From NCBI RefSeq assembly GCF_014647875.1, contig NZ_BMQA01000010.1, positions 186,001 to 250,000 of the forward strand: a stretch of 64,000 bases of DNA. Reading direction: 5' to 3'. The position numbers and the translations under genes were made by a program. Shown in pieces: positions 1 through 64,000 of the stretch. This DNA is from Streptomyces brasiliensis (GTDB lineage Bacteria > Actinomycetota > Actinomycetes > Streptomycetales > Streptomycetaceae). Within the stretch, counting starts at the first letter, position 1, and the number at the start of each line of letters is the position of its first letter. Below the pieces are notes generated by a model. That model saw only the letters and a program-made list of their open reading frames with translations. It was not told where the DNA came from and ran no database searches.

Positions 1-7
1 GTTCACC

Positions 8-38
8 GGAAAAGATGAATCAGTTTCAACTCTTTTCC
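8..38. promoter_or_regulatory. Large inverted repeat upstream of the response regulator
   Basis: Arms GGAAAAGA (8-15) and TCTTTTCC (31-38) are perfect reverse complements. An inner pair TGAA (16-19) / TTCA (25-28) lies between them. The stretch is unusually AT-rich for this genome and sits about 170 nt upstream of the response-regulator start. It looks like a dimeric regulator site, possibly for autoregulation; that role is inference. Confidence 0.4.
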
Positions 39-124
39 AAATGCCGGTCAGTTACAGAGTTTTGCGCTCACAGGGCTTTGAATGCCACACAATTTTTACG
101 AGGTTGACTTACGATCTCCGCAGG

Positions 125-214
125 ATGGAGGCCGTGGAGATGATGGAGAGTCCCGACCGTTCCGGCACCGTGGACGAGTCGAGCAGTGCGGACGTCCCCC
201 GGGGAGCTCAGTGA
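125..214 (+). CDS. Possible 29-residue leader ORF coupled to the response regulator
   Basis: An ATG at 125 opens a 29-codon frame whose TGA (212-214) overlaps the GTG start of the response regulator in a GTGA junction. The product would be acidic, rich in Asp, Glu and Ser, with no Cys. The ribosome-binding site is weak because the AGG lies right against the ATG. The exact stop/start overlap is what suggests translational coupling. I do not recognise the peptide, and it may be a chance ORF. Confidence 0.25.
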   Translation: MEAVEMMESPDRSGTVDESSSADVPRGAQ

Positions 215-819
215 TACGGATACTGATCGCCGAGGACATGAACATGGTCCGCGGCGCCCTGGTCGCGCTGCTGAATCTCCAGGACGATCTCGACGTGGTC
301 TGTGAGGTCGAACGCGGGGACGAGATCGTCGACATGGCGCTCAAGCACCGGCCCGATGTCGCCATCATCGACATCGACCTGCCCGGCGTCGACGGCCTGT
401 CGGCCGCCGGCCTGCTGCGCGAACAGCTCCCCCAGTGCCGCGTCCTCATCCTCACCAGCCTCGGCCGCCCCGGCGCTCTGCGCCGGGCCCTCGAGGCCCG
501 GGTCTCCGGCTATCTCCGCAAGGACGCCCCGTCCTCCGAACTCGCCACCGCGGTACGGCGGGTGGCGGCGGGACACCGGGCCGTAGACCCGGAACTGGCG
601 CTGGCCGCCTGGGGAGAGTACGAGAGCCCCCTCACCGACCGGGAGACAGAGGTGCTGCGGCTAGCGGCGGAGGGGGCGGAGCCCCGGGAGATCGCCGCCA
701 AGCTGCGCTTGTCGGCCGGGACCGTGCGCAACTACCTGACGACCGTCGTCGCCAAGCTCAACGCCCGCAACCGCGTCGACGCGATCCGCATCGCACGGGA
801 CTCGGACTGGCTGCTTTGA
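211..819 (+). CDS. NarL/LuxR-family two-component response regulator
   Basis: A DNA-binding response regulator of 202 residues, DesR-like in layout. The receiver domain (about residues 1-115) starts with the acidic pocket 'AEDMN', has the phosphoacceptor Asp at about position 54 in 'IIDIDLPG', and Lys in 'YLRKDAP'. A LuxR helix-turn-helix (about 135-200) carries 'LTDRETEVLRLAAEG' and 'LSAGTVRNYL'. The GTG at 211 was chosen because a GGGGAG Shine-Dalgarno lies 5-10 nt before it; longer upstream starts lack one and add unconserved residues. No histidine kinase is in the window, so the partner is presumably further left. It may control the adjacent biosynthetic cluster, but position is the only support. 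Confidence 0.9.
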   Translation: MIRILIAEDMNMVRGALVALLNLQDDLDVVCEVERGDEIVDMALKHRPDVAIIDIDLPGVDGLSAAGLLREQLPQCRVLILTSLGRPGALRRALEARVSGYLRKDAPSSELATAVRRVAAGHRAVDPELALAAWGEYESPLTDRETEVLRLAAEGAEPREIAAKLRLSAGTVRNYLTTVVAKLNARNRVDAIRIARDSDWLL

Positions 820-1128
820 CCGCGCCGGCGGGTCGCGGTCGTTCGTCACAGGCCTGACGCGTCCGCCGCTCGCCGCCGCACACCCACGCCCGGCACCTCC
901 GCCGGTCACGGCCGGAACTCGCACGCCCGCCCGGTGTTCGCACAGTGTCACGCGACCTCGCGGACCGGCTTTGGCCGATCACAAGGAGCGCTTTCTAGGG
1001 TGCGGCGGCAGGTGGTCAGCTGTGCGGCACCACAAGCCCGTCGGCGCCTTTCCCGACGTCGAACCGCACGGCAAGGGCGATCTCGCCTCCCTTCTCACCG
1101 GCAACGACTCCTGGACCGTGGAGACCTC
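820..1128. other. Intergenic stretch, no gene seen
   Basis: These 309 nt separate the response regulator from the ferredoxin. Frames that run through here on both strands have no ribosome-binding site and no recognisable product. It presumably holds the ferredoxin promoter, but I see no clear operator or terminator. Confidence 0.5.
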
Positions 1129-1449
1129 ATGACGTACGTCATCGCCCAGCCCTGCGTGGATCTCAAGGACAAGGCCTGCGTCGACGAGTGTCCCGTCGAC
1201 TGCATCTACGAAGGTCCGCGCAAGCTGTACATCAACCCCGACGAATGCGTGGACTGCGGAGCCTGTGAGCCCGTGTGCCCGGTCGAGGCGATCTTCTACG
1301 AGGACTCCCTGCCCGAAGAGTGGGCCGGCTATCTCACCGCCGAGCGGGACGTGTTCGCCGGGACCGGAGCGCCCGGCGGCGCGAGCGCGGCGGGACCGCC
1401 GGCCGAGGACCACCCGATCGTCGGAAAAGAGCCGGTCGAAGCGGTCTGA
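1129..1449 (+). CDS. fdxA: Seven-iron (3Fe-4S/4Fe-4S) ferredoxin, FdxA type
   Basis: A 106-residue ferredoxin. The N-terminus 'TYVIAQPCVD' and two cysteine clusters ('CVDECPVDCIYEG' and 'CVDCGACEPVCP') match the actinobacterial 3Fe-4S/4Fe-4S family, which carries electrons to cytochromes P450 and other oxidoreductases. The tail after residue 70 is short, Ala/Gly/Pro-rich and ends at the usual family length. The ATG at 1129 starts exactly at the conserved N-terminus; the longer open frame upstream adds about 65 unconserved basic residues. The cluster P450 (21140-22375) is a plausible electron acceptor, though housekeeping copies of this family also exist. Confidence 0.92.
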   Translation: MTYVIAQPCVDLKDKACVDECPVDCIYEGPRKLYINPDECVDCGACEPVCPVEAIFYEDSLPEEWAGYLTAERDVFAGTGAPGGASAAGPPAEDHPIVGKEPVEAV

Positions 1450-1595
1450 ACGCCATGGGTGCGGGGGACGCCGACCCCGCACTTCAGTGCGGCTTCCCCG
1501 GTCCTTCAGCGGAGTCGGGCAACGTGCACCCCGTCAAGCGCACGTGCCCAGCAAGCGTTCCGCAGAGCCGCCGGACACCGCCGCAGAGGAATTCC

Positions 1596-2603
1596 ATGGA
1601 CACCTTCACCCCACCGTCCCCCTCTTTCCTCGGACCCCACCATCTCGTCCACAGGCCGGGCAGCCCCGAGGCCTTTCTGCTCAAGGCGACGGCGCCGGTA
1701 CGGCAGAACTTCGCCTTCTCGGCTCAACTGCCCGAAGAACACCCGCTGTTCGGCGACTCCGAATCGCGGTACCACGACCTGCTTTTCCCCGTGGAGTCGC
1801 TGCGCCGAACCATGCTGTTCGCGGCTCGCCGGTACTTCAGAGTGCCGGCGGGCCGGCACCCCGTAGTCGCCTCCGGCGGAGCCGCGATCACCGGTCTGGA
1901 CGCCTGGCGCCGCGACGGCGTGCGGGCCGGGATCTCCCTGGAACTCGGGATGACACCGCTCGACGTCGTGGGCGGCGTGCCGCGCGGTCTGGAGTGCGAG
2001 GCCGCCGTCTCGATCGACGGCGAGCGCTGTGGCACGGCTTCGGCCCGGCTGGTCTTCCTCGCCCGGGGCGTCCACCACAGCCATCGTGCGCTCGGCCGGC
2101 AGGAGAGCGAGGAGCCCATGACGGCCCAGGACGGTGGCCCGGTGTCCGCCGGCATGCCGCTGCCCGAACAGGTGGGTCACCGGGACAGCCGTAACGTCCT
2201 GGTCGGGCTGCCCGAGTACGCCGGAGCGGACGGCGACGGCCTCGTCTTCCCCGTCCACGCGGGGGCGGCCGCCGCGTTGCTGTCCGAGGCGTCCGGCGCG
2301 CCGGACGAGGTGCCGCCGATGCTGTTCCTGGAGGTGTCCCGCCAGGTGGGGCTGCTCGCCGCCGCGGAGCTGCGCGGCTTCGTGCCGTCGTACGCCGTGC
2401 TGTCCCGGTGGCAGGCCTCGTTCCTCGGCTTCGCCGAGCCCGGGCTGCCGCTGCACTGCACGGTGCGGGAAGGCGTGCGCCGCACGGACGGACGGGTGTC
2501 CCGGGACGAGGCGGGCCGGCCGGTGATCGACCTGCGGCTGTCGTTCCTCCAGGGCAGCCGGGTCGTGGCGCGTGTCACCGCGGCCGTGCTGCAGGACTGC
2601 TGA
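1596..2603 (+). CDS. AfsA/ScbA-like gamma-butyrolactone biosynthesis protein
   Basis: A 335-residue protein with two AfsA-type hotdog repeats, about residues 40-160 and 185-330. AfsA enzymes condense a beta-ketoacyl chain with dihydroxyacetone phosphate, the first step to gamma-butyrolactone hormones that relieve repression of antibiotic clusters. Family features seen here include 'HPLFGD' and 'HRDSRNVLVG' near the repeat starts and 'PPMLFLEVSRQVGLLAA' in the second repeat. The ATG at 1596 follows GCAGAGGA. It lies 8 nt before a SARP regulator gene, with which it probably forms a regulatory operon. No TetR-like butyrolactone receptor is visible in the window. Some AfsA homologues act elsewhere in biosynthesis, so a direct role in product assembly cannot be excluded. 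Confidence 0.85.
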   Translation: MDTFTPPSPSFLGPHHLVHRPGSPEAFLLKATAPVRQNFAFSAQLPEEHPLFGDSESRYHDLLFPVESLRRTMLFAARRYFRVPAGRHPVVASGGAAITGLDAWRRDGVRAGISLELGMTPLDVVGGVPRGLECEAAVSIDGERCGTASARLVFLARGVHHSHRALGRQESEEPMTAQDGGPVSAGMPLPEQVGHRDSRNVLVGLPEYAGADGDGLVFPVHAGAAAALLSEASGAPDEVPPMLFLEVSRQVGLLAAAELRGFVPSYAVLSRWQASFLGFAEPGLPLHCTVREGVRRTDGRVSRDEAGRPVIDLRLSFLQGSRVVARVTAAVLQDC

Positions 2604-2611
2604 GGCACGCG

Positions 2612-5344
2612 ATGAGATACCGCGTGCTCGGCCCCGTGCACATGTCGCCTCGTACGCCGTCCGCGGCCAAGCCGCGCGCGGTGCTGGCCACCCTGTTGGT
2701 GCAGAGCAACACGGTGGTCTCGACCCATACCCTGATCGACGAACTGTGGGGTGCCGAACCCCCGCGCACGGCCACCACCACCCTCCAGGTGTACGTGTCC
2801 CAGCTGCGCAAGGCCCTGCCGGCGGCGACCGGCGAGACCCCGGCGGAGACGGACACGGCGCAGCCGCTGCTGACCCGGCCCCCCGGCTATCTGATGCGGG
2901 TCGCCCCCGGCGAACTGGACCTGTCCGTCTTCGAGTCGCTGCGGGCCGAGGGCCGGGCCGCGTACGGCCGGGGTGAGTACGGGGACGCCTCGCAGGCGCT
3001 GAGCCGTGCGCTCGCTCTGTGGACGGGGCCCGCGCTCGCCGGCATCCCGCACGGGCCCTCGCTGCAGACCTCCGCGATCAGGCTGAACGAACTGCGCGCC
3101 GAGGTGCTGGAACAGCGGATCTCCGCCGATCTGCGCCTCGGGCTGCACCAGGAGCTCATCGGTGAGCTGATGGCCCTCGCGCACGAACATCCGCTGCGCG
3201 AGGCGCTGCACTCCCATCTGATGGTGGCGCTCTACCGGTCCGGCCGGCAGTCCGACGCCCTGCAGGTCTACCGGCGGGCGCGACGGGCGCTGGTCGACGA
3301 ACTGGGGGTGGAGCCCGGACCGGTGCTGAGCAGACTGCAGGAACGGATCCTGGCCTCCGACCCCTCGCTGGCCTGGCACGGTGAGCCCGAGCGCCGGCTC
3401 GTTCCCGTCGGCGGATCCGGCGACCGACCGGCCGAGGTACCCGCGAGGGACGCCGGGCCCACGGTGTGGTTGCCGCCGGCCGTGGCCGACTTCACCGGAC
3501 GCGAGGACCAACTGATCGTCGGTGAACAGCTGTTGGCCGGTGGTTACGCCGGCCGGAACCAGGTGCTCGTGGTGTCGGGCCGGGCGGGCGCCGGAAAGAC
3601 CGCGCTGGCCGTACGACTGGCCCACGGCGCCGCCGACCGGTTCCCCGACGGACGGGTCCTGGTGACGCTGCGGGACGCCGGCGGGCGAGCCGTCGAATCG
3701 AAGACCGCCCTGACGACCCTGCTGCGCCGACTGCACGGACCGCAGGCGACAGGAGCGGACTCCGACGCGGAACCGCTGCCGTCGTCCGAGACGGAACTCG
3801 CGGAGCTGCTGCACAGACGCACCGCGGGCCGCAGGATGCTCTTCGTCCTGGACGACGCCGTCTCGGAGGCGCAGGTCCGGCCCGTGCTGTCGGCCGTGCC
3901 CGACAGCACGGTGATCCTGACGAGCCGTCATGTGCTCGGTGCGCTGGAGAGCGTGGAGCGCCTGACCCTCGACGTGCTCTCCGCGCCGGAGGCCGAGGCG
4001 CTGCTCACGGCGTGCGGCGGAGAGCGGATGCGGGACGATCCGGAGGCGGCCGGGGAGATCGCCCGGCTCTGCGGCCGGCTGCCGCTGGCCCTGCGGGTGG
4101 CGGCGGCCGGACTCGCGGCCCGCCCGCACTGGACCGCCGCCGGGCTCGCCCAGCGGCTGCGTGACGAGCGGACCCGGCTGGCCGCGCTCGCGCTGGGCGA
4201 TCTCGACGTACGCAGCAGCCTGCTGACCGCCTACCGCGACGTGGACGAGGAGGCCAGGCACGCCTTCCGGATACTCGGTCTCGCCTCGCTGCCCGACTTC
4301 GCCCTGTGGAGCGCGGCCGCGCTGCTCGGCACGGACCGGGCGGGGGCCGAGCGGCTCACCGAGGAGCTGGTGCAGGCGCATCTGCTGGAGGCGCGGCGGC
4401 AGCCGGGGCGACCGGCCACCGTGCGCTACGGCTTCCACGCGCTGCTGCGCTCGCTGGCCCTCGAGGTCCTGGCCCAGGAGTGCCGGCAGGAGGGCCCCGC
4501 GGCCGTGGAGCGGCTGTGCCGGGCCTTCCTGACCCTGGCCAGACACGCGGACGCGCGGCTGACTCCCGGCAGGGACCGGCTCGCGCTCGAGGCCGAGCCC
4601 CCGGCCGGGGTTTCCCCCGAGGAAGTGGTCGGCAGCGCGCCGCTGCGATGGTTCCAGGAGGAGTCCGCGGGCCTGTCGGAGGCCGTACGGCAGGCCCATG
4701 CGGCCGGGTTGTGGAGTCTGTGCTGTGCCCTGGCCTCGGCGTCGGCCGGCTACTACGAGGCGGGCGCCCTGTGGGACGAGTGGGAGTCGACGCACGACCT
4801 CGCGCTGGACGCGGCCCGGCGGTCCGGGGACGTCCACGCGGAGGCCGTCGTCCTGCGGTCCCTGGGTGACCTGGCGTGGCAGCGCCACCAGACCTCGGCG
4901 GCGCTCGACCGGTACCGGCTCGCCGCGGAGTTGTTCACCCGGCACGGCGACCGGGCGGCGGCGGGCCGCTGCCTGTCCGCGGAGGCGGACGCGCTCCTCG
5001 GCCTGGGGCGGGTCGAGCAGGCCGAACGGGCCTATGCGCACGCCCTGTCGGTGAGCCGGCCGGCCGACGACGCTCGCGGGGCGGCCGAGTCGCTGCGCGG
5101 ACTGGCCCTGGTGGCGCTGCGCCAGGGCCGCAACGAGGAGGCGCTGGCCCGCCTGGCGGAGTGCGAGAGCGCGGCACGCTCGGCGGGCGACCACCGCTGG
5201 ACCGAGTACGCGCGTCGCACGGCCTCCGCCCTCCGCACGGCCCTCGCGTCGGGCAGCCCGGCCACGGCGGCCTCGACTCCCCTCGAAGTCCGCCCGGGCG
5301 TCTGGCTCTTCTGCCCGTCGAAACCGGCGCAACGAGCAGCGTGA
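2612..5344 (+). CDS. AfsR-type SARP regulator with NB-ARC and TPR domains
   Basis: A 910-residue multidomain activator. An OmpR-like winged-helix DNA-binding region (about 1-95: 'RYRVLGPV', 'DELWGAEPP', 'QVYVSQLRKAL') is followed by a bacterial transcriptional activation domain (about 100-245, 'LSVFESLRAEGR' to 'DELGVEPGP'). Then comes an ATPase with Walker A 'GRAGAGKTA' near residue 327 and Walker B-like 'RMLFVLDDA', and C-terminal TPR-like helices. Large SARPs of this layout are usually pathway activators. The ATG at 2612 lies 8 nt after the AfsA-like stop. The gene ends head-on against the biosynthetic operon, with a strong shared terminator at 5350-5392. The long open frame on the opposite strand is a composition artefact. 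Confidence 0.92.
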   Translation: MRYRVLGPVHMSPRTPSAAKPRAVLATLLVQSNTVVSTHTLIDELWGAEPPRTATTTLQVYVSQLRKALPAATGETPAETDTAQPLLTRPPGYLMRVAPGELDLSVFESLRAEGRAAYGRGEYGDASQALSRALALWTGPALAGIPHGPSLQTSAIRLNELRAEVLEQRISADLRLGLHQELIGELMALAHEHPLREALHSHLMVALYRSGRQSDALQVYRRARRALVDELGVEPGPVLSRLQERILASDPSLAWHGEPERRLVPVGGSGDRPAEVPARDAGPTVWLPPAVADFTGREDQLIVGEQLLAGGYAGRNQVLVVSGRAGAGKTALAVRLAHGAADRFPDGRVLVTLRDAGGRAVESKTALTTLLRRLHGPQATGADSDAEPLPSSETELAELLHRRTAGRRMLFVLDDAVSEAQVRPVLSAVPDSTVILTSRHVLGALESVERLTLDVLSAPEAEALLTACGGERMRDDPEAAGEIARLCGRLPLALRVAAAGLAARPHWTAAGLAQRLRDERTRLAALALGDLDVRSSLLTAYRDVDEEARHAFRILGLASLPDFALWSAAALLGTDRAGAERLTEELVQAHLLEARRQPGRPATVRYGFHALLRSLALEVLAQECRQEGPAAVERLCRAFLTLARHADARLTPGRDRLALEAEPPAGVSPEEVVGSAPLRWFQEESAGLSEAVRQAHAAGLWSLCCALASASAGYYEAGALWDEWESTHDLALDAARRSGDVHAEAVVLRSLGDLAWQRHQTSAALDRYRLAAELFTRHGDRAAAGRCLSAEADALLGLGRVEQAERAYAHALSVSRPADDARGAAESLRGLALVALRQGRNEEALARLAECESAARSAGDHRWTEYARRTASALRTALASGSPATAASTPLEVRPGVWLFCPSKPAQRAA

Positions 5345-5349
5345 GGCTC

Positions 5350-5392
5350 CGCCCGCCCGGTGCCGGACGCCGTCGCCGGCACCGGGCGGGCG
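5350..5392. terminator. Bidirectional intrinsic-type hairpin between convergent genes
   Basis: A perfect 17-bp stem (5350-5366 with 5376-5392) encloses a 9-nt loop. It lies just past the SARP stop and about 100 nt past the end of the phosphopantetheinyl transferase on the other strand. There is no U-tract, as is common in Streptomyces. It fits a shared terminator. Confidence 0.75.
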
Positions 5393-5489
5393 CCCCGCCG
5401 CGGAAGGGGCGCCGGGCTGTATCGAAAGGCGGCTCCGCAGCGTGGGCGCGAGCCGCCCACGACCGGCACCCGCGAAACAGACCCCTGCC

Positions 5490-6377
5490 TCACCACCCGT
5501 CGGCGTCGACCGCCTCCCGCTCGTCCTCCCCCAGCGCCTCCACCACGGCGTCGACGATGCCCCCGTCGAGCGCCGTGCCCGCCGCCAGGTCCGTCGTACG
5601 GCCGAAGCCCGCGTCCCCGACGGCGACGGCCAGGGTGTAGCGGTTCCCGAGGGACAAGGTGTGGAAGGCCCATCTGCCGACGGTGGCAGGGGTGCCGTCG
5701 GGGCGCAGTACGTCCCCGGGCGCTCCGTCCGGGCAGAAGCCGAAGTCCGTGAAGCGGAAGCGCAGGCCGAGGCCGAGGGCCTTGCTGTAGGCCTCCTTCA
5801 GGGTCCACAGGCGGAGCACGGCCGGGTTGCGTTCCGCGAGCGGCAGGGCCTCGACGCGCTCCAGTTCGTACGGGGTGCACAGGTGCCGGCCGAGCCCGGG
5901 ACCGTACAGGACACGGTCGTTCGGCTCGGCGTCCACGCCGATCGCGCCGCCGGTGGCCAGCCCTACCAGCAACAGGCCGTCGGTGTGGCTGAGGCTGACC
6001 TGCACCCCGTCGTAGCCGCGCAGACAGGGGCGCCCGGTGAGGCCGTAGCCGAGTTCGACGGACTCGGGCCGTACACCACCGAGCGCGGCCGCCGCGGCGA
6101 ACTTCAGCAGGACGCGCGAGGCGGCGAAGCGCGTGCGGACCTGCGGGTGCGTCAGCCCGAGGTAGCGGCCCCAGTCGTGGCCGAGGAGCCCGCGCAGTCG
6201 CGGCAGGCCCGCCCGGTCGGGGCGCCAGTCGGCCTGGCGGGCGAACAGCACCGCGGCGCCGTGCCGGTCCAGGTCAGCGCGTACTCTGCTCCAGTCCCCC
6301 GACGGGCCGCAGATCGCGATCGGCTCCCCGAGCGTCCGGCCCGGGCCCTGGCGCCCGGGTGCCGGCCGTGCTGTCAT
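5490..6377 (-). CDS. Sfp-type 4'-phosphopantetheinyl transferase
   Basis: A 295-residue enzyme that moves phosphopantetheine from CoA to the active-site Ser of carrier proteins. Family motifs are present: 'VSLSHTDGLLLVG', the Mg-binding 'GVDAEP', and 'WTLKEAYSKALGLGL'. It is the last gene of the minus-strand biosynthetic operon and would activate the two discrete ACPs and the PKS ACP. I chose the ATG at 6377 because GGAGG sits 7-11 nt upstream; a weaker ATG lies at 6416. With the chosen start it overlaps the preceding acyltransferase gene by 104 nt, unusually long for this otherwise tightly packed operon. Confidence 0.93.
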   Translation of the reverse strand: MTARPAPGRQGPGRTLGEPIAICGPSGDWSRVRADLDRHGAAVLFARQADWRPDRAGLPRLRGLLGHDWGRYLGLTHPQVRTRFAASRVLLKFAAAAALGGVRPESVELGYGLTGRPCLRGYDGVQVSLSHTDGLLLVGLATGGAIGVDAEPNDRVLYGPGLGRHLCTPYELERVEALPLAERNPAVLRLWTLKEAYSKALGLGLRFRFTDFGFCPDGAPGDVLRPDGTPATVGRWAFHTLSLGNRYTLAVAVGDAGFGRTTDLAAGTALDGGIVDAVVEALGEDEREAVDADGW

Positions 6378-7143
6378 CGAACGCCTCCATCGTGTCGTGG
6401 AGATCTGACAGCACATCGGCCGCGGCCGCGCCGTCGATCACCCGGTGATCGAAGGTGAGGCCGAGCCGCATCACGGGCGCTGGCACCACGACACCGTCGC
6501 GCACCACCGCACGGTCCACGACGCGGCCCGCGCAGAGGGTCACGGCGGTGCCGCCGGCCGAGTGGAAGCCGTCGACGCTCCGGTGGCCGAGCGAGCTGAC
6601 CGAGACGGTGCCGAACACGCCGGCGCGTCGGCGCGGGTCGCGCAGCGCCGCGGCGAACGCGGCCCTGCCGAGCGGCACCGGGAGCCGGCTCAGCAGCCGT
6701 ACGCCCTTGAACTCGAGGAGTTCGGCGGCCTGTTCGCCCCGGTAGCGGTCGACGCGCTCCTGGATCTCGCTCAGGGTCGCCGACTCCAGGCCGGGGACCA
6801 GCGCCGACAGCACCGTGCGCTCGCCCTCTACGGGCCGGTCCAGGGCGAGTTTGGCGGTGACGCCGTCGAAGCGGACGGTCCTCGGGCGGCGCAGCGGTCC
6901 GGGCCACCCGGGGGCCATCGCGGCGTTGGCCTCCGGGTGCCGGTCGAGGACCCGTCCGGCGGCGTACAGCAGATAGCTGACGACCGAGTAGCGCCGACCG
7001 TCCTCGCGGGCGGTGGCGCGGTGCGCCTGGACACGGGTCATGTCGATGTCCGTGTCCAGGTGCACGGGCCGCTGCGCCGCCGCCCACTCCAGGAAGTACA
7101 GGGTGTGGCGGCGGCGCCGTTCGACGGTGACGACGGGGCTCAC
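6274..7143 (-). CDS. E2-type (2-oxoacid dehydrogenase) acyltransferase, tetronate pathway candidate
   Basis: A 289-residue protein made only of the chloramphenicol-acetyltransferase-like catalytic domain of dihydrolipoamide acyltransferases; there is no lipoyl or E3-binding domain. The catalytic signature 'FDHRVIDGAAAADVL' is intact (about residues 231-245). In agglomerin and quartromicin biosynthesis, stand-alone proteins of this kind (Agg4, QmnD4) acetylate the primary hydroxyl of the glycerol-derived tetronate before acetate elimination. The gene starts with a GTG (7143) overlapping the ACP stop by 4 nt, so it is co-translated. No obvious dedicated elimination hydrolase (Agg5/QmnD5 type) is in the window. 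The function is inferred from family and context. Confidence 0.82.
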   Translation of the reverse strand: MSPVVTVERRRRHTLYFLEWAAAQRPVHLDTDIDMTRVQAHRATAREDGRRYSVVSYLLYAAGRVLDRHPEANAAMAPGWPGPLRRPRTVRFDGVTAKLALDRPVEGERTVLSALVPGLESATLSEIQERVDRYRGEQAAELLEFKGVRLLSRLPVPLGRAAFAAALRDPRRRAGVFGTVSVSSLGHRSVDGFHSAGGTAVTLCAGRVVDRAVVRDGVVVPAPVMRLGLTFDHRVIDGAAAADVLSDLHDTMEAFDDSTAGTRAPGPGPDARGADRDLRPVGGLEQSTR

Positions 7144-7412
7144 CCGAGCACCGCCAGCTCGTAGATCTCCTTCAGGGTGCGGGCCTCCAGGACCCTGCCG
7201 ACCGGGATCCTGCGGCCGATGGCGGGCTCCAGGGCGGTGACGAGCTTGAGGAGGTACAGCGAGTCCCAGTCGGGGAGTTCGTCGAAGTCGGCGGCCACCT
7301 GCCCGGGTGCGAGCGGCATCCCGATCTCGTCGTTGACGAGCCGGACGTAGTCGCCGAGGGTGAAGCCGCCTCCGGCGGGAACGGGCGCGGGGACGGTGCT
7401 GTCGACGCTCAT
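7140..7412 (-). CDS. Discrete acyl carrier protein, probable glyceryl-ACP
   Basis: A 90-residue carrier protein. The phosphopantetheine site is Ser51 in 'LPDWDSLYLLKL', where Trp-Asp-Ser replaces the commoner Leu-Asp-Ser. It is wedged between the KAS III-like gene (4-nt ATGA overlap) and the E2 acyltransferase (4-nt overlap). In tetronate clusters the ACP in this position carries the glyceryl unit made by the FkbH protein. That assignment rests on position, since the cluster has a second free ACP (11487-11774) that better fits the fatty-acyl branch. Confidence 0.88.
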   Translation of the reverse strand: MSVDSTVPAPVPAGGGFTLGDYVRLVNDEIGMPLAPGQVAADFDELPDWDSLYLLKLVTALEPAIGRRIPVGRVLEARTLKEIYELAVLG

Positions 7413-8431
7413 ATCTTCTCCAGGGCGAAGCCGGCCTTGATCCACTTGCTGGACTCGACGGCGATCGCGAGGGCCTTCTCGCCGTCGGACATCCGCTCCA
7501 GCAACTTCTCGATCTGCAGGAAGGGCAGGGCGTTTCCGTTGTTGCCGGTGTCCGCGACGCAACTGACGTCCTGCGCGGTCGGCACGTCGAGTTCCTCGGT
7601 GATGCGGCGGGTCATCCGGCCGGACAGCTGGGGCGGCAGCAGATAGTCCAACTGGTCCGCTTCCCAGTCGAGTTCGCCGAGCATCTCCCAGAGGATCTCG
7701 ACGGCCATGACGGGCACGGACTCCTCGATGGCCTTGTAGTCCTCGGTGAGGGCCTGCCGGTCGTCGTACCGGTCGGCGAGCCCGAACCACTCGATGACCT
7801 GCCCTGGCTTGCGGCCCAGCCCGGTGAAGCGGTTGAGGACATGCCGCAGGGCGAGACGCTGTCCGCGCGGCTCGTCGGTGACGACGGCCGCGCCGGCGCC
7901 GTCACCGAAGAGAACGTGGTTGACGAGGTCACCGGGGGCGGCACCGGCCACGTCGCGCTGGAGGTCGAGGTGCTTGCTGCAGACGTCGCCGCCGATGACG
8001 AGTCCGGTCCGGTACTGGCCGGAGGCGATCATCGTCTGGGCCACGCCCAGGGCCTGTACGGCGCCCGCGCAGCCGGACTGGAGCTGGAAGGTGGGCACCT
8101 GGTCCAGGCCGAGCTGGTCGGCGACATGGTTGACCGTGGCCGGCATCAGGGTGTCGGGGGTGGCCGTGCCGAGGACGATGAACTCGATCTCGGACGTGTC
8201 GACTTCGGGGGCGGCGAGCGCCTTCTCGGCGGCCTGCGCGCACAGGTCGGCGAGCGACCAGCGGACCGCTCCGGTGCCGAGGTCCCGGGCGAAGTGCCGC
8301 GTCCGGGTGCCGATGAAGACCTCGATCCAGTCCTCATTGATGCCTAGCACCTTGGCCAGGGTGGCGTTGTCCACCGGGTCACCGGGCAGGGCGGTGCCGA
8401 GGGACGCCAGAAACGTCGTCGGGGTGGTCAT
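7409..8431 (-). CDS. KAS III-like condensing enzyme, tetronate ring formation candidate
   Basis: A 340-residue FabH-fold protein. The nucleophile is Cys121 in 'QLQSGCAGAVQ'. At the place where FabH has its catalytic His (usually 'PHQAN'), this protein reads 'LLPPQLSGRM', so the His appears replaced by Pro. The Asn of the third catalytic site is kept ('DTGNNGNALP'). In tetronate clusters a KAS III-like protein links glyceryl-ACP to the beta-ketoacyl chain and closes the ring. Co-translated with the PKS (ATGA overlap at 8428-8431) and the next ACP. It could instead be an acyl-transferring KAS III, but the FkbH/ACP/E2 neighbours favour the tetronate role. Confidence 0.88.
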   Translation of the reverse strand: MTTPTTFLASLGTALPGDPVDNATLAKVLGINEDWIEVFIGTRTRHFARDLGTGAVRWSLADLCAQAAEKALAAPEVDTSEIEFIVLGTATPDTLMPATVNHVADQLGLDQVPTFQLQSGCAGAVQALGVAQTMIASGQYRTGLVIGGDVCSKHLDLQRDVAGAAPGDLVNHVLFGDGAGAAVVTDEPRGQRLALRHVLNRFTGLGRKPGQVIEWFGLADRYDDRQALTEDYKAIEESVPVMAVEILWEMLGELDWEADQLDYLLPPQLSGRMTRRITEELDVPTAQDVSCVADTGNNGNALPFLQIEKLLERMSDGEKALAIAVESSKWIKAGFALEKI

Positions 8432-11400
8432 GCCGTCCTCTCTTCTTCCATGAGCGCCGGGTTCTCCGCCACGTCGCCGGTGCCCGCGGAACCGGGCGCC
8501 GCCGCGCCGATCTCACGCAGGAAGGCGACCAGGTCGCCGACGGACGAGAGGCGGGGCAACAGATCCTGGACCGTCACCGTGCCGATGCCGGTGAGCCGGG
8601 CCTCCAGCCGGTTCTTCAGCTCCATGATCATGACGGAGTCGAAGCCGAGGTCCTCGTAGAGCCGGTCGTGCGGGCCGACCTCGGCGTCGGTGTAGCCGCC
8701 GACCATCCGGACGGCGCCGAGGACGGCTTGCCCGACCGGGTCCGCCGGACCGCCGGGCCGGTCCAGGGTGAGGACGGCGGCGGGGGCGGTCTCCGGCTCC
8801 CCGTGCGCTACGAGCGCCGGGATCGTCGGCTCGGCCACCGTTCCCTGGCTCCGCACCGGATTCCTCGACCAGTAGCGATGGTCGGTCGAGAAGGCGTACG
8901 GCGGCAGCGGGTGCGGAACCCGTTCCTCGGGTGCGTACACGGCGTCCCAGTCGGGTTCGACGCCGCCCCGGTACAGCTCGGCGAGGGCCTCGGCGAGGTC
9001 CCGGCCGGCGGAGTCGGGGCCGCGCACCGGCAGGACGTGCACCGGGCCCGCGCCGGCGGCGGGGCCACCGAGGCGCCGCACCATCCCGGAGAGCACCGGC
9101 TGGGGGCCGATCTCCACCAGGTGCGTCGGGCCGTCGGCGAGCAGCGCGCCGGCCGCGTCGCCGAACAGCACGGGGGCGCCGATGTGTTCGACCCAGTACG
9201 CGGCGTCCATCGCCTCGCCGTCGAGCACCCGTCCGCGGACGGTGGAGTACAGCGGGATCTCGGGCACTCCCCCGCCGACCTGTTCGGCGATCTCCGCGAA
9301 GCGGTCCAGGACAGGCCGCATCAGCGGTGAGTGGAAGGCGTGCGAGACCTGCAGTGTGCGGGAGGTGACCCCCTCGGCCTCGAGCTCGGCCCCGATCTCG
9401 GCCAGGGGCTCCAGATCACCGGAAAGCACCGTGGCCGTGGGGCCGTTGACCGCCGCGATGCCGACCAGGGGCTCCCGCTCGATCCGCGCCTCCAAGTCCG
9501 CCCGGGTGGTACGGACGGCCAACATGCCGCCGCCTTCCGGGAGTTCCTGCATCAGGGCGCCGCGGGCGGCGATCAGCCGGGCGGCGCCGTCCAGCGGGAG
9601 CGCCCGGGCCAGGACGGCGGCGGCGAACTCGCCGACGCTGTGGCCGAGGAGCATCTCGGGGCGCACGCCGAGTTCCGTCAGGGTACGGCCGAGGGCGTAG
9701 CCGACGGCGAACAGGGCGGGCTGCGTCCACTGCGTACTGTGGACGGCGTCGTCACCGGCGAGGATCAGGTCGCGCACGGACTTTCCGGTGTGCGGCAGCA
9801 GCGCTGCGTCCGCCTCGTCGAGGAAGTGCCGGTACAGCGGCGACTGTTCGTACAGTACGGCGGTCATCCGCGGGTACTGCGAGCCCTGCCCGGTGAACAG
9901 GAACGCGCTGCGGGGCCTTTCGGCGGGCCTGGCGGAGAGCCGGGCCAGCAGCTCGGGGTCGGCGGCCGACTCCCGTAGTCCGGCGACCAGTTCGGCGATG
10001 TCCGTGGCGACGGTCGCGAAGCGGTGGCGGTGGCCGGCCTTGACGCGGTTGCTCCATCTGGCCAGCGGGCCCAGCGGTACCCGGCGGGCCGCTGCCGCGT
10101 CCGCCTGGGCCAGCAGGTTGCGGCGCAGCGCATCGGCGTTCGGCGCGGTGAGGGTGAAGACGGCGGCGCCGATGCCGCCCGGCGCGGCGGTGTTCGCCGG
10201 TTCGGGGCGCGCGGTGTGCGCGGGCGCGGACTCCAGGACGGCGTGGGCGTTGGTGCCGCCCATGCCGAAGCTGCTGAGTCCGGCGACGGTGGGGCCGGCA
10301 GGCAGCCGCAGCGGTGCCTTGAGGAGCCGCAGTCCGTGGTCGCGCAGTTTGAGCTGCTTGCTCTCCTTGGCCGCGAAGCGGCTGGCGGGGACGACCCGGT
10401 GGTGCAGGGACAGGGCGACCTTGATCAGTCCGGCGATGCCGGCGGCGCCCTCGGTGTGGCCGAGGTTGCCCTTGACCGAGCCGAGCGCCATGGGCCTGGC
10501 GGCGCGGCCGGCGTGGTGGTGGCCGAGTGCCTTGACCTCCATCATGTCGCCGAGGGCGGTGCCGGTGCCGTGCGCCTCGGTGAAGACCACGTCGGAGGGT
10601 TCGACGCCGGCCCTGCGGTAGGCGGCGGCGAGCACCTCCTGCTGGGCCCACCGGTTGGGTGCGGTCAGCCCGTTGCTGCGGCCGTCCTGGTTGACGGCGG
10701 TGCCGCGGATGACGGCGTACACGCGCTGGCCGTCGGCGATCGCGTCCCGCAGTCGGCGCAGCACGACCACGCCGACGCCCTCGCCGCGGCCGATGCCGTT
10801 CGCCTCGGCGCTGAAGGGCTTGCACCGCCCGTCGGGGGCGGAGAGCCCGGCCTGGGTGTAGAAGATCGACAGGGCCGGAGTGAGGGCCAAGTTGACGCCG
10901 CCGACGAGTGCGTGGTCGCACTCCTCGGCCAGCAGCGCGTTCGCCGCGAGGTGCGCGGCGACCAGCGAGGAGGAGCAGGCGGTGTCGACGGCGAGGCTGG
11001 GGCCCTTGAGGTCGAGGTGGTACGAGATCCGGTTGGCGGTCATGCAGTAGCCGTTGCCGGAGCCGACCTGGGCGGTGACGTTGGCGTAGTCGGTGAGGTG
11101 CAGTTGCGCCCACTCGTTGCCCATGATGCCGACGAAGACGCCGGTCCGGGTGCCGGCGAGGGTGCGCGGCGGGATGCCCGCGTCCTCGACCGCCCGCCAC
11201 GCGGACTGCAGCAGCAGCCGCTGCTGGGGGTCCATGGCGGCCGCCTCGCGCGGCGAGATGGTGAAGAACTCGTTGTCGAAGGCGTCCGGGTCGGCGATGA
11301 AGCCGCCCTCGGTGGTGTTGGCGTGTCCTTCGTCCCCGGCCGCCGAGTGGAACTCCTCGGCGTCCCACCGCTGCCGGGGCACCTTCCCCACCCCGTCCGC

Positions 11401-11487
11401 GCCGCGCATCAGCAGGTCCCAGTAGGCGCCGGTGTCGGGCGCCCCCGGGAATCTGCAGTCGATGCCGACGATGGCTATGGGCTCCAT
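8428..11487 (-). CDS. Single-module type I polyketide synthase, KS-AT-ACP
   Basis: A 1019-residue synthase. The KS (about 1-430) has Cys171 in 'VDTACSSS' and the His motifs 'EAHGTGT' and '[12 protein letters not shown]'. The AT (about 515-810) has '[10 protein letters not shown]' and 'VSHAFHSP'; His-Ala-Phe-His is the malonyl-CoA signature. The C-terminal ACP has its Ser in '[11 protein letters not shown]'. There are no ketoreductase, dehydratase, enoylreductase or thioesterase domains, so each extension leaves a beta-keto group, which is the substrate needed for a 3-acyl tetronate. The missing thioesterase agrees with off-loading by the KAS III-like enzyme next door. The start ATG (11485-11487) shares one base with the ACP stop upstream (TGATG). 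It may act once or iteratively. Confidence 0.95.
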
Positions 11488-11774
11488 CAGGCGCCGCCGT
11501 CCTTCGCGGCCTCCGCGGCCAGCTCCTCCACGAGGTGGCCGGCGAGGGCGTGGACGGTCGGGTAGTCCCAGGCGGCCGTCGGCTCGATCACCAGGTCGAA
11601 GTCGTCCTCGATGTCTCCGCACAGACTGAGGGCGGCGACGGAGTCGAGGCCGTACTCGGCGAGGGGCACGTCCGGGTCGATCTCGGCGGGCTGCCGCTTG
11701 AGGTAGAGGGCGATGCGCTCGGCCAACCACGTGGTCAGAGACTCGGTGGTGTGTCCGGTGGTCGGAACGGGCAT
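11487..11774 (-). CDS. Discrete acyl carrier protein, probable fatty-acyl carrier
   Basis: A 95-residue ACP with the phosphopantetheine Ser45 in 'EYGLDSVAALSL'. It lies between the two dehydrogenase genes and the PKS, so it is the likely acceptor of the FAAL-activated fatty acid and the scaffold on which the dehydrogenases act before transfer to the PKS ketosynthase. FAAL-plus-ACP loading is known from daptomycin-type lipopeptides. Which of the two free ACPs carries which unit is inferred from gene order only. Confidence 0.88.
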   Translation of the reverse strand: MPVPTTGHTTESLTTWLAERIALYLKRQPAEIDPDVPLAEYGLDSVAALSLCGDIEDDFDLVIEPTAAWDYPTVHALAGHLVEELAAEAAKDGGA

Positions 11775-11876
11775 GGTGCACTCCTCGCGGGGGTGAGCGG
11801 TTGTCGCGTGCTGTCGTGCTGTCGTCGGGGGGCCGTCGCGGACGGGCCGTCGTCCGTGGCGGCCGGCCGGTGTCCG

Positions 11877-13649
11877 TCAGCCGGCCGGCGGGGTGTCGTA
11901 CAGGTCGTAGCTGGTGCGCGCGTGGAACCTGCGCAGTACTTCCTCGTGGACCCGGGCGTCCACGGACGCCGGGAGGTCGGCCGGCCGCCGGCCGAGCCGC
12001 CGGGCGAGCCGGTGCAGTGCGGCGGCGAGCCAGGCGGGGTCGGCGAGGAACGCGTCACCGCCGTCGTGGGACGCCTGCTGCCGGACGCCGATCGCCGAGG
12101 CGGCGGCGAGCAGGACGGCGTAGCGGTCGGCGAGGGCGAAGGCGGCGGGGCGGGCGAGCGCCGTACGGTCCTCGGGCGCGAGCGCGCGGCTCGCCTCCTG
12201 GACCTGGCGCAGCTCGTCCACCAACTGCAGCGCGAGCCCTTGGACGGCCCGCTCCTCGGGCGACGCACCCGGCAGCTGGTCCACTGCGGCGACCAGGGTG
12301 GCGCTGAGCCCGTCCCGCCCACTCGCCAGGGTGAGCCGGCCGTAGGAGAGGTCCGGCAGGTCCGTGCGCGGCTGGAAGAGCTGCGCGGGGGCTGGTTCGT
12401 CGCTGAACCAGGAGCGCCGCGCGAGCCGGGACAGCTGGGGGATGATCGTGGCCTGGCAGGCCGCGGAGCCGGCGTGGCCGAGGCTGAGCACCGGCATGTC
12501 GCGCAGGTGCTTCTGGAAGATGCCGTGCTCGCCGTCGCGGATGTAGAAGCGGGCCCCGAGCACGATGGACAGCTCGTGCATCGCGTCGGTGAGCACTTTC
12601 GGGACGAGGTACTTGGTGGCGGCGGCGAAGACGCTGGTCTGCTCGGGGAGCAGATGCACCGCCCGGGTCGCGGCCAGCGAGAGGCTGTCGCAGGTCAGGA
12701 GGTCGACGAAGGCCCCGGACAGGGTGCCCCTGGCGTGCGGGATGTCCATGACGGACTTGCGGTAGAGCTGTCGGCCGAGCGCGAAGCGCACGACGGTCCG
12801 CAGGGCCGTGTCGGTGGTGCCGACCGCCATGCCGGGGAGCGCGGACCGGGTGATCTGGAAGGCGCGCAGGGCGGTTTCGACGCCCTTGCCCGGCTCACCG
12901 ACGAGGGCCGAGGCGGGTACGGGTGTGTCGTCGAACCGGAGTCCGGACAGGAGGCAGCCGCGCACGCCGACGGTGTCGTAGCGGGGCAGTACCTGCCAGG
13001 TGTCCGTGTCCAGCCCGTCGCGCTCGACGAAGAGGACGGAGTGGCTGCGGCTGCCCGGTGCGGGACTGGTGCGGCTGAACAGGACCCAGGCGTCGGCGCG
13101 TTGGGCGTTGTTGATGACCTGCTTGGCGCCGTTCAGCAGATACCCGCCGCCCTCGGCGGGGCGGGCCTCGAACTCGTTGCGCACGAAGTCGTTGCCGTGC
13201 GCGAGTTCGTGATAGGCGACCGAGACCTTGCCGCCGCCGGTGAGGATCCGCGCGAGGCATGCGCGCTGCGCGGCGTCCCCGGAGGTCCAGATGTTCACGG
13301 CGGCCATGAACGAGGTCACACCGTAGCCGAGACCGAGGGCGACGTCGCGGCGGAACACCTGCCGCATGATCCGGACCAGGGTGTCGAGCCGCTCCAGGCG
13401 GCCGCCCTCGGCACGCGGCACGAAGTCGGCGCCCAGGCCCAGTTCGTCGAGGGCGCGCTCGCCGGGCTCGGAGAGTTCACCGGCCTCGTCCGCCTCGAGC
13501 AGCCGGGTGTAGGAGAGTTCGTTGCCGTCGTCGGTGGGGTCGCCGAGGCGCCGGTCCAGTTCGGCGACGCGGGTCGCGGCCCGCGCTTCCTGGCCGGGCG
13601 CCTCCTGACCGTCCTGTACGGCCCGCTGGAGCTCTGTGCCGATCAGCAT
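11877..13649 (-). CDS. Acyl-CoA-dehydrogenase-like flavoprotein 1, acyl-ACP desaturation candidate
   Basis: At 590 residues this is much longer than the usual 380-400 of acyl-CoA dehydrogenases. It resembles the paired long dehydrogenases of ramoplanin/enduracidin-type lipid pathways, which put double bonds into a carrier-bound fatty acyl chain. Seen here: the central beta domain with 'LLNGAKQVINNAQRADAWVL', the helical 'VVRFALGRQLYRKSV' and a C-terminal helical extension of about 180 residues. Where classical members have the catalytic Glu ('YEGT'-like), this one reads 'LSLGHAGS', so the standard base is not evident. It overlaps the second dehydrogenase by 7 nt, and the two probably act in sequence or as partners. 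Confidence 0.82.
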   Translation of the reverse strand: MLIGTELQRAVQDGQEAPGQEARAATRVAELDRRLGDPTDDGNELSYTRLLEADEAGELSEPGERALDELGLGADFVPRAEGGRLERLDTLVRIMRQVFRRDVALGLGYGVTSFMAAVNIWTSGDAAQRACLARILTGGGKVSVAYHELAHGNDFVRNEFEARPAEGGGYLLNGAKQVINNAQRADAWVLFSRTSPAPGSRSHSVLFVERDGLDTDTWQVLPRYDTVGVRGCLLSGLRFDDTPVPASALVGEPGKGVETALRAFQITRSALPGMAVGTTDTALRTVVRFALGRQLYRKSVMDIPHARGTLSGAFVDLLTCDSLSLAATRAVHLLPEQTSVFAAATKYLVPKVLTDAMHELSIVLGARFYIRDGEHGIFQKHLRDMPVLSLGHAGSAACQATIIPQLSRLARRSWFSDEPAPAQLFQPRTDLPDLSYGRLTLASGRDGLSATLVAAVDQLPGASPEERAVQGLALQLVDELRQVQEASRALAPEDRTALARPAAFALADRYAVLLAAASAIGVRQQASHDGGDAFLADPAWLAAALHRLARRLGRRPADLPASVDARVHEEVLRRFHARTSYDLYDTPPAG

Positions 13650-15445
13650 GACGTCCTCTCACTCTCGACGGCGGCCGCGCCGGTCCTCACGGGCTGCCGC
13701 TCGGGGAGCCGCTGCGGCAGCAGCGAGAACAGCCGGCCCGAGGAGCGGGCCGCCCGCAGGGCGCCGAGCAGTTCTTCGTACGTCTCCTCGCCGGCCGCCG
13801 CCGGTTCGCCGAGGCGGACCAGCAGCCGGTCCAGGGCGGTGTGCAGCCACCGTCCGTCGCGCCACAGCTCCCCGGTGCCGGGGTCGTCGCCGAAGTGGTC
13901 GGTGCTGTGCGTCCACAGGCCGAGGCAGGCCGCTCCCGCCCAGCACAGGGTGTAGCGGCGCGCGACCTCGAAGGCGGCGGGCGGGACTTCGGTGAGCACG
14001 CCCTGGTACTCCTCCATCTCGGCGTGCACCGCGGTGGTGACGTCGAGCAGCCTCCGCGCGGCCGCGGCCACCGGGCCGATCACGGGGTTCTGCTCCGCGC
14101 GCCGGGTGATCTCGTCGACGGAGGCGGCGAGACCCGCCATGACGCCGCTGCCGTGCCGGGTGACCAGCGTCAGCCGTGCGGGGTCCAGGGGCGGCAGCGG
14201 CGCGGTCAGGTCGCAGGCGGCGTCGGCTCCCGCCGTGTCGCCGGTGCCGCGCCGGAAGCCGCGCGCCAGGGAACGGAACTGGTTGACCAGGGAGTTGAGG
14301 TTGACCAGGGTGTTGCCGTCGAAGAGTCCGACGATGCGGTGATCGCGGGCGACCTTCTGGAACCGGCCGCCGGCGTAGACGCCCTTGAGGAAGGCACGGG
14401 CGCCGAGCAGGCCGGTCAGGTCGGCCAGGACCTGGTCGGTGCCGGTGGGCAGCAGGTACTTGGTGACGGCCGAGGTGACGCCGAGCTCCGCGGTCTGGGT
14501 CTGTACGGCACGGGCGGCGACCAGGGCGACCGCTTCGTGCAGCAGGACGTCGGCGGCGGCGCCGGCCAGCACCTGCCGGGCCTGCGGGAGGTCGATCAGC
14601 CGCCGGCCGTACAGCTCGCGCTCCTCGGCGAAGTCCAGGCCGAGCCGCAGCCCGTGGTCGGCGGCGCCGAGCGACAGCGCCGCGCACATGGTGCGGGTGA
14701 GCTGGAGCGCCTTCAGCACGATCTCCAGGCCGGCGCCCTCGGCACCGACGAGGGCACCGCGCGGCACCCGGGCTCCGTCGAACGCGATGCCGGAGATGTC
14801 GGCGCCGCGGATGCCGTGGGTGCGGATCTTCGGCAGATGGCGATAGGTGTCCTCGTCGAGCTCGCGCTTGTCCACGAGGAGGACGCTGAAGCCGCGCGGG
14901 CCGCCGTCCGGGCGGGTGCGGGTCAGCAGCGCCAGCACCGAACCGCGGGTGGCGTTGTTGATCAGCCACTTCTCGCCGCTGACCAGCCAGTGGCCTTCGG
15001 TGTCCGCCGCCTTGTCGTCGGTGCGCACGTCACCGGCCAGCAGGTCGCTGCCGTGGGCGCGTTCGGTGAGCCCGAGGGAGACCGGGACCCCGGCCATGAT
15101 CTCGGCGCCGAGCCGGGCGCCCTGCTCCGCGGAGCCCGCGACCCAGACGCAGACCCCGCCGAGGTAGGTCTTGCCGTGGCCGATGGCGCAGGTCAGATCG
15201 CGGCGGGCGACGGCGCGCACGAGCTGGAGCACCTGTTCGTAGTCGCGCAGCCGGCCGCCGTACTCGACCGGTACGTACTGCTCGGGCAGGCCCCACTCCT
15301 GGAAGCGACGGCAGATGTCGGCGGGGAACTCCTCCTTGTCGTCGAGTTCCACGCAGCGCGCGTGGGAGAAGACCTCGCCTGGGTCGTCGGGGTCACCGAG
15401 GAAACGGTCGAACTCCTCGGCGAGCCGGTAGGGCTGGTGTTCCAT
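13643..15445 (-). CDS. Acyl-CoA-dehydrogenase-like flavoprotein 2, acyl-ACP desaturation candidate
   Basis: A 600-residue paralogue of the protein encoded next to it. It has the typical 'GLTERAHGSD' flavin-contact region, 'LVSGEKWLINNATRGSV' in the beta domain and 'LDFAEERELYGRRL' in the C-terminal helical domain, plus a long C-terminal extension. Around the usual catalytic Glu it reads 'GLFDGNTLVNL', with Asp where Glu is normal. The start is one nucleotide from the FAAL stop, so FAAL and both dehydrogenases form a coupled trio. By analogy with lipopeptide systems the expected role is alpha,beta (and further) desaturation of the FAAL-loaded chain. Confidence 0.82.
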   Translation of the reverse strand: MEHQPYRLAEEFDRFLGDPDDPGEVFSHARCVELDDKEEFPADICRRFQEWGLPEQYVPVEYGGRLRDYEQVLQLVRAVARRDLTCAIGHGKTYLGGVCVWVAGSAEQGARLGAEIMAGVPVSLGLTERAHGSDLLAGDVRTDDKAADTEGHWLVSGEKWLINNATRGSVLALLTRTRPDGGPRGFSVLLVDKRELDEDTYRHLPKIRTHGIRGADISGIAFDGARVPRGALVGAEGAGLEIVLKALQLTRTMCAALSLGAADHGLRLGLDFAEERELYGRRLIDLPQARQVLAGAAADVLLHEAVALVAARAVQTQTAELGVTSAVTKYLLPTGTDQVLADLTGLLGARAFLKGVYAGGRFQKVARDHRIVGLFDGNTLVNLNSLVNQFRSLARGFRRGTGDTAGADAACDLTAPLPPLDPARLTLVTRHGSGVMAGLAASVDEITRRAEQNPVIGPVAAAARRLLDVTTAVHAEMEEYQGVLTEVPPAAFEVARRYTLCWAGAACLGLWTHSTDHFGDDPGTGELWRDGRWLHTALDRLLVRLGEPAAAGEETYEELLGALRAARSSGRLFSLLPQRLPERQPVRTGAAAVESERTSC

Positions 15446-15446
15446 G

Positions 15447-17234
15447 TCAGACCACCGCTTCCAGGGACGGGGCGGCGTCGGCGGAGGCGATCAGGTCGCG
15501 GACGGCCGGCTCCAGGACCTCGTGCAGCGCGGTGATCCGGCCCTCGAGGAACAGCTTGCGCATCAGGGTCCGCTGGATCTTGCCACTGGTGGTCTTGCGG
15601 ATGGTTCCCGGCCGTACGAGCAGGACGTTGCCGGCGGGGACGGTGAACTCCTTGCTGATGAACCGCTGGACGCCGGAGGCGAGGGTGGGCAGGTCGGTGG
15701 AGACGCTGCCGGGGCGGATCTCCTGGACGGCCACCAGGTGCTCGCGGTCGGTGTCGACGGCGAAGACGGCGCCCGCGCCGGTGCCGAAGGCCGGGTCCAG
15801 GGACTGGACGGCGCGTTCGACGTCCTGCGGGTAGAGGTTGCGGCCCGCCAGGATGACCATCTCCTTGAGCCGGCCGGTGACGTAGAGCTCGCCGTCCTTC
15901 AGGACGCCCATGTCGCCGGTGCGCAGCCAGCCGCCGTCGTCGCATCCGCCGGCGCCGTCGGAGATCGCCGCGTCGAAGATCTCCTTGTTGGTCTGCGGCC
16001 GCTTCCAGTAGCCGGAGGCGACGCTGTCACCCTTGAGCCAGATCTCGCCGACGTGTCCCTCGGGCTTCTCCACGTGGGTCTCCGGGTCGACGACACGGAT
16101 CTCGAAGTCCCGTACGACTCCGCTGCTGACGAGGGAACGGCTGGGCTCGCCCCCACGCGGGCCGGCCAGTTCGCCGCGCTCCAGGGCCGCGGCGTCGACG
16201 TCGAGCATGCGGGGTCCCGCGGTGCGCGGGATGCCGGAGACCAGCAGGGTCGTCTCGGCCATGCCGTAGCAGGGGAAGAAGGTCTCGGGGCGGAATCCCG
16301 CGGGGGCGAAGCGCTCGGTGAAGGCGCGGATCGTCTCGGCCCTGACCGGTTCGGCGCCGTTGCAGGCCGTCGTCCAGGTGGACAGGTCGAGCGTCTCCAG
16401 CTGTGCGTCGGTGATCCTGCGCACGCACAGGTCGTACGCGAAGTTGGGGGCGCCGCCGCTGGTGACCCCGTAGTCGCCGATCATCTTCAGCCAGCGGTAG
16501 GGGCGCTTGAGGAAGGTGAAGGGCGCCATCAGGACGGCGGGGATGCCGAGGTAGAGCGGCTGCAGGATGTGCCCGATCAGGCCCATGTCGTGGTAGAAGG
16601 GCAGCCAGCCGCCGCACACGGTCTCGGGGCCGGTGCCGATCGACCGCTGGATCGCCGCCTCGTTGGCGAGCAGATTGCGGTGCGAGACCGCGACACCCTT
16701 GGGGTCGCTGGTCGAGCCCGAGGTGTACTGCAGGAACGCCAGGCTCTCCGGGGTGAGGGAGGGCGCGTACCAGGCGTCCGCGTCGCCCTGGGCCTGGTCG
16801 TCGGTGGCCAGGCACGGCACGTCGGTGAGGCCCTCCGCGGCCAGCCAGGCCGAGATCTCGGGGGCGTTGGCCGAGTCGGTGAGCACGGCGCACGCCTCGG
16901 CGTCGCGCAGGATGCCGGAGACCCGGGTGAACTGCCGGCCCTGCTCGGTGGGCAGCGGTCCGGGTACGGCCACGGCACCGGCGTACAGGCAGGCGGTGAA
17001 CGCCTTGATGAAGTCCAGGCCGGGCGGATAGAGCAGCAGGACCTGGCGGTTCACCGCCCCGTGCGCCTGGAGCCAGGAGGCGACCCTGCGCGCCTCCCAG
17101 TCGAGGCCGGAGGCCGTGAGGTGCTGCGGCACCGAGCCGCGGGCGTCGTCGGGCAGGAAGATGAAGGCATCCGCGGCGCTGCGGGCTTCGGTACGCTCCA
17201 GAACCAGTTCCGTGAAGGTTCGGAAGTTCGTCAA
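15447..17234 (-). CDS. Fatty acyl-AMP ligase (FAAL)
   Basis: A 595-residue adenylate-forming enzyme of the FAAL class, which activates free fatty acids and passes them to an ACP rather than to CoA. Motifs: 'LQYTSGSTSDPKGV' (phosphate loop), 'GWLPFYHDMGLIG', 'FTFLKRPYRWLKMI' (the segment typical of FAALs), 'FFPCYGMAETTLLVSG' and 'WLRTGDMG' in the hinge. The start is TTG at 17234, supported by GGAGAAAG just upstream; no ATG or GTG fits the conserved 'FRTFTELV' N-terminus. It lies 142 nt downstream of the FkbH gene and heads the FAAL-dehydrogenase part of the operon. It defines the starter unit as a preformed fatty acid. Confidence 0.93.
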   Translation of the reverse strand: MTNFRTFTELVLERTEARSAADAFIFLPDDARGSVPQHLTASGLDWEARRVASWLQAHGAVNRQVLLLYPPGLDFIKAFTACLYAGAVAVPGPLPTEQGRQFTRVSGILRDAEACAVLTDSANAPEISAWLAAEGLTDVPCLATDDQAQGDADAWYAPSLTPESLAFLQYTSGSTSDPKGVAVSHRNLLANEAAIQRSIGTGPETVCGGWLPFYHDMGLIGHILQPLYLGIPAVLMAPFTFLKRPYRWLKMIGDYGVTSGGAPNFAYDLCVRRITDAQLETLDLSTWTTACNGAEPVRAETIRAFTERFAPAGFRPETFFPCYGMAETTLLVSGIPRTAGPRMLDVDAAALERGELAGPRGGEPSRSLVSSGVVRDFEIRVVDPETHVEKPEGHVGEIWLKGDSVASGYWKRPQTNKEIFDAAISDGAGGCDDGGWLRTGDMGVLKDGELYVTGRLKEMVILAGRNLYPQDVERAVQSLDPAFGTGAGAVFAVDTDREHLVAVQEIRPGSVSTDLPTLASGVQRFISKEFTVPAGNVLLVRPGTIRKTTSGKIQRTLMRKLFLEGRITALHEVLEPAVRDLIASADAAPSLEAVV

Positions 17235-17376
17235 CGTCTTTCTCCGGCCTCTCCGAGATCCGCTGGCGTGGCGCCGGCACGGGTCGCTCTGACATCACGA
17301 TCGTTGTTCGCGGTGCTGAGGAGACGCTTGTGCGTTCCATGCACACGGTGAGGTGCCGCTGAGGGTGGGGCGCAGG

Positions 17377-19314
17377 TCACCCGGCCTCGTTCCGGAAGCC
17401 CGCGTCGAGGGTCACGTGCCCGGGAACGTCGGGCAGTTCGGTGAGCGGGTGCCTGAACTCGACCGTGCCGTCGGCCGATTCGGCGGCCCGCTCGAAGCCG
17501 AGCGACGGGTAGAGGTCGCGCACCTTGTGGTTCTTGGCGGTGGGCCGGTAGCTCGCGCGCACCTCGGCCGCGCCCGAGTCCCTGGCGTGCTCCAGCAGCG
17601 AGGCGAGCGCGGCCTGCTCGATGCCGCGGGCGAAGACCCGGCAGCTGAGCAGCATGTTGTCGATGCGCAGGGCCCCGTCCTCGCGATGTGCGAAGAGGGC
17701 GCCGACGACCCCGTTGTCGCCGAAGCGGTCGCGGGAGCGCACGGCCAGCACCAAGTGGCCCGGTGAGTCGAGCCGTTCGCGGACGTCGGGTACCTGGAGC
17801 CGGCGGGTGGTGAGGTTGAACTGGTTGGTGCGCAGGGTGATCTGGGCGACCCGGGCCACCTCGTGGTCGCGTACCGGGGCGACCTGCACGGTCACGCCGA
17901 GGGCGCGCAGGTACTCCTCCATCGAGCCGGTGACCTGCTGGAGGTCCTGCCGCTTCGCCTCCTGGCGGTACTGCACGGCGCGGCCCCGGTCCTCGGTGGT
18001 CAGTTCCCGTACGTCGAACCAGCCGTCGGCGAGCAGCCGGTCGATGTGCAGGGCCGGTTCCTCGTCGAGCGCGACCAGGGCGATCTCGGGGAGCGAGGAG
18101 GCGACGAGGCCGCGTTCGAAGGGCGAGTCGTCGGCGAAGACGAGGCTGTCGGTCCCGAGGTTGAGCCGGTCGGCGATGGCGCGGATGGCGCCGTCCTTGG
18201 GTTCCCAGTCGGCGCTGATCCGGACGAAGTCGTCCTCGCGCAGGGTCATGTCGGGGTGGGTGCGCAGCACGTCGAGGACCGGCTCGCGGTCGTTCTTGCT
18301 GCACACCGCGAGCAGTACGCCCTGGCTGCCGATCTGCTTGACCACCCGCTGGAACCGGCCGAACGCCTCACCGCGGTAGGTGGTGGCGGCGGCGATGCCG
18401 TCAGGGCCGTCGTCGCCGAGGATGCCGTCCCAGAGAGTGTTGTCCAGGTCCACGACGAGGACCTTTCTGGCCCGGCCGCGCAGCGTCCGCAGCAGATGGC
18501 CCGCCTGGCGGGCGTACCGGCCGAGCAGTTCCTCCCCCAGGTGCACCTTGGCGTAGGCGGCGAGCCGCGGGTCGCGGACCGGTCCGCCCTCGGCGATCAG
18601 CGGTTCCAGGTCGACGACGTGCAGCCGCGGGTGCGCGGCGGCGAGCCGCAGCATCCCGACGTTGAACTCCCGCCATATGATGGAGAGTTCGGTGCGCGAG
18701 CGGTGGTCCACCAGCTGCTGCGCGTGCTCGGGCAGCAGCGGCAGCGTGTTGAGTACGAGCGTTCCGGTGCCGTGTTCGTCGTAGCGGGCGGCGAGCGCGT
18801 CGAGGAGTTCGAGCTTGCCGGCGGCGGCCTTGGCGACGTCCTCCGTCCCCCAGGGCAGGGGCAGTTCGTCGAAGACGACCTGGGCGTCGAGGAGGCACAG
18901 GGCGAGTTCGGTGCCAGGGGTGTACAGATGGCTGCCGGGGTCCTGGAGGTCGCGCAGCCACGCGTCGTGGTCGCCGGCGCTCACGCGCAACGGGATGCCG
19001 TGGCGGGCTAGTTCCGCGGTGAGCGGTGCCGTCAGTGCGTCGAGCGTGCCGTGTCCCGTGACGGCGACGGTCGCGGGTACGGCACCGGGGTGCCGCGCCA
19101 CGATGTCGTCGGGAGCGACCTTGGCGAGCAGCCGGCCCGCGCGGGACAGCTGGGTCGGCCCGTCGTCCTGCTGCGCGAGTTCGGCGAGCAGTCCGGGCAC
19201 CGCCGGGTACTCGGCGGCGAGGCTCTTCTCGCCGTACAGCGCGCGCAGCCGGTCGAGGGGACCCGCGGGGCCGGTGGGCTCCGGGCCGGACGGCGTCGTC
19301 ACTGCTGTGCTCAC
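17377..19314 (-). CDS. FkbH-like HAD protein, glyceryl-ACP synthase
   Basis: A 645-residue FkbH-family protein. The N-terminal third (about 60-285) is an SGNH-like region. The HAD domain (about 288-450) has the phosphoaspartyl motif 'VVDLDNTLWDGILGDDG', 'AVCSKND' and 'FADDSPFERG'. The C-terminal part (about 480-630) is GNAT-like. The family loads 1,3-bisphosphoglycerate on an ACP as a glyceryl thioester. For methoxymalonyl-ACP two dehydrogenases and an O-methyltransferase would be needed, and none are here, so the tetronate use fits better. It starts with GTG (19314) and is first in the minus-strand operon, divergent from the flavin monooxygenase. Confidence 0.92.
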   Translation of the reverse strand: MSTAVTTPSGPEPTGPAGPLDRLRALYGEKSLAAEYPAVPGLLAELAQQDDGPTQLSRAGRLLAKVAPDDIVARHPGAVPATVAVTGHGTLDALTAPLTAELARHGIPLRVSAGDHDAWLRDLQDPGSHLYTPGTELALCLLDAQVVFDELPLPWGTEDVAKAAAGKLELLDALAARYDEHGTGTLVLNTLPLLPEHAQQLVDHRSRTELSIIWREFNVGMLRLAAAHPRLHVVDLEPLIAEGGPVRDPRLAAYAKVHLGEELLGRYARQAGHLLRTLRGRARKVLVVDLDNTLWDGILGDDGPDGIAAATTYRGEAFGRFQRVVKQIGSQGVLLAVCSKNDREPVLDVLRTHPDMTLREDDFVRISADWEPKDGAIRAIADRLNLGTDSLVFADDSPFERGLVASSLPEIALVALDEEPALHIDRLLADGWFDVRELTTEDRGRAVQYRQEAKRQDLQQVTGSMEEYLRALGVTVQVAPVRDHEVARVAQITLRTNQFNLTTRRLQVPDVRERLDSPGHLVLAVRSRDRFGDNGVVGALFAHREDGALRIDNMLLSCRVFARGIEQAALASLLEHARDSGAAEVRASYRPTAKNHKVRDLYPSLGFERAAESADGTVEFRHPLTELPDVPGHVTLDAGFRNEAG

Positions 19315-19418
19315 GGTCTGTTCGCCTCTCTGCCGGGGCGGGCGGGCTCTTCGGAGCTTGTGCCCCGGCCCTAAAGACGGGCTTGCGCCGGGGCGCTCAC
19401 CCCGCTTCGCGGGTCGCC

Positions 19419-19451
19419 CGCAAGAGCTGCCTGGGCGCTCGCAAGAGCTGC
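19419..19451. promoter_or_regulatory. Direct repeats in the divergent cluster promoter
   Basis: Two exact copies of CGCAAGAGCTGC lie at 19419-19430 and 19440-19451, a 21-nt period (two helical turns), in the 193-nt gap between FkbH and the flavin monooxygenase. A small hairpin (CCCGC TTC GCGGG, 19401-19413) lies alongside. SARP activators bind direct repeats near the -35 region, and two SARP genes flank the cluster. That this is their site is inference. Confidence 0.45.
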
Positions 19452-19507
19452 TTTAGGCGGGCTGCCGACCATCGGCGGAGGATGACTCCTTCTGAAAGGC
19501 AGCGTTG

Positions 19508-20770
19508 ATGACGACAACTGAGCTGACCGCAGAGGTGTGTGTGGTCGGAGGAGGCCCGGCGGGACTCACGCTGGCCGTGGAACTCGCCAAGCGTTCGGTC
19601 TCCGTCGTGGTGCTGGAGCAGAGCGGTCACTTCGACCGGTCGTTCCGGGGCGAGTCGGTCTCCCCCGACTCGGTGTGGCTGCTCGACAGGCTGGGCGTCC
19701 TCGGCCGCCTGAACGGCGCCTACCAGCAGATGCACAGAATGGAGATCGTCGACTCCGGCAGCACGGTGCTGCGGGCCGACTTCCGCCGCTTCCCGTACCC
19801 GCACCCCTACCCGGTGGAGTTGCCCCAGCCGGCGCTGCTCTCGGCCCTGGCGGGCCTCGGGCAGGACGAGCACCCGGAACACTTCGTCCTTGTACGCCGG
19901 GCGACGGCCACCCGCCTGCTGCGCGCGGCCGACGGCAGCGGTCCGGTCACGGGGGTGACGGCGCGCACCCCGGAGGGCGAGATCACGGTGCGGGCGGCGC
20001 TCACCGTGGCGGCGGACGGCCGGTTCAGCAAGGTCCGCGAGATGTCGGGCCTGCCGTACACGAAACTGCCGCTGGACCGTGACGTGGTGTGGCTGAAGCT
20101 GCCGTTCCCGCCCGAGTGGGACGACCGTACGTATCGCATCCGGATCCGCGGCGACCAGCACGGGCTGTTCATCCCGACCCACCCGAACAGCGTGCGCGTC
20201 GGCTTCAACATCCCCAAGGGCGGGCTGAAGGGGCTGCGCGCCCAGGGGCTGCCCGCGCTGTACGAGCGGCTCGACCTGCTCGCTCCCGAGCTGTCCGGGT
20301 CGGTGCGCAGCGAGATCCGCTCCTGGTCCGACACCTCGATGCTGGACATCTTCACCGCGCTGGTGCCGCGCTGGTCCATGCCGGGCCTGGTCCTGATCGG
20401 CGACGCGGCGCACACGCTGACGCCGATCCTGGGGCAGGGCGTCAACCACGCGATCATCGACGCGGTGACGCTGGCCCCGCTGGTCCGCGACGCACTCGGC
20501 GCGGGTGGGGACGAGTCGGCGCTGCTGCGGGCGTGCGAGGAGTTCCAGCGGGCCCGGGAGGAGGCGGTCGGCAAGTCGCGCGGTCTGCAGCTTCGGCAGG
20601 AGCGGCTGTTCGCCCTGCACGGCGCCGGCGGCATCTTCCGCCGCTCGCTGTACCGGGTGGTCGACCAGAGCCAGAAGCTGAAGGAGAAGGTGCTGGGAGG
20701 CGCGTACTTCCAGCTGCAGAAGCCGGGTCCGCACGTCGTGGAGGCGCAGTCCCCCGCCACCCGCGTGTGA
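19508..20770 (+). CDS. FAD-dependent monooxygenase (PHBH fold)
   Basis: A 420-residue class A flavin monooxygenase. It has the N-terminal dinucleotide fold 'CVVGGGPAGLTLAVELA', the middle Asp-Gly motif 'VAADGRFSKVR' and the FAD ribityl-binding 'LIGDAAHTLTPILGQGVNHAIIDA'. Such enzymes hydroxylate or epoxidise aromatic or polyene substrates, and related halogenases and dehydratases exist. The ATG at 19508 was chosen over a TTG one codon earlier. It is transcribed divergently from the FkbH operon and converges on the P450, with a hairpin at 20816-20851. It is likely a tailoring enzyme of the predicted acyl tetronate; the site of action cannot be deduced. Confidence 0.88.
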   Translation: MTTTELTAEVCVVGGGPAGLTLAVELAKRSVSVVVLEQSGHFDRSFRGESVSPDSVWLLDRLGVLGRLNGAYQQMHRMEIVDSGSTVLRADFRRFPYPHPYPVELPQPALLSALAGLGQDEHPEHFVLVRRATATRLLRAADGSGPVTGVTARTPEGEITVRAALTVAADGRFSKVREMSGLPYTKLPLDRDVVWLKLPFPPEWDDRTYRIRIRGDQHGLFIPTHPNSVRVGFNIPKGGLKGLRAQGLPALYERLDLLAPELSGSVRSEIRSWSDTSMLDIFTALVPRWSMPGLVLIGDAAHTLTPILGQGVNHAIIDAVTLAPLVRDALGAGGDESALLRACEEFQRAREEAVGKSRGLQLRQERLFALHGAGGIFRRSLYRVVDQSQKLKEKVLGGAYFQLQKPGPHVVEAQSPATRV

Positions 20771-20815
20771 CCACCCTGTCCGTGGACTGGGTGAGGGCCG
20801 GCGGACGGCACAAGA

Positions 20816-20851
20816 CCCCGGTCCGCATGGGAACCCACGTGCGGACCGGGG
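20816..20851 (+). terminator. Hairpin after the flavin monooxygenase
   Basis: A perfect 12-bp stem pairs 20816-20827 with 20840-20851. The 12-nt loop contains its own TGGG/CCCA pair. It lies 46 nt after the monooxygenase stop and is followed by a T-containing stretch. Confidence 0.65.
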
Positions 20852-21092
20852 CCTTCGTGTGCACTTGCTGAAGCCGGCCGCCCTCCCTGCCCGTGCTCGG
20901 CCGCTGTCCGGAGCCGTACCGGACCCGGGCGTTCCACCACCGCCCCACCGGTGCACGGCCGTTCCACGACCCACCGCACGCCGGCGGGGCCCCGCCACGG
21001 GCCTCCCGCCCGGGCACCGCGCCCCCGGCGCCGGAACACGGCGGCCACGGACTGAGCCGGACGGAGTGATCGGCCCGGCCGGGCGTGCCGGT

Positions 21093-21121
21093 GCCCGGCC
21101 GTCAGCCGGTGACGGCCGGGC
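21093..21121 (-). terminator. Hairpin after the P450 gene
   Basis: A perfect 11-bp G/C stem pairs 21093-21103 with 21111-21121 around a 7-nt loop, 19 nt beyond the P450 stop on the minus strand. Confidence 0.6.
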
Positions 21122-21139
21122 GGTGTTCCGGTGGGTTCG

Positions 21140-22375
21140 TCACCAGGTGACGGGCAGGCGGGTCAGGCCGTGCACCATCATGCCGGTCGTCAGCTCCAGG
21201 GACTCGACCTCCTCCGCGAGCCGCAGACCGGGGAAGCGGTCCAGCAGCGAGGTGAGGACGATCTGCAGCTCCGCCCGGGCCAGTGCGGCGCCCAGGCAGA
21301 AGTGCGGGCCGTGGCCGAACGCGACGTGGTGGACGGCCTCGGGCCGCGCGGGGTCGAACTCGTTCGCCTCCGCGCCGGGGAAGCGCGCCGGGTCCTGATT
21401 GGCGGAGCAGACCGCCGCCAGGACCGCACTGCCCTTGGGAATGACGGTGCCGCCGACCTCGACGTCCTCCAGGGTGATCCGCAGCGGGCCGCCGTCACCG
21501 ATCGGGTTGACGCGCAGCAGCTCCTCGATGGCGTGGTCCATCATCTCGGGGTGCTCACGCAGCGCGGCCATGTGCTCCGGGTGACGCAGCAGGGTCAGCA
21601 CCATCTTGCCGATCATGCTGACGGTGGTCTCGTGACCGGCGACGAGGATGGTCGCCGCCATGACGATCAGCTCGTACTCGTTGAGGCTGCCCTCTTCGTC
21701 ATGGGCGGCGACGAGCGCCCCCATCAGGTCGTCCGTCGGCTCCTCCCGCTTGCGCCCCACCAGTGCCGCCAGGTACCCGATCATCTGCTGGCGCTGCGCG
21801 GCGGTCTCCTCCGCGGTGTGCGCGGTCAGTGAGACGAAGGCGTCCGACCACTCGCGGAACCGGTCTCGGTCCTCGAAGGGCACCCCGAGCAGTTCGCAGA
21901 TCACCATCACCGGCAGCGGGAAGGCGAGCGCCGTGTTGAGGTCGACCGGCCCCTCGAGCTTCTCCATCTCGTCCAGCAGACCGTCGGTCAGCTCCTGGAT
22001 CCGCGGACGCATGTTCTGCACCCGGCGGGCGGTGAACTCCCGGGACACGAGCCTGCGCAGCCGGGTGTGCTCGGGCGCGTCCGTGGTGAACAGGCTGCCC
22101 GGCACGGGCGGCGTGCTGGTGAGCTGAGGCGCGTCGGGGGCGATGGTGGCGGCCCGGCTGAACCTGGCGTCCGCGAGTACGGTGCGCACGTCGTCGTAGC
22201 GGGTCACCACGTACCCCTCGTCGCCGCTGGGCAGCCGGACGTGGGCGACGGGGCACTCGGCCCGCAACTCTTCGTAGACGGGCGGCACTTCGACGGCCGA
22301 AGGACGGTGGAACGGGTAGTTGAGTATCGGCTGGTCCGTCTCCGGTCCGCCCTGCGTCGTCTCCGTCGTTTCCAT
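21140..22375 (-). CDS. Cytochrome P450
   Basis: A 411-residue bacterial class I P450. The I-helix oxygen-binding motif 'LVAGHETTVS' (about 243), K-helix 'EELLRV' and heme-ligand loop 'FGHGPHFCLGAALAR' with the Cys thiolate are all intact, so it should be active. It would need a ferredoxin, and the FdxA-type protein at 1129-1449 is a candidate. It lies downstream of the small DUF4260-like gene on the same strand and converges with the flavin monooxygenase. Likely an oxidative tailoring step of the cluster product; the substrate is not deducible. Confidence 0.95.
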   Translation of the reverse strand: METTETTQGGPETDQPILNYPFHRPSAVEVPPVYEELRAECPVAHVRLPSGDEGYVVTRYDDVRTVLADARFSRAATIAPDAPQLTSTPPVPGSLFTTDAPEHTRLRRLVSREFTARRVQNMRPRIQELTDGLLDEMEKLEGPVDLNTALAFPLPVMVICELLGVPFEDRDRFREWSDAFVSLTAHTAEETAAQRQQMIGYLAALVGRKREEPTDDLMGALVAAHDEEGSLNEYELIVMAATILVAGHETTVSMIGKMVLTLLRHPEHMAALREHPEMMDHAIEELLRVNPIGDGGPLRITLEDVEVGGTVIPKGSAVLAAVCSANQDPARFPGAEANEFDPARPEAVHHVAFGHGPHFCLGAALARAELQIVLTSLLDRFPGLRLAEEVESLELTTGMMVHGLTRLPVTW

Positions 22376-22502
22376 GCGTTTCCTCCGGCAACAGGTGCTC
22401 AGCGGTTACTTGTATGCGGTGGTCCGGTCTCCGGGGCGTGGCGAGAGGCGCTGCCGGGGACCCGACGAGCCTCGCAGCAACGGCTTGCGCGGGACCAAAG
22501 CG

Positions 22503-22916
22503 TCAGCGCTGCCGGCCGTCCGCCGTACGCAGGCCGAAGCCGAAGGCCCGGTCGGAGGCGATGTGCTGCAGCCAGGCCAGACCGAAGTTGAACAGGGGGA
22601 CGGCGATGGCCGGCGAATCGGGGACCAGACAGCTGAGCATGACGAGGAGGGCGACGACGGGCCGGTGCAGGAGGTTGTAGAGGGGAACGGCCTGGGGAGA
22701 GAGCCGGCCGTGCTGGTGCGGGCCGGAGAGACCGACGAGGAACGACAGGTCGGGCACGACGATCCCGGCGACGACCGCGACGATCACCCATCCTCCGTAC
22801 TTCGCCGCCTCGAACACCGCCCAGATCAGCAGGAGGGCCGACAACAGCCCCCAGGCGATCCGGACCTGCCGTGAGGCCGAGCTCCTGATGGCGCCCTTCG
22901 TGGCGTCGTGGGTCAC
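22503..22916 (-). CDS. Small membrane protein, DUF4260-like
   Basis: A 137-residue protein with about four hydrophobic segments ('IAWGLLSALLLIWAVFEAA', 'VIVAVVAGIVVPDL', 'PLYNLLHRPVVALLVML', 'AIAVPLFNFGLAW') and a conserved-looking His/Asp set ending 'WLQHIASDRAFGFGLRT', as I recall for DUF4260. The GTG at 22916 is supported by an AAAGGAA site about 8 nt upstream. Function is unknown. Its promoter region carries a palindrome (23023-23038) closely related to one upstream of the second SARP gene, suggesting shared control. Confidence 0.7.
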   Translation of the reverse strand: MTHDATKGAIRSSASRQVRIAWGLLSALLLIWAVFEAAKYGGWVIVAVVAGIVVPDLSFLVGLSGPHQHGRLSPQAVPLYNLLHRPVVALLVMLSCLVPDSPAIAVPLFNFGLAWLQHIASDRAFGFGLRTADGRQR

Positions 22917-23022
22917 GGAGCTGTTCCTTTCGCGATGGTTCTGTGAGCGCTCCGGGGCGCCGCCGTACGGGCGTGGTGATCCCCGCGAAGCGGGACCCCG
23001 GCATGGCATGTGAATGGCCGAA

Positions 23023-23038
23023 GCGTGAAATTCTCACG
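23023..23038. promoter_or_regulatory. Palindromic operator, copy 1
   Basis: GCGTGAAATTCTCACG is an inverted repeat (CGTGA / TCACG), about 105 nt upstream of the DUF4260-like start. It shares its first nine bases and overall symmetry with the site at 24863-24879 upstream of the SARP gene. It is probably the binding site of one regulator; identity unknown. Confidence 0.5.
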
Positions 23039-23073
23039 ACCCGGCCGCGGTGCTCGCGGTGTGTGTCCGCCGG

Positions 23074-23847
23074 TTACACCGCGATCCGTTCCGTGGCGTA
23101 CCGGCGGGTCAGGGAGGCGAGTTCGCGCAGGAAGGCGCCCTCGTCCGATCTGACGAAGAAGTGTCCGCCGGGCATCGTGCGCACGGCGTAGCCGGCTCCC
23201 GCGTGCCGCCGCCAGGAGAGCACCTCGTCGACACTGACGAGCCGGTCTCCCCGTCCGGCGAACAGGTGCAGCGGCACCCGCAGCGGCTCGGTGTGGACAG
23301 CGCCGCTGCCGAGGCACAGCCGGAGGTCGTCGCGGGCCACCGGGAGCAGCGCGGAGAGGAATTCGGGATGGTCGAGCAACGTCTGCGGGATGCCGCCGAG
23401 ATCCATCAGACCGGCGACGAGTTCCTCGTCCCCGGCGTCCGGGTCGGCGATCGCCGGGGCCGGCAGGTGCGGGGCGCGGTAGGCGCTCAGCACGAGTGCC
23501 CGGGGCAGAGTCGCGCCGCGCTGCTGCCGGCGCCGGGCGAGCGAGTAGGCGATGAGCGCGCCCATGCTGTGGCCGTAGAAAATGTGCGGCTCGGACAGCT
23601 CCTCGTCGAGCTGCGCGTCCATGTCGTCGATGAGGGCGTCCAGATCGGTGAACCTGGGTTCGCTGAACCGTTCCTCGCGGCCGGGCAGTTGCACGGGCAT
23701 CACCCGTACTCCGGCGTCCAGGGCGTCGAGGCCGCGCTGCCATCGCCTGTACGCCGAGGCTCCGCCGCCCGCGTACGGGAAGCAGAACAACCGTGTCGCA
23801 GGGGCCGGTTCGTGATCCGGGCGCTTCCGGGACAGGTATCGCGTCAT
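23074..23847 (-). CDS. Type II thioesterase
   Basis: A 257-residue alpha/beta hydrolase of the RifR/GrsT type that clears misprimed carrier proteins in polyketide and peptide assembly. Seen: 'FCFPYAGGGASAYRRW' near the N-terminus, nucleophile Ser in 'FYGHSMGALIA' (about residue 96), Asp in 'FAGRGDRLV' and His in 'MPGGHFFV'. It lies 117 nt downstream of the second SARP gene and presumably belongs to the same regulatory unit. It is the only thioesterase-like protein in the cluster and lacks features of a chain-releasing PKS domain. Confidence 0.93.
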   Translation of the reverse strand: MTRYLSRKRPDHEPAPATRLFCFPYAGGGASAYRRWQRGLDALDAGVRVMPVQLPGREERFSEPRFTDLDALIDDMDAQLDEELSEPHIFYGHSMGALIAYSLARRRQQRGATLPRALVLSAYRAPHLPAPAIADPDAGDEELVAGLMDLGGIPQTLLDHPEFLSALLPVARDDLRLCLGSGAVHTEPLRVPLHLFAGRGDRLVSVDEVLSWRRHAGAGYAVRTMPGGHFFVRSDEGAFLRELASLTRRYATERIAV

Positions 23848-23964
23848 GGTGGTCCGTCTCGGTTCCGTCCAGGGGGTGGGTGGGGGGATGCCCGGCTCCC
23901 GGGTGGGCTGCGCGAATCCCGCGGGGCGGACCCGGCGGGCGCGGCCCCACACTGCCCGGGACCG

Positions 23965-24765
23965 CTAAAAGGCCGCCAAACTCGGTGCCGTGAGGTCGAG
24001 TTGGGGGTCGGCCGCGAGGACCGCCCGGTGTAGTCGCTGGATGCGCAGGGAGGGCTCTATACCCAGCTCCTCCACGGTCGACGCGCGTAGCTTTCGGAAA
24101 ATTTCGAGCGCCTGCCACGAGCGACCGCTTCGGTAGAGCGCGAGCATCAGCAGCGCGTGCAGACTTTCCTCGAGCGGGAAACGCTCGGTGAGCGCGAGGA
24201 GTTCGCCGATCACCTCGGCATGTCTGCCGAGCCGCAGATCGGCGGTGATCCGTCCCTCCAGCGCGGAGCGCCGTGTCTCCTCCAGCCGGAGCGACTCGAC
24301 GCGCAGCGCCGGTCCGATCCGCACGTCGGCGAGGACCGGCCCGCGCCACAGGGCGAGCGCCTCGCCCAGCAGCTTCGACGCGGCCTCGTCGTCGCCGCCG
24401 GCCAGGGCCCGCAGCCCGCGGGCGGTGAGCCGCTCGAAGACTTCGGCGTCGATGGCGTACGTGGGCATGTTCAGCACGTACCCGGCGTAGCTGCGGCTCA
24501 GGACCTCCTTCGGCGCACACTCGTGCTCCGGTCCCAGAGCGAGGGCGATGGCCCGGCGCAACTGCTTGACATAGGTCTGCACCACACCCGCGGGCCCGCT
24601 GGGGGGACTCGCGTCCCACAGCTCCTCCGTCAGGGTCGTCACCTTCACGTCCCCGCCCGCGTTGACCGCCAACAACGCAAGCATCTGGCGCGGCTTGGCC
24701 GCGCTCGGCACCACGGAGGTGCCACAGATGTCCACCACGAGCGGCCCGAGAACTCCGATCTCCAT
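23965..24765 (-). CDS. Small SARP-family pathway activator
   Basis: A 266-residue SARP (ActII-ORF4/DnrI class). The winged-helix domain (about 1-95, 'IGVLGPLVV', 'LWDASPPSGP', 'VQTYVKQLRRAI') is followed by the activation domain (about 100-255, 'IDAEVFERLTARG' to 'ELGIEPSLRIQRLH'). It is a stand-alone SARP with no ATPase part, unlike the 910-residue one at 2612-5344. The ATG at 24765 has AAGGAG 8 nt upstream. It probably activates the operons read from the repeats in the cluster promoter region. A 17-nt palindrome at 24863-24879 lies in its promoter region. Confidence 0.93.
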   Translation of the reverse strand: MEIGVLGPLVVDICGTSVVPSAAKPRQMLALLAVNAGGDVKVTTLTEELWDASPPSGPAGVVQTYVKQLRRAIALALGPEHECAPKEVLSRSYAGYVLNMPTYAIDAEVFERLTARGLRALAGGDDEAASKLLGEALALWRGPVLADVRIGPALRVESLRLEETRRSALEGRITADLRLGRHAEVIGELLALTERFPLEESLHALLMLALYRSGRSWQALEIFRKLRASTVEELGIEPSLRIQRLHRAVLAADPQLDLTAPSLAAF

Positions 24766-24862
24766 GCCACTGCTCCTTCCGCCTGCCGGAACAGTGACAC
24801 GTTGCCGCTTACAACGACACTTAGCCGATCATGATCTCGGCTAGGAATTTGGCTGAGCCGGA

Positions 24863-24879
24863 GCGTGAAATATTCACGC
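24863..24879. promoter_or_regulatory. Palindromic operator, copy 2
   Basis: GCGTGAAATATTCACGC has perfect 7-bp arms (GCGTGAA / TTCACGC) around ATA. It lies about 100 nt upstream of the SARP start and 100 nt upstream of the DUF6059-like gene on the other strand, so it could control both. The sister site is at 23023-23038. Confidence 0.6.
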
Positions 24880-24979
24880 CGCGCCCGCTTTAAGCGACGC
24901 TTCAGGGCAAGTGGTGACCATGATGCCGACGGGCCGTCCTGCGACGGCCCCGGGACCAGCTCGTGCGAGGAGGGGCCGT

Positions 24980-25249
24980 ATGAGGCTGAGGATCTGGCTC
25001 GGCAGGGCCGGCGCCGCCGCGATGAAGCACCTGCTCATCCAGCTCAACGGTCTCGGCGTCTTCTTCACCGGACCGCTGCCGGGTGTCCACTACGCCGACC
25101 TGGGCACCGACTCCGGCCTCGCTCGCCGGGAGGCTCCGCCGGGACCCCCGCCCGGACACCCGGAGCGGCGCTGCGCGACCCCGCCGAGCCGGGAGGAGCA
25201 GGAGCTGTGGGCGTCGCTCGGCATCGACACGGAACGAACCGGCAGCTGA
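24980..25249 (+). CDS. Small protein, DUF6059-like
   Basis: An 89-residue protein. A hydrophobic N-terminal half ('LRIWLGRAGAAAMKHLLIQL', then 'GVFFTGPLPG') is followed by a proline-rich 'PPPGHPERR' segment and 'SREEQELWASL', a layout I recall from the Streptomyces DUF6059 family often found beside biosynthetic clusters. ATG 24980 has GAGGAGGGG upstream. It is divergent from the SARP gene and shares its palindrome-bearing promoter region. Function unknown. Confidence 0.6.
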   Translation: MRLRIWLGRAGAAAMKHLLIQLNGLGVFFTGPLPGVHYADLGTDSGLARREAPPGPPPGHPERRCATPPSREEQELWASLGIDTERTGS

Positions 25250-25262
25250 CGCACCGCCACGT

Positions 25263-25312
25263 CACGCACGACGGCCGCGCCTGCCCGGTGGGCGGCGCGG
25301 CCGTCGTGCGTG
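25263..25312. terminator. Bidirectional hairpin
   Basis: A perfect 19-bp stem pairs 25263-25281 with 25294-25312 around a 12-nt loop, between the convergent DUF6059-like and DUF6299-like genes. Confidence 0.75.
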
Positions 25313-25317
25313 TCCGG

Positions 25318-25932
<615 letters not shown>

Positions 25933-25993
25933 CTATTGTGCCGGGCCGCGAAAGGGCTGCCGGCACCCATCAGATCCGACGCGGAGGTGCGCC

Positions 25994-26182
25994 ATGTGTT
26001 TCCACGAGACCCCGAGCCACGACAGCGGCGCCCCGCACATCGTCGCCGCCCACCCCGAGCAGGGCTGGAACCTGCTGTGCGACGGCACTGTCCACTTCGA
26101 CGGCACGGGCGAACTGCACCCCGACGGCAGCGTCGTCCAGCCGCACCGGGTCCCGGTCGAACGGCTGACGATCGCCGCGTGA
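25994..26182 (+). CDS. Small conserved protein, DUF5999-like
   Basis: A 62-residue protein with the family pattern 'HPEQGWNLLCDGTVHFDGTGEL-PDG' and His/Cys-rich N-terminus 'MCFHETPSHD'. Widespread in streptomycetes, no known function. A GCGGAGGTG Shine-Dalgarno precedes the ATG. Confidence 0.75.
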   Translation: MCFHETPSHDSGAPHIVAAHPEQGWNLLCDGTVHFDGTGELHPDGSVVQPHRVPVERLTIAA

Positions 26183-26195
26183 AACGGCACCGGTC

Positions 26196-26594
26196 CTAGG
26201 GCAGGACCGCGAAGCCGTCCAGCTCCACCAGCGCGCGCTCGTCCCACAGTCGTACGACCTCCACGACCGCCATCGCCGGGTAGTTCCGGCCGGCCAAGTC
26301 ACGCCAGACACAGCCGAGTTCGCGGGCGTGGGCGCGGTAGGCGGCGACGTCCGTGGTGTAGACGGTGACGCGGGCGAGGTCGGTGGCGGTGCCACCCGCA
26401 GCACGCAGGGCGGTGAGGAGGTTGGTGAGCGCCGTCTCGAACTGCTCGGCGAGAGTGTCACCGGTGACCTTGCCGTCGGTGTCGAGGGCGGTCTGCCCGG
26501 CCAGGAACACCACGCGCGAGCCGGTGGCGACGACGGCGTGCGAGAAGCCGGTGGCCGGGGAGAGGTCGGGCGGGTTGATGCGCTCGTTCGTCAC
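26196..26594 (-). CDS. RidA/YjgF-family protein
   Basis: A 132-residue RidA-fold protein ('HAVVATGSRVVFLAGQTALD', 'LLTALRAAGGTATDLARVTVYTTD' split by the usual turn). RidA enzymes hydrolyse enamines/imines, and related proteins deaminate 2-aminomuconate. The Arg that canonical RidA has in the 'PAR' motif is Met here ('NYPAMAVVEV'), so it belongs to a non-canonical subgroup. GTG at 26594 overlaps the acyl-CoA dehydrogenase stop by 4 nt, linking it to the aminobenzoyl-CoA catabolic set, where removal of an amino group as ammonia would be a fitting task (inference). Confidence 0.85.
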   Translation of the reverse strand: MTNERINPPDLSPATGFSHAVVATGSRVVFLAGQTALDTDGKVTGDTLAEQFETALTNLLTALRAAGGTATDLARVTVYTTDVAAYRAHARELGCVWRDLAGRNYPAMAVVEVVRLWDERALVELDGFAVLP

Positions 26595-27952
26595 GGGTGC
26601 TCCGGGTGGTCCTCGGTGGCGGGCGGGCCGGCGTACAACTCCTTGGCGATGATCCCGCGTTGGACCTCGCTCGCGCCCTCGTAGATCCGCGGGGCGCGCA
26701 CCTCGCGGTAGAGGTGCTCGAGGAGGTGGCCGCGGCGCAGGGCCCGGGCGCCGTGCAGCTGGACGGCGCTGTCGACGACGTACTGCGCGGTCTCGGTGGC
26801 GAGCAGCTTCGCCATGGCGGCGCGCAGGGGGACGTCCGGGGCGGAGGTGTCGTACGCCGTCGCCGCCGCGTACACCATCAGGCGGGCCGCGTCGGTGCGC
26901 AGGGCCATCTCGGCGACCTGGTGGGCGACGGCCTGCAGGTCCTTCAGCTTGCCGCCGAACGCGTCCCGCCGGCGGGTGTGGGCGAGGGTGGCGTCGAGCG
27001 CGGCCTGGGCCATGCCGACGGCGAAGGCCCCGACGCTGGGCCGGAACAGGTTGAGCGTGCCCATGGCCACGCGGAAGCCGCGGTCCACCTCGCCGAGCAC
27101 GTCGTCGCCGGTGACGGGTACGGCGTCGAAGGTGAGGCTGCCGATCGGGTGCGGGGAGAGCATCTCCAGCGCGGCGCCGGTGAGCCCGGGCCGGTCGGCG
27201 GGGACGAGAAAGGCGGTGACCCCGCGGGCACCGGCGCCGGATGTGGTGCGCGCGAAGACCGTGTAGAAGTCGGCCTCGGGGGCGTTGGAGATCCAGCACT
27301 TCTCCCCGGTGAGCAGCCAGCGCCGAGGGCCGTTCGGCCGGGCGTCGAGGGCTGTGCCGCCCTTCGCGGGGTCACCGGGGCCATCGCCGTGCTCCCGATC
27401 GGTACGCGCCGCGCCGCCGTCAGGGCGCCGGTCAGCTCTCCTCCCGCCGGCCGTCGCGCCCACGGTGCCGAACGCAGCGCCTCGCGCCGGATCCTCCCGT
27501 GCGGCAAGGGCGGCCGAGCCCTCGTCACCCGCGCCCGAGCCGTCGTCCGGCTCCGCGCGCAGCGTGAGCGCGGCCGCGTCCGAGCCCGCGCCCGGCTCGC
27601 TGAGGGCGAAGGCCGCGATCGCCGTGCCGTCGGCCACCGCGGGGAGCCAGCGGTCGCGTTGGGCCGGGCTGCCGTGGGCGTGGACAGGGTGCGCGCCCAG
27701 GCCCTGGAGGGCGAGCGCCGTCTCGGCCTCCGTGCAGGCGTGGGCGAGGGACTCCCGCATCAGGCAGAGGTCCAGGGCGCCGGAGGTGAACAGGCGGGTG
27801 AGCAGGCCGAGTCGGCCCAGCTCCGCCACGAGCGGGCGGTTGACGTGGCCGGGTTCGCCCTTCTCGGCGAGCGGACGCAGCCGTTCGGCCGCGAGGGCGC
27901 GCAGTTCGGCACACCAGGAGATTTGCTCGGGTTCGAGTGAGAATGCGGACAC
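26591..27952 (-). CDS. Acyl-CoA dehydrogenase with a low-complexity insertion
   Basis: A 453-residue acyl-CoA dehydrogenase, about 60-70 residues longer than normal. Family features: 'FALSEPGAGSDAAAL', 'WLLTGEKCWISNAPEADFYTV', 'VQLHGARALRRGHLLEHLYREVRAPRIYEGASEVQR', the last containing the catalytic-base region 'IYEGASE' (written in pieces). Between about residues 150 and 215 there is a Gly/Ala/Asp/Arg-rich stretch not found in the family, inserted between two beta strands of the substrate domain. The start is GTG at 27952. It is divergent from the aminobenzoate-CoA-ligase-like gene across a 132-nt promoter region. It likely oxidises an intermediate of the same beta-oxidation-like route. Confidence 0.85.
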   Translation of the reverse strand: MSAFSLEPEQISWCAELRALAAERLRPLAEKGEPGHVNRPLVAELGRLGLLTRLFTSGALDLCLMRESLAHACTEAETALALQGLGAHPVHAHGSPAQRDRWLPAVADGTAIAAFALSEPGAGSDAAALTLRAEPDDGSGAGDEGSAALAAREDPARGAAFGTVGATAGGRRADRRPDGGAARTDREHGDGPGDPAKGGTALDARPNGPRRWLLTGEKCWISNAPEADFYTVFARTTSGAGARGVTAFLVPADRPGLTGAALEMLSPHPIGSLTFDAVPVTGDDVLGEVDRGFRVAMGTLNLFRPSVGAFAVGMAQAALDATLAHTRRRDAFGGKLKDLQAVAHQVAEMALRTDAARLMVYAAATAYDTSAPDVPLRAAMAKLLATETAQYVVDSAVQLHGARALRRGHLLEHLYREVRAPRIYEGASEVQRGIIAKELYAGPPATEDHPEHP

Positions 27953-28011
27953 TGCCGGTCCTCCCTCCACGAGGGGCCGCCATGACCCCACCCGACGGTA
28001 TCGCGCACTGT

Positions 28012-28024
28012 TGACTGTCGTCAC
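28012..28024. promoter_or_regulatory. Shared catabolic-regulon operator, copy 1
   Basis: TGACTGTCGTCAC lies between the divergent dehydrogenase (start 27952) and ligase (start 28085). Arms TGAC / GTCA make it an imperfect palindrome. The identical 13-mer occurs upstream of the enoyl-CoA hydratase at 33766-33778. The PaaX-family protein encoded nearby is the obvious candidate to bind it (inference). Confidence 0.6.
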
Positions 28025-28084
28025 CAACACGATACGCTCCTTGTGCGAGCCCACTACCGGCCGGCCAGGCAAGGGGGCGCCACC

Positions 28085-29677
28085 ATGAATGTCTCGGCCC
28101 ACGTCGACACCTTCGCGCGCGACCATCTGCCGCCGCCCGACGAGTGGCCCGAGCTCTGCTTCGACCTGCCGGAGCTGAGCTACCCCGACCGGCTGAACTG
28201 CGCCGCCGAACTCCTGGACCACGCCGACCCGGCGCGTCCGGTGTTCCACACGCCCACCGGCGAAACGTGGACGTACGGCGACCTGAGCGCCCGCGTCGAC
28301 CGGCTCACCCACGTCCTCACCGGCGACCTCGGCGTGGTCCCCGGCAACCGCGTCCTGCTGCGCGGCCCGACGACGCCCTGGCTCGCGGCCTGCTGGCTGG
28401 CGGTGCTGAAGGCGGGCGCGGTCGCCGTCACCGTGCTGGCCCAGCAGCGCCCGCACGAACTGGCCACGATCTGCGAGATCGCCCGGGTGGGACACGCGCT
28501 GTGCGATGTCCGGGCGGTCGACGACCTGGCGAAGGCCGAGGTCCCCGGACTGCGGATCACGACGTACGGCGGTGACGCGCCGGACGACCTGCTGCGCCGC
28601 CCGGCGCCCACGACGCCGTACGCGGCTGTGGACACCGCGGCCGACGACGTCGCGCTGATCGCGTTCACCTCGGGGACCACAGGTCGCCCGAAAGGGTGCA
28701 TGCACTTCCACCGGGACGTGCTCGCCATCGCGGACACGTTCTCGAAGCATGTGCTCAGACCCATGGCGGACGATGTGTTCGCGGGCAGCCCGCCGCTCGG
28801 TTTCACCTTCGGGCTCGGCGGGCTCGTGGTGTTCCCGATGCGCGTCGGCGCGAGCGCCCTGCTGCTCGAACAGGCCGGTCCCAGGCAGCTGTTGCCGGCG
28901 ATCGCCCAGCACCGTGTGTCCGTGCTGTTCACCGCACCGACCGCCTACCGCGCGATGCTCGACGAACTGGACGAACACGACACCGGCTCGCTGAGGCGCT
29001 GTGTCTCCGCGGGCGAAAACCTGCCCGCGGCCACCTGGCGAGCCTGGCAGGAGCGCACCGGCGTGCGCATCATCAACGGCATCGGCGCCACCGAGCTGCT
29101 GCACATCTTCATCTCCGCCGCCGACGAGCACATCAGGCCGGGCACGACGGGCACACCCGTCCCGGGGTGGCACGCGCGCGTGCAGGACGAGCACGGTGAG
29201 CCGGTGCCCGACGGCCGGCCCGGACTGCTGGCCGTGCGCGGCCCGGTCGGCTGCCGCTATCTCGCCGACCCGCGGCAACGGGGGTACGTGCGCGGCGGCT
29301 GGAACGTCACCGGGGACACATACGTCCGCGAGAACGACGGCTACTTCCGGTACGTCGCCCGCGCCGACGACATGATCATCTCGGCCGGGTACAACATCGC
29401 AGGCCCCGAGGTCGAGGACGCGCTGCTGCGCCACCCGGACGTGGTCGAGGCGGCGGTGGTCGGCCGGCCCGACGAGGCACGCGGCCAGGTGGTGGTGGCG
29501 TACGCCGTCGTGAAGGAGGGCGCCGAGCGGGACGCCGACGCGCTGCGCGCCTTCGTCAGGTCCGAGCTGGCGCCGTACAAGTGCCCGCGCGAGATCGTCT
29601 TCCTGGACGCCCTGCCGCGCACGGCCACCGGCAAGCTCCAGCGCTTCCGGCTGCGCACCGGCGGAGATCAGCAGTGA
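28085..29677 (+). CDS. Benzoate/2-aminobenzoate-CoA ligase family protein
   Basis: A 530-residue ATP-dependent CoA ligase. Motifs: 'LIAFTSGTTGRPKGCMHFHRD' split across the phosphate loop, 'INGIGATELLHIFISA' (adenine/substrate side), 'VTGDTYVRENDGYFRYVARADDMIISAGYNI' hinge region in pieces, and Lys in 'PRTATGKLQRF'. The 'GIGATELLHIF' and 'FGLGGLVVFP' stretches resemble benzoate- and 2-aminobenzoate-CoA ligases. Next to a fused aminobenzoyl-CoA monooxygenase-like gene, anthranilate (or salicylate) is the best substrate guess. The aryl group itself cannot be proven from sequence. ATG 28085 is preceded by AAGGGGG. Confidence 0.88.
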   Translation: MNVSAHVDTFARDHLPPPDEWPELCFDLPELSYPDRLNCAAELLDHADPARPVFHTPTGETWTYGDLSARVDRLTHVLTGDLGVVPGNRVLLRGPTTPWLAACWLAVLKAGAVAVTVLAQQRPHELATICEIARVGHALCDVRAVDDLAKAEVPGLRITTYGGDAPDDLLRRPAPTTPYAAVDTAADDVALIAFTSGTTGRPKGCMHFHRDVLAIADTFSKHVLRPMADDVFAGSPPLGFTFGLGGLVVFPMRVGASALLLEQAGPRQLLPAIAQHRVSVLFTAPTAYRAMLDELDEHDTGSLRRCVSAGENLPAATWRAWQERTGVRIINGIGATELLHIFISAADEHIRPGTTGTPVPGWHARVQDEHGEPVPDGRPGLLAVRGPVGCRYLADPRQRGYVRGGWNVTGDTYVRENDGYFRYVARADDMIISAGYNIAGPEVEDALLRHPDVVEAAVVGRPDEARGQVVVAYAVVKEGAERDADALRAFVRSELAPYKCPREIVFLDALPRTATGKLQRFRLRTGGDQQ

Positions 29678-29692
29678 TCAAGAAGACCTAAG

Positions 29693-30505
29693 ATGATCAA
29701 CGTGTCCGAGCAGCACGCCCCCCGGTCCCTCATCGTCACGCTCTACGGCGCGTACGGCCGCCTCATGCCGGGCCCGGTGCCCGTCGCCGAGCTGATCCGG
29801 CTGTTGGCCGCCGCCGGTGTGGACGCACCCTCCGTACGGTCGTCGGTGTCCCGGCTGAAGAGACGCGGGCTGCTGCTGCCGGCGCGCACGGCGCAGGGCG
29901 CGGCCGGATACGAACTGTCTCCGGAGGCCAGGCAGTTGCTCGACGACGGCGACCGGCGCATCTACGCCGCCGCGCCGCCGGAGGACGAGGGCTGGGTGCT
30001 GGCCGTGTTCTCGGTGCCGGAGTCGGAGCGGCAGAAGCGGCACGTGCTGCGCTCCCGTCTCGCGGGGCTGGGCTTCGGCACGGCCGCGCCCGGCGTGTGG
30101 ATCGCCCCGGCCCGGCTGCACGAGGAGACCCGGCACACCCTGTGCCGCCTCGGCCTCGACCCGTACGTGGACTTCTTCCGCGGCGAACACCTCGGCTTCG
30201 CGCCCACGGTGGAGGCGGTCGCCCGCTGGTGGGACCTGGCCGCGATCGCCAAGGCGCACGAGGCGTTCCTGGACGTGCACGCGCCCGTGCTGCACGCCTG
30301 GGAGCGGCGCACGGACACCCCGCCCGAGGAGGCGTATCACGACTATCTCCTCGCCCTCGACTCCTGGCGCCATCTTCCCTACACCGATCCCGGACTGCCC
30401 ACCCGCCTGCTCCCGGCGAACTGGCCCGGCGCCCGCTCGGCCGAGGTGTTCCGGGCGCTGCACGAGCGACTGCGGGACGCCGGGGCGGCTTATGTGGGCG
30501 TCTGA
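29693..30505 (+). CDS. paaX: PaaX-family transcriptional regulator
   Basis: A 270-residue PaaX-like repressor. It has an N-terminal winged-helix ('SLIVTLYGAYGR', 'VRSSVSRLKRRGLLLP'), the central PaaX domain ('WVLAVFSVPESERQKRHVLRSRLAGLGF') in pieces, and a C-terminal region with 'DYLLALDSWRHLPYTDPGLP'. Classical PaaX responds to aryl-CoA esters (phenylacetyl-CoA), so an aminobenzoyl-CoA-type effector would suit this locus. It follows the ligase by 15 nt and is likely co-transcribed. Its 3' end overlaps the convergent monooxygenase gene by 16 nt. Confidence 0.93.
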   Translation: MINVSEQHAPRSLIVTLYGAYGRLMPGPVPVAELIRLLAAAGVDAPSVRSSVSRLKRRGLLLPARTAQGAAGYELSPEARQLLDDGDRRIYAAAPPEDEGWVLAVFSVPESERQKRHVLRSRLAGLGFGTAAPGVWIAPARLHEETRHTLCRLGLDPYVDFFRGEHLGFAPTVEAVARWWDLAAIAKAHEAFLDVHAPVLHAWERRTDTPPEEAYHDYLLALDSWRHLPYTDPGLPTRLLPANWPGARSAEVFRALHERLRDAGAAYVGV

Positions 30506-32868
30506 TCCAGCGTGAGCCGGGGTTTGGGCGCGTCGGTGCGTCCGGTCTGCGGGCGGCGGCTGCCCGCACGGTAGGGCGCGGGCCATCCGGCGCCCGGCCC
30601 CTCGTACCCCTGCTCGGCCGCGGCGTGCAGGGTCCAGTTCGGGTCGTACAGATGCGGGCGGGCCAGGGCGCACAGGTCCGTACGCCCGGCCAGGATCAGG
30701 GAGTTGACGTCGTCCCAGGAGGAGATCGCGCCGACGGCGATCACCGGGACCCGGATCTCGTGCCGGATGCGGTCGGCGAACGGCGTCTGGTACGACCGCC
30801 CGTACTCCGGCCGCTCCTCCGCCACCACCTGCCCGGTCGACACGTCGATCGCGTCGACGCCGTGCGCGGCGAAGGCGCGGGCGATCTCTACGGCGTCCTC
30901 GGCCGTGGTCCCGCCCTCCGCCCAGTCGGTGGCGGAGATCCGCACGGTCATCGGCTTCTCCTCCGGCCACACCCCGCGTACGGCGTCGAAGACCTCGAGC
31001 GGGAAGCGCAGCCGCCTCTCGAGCGAGCCGCCGTAGACGTCGGTGCGGTGGTTGGTGAGCGGGGACAGGAAGCCGGAGAGCAGATAGCCGTGCGCGCAGT
31101 GGAGTTCGAGCAGGTCGAAGCCGGCGCGGGCGGCGCGCCAGGCGGCGGACGTGAACTGTTCGCGGATGCCGGAGAGTTGGGCGCGGGACAGCTGGCGCGG
31201 GATCTGGCTGTCCGGCCGGTACGGCAGCGGGGAGGCAGCCACCAGTGGCCAGTTGCCGTCGGGCAGCGGCTCGTCGATGCCCTCCCACATCAGCTTGGTG
31301 GAGCCCTTGCGCCCGCTGTGGCCGAGCTGCACGCCGATCGCGGTGCCCGGCGCCTGCGCGTGCACGAACTCGGTGATCCGCTTCCACGACTCGGCCTGCC
31401 GGCCGGTGTAGAGGCCGGTGCAGCCGGGGGTGATCCGGCCCTCCGCGCTGACGCACACCATCTCGGTCATCACCAGCCCGGCGCCACCCAGCGCACGCGC
31501 GCCGAGGTGGACGAGGTGGAAGTCGCCGGGGACGCCGTCCGTCGCCGAGTACATGTCCATGGGCGAGACGACCACCCGGTTGCGCAGGGTGAGGCCGCGC
31601 AACCGGAACGGGGTGAACATCGGCGGGGTGCCGGGCGGGCAGCCGAACTCGCGCTCCACGGCGCCGGTGAAGCGGGCGTCGCGCAGCCGCAGGTTGTCGT
31701 GGGTGACGCGACGGCTGCGGGTGAGCAGGTTGAAGGCGAACTGGCGGGGCGGCTGGTCGAGATGGAACCCCAGGTTCTCGAACCACTCCAGACTGGCGCG
31801 GGCGGCGCGCTGGGTGGAGGCGACGACGGGTTTGCGCTCCTCCTCGTAGGCCGTCAACGCCTCGGCCAGGGACGGCTGTTCCTCCAGGCAAGCGGCCAGG
31901 GCGAGAGCGTCCTCGACGGCGAGCTTGGTGCCGGAGCCGATGGAGAAGTGGGCGGTGTGGGCAGCGTCGCCGAGAAGGACGACGTTGCCGTACGACCAGC
32001 GCTCGTTGACCACCGTGCGGAAGGTGGTCCAGGCGGACTTGTTGGAACGCAGCGGGCGTCCGCGGAGCGCGTCCGCGAAGATCTTCGCGCAGCGGTCGAT
32101 GGATTCGTGGGTGTCGGGTTCGTCGAACCCCGCCGCCTGCCAGACCTCTTCACGCATCTCGATGATCACCGTGGAGGCGTCGGGTGCGTAGGGGTAGCCG
32201 TGCAGTTGCATCACGCCGTGCTCGGTCTCGGCGATCTCGAAACGGAACGCGTCGAAGGCGAAGTCGGCTGCCAGCCAGATGTAGCGGTTGCGGTGAGCCG
32301 TCACTCGGGGGCGGAAGAAGCGGGCGTATGCCTCACGGGTGCTGCTGTTGACTCCGTCTGCGGCGATGACGAGGTCGTATGTCTCGGAGAGCCAGGCGGG
32401 GTAGGGGGCTTCGGTGGTGAACCGGAGTTCGACGCCCAGGGTGTGGCAGCGGTTGTGGAGGATCTCCAGGAGGCGTTTTCTGCCGAGGGCGGCGAAGCCG
32501 TGTCCTCCGGAGGTGTGGCGGTTGTTGCGGTGGACGATGTCGATGTCGTCCCAGCGGACGAAGTCCCTTTGCATCGCTTCGTATACGACTGGGTCCGCGT
32601 GTTCGATGCCGCCCAGGGTTTCGTCGGAGAGGACCACTCCGAAGCCGAAGGTGTCGTCGGGGGCGTTGCGTTCCCAGACGGTGATTTCTCGTGTCGGGTC
32701 GAGTCGTTTCAGCAACGCCGCCGCGTACAGGCCGCCTGGGCCTCCGCCGATGATCGCCACGCGTAGGGGGTGGCTCGGGTTGTTCGGCGACTGCGGGTGC
32801 GGTGTGGCTGATCGCGCCCCGCGGCGGAGCCGCACATCGGCACTGCCCCGCGCCCCTGGGGCCGGCAT
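30490..32868 (-). CDS. Bifunctional flavin monooxygenase/old-yellow-enzyme reductase (aminobenzoyl-CoA or salicylyl-CoA type)
   Basis: A 792-residue fusion. About residues 36-410 form a flavin monooxygenase ('VAIIGGGPGGLYAAALLKRL', 'VVLLGDAAHTAHFSIGSG'). About residues 425-775 form an old-yellow-enzyme NADH:flavin oxidoreductase ('FRLRGLTLRNRVVVSPM', 'IGVQLGHSGRKG', 'LELHCAHGYLLSGFLSP'). This architecture is that of 2-aminobenzoyl-CoA monooxygenase/reductase and salicylyl-CoA 5-hydroxylase, which hydroxylate and dearomatise the CoA-bound ring. ATG 32868 has GGGACGG upstream and lies 2 nt from the hydratase stop. The first 35 residues are encoded by repeat-like DNA (32791-32860) and look unconserved, so a GTG at 32760 is an alternative start. 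Confidence 0.88.
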   Translation of the reverse strand: MPAPGARGSADVRLRRGARSATPHPQSPNNPSHPLRVAIIGGGPGGLYAAALLKRLDPTREITVWERNAPDDTFGFGVVLSDETLGGIEHADPVVYEAMQRDFVRWDDIDIVHRNNRHTSGGHGFAALGRKRLLEILHNRCHTLGVELRFTTEAPYPAWLSETYDLVIAADGVNSSTREAYARFFRPRVTAHRNRYIWLAADFAFDAFRFEIAETEHGVMQLHGYPYAPDASTVIIEMREEVWQAAGFDEPDTHESIDRCAKIFADALRGRPLRSNKSAWTTFRTVVNERWSYGNVVLLGDAAHTAHFSIGSGTKLAVEDALALAACLEEQPSLAEALTAYEEERKPVVASTQRAARASLEWFENLGFHLDQPPRQFAFNLLTRSRRVTHDNLRLRDARFTGAVEREFGCPPGTPPMFTPFRLRGLTLRNRVVVSPMDMYSATDGVPGDFHLVHLGARALGGAGLVMTEMVCVSAEGRITPGCTGLYTGRQAESWKRITEFVHAQAPGTAIGVQLGHSGRKGSTKLMWEGIDEPLPDGNWPLVAASPLPYRPDSQIPRQLSRAQLSGIREQFTSAAWRAARAGFDLLELHCAHGYLLSGFLSPLTNHRTDVYGGSLERRLRFPLEVFDAVRGVWPEEKPMTVRISATDWAEGGTTAEDAVEIARAFAAHGVDAIDVSTGQVVAEERPEYGRSYQTPFADRIRHEIRVPVIAVGAISSWDDVNSLILAGRTDLCALARPHLYDPNWTLHAAAEQGYEGPGAGWPAPYRAGSRRPQTGRTDAPKPRLTLDQTPT
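32791..32860. repeat. Streptomyces-type interspersed G/C-rich repeat inside a gene start
   Basis: Pieces such as GTGTGGCTGATCGCG, CCCGCGGCGGAGCCGCA and CCCCGCGCCCCTGGG match a short dispersed sequence that I recall as common between Streptomyces genes. Here it lies between the enoyl-CoA hydratase stop and the conserved part of the monooxygenase, where it is read as the unconserved N-terminus. The identification is from memory, not a search. Confidence 0.5.
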
Positions 32869-32870
32869 GG

Positions 32871-33698
32871 TCACCGTCCCTGCCAAGTCGGCGTCCGCTT
32901 CTCCTTGAACGCCTGGTGGAACTCCGCGTAGTCCTCGCTGTTCATCAGCAGGGCCTGGGTCGACGCGTCCAGTTCCACCGCTGCCGACAGGGGCATGTCC
33001 AGTTCTGACGTGAGCAGGGCCTTCGTCTGGGCGTGGGCCAGGGCGGGGCCCTCGGCGAGGCGGCGGGCCAGGCGGTGTGCTGCCGCGTTCGCTCCGCCCT
33101 CGTCCGTGAGTTCGCTGATCAGGCCGATTCGTTCCGCCTCCGGGGCACGGACCTGGTCGCCCAGCATCAGGAGGCGGGTGGCGTGGCCCAGGCCCACCAC
33201 TCGCGGCAGCAGGTATGCCGCGCCCATGTCGCCGCCCGACAGCCCCACGCGCGTGAAGAGAAAGGCGAAACGGACCGTGGGGTCCGCCACGCGGAAATCC
33301 GCGGCCAGGGCGAGGACCGCGCCGGCGCCCGCGGCCACGCCGTGCAGCGCCGCGATCACCGGGAACGGGCATTCGCGTACGGCCCGGACCACCTGGCCCG
33401 TCATGCGGTTGAAGTCGAGGAGCTGGGCCGTGTCCATGGCGAGGGTCGCGCCGATGATCTCGTCGACGTCGCCGCCGGAGCAGAAGCCTCGGCCCTCGCC
33501 GGCCAGGACCAGGGCGCGCACCGTCTTCTCCCGCGACAGCTCGGCGAGGAGATCGCGCAGGTCGGCGTAGGCGCCGAAGGTGAGCGCGTTGAGCTTCTCC
33601 GGGCGGGCGAGGGTGACCGTGGCGACGCCGTCGGTGATCTCGACGCGCAGGTGCTTCCAGTCGGCGGTGGGGGCGGCGGAGCCGGTGAAGGGACTCAT
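32871..33698 (-). CDS. Enoyl-CoA hydratase/isomerase family protein
   Basis: A 275-residue crotonase-fold protein. The oxyanion-hole segments 'AGEGRGFCSGGD' (about 70-81) and 'ALHGVAAGAGAVLALAAD' are present. The second active-site region reads 'FTRVGLSGGDMGAAYLLPR', with Asp where many hydratases have Glu. It is first in a minus-strand unit with the bifunctional monooxygenase, whose start lies 2 nt past its stop. It would act on the dearomatised CoA ester in the beta-oxidation-like lower pathway. Its promoter carries the shared 13-mer operator (33766-33778). Confidence 0.9.
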   Translation of the reverse strand: MSPFTGSAAPTADWKHLRVEITDGVATVTLARPEKLNALTFGAYADLRDLLAELSREKTVRALVLAGEGRGFCSGGDVDEIIGATLAMDTAQLLDFNRMTGQVVRAVRECPFPVIAALHGVAAGAGAVLALAADFRVADPTVRFAFLFTRVGLSGGDMGAAYLLPRVVGLGHATRLLMLGDQVRAPEAERIGLISELTDEGGANAAAHRLARRLAEGPALAHAQTKALLTSELDMPLSAAVELDASTQALLMNSEDYAEFHQAFKEKRTPTWQGR

Positions 33699-33765
33699 GA
33701 CGTGCGGCCTCCTCGGGCAGGCGGTGCCTCACGTAGCTCTACCCCTTGAAACTATCACTCATTTG

Positions 33766-33778
33766 TGACTGTCGTCAC
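33766..33778. promoter_or_regulatory. Shared catabolic-regulon operator, copy 2
   Basis: TGACTGTCGTCAC lies 68 nt upstream of the enoyl-CoA hydratase start, identical to the copy at 28012-28024. The flanks differ, so the 13-mer itself is the conserved unit. Confidence 0.6.
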
Positions 33779-33991
33779 GACTTCGCGACAGCGTCGCGCG
33801 GCCGACCCGGCCCGGTGGCCGCCGTCACGGGTCGTCAACGACGCGGTAACAGCGGGCACGGTTACGGGAAACGGGGCGCCGGTGTGGGTATGCCGCCTGT
33901 CATCGGGCCGAAAGTCCCGAGCGGTGCCCGTCGAGGGACTGTGTGGCGGGCGCCGTACCATTCATAAGGTTGAAAGCAGGACAGCCTGCTC

Positions 33992-34444
33992 ATGAACGGA
34001 TCCGCCTTGTACGAACGCCCCGCCTCCCCCGCTTCCTGGCGCATCGCGCTGCCGCACACCGCCGCGGCGGTGCCGGTGGCCCGTGCCCTGGTCCGTTCGG
34101 CTCTGGCGGAGCACGAGCACGGGGCCGACCGCGACACCGCGGAGCTGCTCACCGCCGAGCTGGTCGCCAACGCGGTGGAGCACACCGGCGGCACCGGCCC
34201 GATAGAGCTGGTCGTCGAACTGCGCGCGAGCGGCTGCCAGGTCGAGGTGCACGATCCCGATCCGGCCCCGCCCGCCGACCTGACCCGTCCAGGCGTCGAG
34301 CCGCCCGACGTATGGCAGGAGAACGGGCGCGGTCTGCTGCTGATCCGCGCCCTCAGCTCCTCCTGCGGCCACCGCCCCACCGAGTCGGGCAAGGCGGTGT
34401 GGTTCAGACTGCCTGTCGTACCGCGTCAGTGGCGTCCGGCGTGA
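33992..34444 (+). CDS. ATP-binding anti-sigma-factor-like protein (HATPase_c_2)
   Basis: A 150-residue GHKL-type ATPase of the RsbW/SpoIIAB-like family that is greatly expanded in streptomycetes. The N box 'LLTAELVANAVEHTGG' and G1 box 'ENGRGLLLIRALSSS' are intact. Such proteins bind or phosphorylate anti-anti-sigma partners, but most Streptomyces copies are orphans of unknown target. No sigma factor or antagonist gene is adjacent. It overlaps the convergent permease gene by 41 nt at the 3' ends. Confidence 0.88.
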   Translation: MNGSALYERPASPASWRIALPHTAAAVPVARALVRSALAEHEHGADRDTAELLTAELVANAVEHTGGTGPIELVVELRASGCQVEVHDPDPAPPADLTRPGVEPPDVWQENGRGLLLIRALSSSCGHRPTESGKAVWFRLPVVPRQWRPA

Positions 34445-35843
34445 CCTCGGCGGCGTCCTGCGCGAGCGTGGAGTGCCGGCGGCCGTAGCCCACGTACACC
34501 AGGGATCCGGCCACCAGGAACACCGCGAACTGGATCCAGGTGTTCCAGCCCGTCTCGTACATCAGGTAGAGGCAGAAGGCGACCCCGAGCAGCGGTCCGA
34601 CCGGGTAGAGCGGCACCCGGAAGCTGCGGGCGAGGCCGGGCTCGCGGCGGCGCAGGGCGATCACCGCGATGTTGACGACGGCCATGACGGCGAGCGTGCC
34701 GATGGTGCTCAGGTTCACCACGGAGTCCAGCGAGGCGAAGGCCGCCGGGAGCGCGAAGACGACCGCGACGATCAGGGTGCCGGAGACCGGGGTGGCCGTG
34801 CGCGGCGAGACCTTCTCGAAGACGCGCGGCACCAGGCCGTCGCGGGACATCGACATCAGGATGCGGGTCTGGCCGTACATGACGGCGAGCACGACGGAGG
34901 CGATGGCGACGACCGCGCCGAAGGCGATGACCCCGCCGCCGATGGTCGAGCCGGTCACCTCGTTGACGACGTACGACAGCGCGGCGGGCCGGCCGCCGAC
35001 CTGGTCGCCGCCGATGGCGCCGATCGCGGCGACAGCGACCGCGCAGTACAGCAGCGTGACCAGGCCCATGCAGACGAGGATCGCGATGGGGATGTCACGC
35101 CGCGGGTTCTTGGCCTCCTCGCCGGCGGTGGTGATCGCGTCGAAGCCGATGTACGAGAAGAACGCGGCCGTGGTGCCCGCGCCGATGCCGCCGAGGCCGG
35201 CCGGGGAGAACGGGGTGAGGTTGCCGTGCTTGAAGGCGCTGTAGCCGATGGCGCAGAAGGCGATCAGGATGGCGAGCTTGACGGCGGCCATGACGGTGGT
35301 GGCCCGGGCGCTCTCGCGCACGCCGCGCACCAGCAGCACGGAGGCCATGGCGATGACGATCACGGCCGGGAGGTTCACGAACCCGCCGTCGCCGGGGCCC
35401 GCGGACAGGGCGGTCGGCAGCTGGGTGCCGGTGAGGCTGTGCAGCAGTTCGTTGACGTACTGGCTCCAGCCGACGGCGACCGCCGAGATCGAGATGCCGT
35501 ACTCGAGAAGCAGGCACCAGCCGACCAGGAAGGCGGTGGACTCGCCGAGGCCCGCGTACGCGAAGGAGTACGACGATCCGGAGACCGGGATCGCGCCGCC
35601 CAGCTCCGCGAAGGAGAGGGCGGTGAAGACGCAGGTGATCGCGGCGAGGACGAAGGAGACGACGACGGCCGGGCCCGCCTGGGCGACGGAGTCGGAGAGG
35701 CCGACGAAGATGCCGGTGCCGACGATCGCGCCGACGCCGAAGCAGATCAGCTGGAAGAGGCCCATCGTGCGCTTGAGCCCGTGGCCTTCGCGGTCGGCGC
35801 CGGACTCGGCCACCAGAAGGTGGGAGGACTTGATGCGGGGCAT
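34404..35843 (-). CDS. APC-superfamily amino acid permease
   Basis: A 479-residue integral membrane protein with about 12 transmembrane helices. The first holds the APC substrate motif 'GVGAIVGTGIFVG'. Other family marks are 'FAELGGAIPVSGSSYSFAYA' and 'FFSYIGFDAITTAGEEAKNP' split across helices. It resembles cationic amino acid transporters. With ornithine carbamoyltransferase and arginine deiminase genes upstream on the same strand, arginine/ornithine transport is a reasonable guess, not proven. The C-terminus overlaps the anti-sigma-like gene. Confidence 0.88.
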   Translation of the reverse strand: MPRIKSSHLLVAESGADREGHGLKRTMGLFQLICFGVGAIVGTGIFVGLSDSVAQAGPAVVVSFVLAAITCVFTALSFAELGGAIPVSGSSYSFAYAGLGESTAFLVGWCLLLEYGISISAVAVGWSQYVNELLHSLTGTQLPTALSAGPGDGGFVNLPAVIVIAMASVLLVRGVRESARATTVMAAVKLAILIAFCAIGYSAFKHGNLTPFSPAGLGGIGAGTTAAFFSYIGFDAITTAGEEAKNPRRDIPIAILVCMGLVTLLYCAVAVAAIGAIGGDQVGGRPAALSYVVNEVTGSTIGGGVIAFGAVVAIASVVLAVMYGQTRILMSMSRDGLVPRVFEKVSPRTATPVSGTLIVAVVFALPAAFASLDSVVNLSTIGTLAVMAVVNIAVIALRRREPGLARSFRVPLYPVGPLLGVAFCLYLMYETGWNTWIQFAVFLVAGSLVYVGYGRRHSTLAQDAAEVTPDATDAVRQAV

Positions 35844-35879
35844 GCGGGTGGTGCTCGTTTCTGGTGGTGCGGGTGCGAC

Positions 35880-35922
35880 GGGGGGTGCCCCCTGCTCGAG
35901 CGAGGCCGAGAGCTTGGGGGAA
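35880..35922. repeat. Short interspersed palindromic repeat
   Basis: GGGGGTGCCCCCTGCTCGAG continuing to GAGAGCTTGGGGGAAG is an imperfect inverted repeat (CCCCC ... GGGGG) of a kind I recall as common between Streptomyces genes. It lies between the permease and ornithine carbamoyltransferase genes and may form a hairpin. No coding. Confidence 0.55.
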
Positions 35923-36031
35923 GTCGCTGCGTGGCCGGGAAGGGGTGGCCCCGGGCCGCGGGTCAGGACAAGGCCTGGTGAGGCCTGTCGGGCAAGGCTG
36001 TGCGAGGTGGTCGAGGGGGTGTGCGGCGAGG

Positions 36032-37039
36032 TCAGGCGAGGGTGGCGACCAGGATCGCCTTGATCGTGTGCATCCGGTTCTCCGCCTCGTCGAAGACGAC
36101 GGAGCGCTCGGACTCGAAGACCTCGTCGGTGACCTCCAGCTCGGTCATCCCGTGCCGTTCGTGGATCTCGCGGCCGACGTCGGTGCCGAGGTCGTGGAAG
36201 GCCGGCAGGCAGTGCAGGAACTTGACATCCTCGTTGCCGGTGGCGCGCAGCACGTCCATGGTCACGGCGTACGGGCCGAGCAGCGCGATGCGCTCGTCCC
36301 AGACCTCCTTGGGCTCGCCCATCGACACCCACACGTCGGTGGCGACGAAGTCCGCGCCGCGCACGCCTTCCTTGACGTCGTCGGTGAGGCTGATCCGGGC
36401 GCCGGAGGCGGCGGCGAGCTGCTGGGCCACCTCGACGATCGTGCTGTCGGGCCACAGGACGCGGGGCGCGACGATACGGACGTCCATGCCGAGGAGGGCG
36501 CCGGTGACCAGGTAGGAGTTGCCCATGTTGTAGCGGGCGTCGCCCAGGTAGGCGAAGGCGATCTCGCGCAGCGGCTTGTCGCTGTGCTCGGTCATGGTGA
36601 GCACGTCGGCGAGCATCTGGGTGGGGTGCCACTCGTCGGTGAGTCCGTTGTAGACGGGGACTCCGGCGTAGGCGGCGAGTTCCTCGACGACGCCCTGGCC
36701 GTGGCCGCGGTACTCGATGGCGTCGAACATCCGGCCGAGCACCCGGGCGGTGTCCTTGACGGACTCCTTGTGCCCGATCTGTGAGCCGGCCGGGTCCAGG
36801 TAGGTGGTGTGGGCACCCTGGTCGGCGGCTGCGACCTCGAACGCGCAGCGGGTACGCGTCGAGGTCTTCTCGAAGACGAGCGCGACGTTCTTGCCCCGGA
36901 GGTACTGGGTCTCGGTCCCCGCCTTCTTGGCCGCCTTCAGCTCGGCGGCCAGCTCGACCAGACCGCGGAACTCCTCGTCGGTGAAGTCCAGCTCCTTGAG
37001 GAAGTGGCGGCCGGCGAGGGCGGTGGGGACTGTCGCCAT
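36032..37039 (-). CDS. arcB: Ornithine carbamoyltransferase
   Basis: A 335-residue ornithine carbamoyltransferase. The carbamoyl-phosphate motif '[16 protein letters not shown]', ornithine loop 'DVWVSMGEP' and '[10 protein letters not shown]' are complete, so it should be active. Placed 89 nt downstream of arginine deiminase and before an amino acid permease, it fits the catabolic arginine deiminase pathway (citrulline to ornithine plus carbamoyl phosphate). An anabolic ArgF role is also possible, as sequence alone does not separate them. No carbamate kinase gene is in the window. Confidence 0.93.
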
Positions 37040-37069
37040 GGGGCGCTCCAGGGATGCGGGGACGGGGAC

Positions 37070-37110
37070 TTTTGGAATTCTATACGACTCTCAACATTTA
37101 TATACACAGC
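37070..37110. promoter_or_regulatory. AT-rich control region before ornithine carbamoyltransferase
   Basis: The gap 37040-37128 contains a patch of about 40 nt with stretches such as TTTTGGAATTCTATACG and CATTTATATACAC, sharply AT-rich against the surroundings. It may hold a promoter and an ArgR-type box, whose known sites are AT-rich, but I cannot match a defined consensus. Confidence 0.4.
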
Positions 37111-37128
37111 CTTTGCCGACGGCGCCGG

Positions 37129-38352
37129 CTACGCGGCGTCCCGCTCCACGGGACAGCTCATGCAGCGCGGTCCGCCCCGGCCCCGGCCAAGCTCGCTGCC
37201 CGGGATCTCTATCACCTCGATGCCCTGCTTGCGCAGATGCGTGTTGGTGGTGGCGTTGCGTTCGTAGGCGACGACGACGCCGGGCTCGACGGCGAGGACG
37301 TTGCAGCCGTCGTCCCACTGCTCGCGCTCGGCCGCGTGCACGTCCTGGGTGGCGGTGAGCACCCGGATCTCGCTGAGGCCCAGGGCGGCGGCGATCGCGC
37401 GATGCATGTGCTCCGGCGGATGGTCGGTGACCTTCAGCTCCTTGTCGCCCGCGCCCGGCTCGATGGTGTACGAGCGCAGCATGCCCAGGCCCGCGTACTG
37501 GGTGAAGATGTCGCCGTCGACCATCGTCATCACCGTGTCGAGGTGCATGAACGCGCGCCGCTTCGGCATGTCGAGCGCCACGATCGTCCGCGCGGAGCCC
37601 GCCGCGAACAGCTTGTGCGCGAGCATCTCCACGGCCTGCGGGGTGGTGCGCTCACTCATCCCGATCAGGACGGCGCCGTTGCCGATCACCAGGACGTCAC
37701 CGCCCTCGATGGTGGACGGGTAGTCGGCCTGTCCCGACGACCAGACGTGGAACGTCTCGTCGCGGAAGAGCGGATGGTGCCGGTAGATCGCCTCGAAGTG
37801 CACGGTCTCGCGCTGCCGGGCGGGCCAGCGCATGGCATTGATGGAGACGCCGTCGTAGATCCAGGCGGAGGTGTCGCGGGTGAAGAGGTGGTTGGGCAGC
37901 GGACCGAGGAGGAAGTCGTCGAGGTCCATCGCATGGAAGCGGACGGAGGTCGGCTCCGCGTGCGCGTCCAGGAACTCCCGTTTGGTCATGCCACCGACGA
38001 GCGCCTCGGCGAGTTCGCGCGCGGACAGCTGCTCGAAGGTGTCCCGGAGGTGGTCCGTGGCGAGCGGGCCGTACTCCTTCTCATCGAAGACGCGGTCCAG
38101 GACGAGAGTCCTGGCCTGTGGGATCTCCAGGGTCTCGGTGAGCAGATCACCGAAGAGGTGGACGGCCACTCCGCGGTCACGCAGCACGTCGGCGAACCCG
38201 TCGTGCTCGGCGCGCGCCCGGCGCACCCAGAGCACATCGTCGAAGAGGAGCGCGTCCTTGTTGCTGGGGGTGAGCCTCTTGAGCTCGAGATCCGGCCGGT
38301 GCAGGATGACGCGGCGCAGCCGCCCGGCCTCGGAGTCGACGTGGAATCCCAT
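37129..38352 (-). CDS. arcA: Arginine deiminase
   Basis: A 407-residue arginine deiminase (arginine to citrulline plus ammonia). Catalytic features: '[10 protein letters not shown]', '[12 protein letters not shown]', '[14 protein letters not shown]' and the nucleophile Cys near the C-terminus in '[11 protein letters not shown]'. The ATG at 38352 was chosen because the protein then begins '[20 protein letters not shown]', the normal family start; the open frame goes further upstream without similarity. First gene of the arginine catabolic set. A transposase remnant lies less than 200 nt upstream. Confidence 0.95.
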
Positions 38353-38523
38353 GCCTCCATCCTGACCATCACGGACCGTCTTCACCCTCGGCTCGACCGT
38401 TTCCGCATCTTCCTGTTCTCGTCCCATTGACGACAAGAGCTCCCGCGGCACGACGGGAGTCGTCCCCCGTGTCCCTCCCGAGCTCCGATCGGCGGCGACA
38501 GAGGTCGCCATCGCTGGGGAATC

Positions 38524-38985
38524 GCGACGGGTCCGTCGTCGGTCGACCGACGGAAGACGGGCAGCAAACACCACCCGATCCGTGACGGCAAGGGCACCCC
38601 GCTCCATGTCATCACGACCGCCGCGAACGTCCACGACGTCACCCAGACCCTCGCCCTGGTCTACGGCATTCCGCCGGTAGCCGGACGCCCGGGCCATCCG
38701 CGTAAGCGCCCTGAGGCCGTCCTGGGTGACAAGGCCTGCGACTCGAAGGCGGTACGACGTGCGCTACGACATCGCCGGATTCTGCCGGTGATCTCCCGCA
38801 AGGGCGCCCCGAACATCAAAGGCCCGGGCAAGCTCCGCTACGTCGTGGAGCAGACCTTCGCCCTGCTCCACCAGTTCAAACGCCTTGCCGTGCGCTGGGA
38901 GAGGCGCGTCGAACTCCACGACGCTTTCATCTCACTGGCCTGCAGCCTCATCTGCTGGAGGAGCCTCAAGAAGGCCGCATCGTGA
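38524..38985 (+). pseudogene. IS5-family transposase, 5'-truncated remnant
   Basis: An open frame of about 150 codons without a start encodes the C-terminal half of a DDE transposase of the IS5 group: '[13 protein letters not shown]', '[13 protein letters not shown]', '[18 protein letters not shown]', 'LPVISRKGAPNIKG', 'YVVEQTFALLHQFKRLAVRWERR', ending 'SLICWRSLKKAAS' (shown in pieces). The catalytic Asp in 'LGDK' and Glu in 'VVEQTF' remain, but the first third is missing. The left end abuts the arginine deiminase upstream region. I found no intact terminal inverted repeats. Confidence 0.88.
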
Positions 38986-39023
38986 TCCATCGGCGGGGTG
39001 CCGGAAAGGCTGGGGGCCAATGG

Positions 39024-39818
39024 CTATGCCGAGGCAAGGAAGTCCCGGACCGCGTCCGCGAAGCCGACCGGGTCGTTGGCGTACAAGAAGTGGTCCGTCC
39101 CCAGTTCGACGAGACGGGTGCCGGGCCGCCGAGCGGCCATCTGTGCTGCCTGCTCCGCCGACAGCACACCGCCTCTGGCGCCGCGTATCAGCAGCGCCGG
39201 GCAGGTGGAGCCGGTCCAGTCGGCCCAGTGGTCGCCGTGGACCTGGTCCTCGGATTCGTAGATGTCCTTGGGGTGGAAGTGCAGGCCCCACGTTCCGTCC
39301 GGCCGCTCGCGAACGGCGGATTCGAGGAAGGGGGCGAACCGGCCCAGCTGCGCCACGAACGCCTCGCGGCTGGGGCAAGTTCCCTCCGGAAGGTTCAGCA
39401 CGAACGCCAGCGGGTTGCTGCCGTCCAGGCCGAGCTCGGCACAGCCCTCGCCGTTGACCAGCGCGGTCACGCGCTCGGGGTGGCGGGCGGCGAACTGGTA
39501 GGCGTTGATCGCGCCGAGCGAGTGGCCGAGAAGAGCCGCCCGCTCCAGTCCCAGGTGGTCCATGAGGGTGTCCAGGTCGGCGAGGTAGCCCTCCCGGCTG
39601 TAGTCGGCCGCCCGGCCGGAGTCGCCGTGGCCGCGCTGGTCGGGCGCTATGACCCGCCAGTCCGGGGCGAGGCGGGCGGCGAGATCGGCGTACGACATGC
39701 CCTCGGACATGTGTCCGTGCAGGGCGAGCAGCGGGCGGCCCGGTCCGCCGAAGTCCACGTAGGACAGGGTGCGGCCGTCGATGGTGAGCGCGGAACGCTT
39801 GGCGTTGTCGATGTTCAT
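39024..39818 (-). CDS. Alpha/beta hydrolase
   Basis: A 264-residue alpha/beta hydrolase. Features: oxyanion 'LALHGHMSEG', 'APDQRGHGDSGRAADYSREGY' typical of epoxide hydrolase/lactonase-like members (given in part), nucleophile Ser in 'LLGHSLGAINA' (about 98) and a C-terminal His in 'LGTDHFLYAND'. The substrate is unknown. It lies just right of the IS5 remnant. The short upstream region carries three tandem 13-nt repeats (39843-39881) that look like operator iterons. Confidence 0.85.
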   Translation of the reverse strand: MNIDNAKRSALTIDGRTLSYVDFGGPGRPLLALHGHMSEGMSYADLAARLAPDWRVIAPDQRGHGDSGRAADYSREGYLADLDTLMDHLGLERAALLGHSLGAINAYQFAARHPERVTALVNGEGCAELGLDGSNPLAFVLNLPEGTCPSREAFVAQLGRFAPFLESAVRERPDGTWGLHFHPKDIYESEDQVHGDHWADWTGSTCPALLIRGARGGVLSAEQAAQMAARRPGTRLVELGTDHFLYANDPVGFADAVRDFLASA

Positions 39819-39842
39819 GGGTTCACCGTAGACGACATCTAT

Positions 39843-39881
39843 ACGCATGTACAAGACGTATGTGTAAGACGGTTGTATGAA
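39843..39881. promoter_or_regulatory. Three tandem 13-nt imperfect repeats
   Basis: ACGCATGTACAAG, ACGTATGTGTAAG and ACGGTTGTATGAA follow one another without gap, 25 nt upstream of the hydrolase start. The first two agree at 10 of 13 positions. AT-rich for this genome. Likely a regulator binding region of the hydrolase promoter; the regulator is unknown and none is adjacent. Confidence 0.45.
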
Positions 39882-40035
39882 TCACGGTGCCATGCGGTCG
39901 ACCAACCCGACTGATCGCCGGCGTGCGCGAACGGCTCCCAGGTTCACGCGACAGGGGAGTGCCGCGACCCGCCTGTCACCGCTCGACTGGCGGAGAAGGG
40001 CGGCAAGCGCCTCCCGATCTGTGCGTGATCGTGTT

Positions 40036-40349
40036 ATGAGCTCTATGTCCGGCTTCTTCATCCTTGACCCGCGGCCCGACGCACGGCCCGCCCCCGGCGA
40101 GTTCGTCCGCGCGGCGATGCGCTGGCACTTCCCCCCGACACCGGATCGGCGTACTGGTTGAAGCGGGCCGCCGACCTGCCCTTCGACCCGCTCGGCGACG
40201 TGCGGGAGGTCGAGGACCACGGGCTGTTCCCGAACCTCGTCGACGAGCTGCGCGGGGTACCCGTCCAGGACCTGATTCCCCGGGGACTCAGCCCTCACCA
40301 CGTCACCGGGATCTACGAGAGCGGCGGTACGGCCGTCATCCGGGACTGA
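40036..40349 (+). pseudogene. Frameshifted N-terminal fragment of an AMP-dependent (PaaK-like) ligase
   Basis: The first frame from ATG 40036 reads 'RPAPGEFVRAAMRWHF'. At the CCCCCC run (about 40132-40137) the frame must change by one base to continue as 'SPDTGSAYWLKRAADLPFDPL', then 'LIPRG' and 'GIYESGGT'. That pattern is the N-terminus of phenylacetate-CoA-ligase-like proteins, where 'YESGGTTG' begins the phosphate loop. Here the frame ends in 'TAVIRD' right after it, so more than two thirds of the gene is gone. A frameshift plus a truncation marks it as decayed. Identification is from memory of the family pattern. Confidence 0.6.
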
Positions 40350-40381
40350 GAAGCCTTCACCCCCGCCGCACACGTCCACTT

Positions 40382-40970
40382 CATACCGCCGGCATTCCGG
40401 TCTCCATGAAGGCGCAAACCGCCGAGTTGAACAGCTCGGAATTCTCTCAGAACATCAAGTGGCTGCCTTTCACGGTCGCCGAGAATATTCGGACCACTGA
40501 TTTCGGTATCCGCTCCGCAACATCTTCCGTAACATCGGAAGGGATCAAACCGGCCGCCCCACCGATGACCAGTGTGGGCACGGTGATCCGAGGCAGCACG
40601 TCCCGCCAGTCGTTACCACAGTAGTCAAGAAGCAGAGTCACGGCGTCTTCGCGCGGCGGCAAAAGATTCTGACGAAGAATCCATTCCACGTCCTCGTCAC
40701 GCAGTTCGGGGCCGTGCAGCATGTCGACCACGGCACGGGAAACTTCCGGGGCCTGTTCGCTCTTGAGCCCGGCGGCAATTTGTAGAGCTTCCTCGAAGGT
40801 GAAAATCGCTCCGCGTTGCTCCGACTGCGCACCCTGTGCCAACTCCTTCAGACCGATCGGGCCTTGATCGACCAGGATCAGCCGCTTGATCCGGTCACTG
40901 CCGTACAGGTCCCAGTAGTTCCAGATCACCGTGCAGCCGAGTGAATGACCCAGCAGCGTGACGTCTCTCG
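40382..40970 (-). pseudogene. C-terminal part of an alpha/beta hydrolase, 5' end lost and nonsense-mutated
   Basis: Starting around 40970 the minus strand reads 'RDVTLLGHSLGCTVIWNYW', the nucleophile elbow of an alpha/beta hydrolase, and continues to 'GSHLMF' followed by TGA (40447-40449). The same frame then continues 'ENSELFNSAVCAFMETG' to a second stop at 40382-40384. The family normally has Trp after this Phe, so TGA looks like a TGG mutation. The N-terminal third is missing and is replaced by the start of an unrelated radical-SAM-type gene. The local base composition is lower in GC than the neighbours, pointing to foreign origin. Confidence 0.75.
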
Positions 40971-41365
40971 TCGGGATCGGCGGCCAGCACCTCGGTGGCG
41001 CACTCGGCGATGAAGTCGGGGGCGTACGGCCGCATGGCGAGGGCGGTGTCGATGTACACGTCCCCGGCGGCGGCGTAGGAGCGAGGCCGTGTCGTGCCCC
41101 AGTCCGCGTCGTCGTACAGGACGCCGGAGAAGACCCAGTCGCCGAGGCCGTGCAAGATGGCGTCGCTGCCGACCGCCACACAGTCGCCGGGTCGCAGCCG
41201 TCCGCCGGAGCGGTCGAGGAGGAACTCCGCCCAGCGCAGGGAGCCGTGGAACTCGGTCACCTCGTCGGCCGGACGGGCCTGCCGCACCAGACGGTGCAGC
41301 AGGCCCAGTTGGAGTGAGGGGAGGTCGATGGGATGCCAGGGCATCGTCACCAGATGGACGCGCAT
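40971..41365 (-). pseudogene. N-terminal fragment of a RiPP-maturation radical-SAM (B12-binding-like) protein
   Basis: ATG 41365 opens a frame reading 'MRVHLVTMPWHPIDLPSLQL', then 'GDWVFSGVLYDDADW' and 'RPYAPDFIAECATEVLAADPD'. This resembles the Rossmann-like N-terminus of radical-SAM proteins associated with bacteriocin/RiPP maturation ('NMPF...PSIQLGLL' type). Near 40971 similarity stops and the DNA becomes the hydrolase fragment in another frame, so the radical-SAM core with its CxxxCxxC is lost. A deletion joining two genes is the simplest explanation. The family call is from pattern memory. Confidence 0.6.
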
Positions 41366-41366
41366 G

Positions 41367-41450
41367 TCAGCGGGTCGGCCGCTTCTCCAGGATCGCCGGC
41401 GGGCGGCTGGTGCTCCCCTCCTCGCGGACCACGACCTTCTTGATCTCCAT
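41367..41450 (-). CDS. 27-residue peptide, possible RiPP precursor
   Basis: A tiny ORF starting at ATG 41450 with a strong GAAGGAG Shine-Dalgarno 8 nt upstream. The product begins 'MEIKKVVVREEGSTS' and ends 'ILEKRPTR', charged and with no Cys. Its stop (41367-41369) is 1 nt before the ATG of the radical-SAM fragment, so the two would be co-translated. Precursor peptides of radical-SAM RiPP systems sit in exactly this place. With the enzyme destroyed, the peptide is probably an orphan remnant. I do not recognise the sequence as a known precursor family. Confidence 0.5.
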   Translation of the reverse strand: MEIKKVVVREEGSTSRPPAILEKRPTR

Positions 41451-41555
41451 GACCACCACTCCTTCTACGGCTCTCGGGTACCGAACACACGTACAGGGCA
41501 CGGCGGTTCACCATATGGACGGTACGTGCGGTCCACAGGAGCGTCGGGTGACCGC

Positions 41556-44126
41556 TCAGAGCCGAGGGTCGACCGGCTCCGACTCAAGGGCCAGCACCCC
41601 GAACACGGCCTCGTGCACCCGCCACAGCGGCTCACCGTCCGCGAGCCGGTCCAGGGCCTCGAGACCCAGGGCGTACTCGCGGATCGCCAGCGACCGCTTG
41701 TGGCCCAGGAATCGCTTGCGCAGCCGCTCGAGGTTGTCCGGACGGGTGTACTCGGGACCGTAGATGATCCGCAGGTACTCCCGGCCACGGCACTTCACGC
41801 CCGGCTGGACCAGCCGCCCCTGCCCGTCACGCACGAGCGCGCCGACCGGCTTGACGACCATGCCCTCGCCGCCCCGGCCGGTCATCTCCAGCCACCAGTC
41901 GATGCCCGCGCGCACCGACTCGGGGTCACCGGTGTCGACGTACAGCCGCCGTGTGGTCTGCAGCAGTCCGGTGCCGTCGTGCTCCACGACCCGGTCGATC
42001 AGGGCGAGTTGCCGGTCGTGGGGTACGGCCGCGAGGCTGCGCCCCTGCACGGCGAGAATCTGGAACGGCGCCAGGCGCACGCCGTCCAGGCCGTCGGTGG
42101 GCCAGCAGTAGCGTCCGTACGCCCGGGTGAACGCCCCGGCGTCGGCAGCCCGTTCGCGCTGTCGACCCAGGAGAGCGGAGACGTCCACGCCACGCGCCTC
42201 CGCACCTTGCAGTGCGCCGAGCACGCCCGGGAACACCGCGCCGGCGGCGGCACCGACGGCCGCGTACTGGCTGCGCAGCAGCCCGGAGGCCTTCAGCGAC
42301 CAGGGCATCAGCTCGGCGTCCAACAGCATCCAGTCGGTGGCGAGTTCGTCCCACAGTCCGGCGGCGTCGGCGGCCGCGCGCACTCGCCCGAGGATCTCCT
42401 CGGTGACCGTCTCGTCGTCGAAGAAGGGCCGCCCGGTACGGGTGTACAGCGCCCCGGTGGGGCCGCCGTCCACTCCGAACCGCTTGCCCGCCACCTCCGC
42501 GTCCCGGCACACCAGTGCCACCGCCCGCGAGCCCATGTGCTTCTCCTCGCACACGACCCGCTCGACACCGGCCTCCCGGTACTGCGCGAAGGCCTCCACC
42601 GGGTGTTCGAGGAAGTGTCCATCAGCGGCTCCGCCGCGGTTCTCCTCGTGGCTGGTGGCCGTCGGTGCCATGGTCGGCGGGAGGTACGGCAGCAGGCGCG
42701 GGTCCACCGCGAAGCGGCTCATGACCTCCAGGGCCGCCGCCGCGTTCTCCTCACGGACCGCGACCCGGCCGGAGTGCCGGGTCTCCACGACCCGGCGGCC
42801 GTGGACGTCGTCCAGGTCGAGCGGCCGTCCGTCGTGCCCGCCGGGTGCCTCGGTGCGCAGCGGCCTGGCCGGTTCGTACCAGACCCGCTCGGCCGCTACG
42901 TCGACCAGCTCACGCTCCGGCCAGCGCAGCGCGGTCAGCTTGCCGCCGAAGACGGCGCCGGTGTCCAGGCAGATGGTGTTGTTCAGCCAGGTCGCCTCCG
43001 GGACGGGCGTGTGGCCGTAGACGACCGCCGCCCTGCCCCGGTAGTCCTCGGCCCACGGGTAGCGCACCGGCAGCCCGAACTCGTCCGTCTCGCCGGTGGT
43101 ATCGCCGTACAGCGCGTGCGAGCGCACCCGGCCGGAGGTGCGGCCGTGATACTTCTCGGGCAGGCCGGCATGGCAGACGACGAGCTTTCCGCCGTCGAGG
43201 ACGTAGTGGCTGACGAGGCCGTCGATGAACTCCCGCACCCGCTGTTTGAACTCGTCGCTCTCCCCCTCCATCTGCTCGATGGTCTCGGCGAGTCCATGGG
43301 TGTGCTGGACCTTGCGGCCCTTGAGGAAACGGCCGTACTTGTTCTCGTGGTTGCCGGGCACGCACAGCGCGCTGCCCGCCTCGACCATGCCCATCACCCG
43401 GCGCAGAACGCCCGGGCTGTCGGGGCCGCGGTCGACCAGGTCGCCGACGAACACCGCCGTGCGGCCCTCCGGGTGGACGCCGTCGGTGTAGCCCAGCTTC
43501 ACGAGCAGCGACTCGAGTTCGCTCGCGCAGCCGTGGATGTCGCCGATGATGTCGAAGGGGCCGGTGAGGTGGGTGAGGTCGTTGAAGCGCTTCTCGGTGA
43601 CGACGGTGGCGTTCGCCACCTCTTCGACACCCCTGAGGACGTGCACCTTGCGGAAGCCCTCGCGTTCCAAGTGCCTTACAGAACGGCGGAGTTCACGGAT
43701 GTGCCGCTGGATGACCCGGCGCGGCATGTCGGCGCGGTCGGTGCGGGCCGCGTTGCGCTCGGCGCACACCTCCTCGGGGACGTCGAGCACGATGGCGATG
43801 GGCAGCACGTCGTGCTTCTTCGCCAGCTCGATCAACTGCCGCCTGCTGTCCTGCTGCACGCTGGTGGCGTCGACGACGGTACGGCGGCCTGCGGCCAGGC
43901 GCTTGCCCGCGATGTAGTGCAGCACGTCGAAGGCGTCGCGGGTGGCGCCCTGGTCGTTCTGGTCGTCGGAGACCAGGCCCCGGCAGAAGTCCGAGGAGAT
44001 GACCTCGGTGGGCTTGAAGTGCCGTCGGGCGAAGGTGGACTTGCCGGAGCCGGAGGCGCCGACGAGGACGACCAGAGAGAGGTCGGTGACAGGCAGTACG
44101 CGTCCCTTGCGCTGTGTCTCGCTCAT
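41556..44126 (-). CDS. Polynucleotide kinase-phosphatase-ligase (bacterial Pnkp)
   Basis: An 856-residue RNA end-healing and repair enzyme. The kinase (about 1-175) has P-loop 'VGASGSGKST'. The metallophosphoesterase (about 180-480) has 'GDIHGC', 'GDLVDRGPDS' and 'VPGNHENK'. The C-terminal ligase/adenylyltransferase (about 500-850) has nucleotidyl Lys in 'CEEKHMGSRAVAL'. It heals 2',3'-cyclic phosphate and 5'-OH ends of cleaved RNA, with Hen1 as partner for ligation and methylation. It overlaps the Hen1 gene by 4 nt (ATGA), so both are made together. Full length; appears functional. Confidence 0.95.
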   Translation of the reverse strand: MSETQRKGRVLPVTDLSLVVLVGASGSGKSTFARRHFKPTEVISSDFCRGLVSDDQNDQGATRDAFDVLHYIAGKRLAAGRRTVVDATSVQQDSRRQLIELAKKHDVLPIAIVLDVPEEVCAERNAARTDRADMPRRVIQRHIRELRRSVRHLEREGFRKVHVLRGVEEVANATVVTEKRFNDLTHLTGPFDIIGDIHGCASELESLLVKLGYTDGVHPEGRTAVFVGDLVDRGPDSPGVLRRVMGMVEAGSALCVPGNHENKYGRFLKGRKVQHTHGLAETIEQMEGESDEFKQRVREFIDGLVSHYVLDGGKLVVCHAGLPEKYHGRTSGRVRSHALYGDTTGETDEFGLPVRYPWAEDYRGRAAVVYGHTPVPEATWLNNTICLDTGAVFGGKLTALRWPERELVDVAAERVWYEPARPLRTEAPGGHDGRPLDLDDVHGRRVVETRHSGRVAVREENAAAALEVMSRFAVDPRLLPYLPPTMAPTATSHEENRGGAADGHFLEHPVEAFAQYREAGVERVVCEEKHMGSRAVALVCRDAEVAGKRFGVDGGPTGALYTRTGRPFFDDETVTEEILGRVRAAADAAGLWDELATDWMLLDAELMPWSLKASGLLRSQYAAVGAAAGAVFPGVLGALQGAEARGVDVSALLGRQRERAADAGAFTRAYGRYCWPTDGLDGVRLAPFQILAVQGRSLAAVPHDRQLALIDRVVEHDGTGLLQTTRRLYVDTGDPESVRAGIDWWLEMTGRGGEGMVVKPVGALVRDGQGRLVQPGVKCRGREYLRIIYGPEYTRPDNLERLRKRFLGHKRSLAIREYALGLEALDRLADGEPLWRVHEAVFGVLALESEPVDPRL

Positions 44127-45658
44127 GCGGCCGTCGCCTCCTTCTCGGTCGTGGTGCCGGTCGTCCCGCCCTCGGTGCTGGACGTCTCGGTCGTGGTGCC
44201 GGTCGGTTCGGTCGCCGTGCTGCTCATCGTGAAGACGGCCATCTGGGTGGGCGGGCCGACCTCGGGGTCGTCCGGTCCGATCGGGCGGAAGCCGACGTCG
44301 TAGCCGTACCGTTCGGCCACGGACCGCGCCCAGGCGCGGAACTCCTCGCGCGTCCACTCGAAGCGGTGGTCGCCGTGCCGGACGTGTCCGGCCGGGAGGC
44401 TCTCCCAGCGGACGTTGTACTCGACGTTGGGCGTGGTCACGAGGACCGTCCGGGGCCGGGCAGCGCCGAACACCGCGTACTCCAGGGCGGGCAGCCGGGG
44501 CGGGTCGACGTGCTCGACGACCTCGCTGAGCACGGCGGCTTCGTACCCCTTGAGCCGCTTGTCGGTGTAGGCGAGCGAGCCCTGGACGAGCTTGACCCGC
44601 GAGGCCTGCCGCTCGCCCATGCGGTCCAGCTTGAGGCGCCGGGAGGCGATGGTGAGCGCCCGCACGGACACGTCGACGCCAACGATCTCGGTGTAGCGCG
44701 GGTCCTTGAGCAGTGCCTGGACCAACTGCCCCTGTCCGCAGCCGAGATCGAGCACACGAGCCGCTCCGGACGAGTGCAGCTCGTCGAGGATCGCGTCCCG
44801 CCGCTGCACGGCGAGCGGGGTCGGCCGCTCCTCGGTCCCGGTCTCGTCCGCGACGGCGTTGTCGATCTCCTCGACCGCGCTGTCGTCGGCCTCGGCGAGC
44901 CGCACCAGCTCCAGCCGCTCCATGGCCTGCCGGGTGAGCGACCAGCGGCGGGACAGATACCGGCTGGTGATGAGCTTCTGCTCCGGATGTCCGACCAGCC
45001 AGCCCTCACCGGCCCGCAGCAGCTTGTCGACCTCGTCGGACGACACCCAGTAGTGCTTGGCGTCGTCGAGGACGGGCAGCAGCACGTACAGATGGCGCAG
45101 GGCCTCGGCGAGGGTCAGCCGCTCCGACTCCAGGATCAGCCGTACGTAGCGCGAGTCGCCCCACTCCGGGAACTCGGGATCCAGCGGCACGGGGTCGGCG
45201 GTCACCGCCCAGCCGAGCGGCTCGAAGAGACGCCGTACGAGGTCCGGGCCTCCACGGGCGGGCAGCACGGGTACCTCGACGGCCAGCGGCAGCGGCTCGG
45301 CGGCGCGCTCGGGCCGGGCGGTGCACACACCGCGCATGGCGCTGGAGAAGACGCTGCTCAGCGCGACGGCGAGCAGTGAGGATGCCGCGTACGGCCGGTC
45401 GTTGACGTACTGGGCCAGTGCCGCGTCCGGGGCCCCGCCACGGCCTTTGCCCTTCCCACGCCGGACCAGCGCCACCGCGTCCACCTCGAGGAGCAGCGCC
45501 GCCGTGCAGCGCTGGGTATCCGCCTCGGGGTACAGCACATGGGCCGTGCCGTACGAGGTGGAGAACGCCTGCGATTTCTCGGGATGCTTGTGCAGCAGGA
45601 AGCCGAGATCGGTGGCGGGGCGTTCGGGGGTGCCGGTGGTGGTGATGGTCAGGAACAT
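44123..45658 (-). CDS. hen1: Hen1 3'-terminal RNA ribose 2'-O-methyltransferase
   Basis: A 511-residue bacterial Hen1. The N-terminal half (about 1-240) is the bacterial-specific domain that activates Pnkp ligation. The C-terminal methyltransferase has 'RVLDLGCGQGQLVQAL' (SAM site), 'SEVVEHVDP' and 'GHVRHGDHRFEW' with the Glu/His metal ligands. It methylates the 2'-OH at the repair junction so that the same ribotoxin cannot cut again. The last about 35 residues are a Thr/Ser/Glu/Gly tail of low complexity. Start ATG 45658. Confidence 0.95.
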   Translation of the reverse strand: MFLTITTTGTPERPATDLGFLLHKHPEKSQAFSTSYGTAHVLYPEADTQRCTAALLLEVDAVALVRRGKGKGRGGAPDAALAQYVNDRPYAASSLLAVALSSVFSSAMRGVCTARPERAAEPLPLAVEVPVLPARGGPDLVRRLFEPLGWAVTADPVPLDPEFPEWGDSRYVRLILESERLTLAEALRHLYVLLPVLDDAKHYWVSSDEVDKLLRAGEGWLVGHPEQKLITSRYLSRRWSLTRQAMERLELVRLAEADDSAVEEIDNAVADETGTEERPTPLAVQRRDAILDELHSSGAARVLDLGCGQGQLVQALLKDPRYTEIVGVDVSVRALTIASRRLKLDRMGERQASRVKLVQGSLAYTDKRLKGYEAAVLSEVVEHVDPPRLPALEYAVFGAARPRTVLVTTPNVEYNVRWESLPAGHVRHGDHRFEWTREEFRAWARSVAERYGYDVGFRPIGPDDPEVGPPTQMAVFTMSSTATEPTGTTTETSSTEGGTTGTTTEKEATAA

Positions 45659-45709
45659 GGGCAGTCAACCTCGAAATGCCGTCTGTACTGCGGGTTTTCA
45701 CCGTGCCCA

Positions 45710-45726
45710 GTGCACGACGAGTGCAC
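45710..45726. promoter_or_regulatory. Paired GTGCAC sites upstream of the RNA-repair operon
   Basis: GTGCAC (45710-45715) and GTGCAC (45721-45726) are each palindromic and lie 11 bp apart start to start, one helical turn, about 50 nt upstream of hen1. A compact operator is plausible; no regulator gene is adjacent. Confidence 0.35.
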
Positions 45727-45897
45727 AGTCGCAGAATGCCGATGAGGCACGGGAAGGGAAGATCGCGCCTTTGTGATCACAGCTCCTGGCCCCTTCCCAA
45801 CGCGGTAGCGGCGCTGCGCTACGGTCAGTCGGCCACGGGAGCGGCGCTCGTTCGGCGCGCCCGCTCAACGTACAGCGAATGCAAGAAACACACTCGA

Positions 45898-46456
45898 GAT
45901 TTTTCGCCCGCTCGGCACGACCTGATCCGCATGCTCTCCCACGACGGCAAGCCGACTGGGCTGGGCGACGCGTTCGCCCACTACGGGCGGATCTTCAAGA
46001 CCCTGCACCTGCTCCAGCTCCTCTCGGACGAGGGATGCCGGCGGCTGATCGGCGCCCGGCTCAACGTCACCGGGGCCAGCCGCCGCCTCGCCCGGAAGAT
46101 CTTCTTCGGGCAGCGCGGCGAACTGCGCCGGCACCACCGCGAGGGCATGGAAGACCACCTCGGCACACTCGGCCTGGCCCTCGACGCCGTAGTGCTGTTC
46201 AACAGCCTCTGCAGCGACGCCGCCGTCGAGCAGCTCGCCGCAGACGGCTTCCCCGTCATCGACGAGCCGCTCGCCCGTCGACCCGCTCCAGTACGGCCAT
46301 ATCGACTTCCTCGGCCGCTACGCCTTCACGCGACCGCCGGCGTCGGGCCTGCGCCGGCCGTGCGACCCGCACAGCAACGACGACACGGACGACGGCGAGG
46401 ACCGATCACCGCAGGCCCGTACAGTCGAAGGCGGTCCGGCCGGTCACCACTCGTAG
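45898..46456 (+). pseudogene. Tn3-family transposase, C-terminal remnant with a frameshift
   Basis: The frame reads 'LIRMLSHDGKPTGLGDAFAHYGRIFKTLHLL', then 'RRLARKIFFGQRGELRRHHREGMEDHLGTLGLALDAVVLFNSL' (given in pieces), the hallmark C-terminal block of Tn3 transposases ('LGRIAKTLHLL', 'KRGELRQRYREGQEDQLGALGL'). At about 46278 the frame shifts by one base and continues 'LQYGHIDFLGRYAFTRPP', the normal ending, to a stop at 46456. The first about 800 residues of the gene are absent. No terminal inverted repeats or resolvase seen. Confidence 0.85.
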
Positions 46457-46707
46457 ATCGTGACCGGCCGACGCCGGGCAGGCGGGTCATCGAGGAGACG
46501 CGTTGTCGAGGTCGGCGAGCAGAGCGGGCGTGGCGGGCCTGCTCCGGCGTCGTGGCGCAGCGAACGGGGGGGGCGGGCAATCGTGACCTGCCCGCACGGT
46601 TCGACGGCACAGCCCCCGGACGGTGAAGCGGCGTGCCGGCCTCACAACCCGGTGCGCTGCCTTGTCGAACTGGTGAGGGCAGATACCACCAAGGGAGCCG
46701 GCGCACC
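46457..46707. promoter_or_regulatory. Region with ECF41-type promoter of the sigma factor gene
   Basis: Most of this stretch is unassignable. At 46642-46646 TCACA and at 46662-46667 TTGTCG form a -35/-10-like pair, 41 nt before the sigma factor ATG. The same two elements with the same 15-nt gap precede the neighbouring carboxymuconolactone-decarboxylase-like gene (47678-47703). Self-controlled ECF41 promoters would look like this. Confidence 0.6.
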
Positions 46708-47661
46708 ATGAGCACCCCATCCGAGCCAGGACATGGCCGACCCGACACGAGCCTGAGTGCGCTCATGAGCGAGCGGCGTCAGCTGATCAATCTCGCCTAC
46801 CGGCTCCTCGGCTCCCTGGCCGAGGCCGAGGATGCGGTACAGGAGACCTACGCCCGCTGGTACGCCCTGACCCCGCAGCAGCAGGACGCCATCGAATCCC
46901 CGGGCGCCTGGCTGACCAGGGTCGCCAGCCGCATCTGCTTCAACCTGCTCGGCTCGGCACGGGCCCGGCGAGAGCGCTACGTGGGCCAATGGGTCCCCGA
47001 GCCGCTGCCCGACCGCACGGAGTGGATCGACAGGTGGCCGGGCGACACCACCATCGACCCGGCCGACCGGGTCACCCTCGACGAGTCGGTCAACATGGCC
47101 TTCCTCGTCGTGCTCGAAGCGATGACCCCGGCCGAACGCGTCGCATTCATCCTGCACGACGTCTTCCGCTACCCCTTCGCCGACATCGCCGAGATCGTCG
47201 GCCGTACGCCGGCGGCATGCCGCCAGCTGGCCGCCTCGGCCCGCCGTCGCCTCCGCGCGTCGCAGCCTTCCGCGACCCCGACGGCACAGCAGGCCGGCAT
47301 CGTCAGGGACTTCAAGAGGGCGTGGGAGGCCAAGGACATCGAGGCCCTCGTCGGCCTGCTCGACCCCGACGCCACGGCGATCGGCGACGGCGGCGGCCTC
47401 GCCACCGCCCACGTCGACCCGATCGAAGGCGGCGCGCAGGTCGCGCGGGCCTACGTCGACATCGTCCGTACGGCACCCGGCCTGACGATTCTGGAGCGCA
47501 CGGTCAACGGCCGGCCCGGCCTGGTCGCTCAGCGGGACGGCGTCACCGTGACGGTGTACGCGTTCGAGGTCGCAGGCGACCGGATCACGCACATCTGGGC
47601 GGTACGCAACCCCGACAAGCTCCGGCCCTGGACGACGGGCCGCCGCGAGCGGGAGAGGTAG
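46708..47661 (+). CDS. sigJ: ECF41-type RNA polymerase sigma factor (SigJ-like)
   Basis: A 317-residue sigma-70 family ECF factor. Sigma region 2 (about 22-95, 'YRLLGSLAEAEDAVQETYARW'-type, in part) and region 4 (about 125-185, 'ERVAFILHDVFRYPFADIA', 'CRQLAASARRRLR') are followed by a SnoaL/NTF2-like C-terminal extension. Hallmarks of the ECF41 group are visible: 'WVPEPLP' in the linker, 'DGGG' and the late 'NPDKL'. In this group the extension acts as a fused regulator in place of an anti-sigma factor, and the usual target is the neighbouring carboxymuconolactone-decarboxylase-like gene, present here. ATG 46708 has AAGGGAG upstream. Confidence 0.93.
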   Translation: MSTPSEPGHGRPDTSLSALMSERRQLINLAYRLLGSLAEAEDAVQETYARWYALTPQQQDAIESPGAWLTRVASRICFNLLGSARARRERYVGQWVPEPLPDRTEWIDRWPGDTTIDPADRVTLDESVNMAFLVVLEAMTPAERVAFILHDVFRYPFADIAEIVGRTPAACRQLAASARRRLRASQPSATPTAQQAGIVRDFKRAWEAKDIEALVGLLDPDATAIGDGGGLATAHVDPIEGGAQVARAYVDIVRTAPGLTILERTVNGRPGLVAQRDGVTVTVYAFEVAGDRITHIWAVRNPDKLRPWTTGRRERER

Positions 47662-47677
47662 ATCGCTTCCGGGTGGC

Positions 47678-47703
47678 TCACACTTCGCGGGGCTGTCTTG
47701 TCG
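47678..47703 (+). promoter_or_regulatory. ECF41-type promoter of the carboxymuconolactone-decarboxylase-like gene
   Basis: TCACA (47678-47682), 15-nt gap, TTGTCG (47698-47703), then 36 nt to the ATG. It matches the arrangement in front of sigJ, including flanking G/C positions ('GGCTCACAC' against 'GCCTCACAA'). Confidence 0.6.
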
Positions 47704-47739
47704 GAGGGGTGTAACAGCCAACACGGCAAGGAGATCAGC

Positions 47740-48213
47740 ATGGACGCTCGTTTCGACCACCGCAGCAACCCGGTCGGGGCCAAGGTCGTAAAGTACATCG
47801 TCTCGGCGAGCAAGGTCGTGTGGGACTCGACGCTGCCGGCCGCGACGCGGCATCTGGTGGAGATCCGCGTGAGCCAGATCAACGGCTGCGCGCACTGCAT
47901 CGACATGCACACCAAGGACGCCGCCCACGCGGGGGAGACCTCGGCGCGCCTCAACCTGGTCGCGGCCTGGCGGGAGGCGACGGTGTTCACCGACGCCGAG
48001 CGCGCCGCCCTGGAACTGGCCGAACAGGGCACCCGCATCGCCGACGCCGCCGGCGGCGTCACGGACGAGGCCTGGGCGAACGCCGCCAAGCACTACGACG
48101 AGGACCAGCTCGCCGCCCTGGTGTCCCTCATCGCCGTCATGAACACCTGGAACCGCTTGAACGTCATCACCCAGCAGCCCGCCGGCGACTACCGGCCCGG
48201 CCAGTGGGGATAG
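47740..48213 (+). CDS. Carboxymuconolactone-decarboxylase/AhpD-like protein
   Basis: A 157-residue AhpD-fold protein with the redox CxxC pair and proton-relay His in 'INGCAHCIDMHTKDA' (about residues 46-60) and 'LVSLIAVMNTWNRLNV' in the last helix. Proteins of this type next to ECF41 sigma factors are the standard regulon partner; they may act as peroxidases or in stress defence. AAGGAGATC precedes the ATG. A strong hairpin at 48225-48279 ends the unit. Confidence 0.92.
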   Translation: MDARFDHRSNPVGAKVVKYIVSASKVVWDSTLPAATRHLVEIRVSQINGCAHCIDMHTKDAAHAGETSARLNLVAAWREATVFTDAERAALELAEQGTRIADAAGGVTDEAWANAAKHYDEDQLAALVSLIAVMNTWNRLNVITQQPAGDYRPGQWG

Positions 48214-48224
48214 CCGCACCGCTT

Positions 48225-48279
48225 CGCGTCAGGCCCGGTGGGACGAGCTCTGGCAGTCCCACGCACCGGGCCTGACGCG
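48225..48279 (+). terminator. Long hairpin after the ECF41 unit
   Basis: A perfect 16-bp inverted repeat pairs 48225-48240 with 48264-48279. An alternative, longer fold pairs the inner GTGGGAC and GTCCCAC with a 4-nt bulge, giving about 20 bp. It starts 12 nt after the stop. Confidence 0.75.
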
Positions 48280-48826
48280 TCAACCAGGCGCTACCGGCGC
48301 TTACCCCCGACCCGTGACAACAGCGACCCCGCCACCAGGACAGGCGCCGGGCGAGTGCGGGCGTCAGCCCAGGCGTCCGCCGAGGCCGCCGTCGGGGGCG
48401 GTCTCGGCGATGCGGAAGAGCGCGCGTCCTTCATGACCGCGCGCCGGGCCGCCATCGTGGCAGCCGTCCAACGCCTGTTTCCCGCCGCTACGTCCTAAGG
48501 GCTTTCCGTAACTGGTCTTCGGGACGCCGCCGGACCGTTCACCGAAGCGAGGTGGCCGGTGTCTTCGAGTCGGTTCGACCGAGCAGGGCGTTGGTGATCG
48601 CGCTGGGGCGGACCTGGCGGGAGCGGTGGGACGCGGCCGGCCTGAACCAGCCCGGACGCACGGTCGCCGGCCTGGCCGACGGCGACCCAAGAGGTGCAGC
48701 CCGGCGCCCGAGCTGCTGGCATCGCCTCTGCAGTCGGCCTCCGGGGAAGATCGCCCGTCCCCTGCCGATCTGCTCGGCGGCGAGCGTGCCTTGCTGCGTG
48801 CCGACGTTGCCCGGGTTCCCGTTCCG
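48280..48826. other. Non-coding or decayed stretch, nothing recognisable
   Basis: Short open frames occur on both strands but none has a ribosome-binding site or a product I recognise. A run on the + strand around 48552-48690 ('SRALVIALGRTWRERW') looks vaguely protein-like and may be an old remnant, but I cannot assign it. Confidence 0.5.
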
Positions 48827-49216
48827 TCAGCGGATCAGGCCCGTGGCTCCGTTCGATGAGGGTGCCGGGTCGATCCGTATCGTCGCGGCGTATGCCGCGG
48901 AGCTCGCGGCGAGGGCTCCGGCGGCCTGTCCGTACTTGTTCCGGTAGGCGGCGTCGATCTCGAAGGCGGGCCCGCTGTCACACGTTTCCAGGAGGACGTC
49001 GCGGGTGACGGCCCCCACCCGGATCTGGCCGTGGCCGTGCTTCTGTGCCGCCTGGTACCAGCGGGAGCGGACCCCCCGGTGGGCGCGGACATACAGCTCG
49101 CCGCCGACCAGGACCATACCGATCTCCACGCCGGGGTGACCGTCGTCCCCGGCGGTCATGACGAGGGACTCGGCCCCGGCGAGAAGGGCGAGATCTTCGG
49201 ATGTCCAGGTCGTCAT
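48827..49216 (-). CDS. DUF2255-like protein
   Basis: A 129-residue protein: 'TTWTSEDLALLAGAESLVM', 'GGELYVRAHRG', 'SRWYQAAQKHGHGQIRVG'. The layout (N-terminal helix, then split-barrel-like strands) matches DUF2255, a family related to flavin/F420-binding split barrels. No function is established. ATG 49216 overlaps the regulator stop by 4 nt, so it is co-expressed with it and divergent from the hydrolase at 50287. Confidence 0.8.
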   Translation of the reverse strand: MTTWTSEDLALLAGAESLVMTAGDDGHPGVEIGMVLVGGELYVRAHRGVRSRWYQAAQKHGHGQIRVGAVTRDVLLETCDSGPAFEIDAAYRNKYGQAAGALAASSAAYAATIRIDPAPSSNGATGLIR

Positions 49217-50091
49217 CGCGTCAGGTCCTCCGTCCGGTCGGTGCTCGGTTGCTGGGTGGTCCAGGAAGTGAGGATGCGCAGGGCGTCGTGGGAGGGGCTG
49301 CCGGGTTCGGCGGTCAGGATCATCAGGCGCTGTCCGGAGCCGTCGGGGCTGGTCCAGGTGTCGCAGTCGAGGGTGAGGTCGCCGACCAGGTGGTGGCGGT
49401 AGTGCTTGGTGCCGTAACTGGCGCTGTTGACGTGGTGTTCGGCCCACCAGATGCGGAAGTCGGGGTCCTGGAGAGACAGTTCGCCGACGAGCTGGGCGAG
49501 GTCGGGATCGTCGGGGTCGGCCGCGGCCTCCATGCGCAGCGCGGCGACGGCTTCCCGGGCGTCGTGGGCCCAGTCCTGGTGCAGCTGCCGGACCACCGGG
49601 TTCGTGAACAGCAGCCGCACGTAGTTGCGCCGGTGGGCCGGGATGGCGGCAAAGTCGGTGTAGAGGGCTACGGCGGCGGGGTTCCAGGCCAGGATGTCCA
49701 GGCGTTTGCCAAGGACGAGCGCGGGGGTTTCGGCCAGCTGGTCGAGCAGACGTCGCATGGCGGGGCGCAACCGTTGGGCGGGTCGGCGGCGGCGTGGGTG
49801 GGCGTCGGTCCGGCCGGCGAGTTCGTAGAGGTATCTCTGCTGGTCGTCGTCGAGGCGCAGGGCGCGGGCCAGGGTGGTGAGCACGGGTACGGATGCCCGG
49901 ACGCGACCCTGTTCCAGTCGTGTGTAGTAGTCCACGCTGATGGCGGCGAGCTGGGCGACCTCCTCGCGGCGCAGTCCGGCGACCTTGCGGGCGGAGTCCG
50001 GCTCGGGAAGGCCGCACTCCCGCGGTGTCAGCTGGGCCCGGCGGGCCTTGAGGAAGGCGCCCAGCGCCCGGGAGTCGGAGTCTGAAGTCAT
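49213..50091 (-). CDS. XRE-family regulator with MmyB-like ligand domain
   Basis: A 292-residue regulator. The helix-turn-helix (about 10-80) contains 'GLRREEVAQLAAISVDYYTRLEQGR', typical of this Streptomyces family (given in part). The MmyB-like C-terminal domain (about 100-275) has 'ILAWNPAAVALYTDF' and 'FRIWWAEHHV', a PAS-like pocket that may bind fatty acids or other small ligands. ATG 50091 was chosen because of a GAGAG element upstream; an ATG at 50106 lacks one. It probably controls the divergent hydrolase gene and its own DUF2255 partner. Confidence 0.88.
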   Translation of the reverse strand: MTSDSDSRALGAFLKARRAQLTPRECGLPEPDSARKVAGLRREEVAQLAAISVDYYTRLEQGRVRASVPVLTTLARALRLDDDQQRYLYELAGRTDAHPRRRRPAQRLRPAMRRLLDQLAETPALVLGKRLDILAWNPAAVALYTDFAAIPAHRRNYVRLLFTNPVVRQLHQDWAHDAREAVAALRMEAAADPDDPDLAQLVGELSLQDPDFRIWWAEHHVNSASYGTKHYRHHLVGDLTLDCDTWTSPDGSGQRLMILTAEPGSPSHDALRILTSWTTQQPSTDRTEDLTR

Positions 50092-50286
50092 GCTCTCAAG
50101 TGTCATTGCGCCGCGACGACCACGGCACATGTTTGAGGGGGCACGTTCTTTCCCAGGCAGAAACCTGACTCTCCCGCTCGTGTGGAGACTGACCGAACGT
50201 GGACGTGTGCCCAGGAGGGTGCGGGCCCCAGGGTCCGCCCACGGGTGCTTCACGACACGTCATCGACATCTCACGGAGAGTCCCTC

Positions 50287-51210
50287 ATGGCCCAGATCAC
50301 CGTCAGCTTCGACAGCGCCGGCATCCCCCTCGCCGGCCACCTCTACACCCCCGACACGCCGGCGTCGGGTCCGCGGCCGGCGCTCGTGGTCGGTCACCCC
50401 GGCACCAGCGTGAAGGAACAGACCTCCGGCACGTACGCGCGACTGATGGCCGAGCGCGGTTTCGTCACCCTTGCCTTCGACGCCGCCTACCAGGGCGAGT
50501 CCGGCGGTCTGCCGCGGGGCCTGGAGGACCCCGCCCAGCGGGTGGAGGACTTCAAGGCCGCCGTCTCCTACCTCACCACCCTCGACGAGGTCGACGCCGA
50601 CCGGATCGGCCTGCTGGGCATCTGCGCCTCCGGCAGCTACTCGCTGGCCGCCACCGGCGGTGACCACCGCGTCAAGGCCGTGGCCACCGTGTCCACCGCC
50701 GAGCCCGCCCGCCAGTTCCGTCTCGGGGCCGACGGCACCCAGGACCCCGCCGTCTTCCAGGCCTTGCTGGACGCCGCAGCAGCGGCCCGCAGCGCCGCCG
50801 CACGCGGCGAGGACCCCGGCACGATGACCATGTTCCCGGAGACCGCAGAGCAGGCCCGCGCGCTCGGTGGCCAGCACGGTGTGGAAGGTTTCGAGTACTA
50901 CTGCACCCCGCGCGCCCGGCACGAGCGCTCCGCGAAAACCCTCGCCTGGGAGAGCATCGACAGGATGGCCTTCCATGACGCCTTCTTCGCCGTCCCGCTG
51001 ATCGGACCCCGCCCCATCCTCCAGATCATCGGCGAACGCGCCGTCACCGCCTGGATGGCCGTCGAGGCCCACCAGCGCGCCACCGGCCCCAAGGAGATCC
51101 ACTGGATCAAGGGCGCCAGCCACGTGGACCTGTACGACAAAAAGGAGTACATCGACCCCGCCATCGACAAGCTCACCGACTTCTACACCACCCACCTCAC
51201 CACCGGCTGA
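50287..51210 (+). CDS. Alpha/beta hydrolase, dienelactone-hydrolase-like
   Basis: A 307-residue cytosolic hydrolase. The nucleophile lies in 'GLLGICASGSYSLAA' (about 114-122), with Cys before the elbow and Ser two residues after it. 'VVGHPGTSVKEQTSG' gives the oxyanion region, and 'KGASHVDLYDK' contains the C-terminal His. The same family is often found next to MmyB-like regulators. ACGGAGAG precedes the ATG. The substrate is unknown. Confidence 0.85.
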   Translation: MAQITVSFDSAGIPLAGHLYTPDTPASGPRPALVVGHPGTSVKEQTSGTYARLMAERGFVTLAFDAAYQGESGGLPRGLEDPAQRVEDFKAAVSYLTTLDEVDADRIGLLGICASGSYSLAATGGDHRVKAVATVSTAEPARQFRLGADGTQDPAVFQALLDAAAAARSAAARGEDPGTMTMFPETAEQARALGGQHGVEGFEYYCTPRARHERSAKTLAWESIDRMAFHDAFFAVPLIGPRPILQIIGERAVTAWMAVEAHQRATGPKEIHWIKGASHVDLYDKKEYIDPAIDKLTDFYTTHLTTG

Positions 51211-51284
51211 TGAGCACTCCGCGACGGTAAGTACCTCGAGGCCCCGTTTGGACGCGGTCATCCCATCGGACGAACAGCCCTCGC

Positions 51285-51932
51285 CTAGGCTTTGCGGGCG
51301 AGCAGGTGGATCTCCTGGAATTGCCGTCGGTCGGTGGGCTGAGGCTGGCGCACCATCCGGGCTACCTCGTCGAGCCCGGACTTGCGCAGCATCGCGGCGA
51401 GGTGATCCGGCGACCACCGATAGGCCGGCGCGACTGTGTGATCGAAGACCTGTGTCGGGTGAGAAGGATCATCGCTGGCCGAAAAGCCGATCAGAAGGTG
51501 GCCGCCAGGTGCCAGCACGCGGTGGAACTCCGCCAGGATGACGGGGAGTTCTTGCGGTGGAGTGTGGATGATGGACCAACGTGAGAGTACGCCGCCCAGC
51601 ACACCGTCAGCGATGTTCACCGCGGCCATCGAGCCCACGTCGAACCGCAGACCCGGATAGGCATGTCGAGCCGACTTGATCATCGCAGGAGAGGCATCAA
51701 CGCCGAACACCGCCAGCCCCAACTCATCCAGACAAGCGGTGATGTGGCCGGGTCCGCACCCCAGGTCCGCGACCTGACCGTTGCCACTCGCGCTCACGAC
51801 ATCGGCGAAGGCACTCAAGATCGCGCGGTCCAGGGGCCTGTCACGCAGCTCGCCGCGGAACAGCTGCGCATACACGGGGGCAGCAGCGTCGTAGGCCTCG
51901 CGGGTGGCACTGAGGGCATCGTGTTCGACCAT
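51285..51932 (-). CDS. SAM-dependent methyltransferase (class I)
   Basis: A 215-residue methyltransferase. Motif I 'VADLGCGPGHITACLDELG', acidic residue in 'VFGVDASPAMI', motif 'VGSMAAVNIADG' and the late 'LAPGGHLLIGF' are typical of UbiE/type 11 methyltransferases. It stands alone with its own promoter and lies 74 nt from the convergent hydrolase. The substrate cannot be predicted. Confidence 0.9.
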   Translation of the reverse strand: MVEHDALSATREAYDAAAPVYAQLFRGELRDRPLDRAILSAFADVVSASGNGQVADLGCGPGHITACLDELGLAVFGVDASPAMIKSARHAYPGLRFDVGSMAAVNIADGVLGGVLSRWSIIHTPPQELPVILAEFHRVLAPGGHLLIGFSASDDPSHPTQVFDHTVAPAYRWSPDHLAAMLRKSGLDEVARMVRQPQPTDRRQFQEIHLLARKA

Positions 51933-52156
51933 GCTCTCGACAGTAGTTCCTGGCGCTGAGACGAGCCGGGAGGATCGCGATCTTCACTCCCGCCAGTTCG
52001 CCTGGCTACGCCAGTTCAGAGAAGCCTGCGTCCGCTGCCCCATGCCGCGTGCGAACCCAGTGGGTTGCCGTTGCTGCGCGAGCTCGAAGCAACTTCACGG
52101 TCTCGGGCGCGGCTCTTCCAGAGTGACCAAGGCGATCAAGGACCAACCCGAGCCAC

Positions 52157-52525
52157 TTACCCCGCCGGCTCAGCCAGCCACGGGTGCCCAGGGTGCAGGC
52201 GCTCCACCGACTCACCGAGAAGGTCCCGCCGCGCTCGGCCCAGCAGCGGCAACACCCCGTAGAAGTCAGCCCGATCCTTGGACCGCGGCCCCTTGGCTTT
52301 GCACAGCAGCACCAACTCTGGTAGCGGATACGGGATCCCGTCCGCCGTCCGCTCGGTGATCGCGTCGTACGGCAGTCGCAGCCCCTCGTCCCGCCTGCAG
52401 ATCCACATCCCGCCCTCGTGCGGCTCGCGGAAGACGTCGAACCCGGCCCGGGTGCGGCCCAAGACCGAAGTCGCACGGTCCACGGGCGGCGCGAGGCCCA
52501 CAGCTCGTAGGGGGTCTACGTACAC
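52157..52525 (-). pseudogene. C-terminal fragment of a nucleotidyltransferase-fold protein
   Basis: A frame of about 120 codons reads 'DVFREPHEGGMWICRRDEGL', 'LPYDAITERTADGIPYPLPE', 'LVLLCKAKGPRSKDRADF' and ends 'GHPWLAEPAG'. This matches the second half of Streptomyces nucleotidyltransferase-domain proteins (aminoglycoside-adenylyltransferase-like fold) as I remember them. The N-terminal catalytic part with the DxD metal site is absent upstream, so I call it truncated. The region to its left (51933-52156) has no gene. Confidence 0.55.
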
Positions 52526-52621
52526 CCCTCATTCGGTGGGCAGTCCCATCCTTTCGCGCTTCACGATCCGGTTGGGTGGTGATCGTCACCGATCAGGCCC
52601 GAAGCACCGGGAGACTCGAAC

Positions 52622-53866
52622 ATGCAGATGCCGCCGTCGATGAAGGTCAAGGCCGCCATGCTGACCGTATCGCTGCTCGCACTGGCCACACCCATGACCG
52701 CGACCGCCGCCACCGCCGGGCAGACGACCGCCCGGCACCCCTACAGCGAGGCCCTGCTGCGGCAGGACCTGGCGGCCGTACGGGCGGCGGGAGGAGGCGA
52801 TGTGAACGTGCTGGCCAGGGTCGACCGGACGAACGGCGCACCGCTCATGGCACGCATCGGCACGAGAACGGCCGACTCCTCGGCCCCGATCCCGTGGAAC
52901 GCACACTTCCGCGTGGCAAGCACGACGAAGACGTTCACGGCGACGGTGGTCCTGCAACTCGCGGCGGAGAAACGGCTGTCGCTCGACGACACCGTCGAGC
53001 ACTGGCTGCCGGGAGTCGTCGCGGGCAACGGCAACGACGGCAGCCGCATCACCGTCCGCGACCTGCTCCGCCAGACCAGCGGCCTGTACGACTACATCGA
53101 CGACCCGGAGATCCAGGACCTGCTGATCAACCACTTCGACGAGAACCGCTACGACACCACCCCGACGGCCGACCTGGTCGCGGTGGCGATGAAACATCCG
53201 CCGGTGTTCGTACCGCAGCCGGGCGGGGCCACCCGATGGGCGTACTCGAACACCAACTACCTGTTGGCCGGGATGATCGCCGCGAAGGCCGGCGGCACGA
53301 GCTGGCAGGAACTGGTCGAGCACCGGGTCATCGCGAAGCTCGGACTGCGGGACGCCTCCGTCCCCGGGCTCGACCCGCACCTGCCCGACCCGCACGTGAA
53401 CGCGTACCTGACGGACACGGACGGCAAGCGTCTCGACGTCACCGAGCACAGCCTCCAGCACACCGCGGACTCCGGCGTGGTGAGCACTACCGCCGACCTG
53501 AACACCTTCTTCCGCGCCCTGGCCGGCGGCAGGTTGCTCCCCGCCGAGCAGTGGCGCGAGATGCGGCAGACCGTCCGACGGACCGACGACCCGGACGACG
53601 TGGCCGAGATGCCCGAGGGCACCTACGGCCTCGGACTGCGCAAGATCCCGCTTTCCTGTGGCGGTTTCTACTTCACCCACGAAGGCGACGGGGCGGGCGT
53701 CAACACCCGCCCCGCCGTGAGCGCGGACGGCAAGCGCGCGGTGACCGTCTCCATCACCACCACGACCGCACCGCCGGACCTGGCCACCCTCAACCGCGCG
53801 ACAGGCGCCCTCGTCGACCACGCCCTGTGTGACAAGCCCGGCAAGGGCTCACCGAAAAGCTACTGA
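52622..53866 (+). CDS. Secreted serine hydrolase, beta-lactamase/D-Ala-D-Ala carboxypeptidase family
   Basis: A 414-residue extracellular enzyme. Signal peptide about 1-29 ('KAAMLTVSLLALATPMTATA'). Class C-type motifs: 'VASTTKTFTA' (SxxK with nucleophile Ser near residue 101), 'WAYSNTNYLL' (YxN) and 'YFTHEGDGAG' (HxG in place of KTG). Members include R61-like DD-peptidases and esterases. Monocistronic, ATG 52622; two internal ATG codons (52631, 52652) are alternative starts that keep the signal peptide. Confidence 0.9.
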   Translation: MQMPPSMKVKAAMLTVSLLALATPMTATAATAGQTTARHPYSEALLRQDLAAVRAAGGGDVNVLARVDRTNGAPLMARIGTRTADSSAPIPWNAHFRVASTTKTFTATVVLQLAAEKRLSLDDTVEHWLPGVVAGNGNDGSRITVRDLLRQTSGLYDYIDDPEIQDLLINHFDENRYDTTPTADLVAVAMKHPPVFVPQPGGATRWAYSNTNYLLAGMIAAKAGGTSWQELVEHRVIAKLGLRDASVPGLDPHLPDPHVNAYLTDTDGKRLDVTEHSLQHTADSGVVSTTADLNTFFRALAGGRLLPAEQWREMRQTVRRTDDPDDVAEMPEGTYGLGLRKIPLSCGGFYFTHEGDGAGVNTRPAVSADGKRAVTVSITTTTAPPDLATLNRATGALVDHALCDKPGKGSPKSY

Positions 53867-54231
53867 TCACCTGATCGCTCGGTCCTCTGGAAGAGACGCA
53901 CCCAACGACCGGTCAGGCACCGGCCCCGGCCACCGCCGGGCCGGGCTGCTCGTCCCAGGCCCGGCCATCCAGCACGCGGCCGCCGGCCTTCGGGGTGAGC
54001 CCACCGATCTGCTTGAAGGGCTGGGGTCTCCGTCAGCAGCGGCAGCCGGACCCGCGCCCACGGAGCGAGCCTGCTGCCCGTCGCCGGGTCATGGTGAAGT
54101 GCTGCGGCAGGCGGGGGCGCGGGCGGCCCGGGCGCGGTCGCCGCAGCGGGTGGAGCACCAGTGGCGGCCAGCGGTTTCCGTCGGGCCCGCCCCTGGCCTG
54201 GCGTGGACCCCACGGGGTCGTGACACAGGTG
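53867..54231. other. Intergenic stretch, no gene seen
   Basis: Between the serine hydrolase and the convergent F420-type oxidoreductase. Open frames here are Pro/Ala/Arg-rich without ribosome-binding sites. No strong hairpin stood out. Confidence 0.5.
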
Positions 54232-55155
54232 TCACGACAGCTGGGACTGCACCTGGGTGGAGAGCAGTTCCAGGTGGTCCAGGTCGGCGAGGTCGAGGAT
54301 CTGGAGGTAGATGCGCTGCGAGCCGATGGCCGCGTACCTGCCGATCTTCTCGACGACCTCGGCCGGGGAGCCGGCCAGGCCGTTGGCCTTGAGCTCGTCC
54401 ACCTCGCGGCCGATCGCGGCGGCGCGGCGGGCGACCTCCTGGTCGTCCCTGCCGACGCAGACGACGAGGGCGTTGGAGTATGTCAGGTCGTCGGCACTGC
54501 GGCCCGCCTCCTCGGCGGCGGCCCGCACCCGGCCGAACTGGCGCACGCTGTCCTCGATGGAGGCGAACGGGATGTTGAACTCACTGGCGTAACGCGCCGC
54601 CAGCTTCGGGGTTCGGGTCGCGCCGTGGCCGCCGATCAGGACCGGGATCCGGTCCTGGGCGGGCTTGGGCAGCGCGGGCGAGTCGGTGAGGTCGTAATAG
54701 GTGCCGTGGAAGTCGAAGGTGTCGCCGACCTTGGTCTCCCAGAGGCCGGTGACGACGGCAAGCTGCTCCTCGAGACGGGCGAACTTCTCCTTCGGGAACG
54801 GGATGCCGTACGCCTTGTGCTCGTCCTCGAACCAGCCCGCGCCCAGGCCCAGTTCGACGCGGCCGCCGGACATCTGGTCGACCTGGGCGACCTGGACGGC
54901 GAGCACGCCGGGGAGGCGGAAGGTGCCGGCGGTCATGAGGGTGCCGAGGCGGATGCGCTTGGTCTCACGGGCGAGGCCGGCCAGGGTGATCCAGGCGTCG
55001 GTGGGCCCGGGGAGGCCGTCCACGTTGCCCATGCGGAGGTAGTGGTCAGACCGGAAGAAGGCGTCGAAGCCGAGGTCCTCGGTGGCCTTCGCCACGGTGA
55101 GCAGGGTGTCGTAGGTCGCACCCTGCTGGGGCTCGGTGAAAATTCGAAGGTCCAT
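54232..55155 (-). CDS. Luciferase-like (LLM class) F420-dependent oxidoreductase
   Basis: A 307-residue TIM-barrel flavin/F420 oxidoreductase: 'LGFDAFFRSDHYLRMG', 'IRLGTLMTAGTFRLPGVLA', 'VELGLGAGWFEDEHKAYGIP' and 'PVLIGGHGATRTPKLAARYA' are typical of actinobacterial LLM proteins. The natural substrate is not evident. Monocistronic; ATG 55155. Confidence 0.92.
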   Translation of the reverse strand: MDLRIFTEPQQGATYDTLLTVAKATEDLGFDAFFRSDHYLRMGNVDGLPGPTDAWITLAGLARETKRIRLGTLMTAGTFRLPGVLAVQVAQVDQMSGGRVELGLGAGWFEDEHKAYGIPFPKEKFARLEEQLAVVTGLWETKVGDTFDFHGTYYDLTDSPALPKPAQDRIPVLIGGHGATRTPKLAARYASEFNIPFASIEDSVRQFGRVRAAAEEAGRSADDLTYSNALVVCVGRDDQEVARRAAAIGREVDELKANGLAGSPAEVVEKIGRYAAIGSQRIYLQILDLADLDHLELLSTQVQSQLS

Positions 55156-55440
55156 ACACCCATCCTGCACGCCGACCCCCCCACCCACCGCATCGGCACC
55201 TCCTGTCACCCCGGTGCCAGGGCGGATGAATTCCGCCGATGCGGCTGGTAGGGGCGTTGCGGGGACGTTGCCAGGGCGAGTGAACGGCCGGCCCGCCGTG
55301 GTGATCGTCGAGGGGCCGAGTCCGGACCGTGCGGCGCACGGGCCTCCGGGCGGCAAGCGACACCTGGCCGCCCAGTGCGCCGGTCCACCTGTCTTGCCGC
55401 GTCGCCCTGTACGCCCTCCCGCCCCACGATCCCGGCCGAC

Positions 55441-55938
55441 CTACCGCAGCGTCGGCCCCCATCGGCCCTGTCCCGCCTCCTTCTCGGGCAGAGCCTCCTC
55501 CCGCGCCGCCAGTTTGCGGAGCATCTCGCGGACCCTGTCGCGGGATTCGTCGGCCGCGTCGATCGCCTCCATGCACTGCCAGTACGTCGCCTCGTCGTCC
55601 GCCGCGCTGGCGATGCCGACCAAGGCCATGCCGACCTCGCCGAGCAGGCCGCCCAGGGAGAGAAGGGTTTCGTGCGCGTCGACCAGGTCGGTCAGCTGGG
55701 CGGCGCGCAAGGCCCCGGGGTCGAGGGCGGGTGTGTCCAGGACGCCGCAGCCACGGCCCGCCAGCTCCGTCAGGCCCAGTGCCTCGCCGCGCAGTTCAGG
55801 TGGGCCGGAGACCGCCAGACGGCTGCCGATCGCCTGGGCCAGCGCCTGCGCCTGCCACACCTCCGTCAGCGTCTGAGGCGCGCCTCCGCTCGCCGCCAGG
55901 GCGTGCCTGCTCGTCACGATGAGCCGCACCGCATCCAT
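55441..55938 (-). CDS. Conserved Streptomyces protein, DUF6099-like
   Basis: A 165-residue, mostly helical soluble protein: 'DAVRLIVTSRHALAASG', 'VWQAQALAQAIGSRLAVSG', 'AGRGCGVLDTPAL'. I recall the same core as DUF6099. No catalytic motif. ATG 55938 gives the conserved N-terminus. Confidence 0.65.
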   Translation of the reverse strand: MDAVRLIVTSRHALAASGGAPQTLTEVWQAQALAQAIGSRLAVSGPPELRGEALGLTELAGRGCGVLDTPALDPGALRAAQLTDLVDAHETLLSLGGLLGEVGMALVGIASAADDEATYWQCMEAIDAADESRDRVREMLRKLAAREEALPEKEAGQGRWGPTLR

Positions 55939-56168
55939 GCGCTGCCCCCGTCTGTCCGACGTACTCCTCGTACGCCCGCCCGAACCACACTGTCCACTAC
56001 CCAGCGTGAGCTTCCCTGGGAAGAAAAGCCAGGGGAAGCCGGAAATCTGTGGACAACAATTCGGATTCGGCGGGGATTTCAGCTTCGGAGAGTGATAACG
56101 GAAGCTCCTACTCCTGCCGTTGGCCGCGCATTCACCACGGTTTCGCGCCGGGTTCCGTGCCCGGCGCA

Positions 56169-56510
56169 CTACGCGTCGTCCGCCCCCGGCACCGGAAACC
56201 TCCGCTCGTTCCGGTCGATCTTGGCGGACAGCGCGGCCAACGGGTCGACGCCGAGCACCCCGCACAGCTGCAGCAGATACGCGAGCACGTCGGCGATCTC
56301 GTCCGTGACGCGGTGCGCGGTGTCCGGGTCGTCCATCACGCGGGCCGACTCCTCCGGCGTCAGCCACTGGAAGATCTCGAGCAGTTCAGCGGCCTCCACG
56401 CCGAGCGCGCTCGCCAGGTTCTTGGGGGTGTGGTACGGCTGCCAGCCCCGCGCGGCCGCGAACTCGGCCAGGCGGCGCTGCAGTTTCGCCACGTCCAGAT
56501 GTTCCGTCAC
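56169..56510 (-). CDS. MazG-like nucleotide pyrophosphohydrolase
   Basis: A 113-residue all-alpha NTP-PPase (RS21-C6/MazG type). The metal site is visible as 'GVEAAELLEIFQW' (ExxxE) with 'DEIADVLAYLLQL' (ExxD). It hydrolyses (d)NTPs to monophosphates, a house-cleaning role. It starts with GTG at 56510, overlapping the ATPase stop by 4 nt. Confidence 0.92.
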   Translation of the reverse strand: MTEHLDVAKLQRRLAEFAAARGWQPYHTPKNLASALGVEAAELLEIFQWLTPEESARVMDDPDTAHRVTDEIADVLAYLLQLCGVLGVDPLAALSAKIDRNERRFPVPGADDA

Positions 56511-57874
56511 GCGTCCAGGTGTACCACCGTGACTCCGGGCACCTCCCCGGTCCACGACGCGTCGCTCACCGCCCCCACGAACCGGATGTGCCCGCGCGTG
56601 CACATCCGGGCCGCCAGCCGCAGGAGTTCCGTACGCTGCCGCGGGTCCAGCGCACGATCGAGGCCGTCGGCGAGCACGGTGAGCACCTTTATCGCGTCGG
56701 GCACCTCGCCAGGCACGTCCACGTCGAGTACGCCGGGACCGGTGAGCAGCACCAACGCCAGCGCCAGATAGCGCAATTCACCGTCGCCCAGCCGCCCGAG
56801 GTCCGTGCGCGTACCGTCACCCCGGTCCAGCATCGCCCGCACGGTCCCGTCGCCCGCGGGTTCGGAGACCAGATCGGTCACGCGTCCGGCGCAGCCCGCC
56901 TGCACGGCGGTGACGAGCTGTGCGTGCCGCCGTGCGCACTCCGCGCGCGTGCGCCACAGGACGTCGGCGAGGTTGTCACAGCCGGGCAGGAGCCGTCCCG
57001 AGCCCATGAGGACCGGTTCGCGCATCCGCTCGGGACGCGGGTCGCAGGCGAAGACGGTCCTCAGGGCGACCACGGTCTGCTCGGCGGCGGCGAGCACCCG
57101 TCGCTGGCCGTCGGTCTTGCCCGCGACGCGCAGCGGCAGCAGCGCGGTGCCGAGCCGGTCGTCGGGGAGCGGGGCGCGCGTCACCGGGGATGTGCCCGCC
57201 GTGTGCCAGGCGGCCTGCACGGCACGCCGGCCCGGGTCACGCAGGGCGGTCTCGAGCAGTACCAGCCCGCTCGCCGTCAACCGCTCGCCCACGATGCGCA
57301 GTTCGGGCTCCACCTGGACGGCGACGTCGAGCCGCACCGGGCCCTCCGGACCGTCCACCGTGCACCCGATCCGGAAGCCCCGGCGGCGTTGCGCGTCGGG
57401 CCTGGCCCGGTCGGGCACGCACGCGACGGGATCCGGCAGCGCCTCCACGAGCGGCGCCCCCGCGCCCAGCCGGGCGAGCGCCTCGTACGCCCGCAGCGCG
57501 GTGGACTTGCCGCACCCGCTGGGCCCCGCGAAGAGGGTGAGCGGCCCGAGCGGGAACCCGGCCCGCCGGTGCCCGGCGAACGCCGACAACCGCAACTCGG
57601 TGAGGCACGGCCGCAACGGCCCCTCCCGCACCTCGACGGACGGGACCGAGGGCGCCGTAGAGACCGACAACGGGGAGGACGCCGACCTGGGTGCCGGGAC
57701 CGGCGCGTCGGTGCCGACGTCCCCGACGCACGGAACGGGCCGGGAGGAGTCGGCGGAAGCCGCGTTCACGAGCGCGGCGGACGCGGGCGCATCCGGGCCG
57801 CCGGACTCCGGAGACGCGGAGGACAACGGCGTATGCGGACCATGAGATTCCGCAGGCATGGGGGGCAGGGGCAT
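56507..57874 (-). CDS. AAA/ABC-type ATPase (RecF/SMC-like)
   Basis: A 455-residue ATP-binding protein. Walker A 'LFAGPSGCGKSTALRAYEAL' is near residue 112, after 'LRLSAFAGHRRAGFPLGPLT'. A signature-like 'LGDGELRYLALALVLLTGPG' and Walker B-like 'GVLDVDVPG' come late, as in AAA_21-type overcoming-lysogeny/SMC-like proteins. The first about 85 residues are Ser/Pro/Ala-rich and unconserved, so the true start may lie further in. It is co-translated with the MazG-like gene. The role is unknown, perhaps nucleic-acid or phage-related stress. Confidence 0.75.
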   Translation of the reverse strand: MPLPPMPAESHGPHTPLSSASPESGGPDAPASAALVNAASADSSRPVPCVGDVGTDAPVPAPRSASSPLSVSTAPSVPSVEVREGPLRPCLTELRLSAFAGHRRAGFPLGPLTLFAGPSGCGKSTALRAYEALARLGAGAPLVEALPDPVACVPDRARPDAQRRRGFRIGCTVDGPEGPVRLDVAVQVEPELRIVGERLTASGLVLLETALRDPGRRAVQAAWHTAGTSPVTRAPLPDDRLGTALLPLRVAGKTDGQRRVLAAAEQTVVALRTVFACDPRPERMREPVLMGSGRLLPGCDNLADVLWRTRAECARRHAQLVTAVQAGCAGRVTDLVSEPAGDGTVRAMLDRGDGTRTDLGRLGDGELRYLALALVLLTGPGVLDVDVPGEVPDAIKVLTVLADGLDRALDPRQRTELLRLAARMCTRGHIRFVGAVSDASWTGEVPGVTVVHLDA

Positions 57875-57949
57875 ATGCGGACCGTAGGACTCCCCGGCGG
57901 CGCCGAACCGTTCCCTCAGAGCACCTTCCTACGATCGGGGGACCGCACT

Positions 57950-58339
57950 TCAGCCCCCGGAGGCCCCGGCGCTCTCCATCAGGCCGCTGACCTCCGTGCC
58001 GGGCGGAGTCAGCAGGAACACGTTGCGGTCGACGCGGTGCATCCCGCTGTGCAGGCCGAAGACGACACCGGTGCTGAAGTCGAGGACGCGCTTGGCGACC
58101 TCGGTCTCCGCACCGGAGAGGTCGAGCAGGACCGGGATGCCCGCCATGAGCGTCTCGGCGACGTCGCGGGCGTCGGCGAAGACGTTGACCCTGAGGACCA
58201 CGAAACGGCGGCGGGTCTCGGTCTCGGCGTCGGGGAGCGCACGGTGGCCGACCGCGGACGGCCACGCGTCCCGGCCGCGCAGCGGCACGACCTGGGCGAG
58301 CCCTTCCCATTGTTCATCGGTGACGTCGTAGTGGTTCAC
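57950..58339 (-). CDS. SepF-family cell division protein paralogue
   Basis: A 129-residue protein with the SepF/DUF552 core: 'RRFVVLRVNVFADARDVAE', 'IPVLLDLSGAETEVAKRVLD', 'GVVFGLHSGMHRVDRNVFLL'. SepF anchors FtsZ at the division septum; streptomycetes carry extra copies outside the division cluster. This one lacks the N-terminal membrane-binding amphipathic helix typical of the main SepF. GTG 58339 has GGGGAAG upstream. Confidence 0.85.
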   Translation of the reverse strand: MNHYDVTDEQWEGLAQVVPLRGRDAWPSAVGHRALPDAETETRRRFVVLRVNVFADARDVAETLMAGIPVLLDLSGAETEVAKRVLDFSTGVVFGLHSGMHRVDRNVFLLTPPGTEVSGLMESAGASGG

Positions 58340-58554
58340 CGGCTTCCCCCCGAACTGACTCGCGTTCCATGCCTGCACCAGCCAATTCTTACGCAAGTCA
58401 CCTGTTCGGCCCAACAGCGACACGAAGCGCGACCTCCCCGGCAGCCCCACCCGCATGCCACATGTGCGCATACGCCCGCTTCTTACCGGCCTCACACCGG
58501 CCTCTTCACCTCCTGCGACGCCCCGCTCACCGAGCGCGCATAGTGTGCGATCTC

Positions 58555-60306
58555 GTGCACTTGGCAGAGACACAGCAGGTGACACCCGGCCGGCGGACAC
58601 AGTCGGTGGTGTTCGCCGGACCGGTACCTTCGGACGCCCCCGCGCAGTGGCATCGCGTCCTGACCCTCCTCGCCGACGTCAGTCTGTTCATCGGTACGCG
58701 CGCGGTGTGGACGCAGGCCGCCACGCACCGTCCGGTCCTCGCGGCCGTCATCTCCGTCTGCTACGTCTCGATCCTGGTCACCGGCGTGCTGGCCCTCACG
58801 GTCCGCCGGACCGGGTCGCTGGCCCGCCTGGACCTGGTGGTCCTGGTGACGGCGGTGACGCTCGTCCTGTGCGCCTGGGCGCTGGACCACGGCGGCGGCG
58901 ACGAGGCGGTCCTCACCACGCAGGCCGCGCGCGAACTGGCCGCCGGGCACACGGTGTACGGCCGTCCGTGGCCGTGGCTGTTCACCGGCCACGGTGTCGC
59001 TCTCACGCCGACGACGAGCGGAGGCTACGACCTCACGTACGGCTATCCCCCGCTGGCGCCGCTGCTGGCCGTCCCGCTGCTGTGGCTGGGGCACGGCGGC
59101 GCGCCCGCGACCGCAGTGAGCACCGGCGCCCTGATCGCGGGGGCGGCCGTGCTGTGGCGGATGCTGCCCGTGCCGTGGCGTTCGGCCGCGACCATCGCCT
59201 GTCTGGGTTTCAGCTTCCTGCCGACGTACGCCCGGCTCGGCTACCCGGCGATCCTCGCCCTCGCCCTGCTGGTGCCGGTGGTGGTGCGCTGGCCGAGGAT
59301 CGGCCGGGGCGGGCGGCTCGGGGCCGCCGGTGTCGCGCGGGCCGCGTGTCTCGGCGCGGCGTGCGCGGCCCAGCAACTGCCGTGGTTCGTGGTGCCGTTC
59401 CTGCTCGCCGGGATCTACGCCGTGCGCCGCGGCGAACTGGGCGGGCGTGCGGCCGGCCTCGTCGTCGCGCGCGTCGTGGGGATCGCGGCCACGGCGTGGC
59501 TGCTCATCAACACGTACTTCATCGTGTCGGAGCCCGGCCCCTGGCTGGACGGGGTCGCGCTGCCGCTGACGCAGGGCGCGGTCCTGCACGGCCAGGGCCT
59601 GGTCGACGTCTCGCTGTACTTCACCGACGGAAGCGACCGCCTGGACTGGTACGGGCACGCGAGCGTGCTCTTCGCGGCGGCCCTGCTCGCGCTGTTCGTG
59701 CTGTTCGTACGGCGGTTGGGCCCGGCGGCGACCGTGCTGCCCTGGTGTGCCTTCTATCTGGCGACCCGCTCGCAGGACGGCTACTACCTGATGATGACGC
59801 CGCTGTGGCTGGCGGCGGCCGTCACCGCACCCCTCCCGGAGTTCGCGACCGCCTGGCAGCCCCGGCCCCGCGCGCTCACCGGTCCGCGGCGTCGCCCGGC
59901 CCTGGCCGCTGCGACCGCGCTGCTGCTCACCCCGGCGGTGGTGAGCGCGGCCCTGGCGGTGTCCGGGTCGCCGCCGCTGCGCATGCGGGTCACCTCGGTG
60001 CGCCGGGCCTCGGCGACCGTGGTCTCGGCGCTCACCCTGCGGGTGACCAACGCGGCGGGCGACGCGCTCACCCCGCACTTCACGCTCACCACGGGCCAGG
60101 GGATGAACAAGTACTGGTCGCTCGCACGGGGCCCGGCGACCATCCCCGCCCACACCACGGCGAGCCTCGAACTCCGGCCGCCCTCAGGTATGTTCGCGAT
60201 CCCGAAGCCGACCGTGCGAATCCGGCTGCGGGCGTTCACGGCGGCCCCGCAGACGCTGTCGAGCCAGGACGTGCGGCTGCGCCGGGGCGGCGGCGCGGCG
60301 GGCTGA
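58555..60306 (+). CDS. Polytopic membrane protein, GT87/mannosyltransferase-like
   Basis: A protein of about 583 residues with roughly ten transmembrane helices and an outer-side loop motif 'DHGGGDEAVLT', in the style of polyprenol-phosphate-sugar-dependent GT-C glycosyltransferases. A soluble beta-rich domain of about 110 residues follows the last helix. The start is uncertain: GTG codons at 58543, 58555 and 58579 all precede the first helix and none has a strong ribosome-binding site. Function not defined. Confidence 0.7.
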   Translation: MHLAETQQVTPGRRTQSVVFAGPVPSDAPAQWHRVLTLLADVSLFIGTRAVWTQAATHRPVLAAVISVCYVSILVTGVLALTVRRTGSLARLDLVVLVTAVTLVLCAWALDHGGGDEAVLTTQAARELAAGHTVYGRPWPWLFTGHGVALTPTTSGGYDLTYGYPPLAPLLAVPLLWLGHGGAPATAVSTGALIAGAAVLWRMLPVPWRSAATIACLGFSFLPTYARLGYPAILALALLVPVVVRWPRIGRGGRLGAAGVARAACLGAACAAQQLPWFVVPFLLAGIYAVRRGELGGRAAGLVVARVVGIAATAWLLINTYFIVSEPGPWLDGVALPLTQGAVLHGQGLVDVSLYFTDGSDRLDWYGHASVLFAAALLALFVLFVRRLGPAATVLPWCAFYLATRSQDGYYLMMTPLWLAAAVTAPLPEFATAWQPRPRALTGPRRRPALAAATALLLTPAVVSAALAVSGSPPLRMRVTSVRRASATVVSALTLRVTNAAGDALTPHFTLTTGQGMNKYWSLARGPATIPAHTTASLELRPPSGMFAIPKPTVRIRLRAFTAAPQTLSSQDVRLRRGGGAAG

Positions 60307-60313
60307 CGGCGAG

Positions 60314-60823
60314 TCAGGCCTCGGTACGGGTGAAACGGAGCGTCGCGCTCACCTTCGTCAGGCCGCCCATCATGCCCAGCTGGTTCCAGCTGACACCGAA
60401 CTGGTCGCGGTCCACGGTGAACTCCGCCTCCAGCGTGACGGCCGACGCGTCCGCCGCGGTGACGCGCGCGGTGACGGTCTGGGGGCGGCTGACGCCACGG
60501 ACGGTCAACTGACCGTCGACGGGCGCCGTGTCGCCGTCGCGGAGTTCGGCGCCGCGGACCGCGAAGGTGATCTGCGGGTGGTTGTCGGCGTCGAAGAAGT
60601 CGGCCGAGCGCAGATGGGTGTCGCGCTTGGCGTTCTTGGTGTCCAGGGAGCCGGCGTCCAGGGTGACGGTGCCGGTGGCCGTCCCGTCGGGCCCGACCTC
60701 GCCGCCGCCGGTGACGGCGGTGAAGGTGCCCTTGACGGTGGCCAGACCCCAGAACGTCTTGTGCCGTACGGCGACGGTGGAGGCGGCCGGGTCGAGCTGC
60801 CAGGTCCCGGTGGCGACGGTCAT
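60314..60823 (-). CDS. YceI-family protein
   Basis: A 169-residue lipocalin-like YceI protein: 'WQLDPAASTVAVRHKTFWG', 'GSLDTKNAKRDTHLRSADFF', 'LTVRGVSRPQTV', 'WNQLGMMGG'. YceI proteins bind polyprenoid or fatty-acyl ligands in an eight-stranded barrel. No signal peptide, so it is cytoplasmic as usual in streptomycetes. ATG 60823 with GAAAGGG upstream. It is divergent from a MarR-family regulator with which it shares two palindromic operators. Confidence 0.94.
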   Translation of the reverse strand: MTVATGTWQLDPAASTVAVRHKTFWGLATVKGTFTAVTGGGEVGPDGTATGTVTLDAGSLDTKNAKRDTHLRSADFFDADNHPQITFAVRGAELRDGDTAPVDGQLTVRGVSRPQTVTARVTAADASAVTLEAEFTVDRDQFGVSWNQLGMMGGLTKVSATLRFTRTEA

Positions 60824-60860
60824 GGTCGTGCCCTTTCTCGACGGACCGGATAGCCAATGG

Positions 60861-60872
60861 TCCAATTTTGGA
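60861..60872. promoter_or_regulatory. MarR-type operator, proximal to yceI
   Basis: TCCAATTTTGGA, a near-perfect palindrome in a GC-rich background, 38 nt from the YceI start. Extended by two bases it is the reverse complement of the second site at 13 of 14 positions. Confidence 0.8.
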
Positions 60873-60903
60873 TTATCTCGGGGCGCCTCACGCTAGCCCA
60901 ATA

Positions 60904-60915
60904 TCCAAATTTGGA
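60904..60915. promoter_or_regulatory. MarR-type operator, proximal to the MarR gene
   Basis: TCCAAATTTGGA, a perfect 12-bp palindrome 20 nt before the MarR start. Its centre is 43 bp (about four helical turns) from the other site, so two dimers could sit on one face of the DNA. Confidence 0.82.
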
Positions 60916-60934
60916 CAACACGTAGACTCGACAC

Positions 60935-61429
60935 ATGGCCACCCGCGACGAGCCCCTCGCCGACCGGCCCGCGTGTCCCTCCGGGGGCGGCGGGCTGCTC
61001 CCCGACGAGTTGCGCGCCTGGATGCTGCTGCTGGGCGCGACGGGCGCGGTGGAGCAACGGCTGCGCTCGGTGGTGAAGCAGACCCTGGACGTCTCGCACG
61101 ACGAGTTCCTGATCCTGTGCCTGCTGGCCGAGGAGCCGGGCGGCGGGCTGCGTCTGACCCGGATCGCCGCCCTCCTGGGACGCCCCAAGACCCGGCTCAC
61201 CTACCAGATCGCCCGCCTCCAGCACGCGGGCCTGGTCACCCGTCAGGCGGTGTGCGGCGACAAGCGGGGTGTGGAGGTGTCCCTCACCGAGAAGGCGCGC
61301 CAGCTGCTGCGGGAGGCCTCCGCGCAGCTCGCGAGCGCGGTCAAGGAGGCGCTGGCCGAGTTCGTCGGACCGGAGCAGCGCAAGGCGGTGTCCGGACTGC
61401 TGCCGGGGCTCGCCGAGGGTCCTTGCTGA
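60935..61429 (+). CDS. MarR-family transcriptional regulator
   Basis: A 164-residue winged-helix regulator: 'VSHDEFLILCLLAEEPGGGL', 'RIAALLGRPKTRLTYQIARL', 'VCGDKRGVEVSLTEKARQLL' (wing). Divergent from yceI with two palindromes between them, so it very probably represses itself and yceI. The inducer is unknown; a lipid-like or phenolic ligand would suit both proteins. Confidence 0.93.
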   Translation: MATRDEPLADRPACPSGGGGLLPDELRAWMLLLGATGAVEQRLRSVVKQTLDVSHDEFLILCLLAEEPGGGLRLTRIAALLGRPKTRLTYQIARLQHAGLVTRQAVCGDKRGVEVSLTEKARQLLREASAQLASAVKEALAEFVGPEQRKAVSGLLPGLAEGPC

Positions 61430-61543
61430 CCCATCGACGCACGCCCGCGTGGGCGTCGAGAGGTGCAGGTCACAGCTGCCGGGAGGGCAACGTCACAGCC
61501 CCCGCTCCGGTATCGGATGAGCGGGCTGGCCTAGCATCCGAGC

Positions 61544-63360
61544 ATGACGGTCCTGCCTGACGACGGGCTCTCACTGGCCGCCGAGTTCCCTGACGCGACA
61601 CATGAGCAGTGGCAACGCCTGGTCGAGGGTGTGCTGCGCAAGTCGGGCAAGGAAGTCTCGGGCGCGGCAGCTGAGGACGCCCTGTCCACGACGCTGGAGG
61701 ACGGGCTGCGCACCCGTCCGCTCTACACCGCGCGCGACACCGCGCCCGACGCCGGCCTGCCCGGCTTCGCCCCGTTCGTACGCGGCGGCCGCCCCGAGGG
61801 GAACACCGCGGGCGGCTGGGACGTACGGCAGCGGCACGCGGCACTCGGCGAGGGCGCGGTCCTGACCGATCTGGAGAACGGCGTCACCTCGCTCTGGCTG
61901 CTCGTCGGCCCGGGCGGCATCCCCGTGTCCGAGCTGGGCCCGGCCCTCGACGGTGTCCTCCTCGACCTGGCGCCGGTCGTTCTGGACGCCGGGGCGGAGT
62001 TCGAGGCCGCGGCGGCCGAGCTGCTGCGGCTGCACGCCGAGCGGGGCGTGGACCGCAAGGCGGTACGCGGCGGCCTCGGCGCGGACCCGCTGGGCCACCA
62101 GGCCCGCACCGGCACCGCCCTGGACGTCGCACCGGCCACCGCCCTGGCGCGCCGCGTCGCCGAGGAGTACCCGGGGCTGCGCACGCTGACCGTGGACGCG
62201 CTGCCGTACCACGAGGCGGGCGGCTCGGCCGCGCAGGAGCTGGGCGCCTCCCTCGCCACCGGCGTCGCCTATCTGCGCGAGCTGACCGAGACGGGCCTCA
62301 CCGTCGAACAGGCCTGCGGGCAGCTGGAGTTCCGGTACGCGGCCACCGCCGACCAGTTCCTGACGATCGCCAAGCTGCGTGCGGCGCGCCGGCTGTGGGC
62401 GCGGGTCGCCGAGGTGTCCGGTGCGCGCGGCACGGGCGCGCAGGTGCAGCACGCGGTGACCTCGCCGGTGATGATGACCCGCCGCGACCCGTGGGTGAAC
62501 ATGCTGCGCACGACGGTGGCCACGCTGGCCGCAGGCGTTGCCGGCGCCGACGCCGTCACCGTGCTGCCGTTCGACCACGCGCTGGGCCTGCCGGACGCGT
62601 TCTCCCGCCGCATCGCACGCAACACGTCGACGATCCTGGTCGAGGAGTCGCATCTGGCCCGGGTGATCGACCCGGCGGGCGGCTCCTGGTACGTGGAGCG
62701 GCTGACCGACGAACTGGCCCACGCCGCCTGGGAGTTCTTCCGAACGATCGAGCGGGACGGCGGTCAGGCCGCCGTGCTGCGCTCCGGCCGGCTGCGCACG
62801 GACCTGGCGACGACGTGGGCGGAGCGCTCGAAGAGGCTCGCCAAGCGGCGCGAACCCATCACCGGGGTCAGCGAGTTCCCGCACCTCGCCGAGAAGCCGG
62901 TGGAGCGCGAGCCCGCGCCCGAGCCGCCGTCCGGCGGTCTGCCGCGCGTGCGCCGCGACGAGGCGTACGAGGCCCTGCGCGCCCGCTCGGACGCCCACCT
63001 GGCGAAGACCGGCTCGCGCCCCCGGATCTTCCTGACCACGATCGGTCCGGCCGCCGCGTACACCGCGCGCGCGACCTTCGCCGCCAACCTCTTCCAGGCG
63101 GGCGGCGTCGAGCCGGTCACCGAGGGCCGGTTCGAGGACAGCGGCGCCACGGAGGCCGTGGTGTGCTCCAGCGACGCGGTCTACGCCGAACAGGCGGGGC
63201 GGGTCGCCGAGTTGCTGAAGACCTCGGGCGCCCGGCACGTGTTCCTCGCGGGCCGTCCCGCCGAATCCTCGGGGTATCCCGGTATCGACTCGTACGTCTT
63301 CGCGGGCTGCGACGCCGTCGACGTGCTGTCCGCGACCCTCGACCGCATGGGAGTGTCCTG

Positions 63361-63361
<1 letters not shown>
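61544..63361 (+). CDS. mutA: Methylmalonyl-CoA mutase small subunit
   Basis: A 605-residue small (non-catalytic) subunit. TIM-barrel region (about 40-430) with '[20 protein letters not shown]', '[15 protein letters not shown]' and '[26 protein letters not shown]' (in part), and a degenerate B12-binding domain at the C-terminus. It pairs with MutB to interconvert succinyl-CoA and methylmalonyl-CoA, a source of extender units. ATG 61544; the stop overlaps the mutB ATG by one base (TGATG). Confidence 0.96.

Positions 63362-64000
<639 letters not shown>

Follow-up and report, generated by a model that had tools for sequence, protein, structure and literature searches.

The window, the 64,000-nucleotide stretch analyzed here, contains the whole gene set named by the first-pass annotation, all on the minus strand except a FAD-dependent monooxygenase (FMO). 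The operon encodes a FAAL, two ~600-residue acyl-CoA-dehydrogenase-like proteins (ACADa and ACADb), a free ACP (ACP1), a KS-AT-ACP protein, a KASIII, a second ACP (ACP2), an E2-type acyltransferase, a PPTase, and FkbH, and the FMO and a cytochrome P450 lie beside it. The features are as follows.

82..819, plus strand: LuxR/NarL-type response regulator (response-regulator models, below cut-offs)
1275..2603, plus strand: AfsA/ScbA-like gamma-butyrolactone-type signal synthase (PF03756, 1.3e-20)
2408..5344, plus strand: large SARP-type regulator (BTAD, NB-ARC, and TPR by Pfam), a conserved neighbor in several type-A loci
5490..6416, minus strand: PPTase, 4'-phosphopantetheinyl transferase (PF01648, 1.7e-15); its start is possibly an internal Met
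6274..7143, minus strand: E2-type acyltransferase, Agg4/AbmA4-like (PF00198, 7.6e-17, C-terminal part of the profile only; HRVIDG)
7140..7412, minus strand: ACP2 (DWDSL in the translation), adjoining the KASIII gene
7409..8431, minus strand: KASIII, AbyA1/RkD-type tetronate-forming enzyme (structure and sequence match to AbyA1)
8428..11487, minus strand: KS-AT-ACP, single nonreducing PKS module with a malonyl-type AT (Pfam, motifs; ATG at 11487)
11487..11774, minus strand: ACP1, free acyl carrier protein (DSV motif in the DNA)
11877..13649, minus strand: ACADb, acyl-CoA-dehydrogenase-like desaturase (Pfam; His at the base position in the alignment)
13643..15445, minus strand: ACADa, acyl-CoA-dehydrogenase-like desaturase (Pfam; Asp at the base position in the alignment)
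15447..17234, minus strand: FAAL, fatty acyl-AMP ligase (PF00501, AMP-binding, 3.8e-60)
17377..19314, minus strand: FkbH-type glyceryl-ACP synthase (TIGR01686, 312.6 bits, cut-off 146.65)
19505..20770, plus strand: FMO, PRK06185-like (PF01494, 5.2e-32)
21140..22375, minus strand: cytochrome P450 (PF00067, 1.6e-38; heme-Cys motif FGHGPHFCLG)
22503..22916, minus strand: small DUF4260 protein (PF14079, 3.3e-12), recurring in related clusters
23074..23952, minus strand: type II thioesterase (PF00975, 1.6e-41)
23965..24765, minus strand: SARP regulator (PF03704, 6.1e-43)

The listed cluster ORFs had GC3 values of 0.87 to 0.95. The operon content was borne out by Pfam and NCBIfam profiles, motifs, and synteny in a related genome (G172), the NCBIfam scores of KASIII, FAAL, E2, and PPTase being under the curated cut-offs of the matched models. 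In G172, the gene order from SARP to PPTase was kept with 73 to 91% protein identity, and this recurrence places the cluster beyond chance. The start listed for KS-AT-ACP at 11781 is probably wrong and overruns the free ACP, and a 212-residue ORF at 22399-23037 without a Pfam or NCBIfam match is a wrong frame over the DUF4260 gene. The DUF4260 protein reads as hydrophobic and is probably membrane located. The FMO has a 39% relative inside a tetronate-like cassette of Methylosinus. At the left edge, the response regulator, presumably paired with a histidine kinase left of the window, has a homologue beside the cluster in G172, G103, G122, G128, G159, G088, and G138. The AfsA/ScbA-like gene was kept at the same cluster edge in several type-A loci; its product scored 100.5 bits with ScbA_BarX, below the cut-off of 200.

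The closest solved relative of the KASIII was AbyA1 (5by7), a "tetronic acid condensing enzyme" (56% identity, Z of 42.2; phmmer, 2.7e-114), and this match marks it as a tetronate-forming FabH-like enzyme. The next match was Escherichia coli FabH (Z of 36.2, 25% identity), the His of which is replaced by a Pro in the KASIII. In a quick-search tree with long-branch warnings on the genome's own KASIII rows, G283, L203, G088, and G288, the 40 family rows stood apart from the three other KASIII matches of the same genome; support was 80 for group A, two changes were required for group E, and no grouping with nontetronate families was observed. FkbH is a glyceryl-ACP synthase as found in tetronate clusters, and ACP2, which had no NCBIfam match, carries a DSL motif beside the KASIII, corresponds to AbmA3, and is presumed from the sequence to be the free carrier for glycerate. 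No lipoyl domain was found in the E2 protein by Pfam. It was 48 to 58% identical to the E2 proteins of FAAL-less actinobacterial tetronate loci, its nearest relatives by identity, compared to 36% with the Methylosinus E2 and 30 to 37% with short stretches of the other E2s of the genome. By homology, it corresponds to the acetyltransferase of agglomerin-type 5-methylene tetronates and presumably acetylates the 5-hydroxymethyl group. KASIII, FkbH, ACP2, and E2 fit the tetronate-assembly toolkit that the first-pass annotation had recognized.

The second toolkit proposed earlier, for lipid desaturation, also held up. FAAL, two ACADs, and a free ACP occur in one operon as in lipopeptide starter modules, and the ACADs are similar to desaturases encoded beside NRPS genes. 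NRPS condensation domains were present in all four of the outside loci with a related module that were scanned (eight loci fetched); no such domain was detected by Pfam in 20 window ORFs or nine left-hand ORFs. The fatty-acid--AMP-ligase model was the second-best NCBIfam match of the FAAL (452 bits, below the cut-off of 775). ACP1 is presumed to be the partner of the FAAL, and it was kept with FAAL and ACADs in loci beside NRPS genes too. At the base position, ACADb proteins had His in 39 of 39 aligned rows and ACADa proteins Asp in 33 of 33, counting only rows over 42 to 43% identity and 400 to 450 residues. Because Asp or His replaces Glu, which is absent at this position from both ACADs, the catalytic mode of each is uncertain. 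One row of the ACAD alignment labeled NRPS (L196) is actually G116, and L029 is apparently the same contig as G116. The outside rows of the FAAL and ACAD trees came from eight loci chosen from a longer list by high ACADa similarity, so that their placement to the same side of a branch is no proof of a common origin; these trees exclude L029, L040, and any match that contained stop codons or fell short of the length and identity limits. The module connecting the two toolkits is indeed a single nonreducing KS-AT-ACP, as judged by Pfam and motifs, and its AT contains HAFH, which we take to indicate the malonyl type.

The interval previously assigned to the cluster, 5490 to 24765, proved too short. 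An elimination enzyme of the AbyA5/Agg5 type, such as agglomerin-type clusters have, is encoded on the same contig at G000:C10:173673-174686, 11.3 to 12.3 kb left of the window; its best PDB match was AbyA5 (1.7e-93). We had considered the acetyl ester as the end product of a cluster lacking an elimination enzyme and dropped this once a search of the same genome located the gene. RK-682 is saturated and retains its hydroxymethyl group, and it is not known to bear a sugar or to have an acetylation-elimination pair; the cluster is not of this hydroxymethyl-retaining type, as acetylation and elimination enzymes are both encoded in the genome. Also left of the window are two glycosyltransferases and a TDP-2,3,6-trideoxyhexose pathway, syntenic with the cluster in related strains (contiguous in G172, on split contigs in G003 and G028). 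The sugar block contains RmlA, RmlB, a 2,3-dehydratase (PF03559, 546 bits), a 3-ketoreductase (PDB match to a sugar 3-ketoreductase, 1.1e-102), a PLP-dependent RfbH-type 3-dehydrase (678.9 bits, cut-off 423) with an HHLT motif (PAHHLT, His for Lys), and two epimerase/reductase-like proteins. The 4-ketoreductase may be either of the latter, since at 1e-15 no relative of one (EPIa) was found in the PDB, and the other (EPIb) had a single one there, at 6.6e-9. Provision of RmlB in trans was discarded given the TIGR01181 match inside the block. Of the two glycosyltransferases, GT1 is similar to transferases that depend on an activator (438.6 bits, cut-off 440); no activator gene was recognized for it.

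We infer each reaction in the strain, the chain length, the double-bond positions, and the oxidation and glycosylation sites from gene content, homology, and synteny. In the proposed pathway, the FAAL would load a fatty acid onto ACP1, the two ACADs would introduce two conjugated double bonds into the carrier-bound chain, and KS-AT-ACP would add one malonate without reduction to give a beta-ketoacyl-ACP. FkbH would make glyceryl-ACP2, and the AbyA1-type KASIII would join the two units, releasing a 3-(2,4-dienoyl)-5-hydroxymethyltetronate. The E2 enzyme would then acetylate the hydroxymethyl group and the AbyA5-type enzyme eliminate acetate to leave a 5-methylene group, the FMO and P450 would oxidize the product, and the two glycosyltransferases would attach a sugar of the amicetose/rhodinose type from the on-cluster pathway. 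The 3-acyl tetronic acid with a conjugated unsaturated chain predicted by the first-pass annotation stands in its core, given the KASIII and the FAAL/ACAD module, but was incomplete: because the elimination enzyme and the trideoxysugar and glycosyltransferase genes lie left of the window, the predicted product changes. It is likely a glycosylated 3-(2,4-dienoyl)-5-methylenetetronate rather than a bare hydroxymethyl acyl tetronate. An acyl tetronate is very strongly indicated, a 5-methylene group strongly so, and the dienoyl chain and the glycosylation each appear reasonably probable. On balance, we favor the reading that the stretch is the right-hand part of a ~39-kb Streptomyces cluster for a glycosylated lipid tetronate, reaching from ~14 kb left of the window to position 24765.

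The sugar genes could instead serve a neighboring pathway, with the cluster making an aglycone 3-dienoyl tetronate, methylene or hydroxymethyl, as proposed earlier. The tetronate core and the sugar genes are set apart by the AfsA gene and two regulatory genes, and eight of the 13 sampled type-A clusters had no sugar-gene match in the fetched flanks (31 to 38 kb), making the predicted glycosylation lineage specific. However, the elimination gene, near E2/PPTase or KASIII in other type-A clusters, lies at the distal end of the sugar block in G000, G172, G003, and G028, and in G116 six sugar genes in a different arrangement lie together with the ACADs, on the contig that carries the tetronate core and upstream of it. 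We therefore consider an aglycone unlikely, if still worth weighing. The replacement of the ACAD base by His in one protein and Asp in the other would also fit a lipid tetronate whose double bond is isolated, whose diene is shifted, or whose ring turns out differently, one ACAD not being a simple alpha,beta-dehydrogenase, and PMC9113097 describes mechanistic studies of such ACADs as unreported. That paper attributes a pair of double bonds, probably at delta-2 and delta-4, to the two ACADs found for taromycin and for malacidin, and we find altered unsaturation rather unlikely.

Far less credible is a role of FkbH and the ACADs in supplying a polyketide with an oxidized glycerate extender, methoxymalonyl- or hydroxymalonyl-ACP. 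FkbH proteins are used in either kind of pathway, and the cluster for tetromadurin contains an FkbH of each type, according to PMC7489565. The methoxymalonyl route, in which FkbH is accompanied by two glyceryl-ACP dehydrogenases and an O-methyltransferase, was rejected: no methyltransferase was found by Pfam among the scanned window and left-hand ORFs, the KASIII is of the AbyA1 type, the ACADs resemble desaturases beside NRPS genes, and there is only one nonreducing module. A modular type I PKS, as in spirotetronate clusters, is absent too, the cluster having one KS-AT-ACP. A fatty-acid-derived spirotetronate, in which the diene made by the ACADs would react in a [4+2] step with the exocyclic methylene, within one molecule or between two, is quite improbable; if true, it would imply cyclized or dimeric glycosylated tetronates made without a modular polyketide synthase.

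The glycosylated lipid tetronate that we favor combines parts of several known systems. The neoabyssomicin and abyssomicin cassettes (abmA1-A5, abyA1-A5) share the ketoacyl-ACP synthase, glyceryl-ACP synthase, ACP, E2 acyltransferase, and alpha/beta hydrolase with our cluster, and among PDB entries its KASIII and elimination enzyme are closest to the solved AbyA1 and AbyA5, respectively. Here, the five genes do not follow one another directly, the last one lying left of the window, and the chain would come from FAAL, ACADs, and one KS-AT-ACP, whereas that of abyssomicin comes from a modular PKS. According to PMC5819245, those clusters also have a type II thioesterase, and knockouts of the abm homologues gave no product (A1 to A3), the mass of the hydroxymethyl tetronate (A4), or that of the acetyl tetronate (A5). 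From the review description in PMC4979870, rather than by sequence, the cluster also resembles those of RK-682 and agglomerin, with FabH-like and FkbH-like proteins and ACPs, Agg4/Agg5 acetylation-elimination for agglomerin, and chains drawn in some tetronates from fatty acid biosynthesis. The starter modules of taromycin, malacidin, rotihibin, and ramoplanin have the same gene set, with ACADs between FAAL and ACP, and such lipopeptide clusters are described as giving singly or doubly unsaturated lipids (PMC9113097 and PMC8552735); here, the output would presumably pass to KS-AT-ACP and the tetronate KASIII instead of an NRPS condensation domain. The sugar enzymes are those of known 2,3,6-trideoxyhexose pathways, and the sugar would here be attached to a lipid tetronate. 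The enzyme families are known, but neither a FAAL/ACAD/tetronate cluster nor a named product of the combination was found in the literature searched, mostly outside subscription journals, nor was an identical cluster assigned there to another product class.

The first-pass annotation had regarded the two toolkits as rarely seen together. A survey of 296 genomes, with 50 KASIII places, contradicts this: a FAAL was present in the fetched stretch at 27 places, 16 were two-ACAD clusters, and the sub-architectures had two, one, or no ACADs. These data point to a broadly distributed group of clusters, probably for lipid tetronates, in which a lipopeptide desaturation module is joined to a tetronate release cassette; its natural versions differ in the number of desaturases (two, one, or none) and in whether they carry an acetylation-elimination pair or a sugar pathway. 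Through such a series, the carrier-bound ACADs, which have been little studied, and the steps of tetronate tailoring can be tested directly in clusters of ~20 to 40 kb without giant polyketide synthases. According to PMC4979870, antibacterial activity is common among tetronates, which can act as mimics of phosphate-like anions; a glycosylated unsaturated tetronate is therefore a reasonable discovery target.

The cluster (in the window G000:C10:186001-250000 of the 10.7-Mb genome) runs from 24765 to 5490, mostly on the minus strand, in the order SARP, type II thioesterase, DUF4260 protein, P450, a flavin monooxygenase (FMO) on the plus strand, FkbH, FAAL, two acyl-CoA-dehydrogenase-like desaturases (ACADa, ACADb), free ACP (ACP1), KS-AT-ACP, an AbyA1-type KASIII, the presumed glyceryl carrier ACP2, E2 acyltransferase and PPTase. 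The KS-AT-ACP starts at 11487, directly after ACP1. The same genes had been listed in the first-pass annotation, whose reading of them as a FAAL/desaturation toolkit joined to tetronate assembly was upheld. Three genes lie left of the core:

82-819, plus strand, response regulator
1275-2603, plus strand, AfsA-like signal synthase
2408-5344, plus strand, large SARP

In several lipid-tetronate clusters P450 and FMO are again accompanied by the small DUF4260 protein (22503-22916). Right of the cluster are an AMP-binding ligase and, after it, a PaaX-type regulator (28043-30505), the RNA repair pair Pnkp (polynucleotide kinase-phosphatase) and Hen1 methyltransferase (41556-45658; both far above cut-off) and a methylmalonyl-CoA mutase small-subunit-like protein (61544-63361; 593.7 bits, below the cut-off of 617.25).

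A PDB search with KASIII (phmmer) gave a single strong relative, 5by7 (2.7e-114; next hit 4.9e-28), entitled 'AbyA1 - tetronic acid condensing enzyme'. The predicted KASIII structure (mean pLDDT 80.3) could be superimposed on 5by7 with a Z of 42.2 over 318 residues at 56% identity, compared with a Z of 36.2 and 25% identity for E. coli FabH. A quick tree (43 rows) separated the 40 family members, some of them from PKS loci without FAAL, from the three other KASIII hits of the source genome. Two of these three hits have the His of the HQAN motif of FabH; in the tetronate family it is replaced by Pro, 36 of the 40 rows reading PPQxS and the remaining four PPQLGG or TPQLNG. FkbH scored above its curated cut-off; a second FkbH-like stretch (35% identity), at G000:C15:109636-110616, lies inside a 2489-aa open frame. 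The match of the E2 protein to the E2 catalytic profile was confined to the profile's C-terminal part, and no lipoyl domain was matched. It shared 48-58% identity with the E2 proteins of five FAAL-free tetronate loci, 36% with a Methylosinus E2, and 30-37%, over short stretches, with other E2s of the source genome. A methanotroph also has a tetronate-like cassette: plasmid pOB3b3 of Methylosinus trichosporium OB3b (fetched stretch L203, 8995-19002) carries consecutive genes for KASIII, HAD-IIIC/FkbH, ACP, E2, FAD monooxygenase, alpha/beta hydrolase and type I PKS, and the FMO there is 39% identical to that of the window.

No alpha/beta hydrolase of the elimination kind was found within the window at 1e-4. 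One, 67% identical to the query, lies to the left of the window, 11.3-12.3 kb from its start (G000 C10:173673-174686), and its best PDB relatives were AbyA5 entries (1.7e-93). With the E2 of the window, the acetylation-elimination pair is therefore complete, and the expected ring would be a 5-methylene tetronate. The earlier view of the cluster held for the core, its left half (elimination enzyme, sugar genes) having been out of sight. The order KASIII-FkbH-ACP-E2-alpha/beta hydrolase was found in the fetched stretches of 12 of 21 KASIII places without FAAL, and abmA1-A5 show the same order; knockouts of abmA1-A5 are reported in passages of PMC5819245.

A sugar pathway lies between core and elimination enzyme, in L146 (C10:166001-186000), where these genes were found, ordered away from the window:

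L146:18566-19900, GT1, EryCIII-like
RmlA, 417 bits (cut-off 320.25)
RmlB, 418.1 bits (cut-off 365.1)
epimerase/reductase-like protein
RfbH-type 3-dehydrase, 678.9 bits (cut-off 423), motif PAHHLT
second epimerase/reductase-like protein
NDP-hexose 2,3-dehydratase, 546.4 bits
3-ketoreductase, closest PDB entry 'Sugar 3-ketoreductase' (1.1e-102)
GT2, macrolide-transferase family, 391.9 bits (cut-off 260)
AbyA5-type enzyme
histidine kinase

PAHHLT places a His at the site where aminotransferases have Lys. The gene set would suit amicetose, rhodinose or another 2,3,6-trideoxyhexose. GT1 scored 438.6 bits against the activator-dependent glycosyltransferase model (cut-off 440); no partnering activator gene was recognised, and the window P450, which retains the heme Cys, scored 128.8 bits against the activator model (cut-off 343). 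Sugar genes were found in 5 of the 13 places of the same cluster class (type A, below) and in none of the other eight over 31-38 kb. The block adjoins the cluster in one piece in G172 and is on split contigs in G003 and G028. In G116, GT1, RmlA, RmlB, 3-dehydrase, 2,3-dehydratase, 3-ketoreductase and both ACADs share a contig with the tetronate core and lie upstream of it; neither GT2 nor the second reductase was seen in the fetched stretch.

Homologues of FAAL, ACADa, ACADb and ACP1, mostly 44-55% identical, were found together in other genomes. The set was complete in six of eight outside loci fetched from a longer hit list; L193 gave no ACP1 match and L194 no full-length FAAL match. Condensation and AMP-binding domains were present in all four loci whose large ORFs were scanned. 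In our alignment, the position of the catalytic Glu in medium-chain acyl-CoA dehydrogenase holds no Glu in the paired ACADs (window 11877-15445): Asp stands there in 33/33 ACADa rows and His in 39/39 ACADb rows, copies beside NRPS included. According to passages of PMC9113097, clusters whose lipopeptides have one or two double bonds carry ACADs between FAAL and ACP, and no mechanistic studies of such ACADs have been reported; passages of PMC8552735 draw a comparison with ramoplanin.

KASIII relatives (E<=1e-40) occurred at 50 places in 46 of 296 genomes; stretches were fetched around the 49 places besides that of the window, and all 50 were sorted by tblastn.

Classes of KASIII places
Type A (includes the window cluster): FAAL and two ACADs; 13 places (G028, separate contigs; G116, ACADs further upstream)
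Type B: FAAL and one ACAD, neither E2 nor elimination enzyme seen; 8 places
Type C: FAAL, elimination enzyme, no ACAD, no E2 match; 5 places (G168, a 6.5 kb contig with neither FAAL nor elimination enzyme seen, counted here by KASIII tree position)
Type D: FAAL, two ACADs and FMO in another order; 3 places
Remaining: no full FAAL; 21 places (13 with PKS match; several on short contigs)

FAAL was visible in the fetched stretch at 27 of the 50 places, which contradicts the initial description of the two toolkits as rarely seen together. Type-A genes are found, among other named strains, in S. griseosporeus, S. jumonjinensis, S. stelliscabiei, S. neyagawaensis, S. flaveus and Kitasatospora indigofera, and Streptomyces sp. 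NBC_01435 carries a copy of the cluster on a linear plasmid (1.04 Mb). The ACAD-free FAAL clusters of G063, G067, G049, G159 (second copy) and L204 have an AbyA5-type enzyme and no E2 match in the fetched stretch. The type-A cluster of G128 (L122/L123) retains KASIII and elimination enzyme, with no match to FkbH, ACP2, E2 or PPTase within 38 kb; it appears rearranged or decaying.

All enzyme families named here are already known. No product for the FAAL/ACAD/tetronate combination was found in the literature searched, which is weak evidence, most subscription journals lying outside the search. Read from gene content, FAAL would load a chain onto ACP1, desaturation would follow, and one malonate would then be added; KASIII with glyceryl-ACP2 would give a hydroxymethyl tetronate, to be acetylated and subjected to elimination, with oxidation and glycosylation as the last steps. 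In the KASIII tree, each of types A-D forms one side of a branch (support for A, 80), and in each of the FAAL, ACADa and ACADb trees a single branch divides the tetronate rows from the NRPS rows. These branches are compatible with, and not proof of, one joining of the desaturation and tetronate toolkits.
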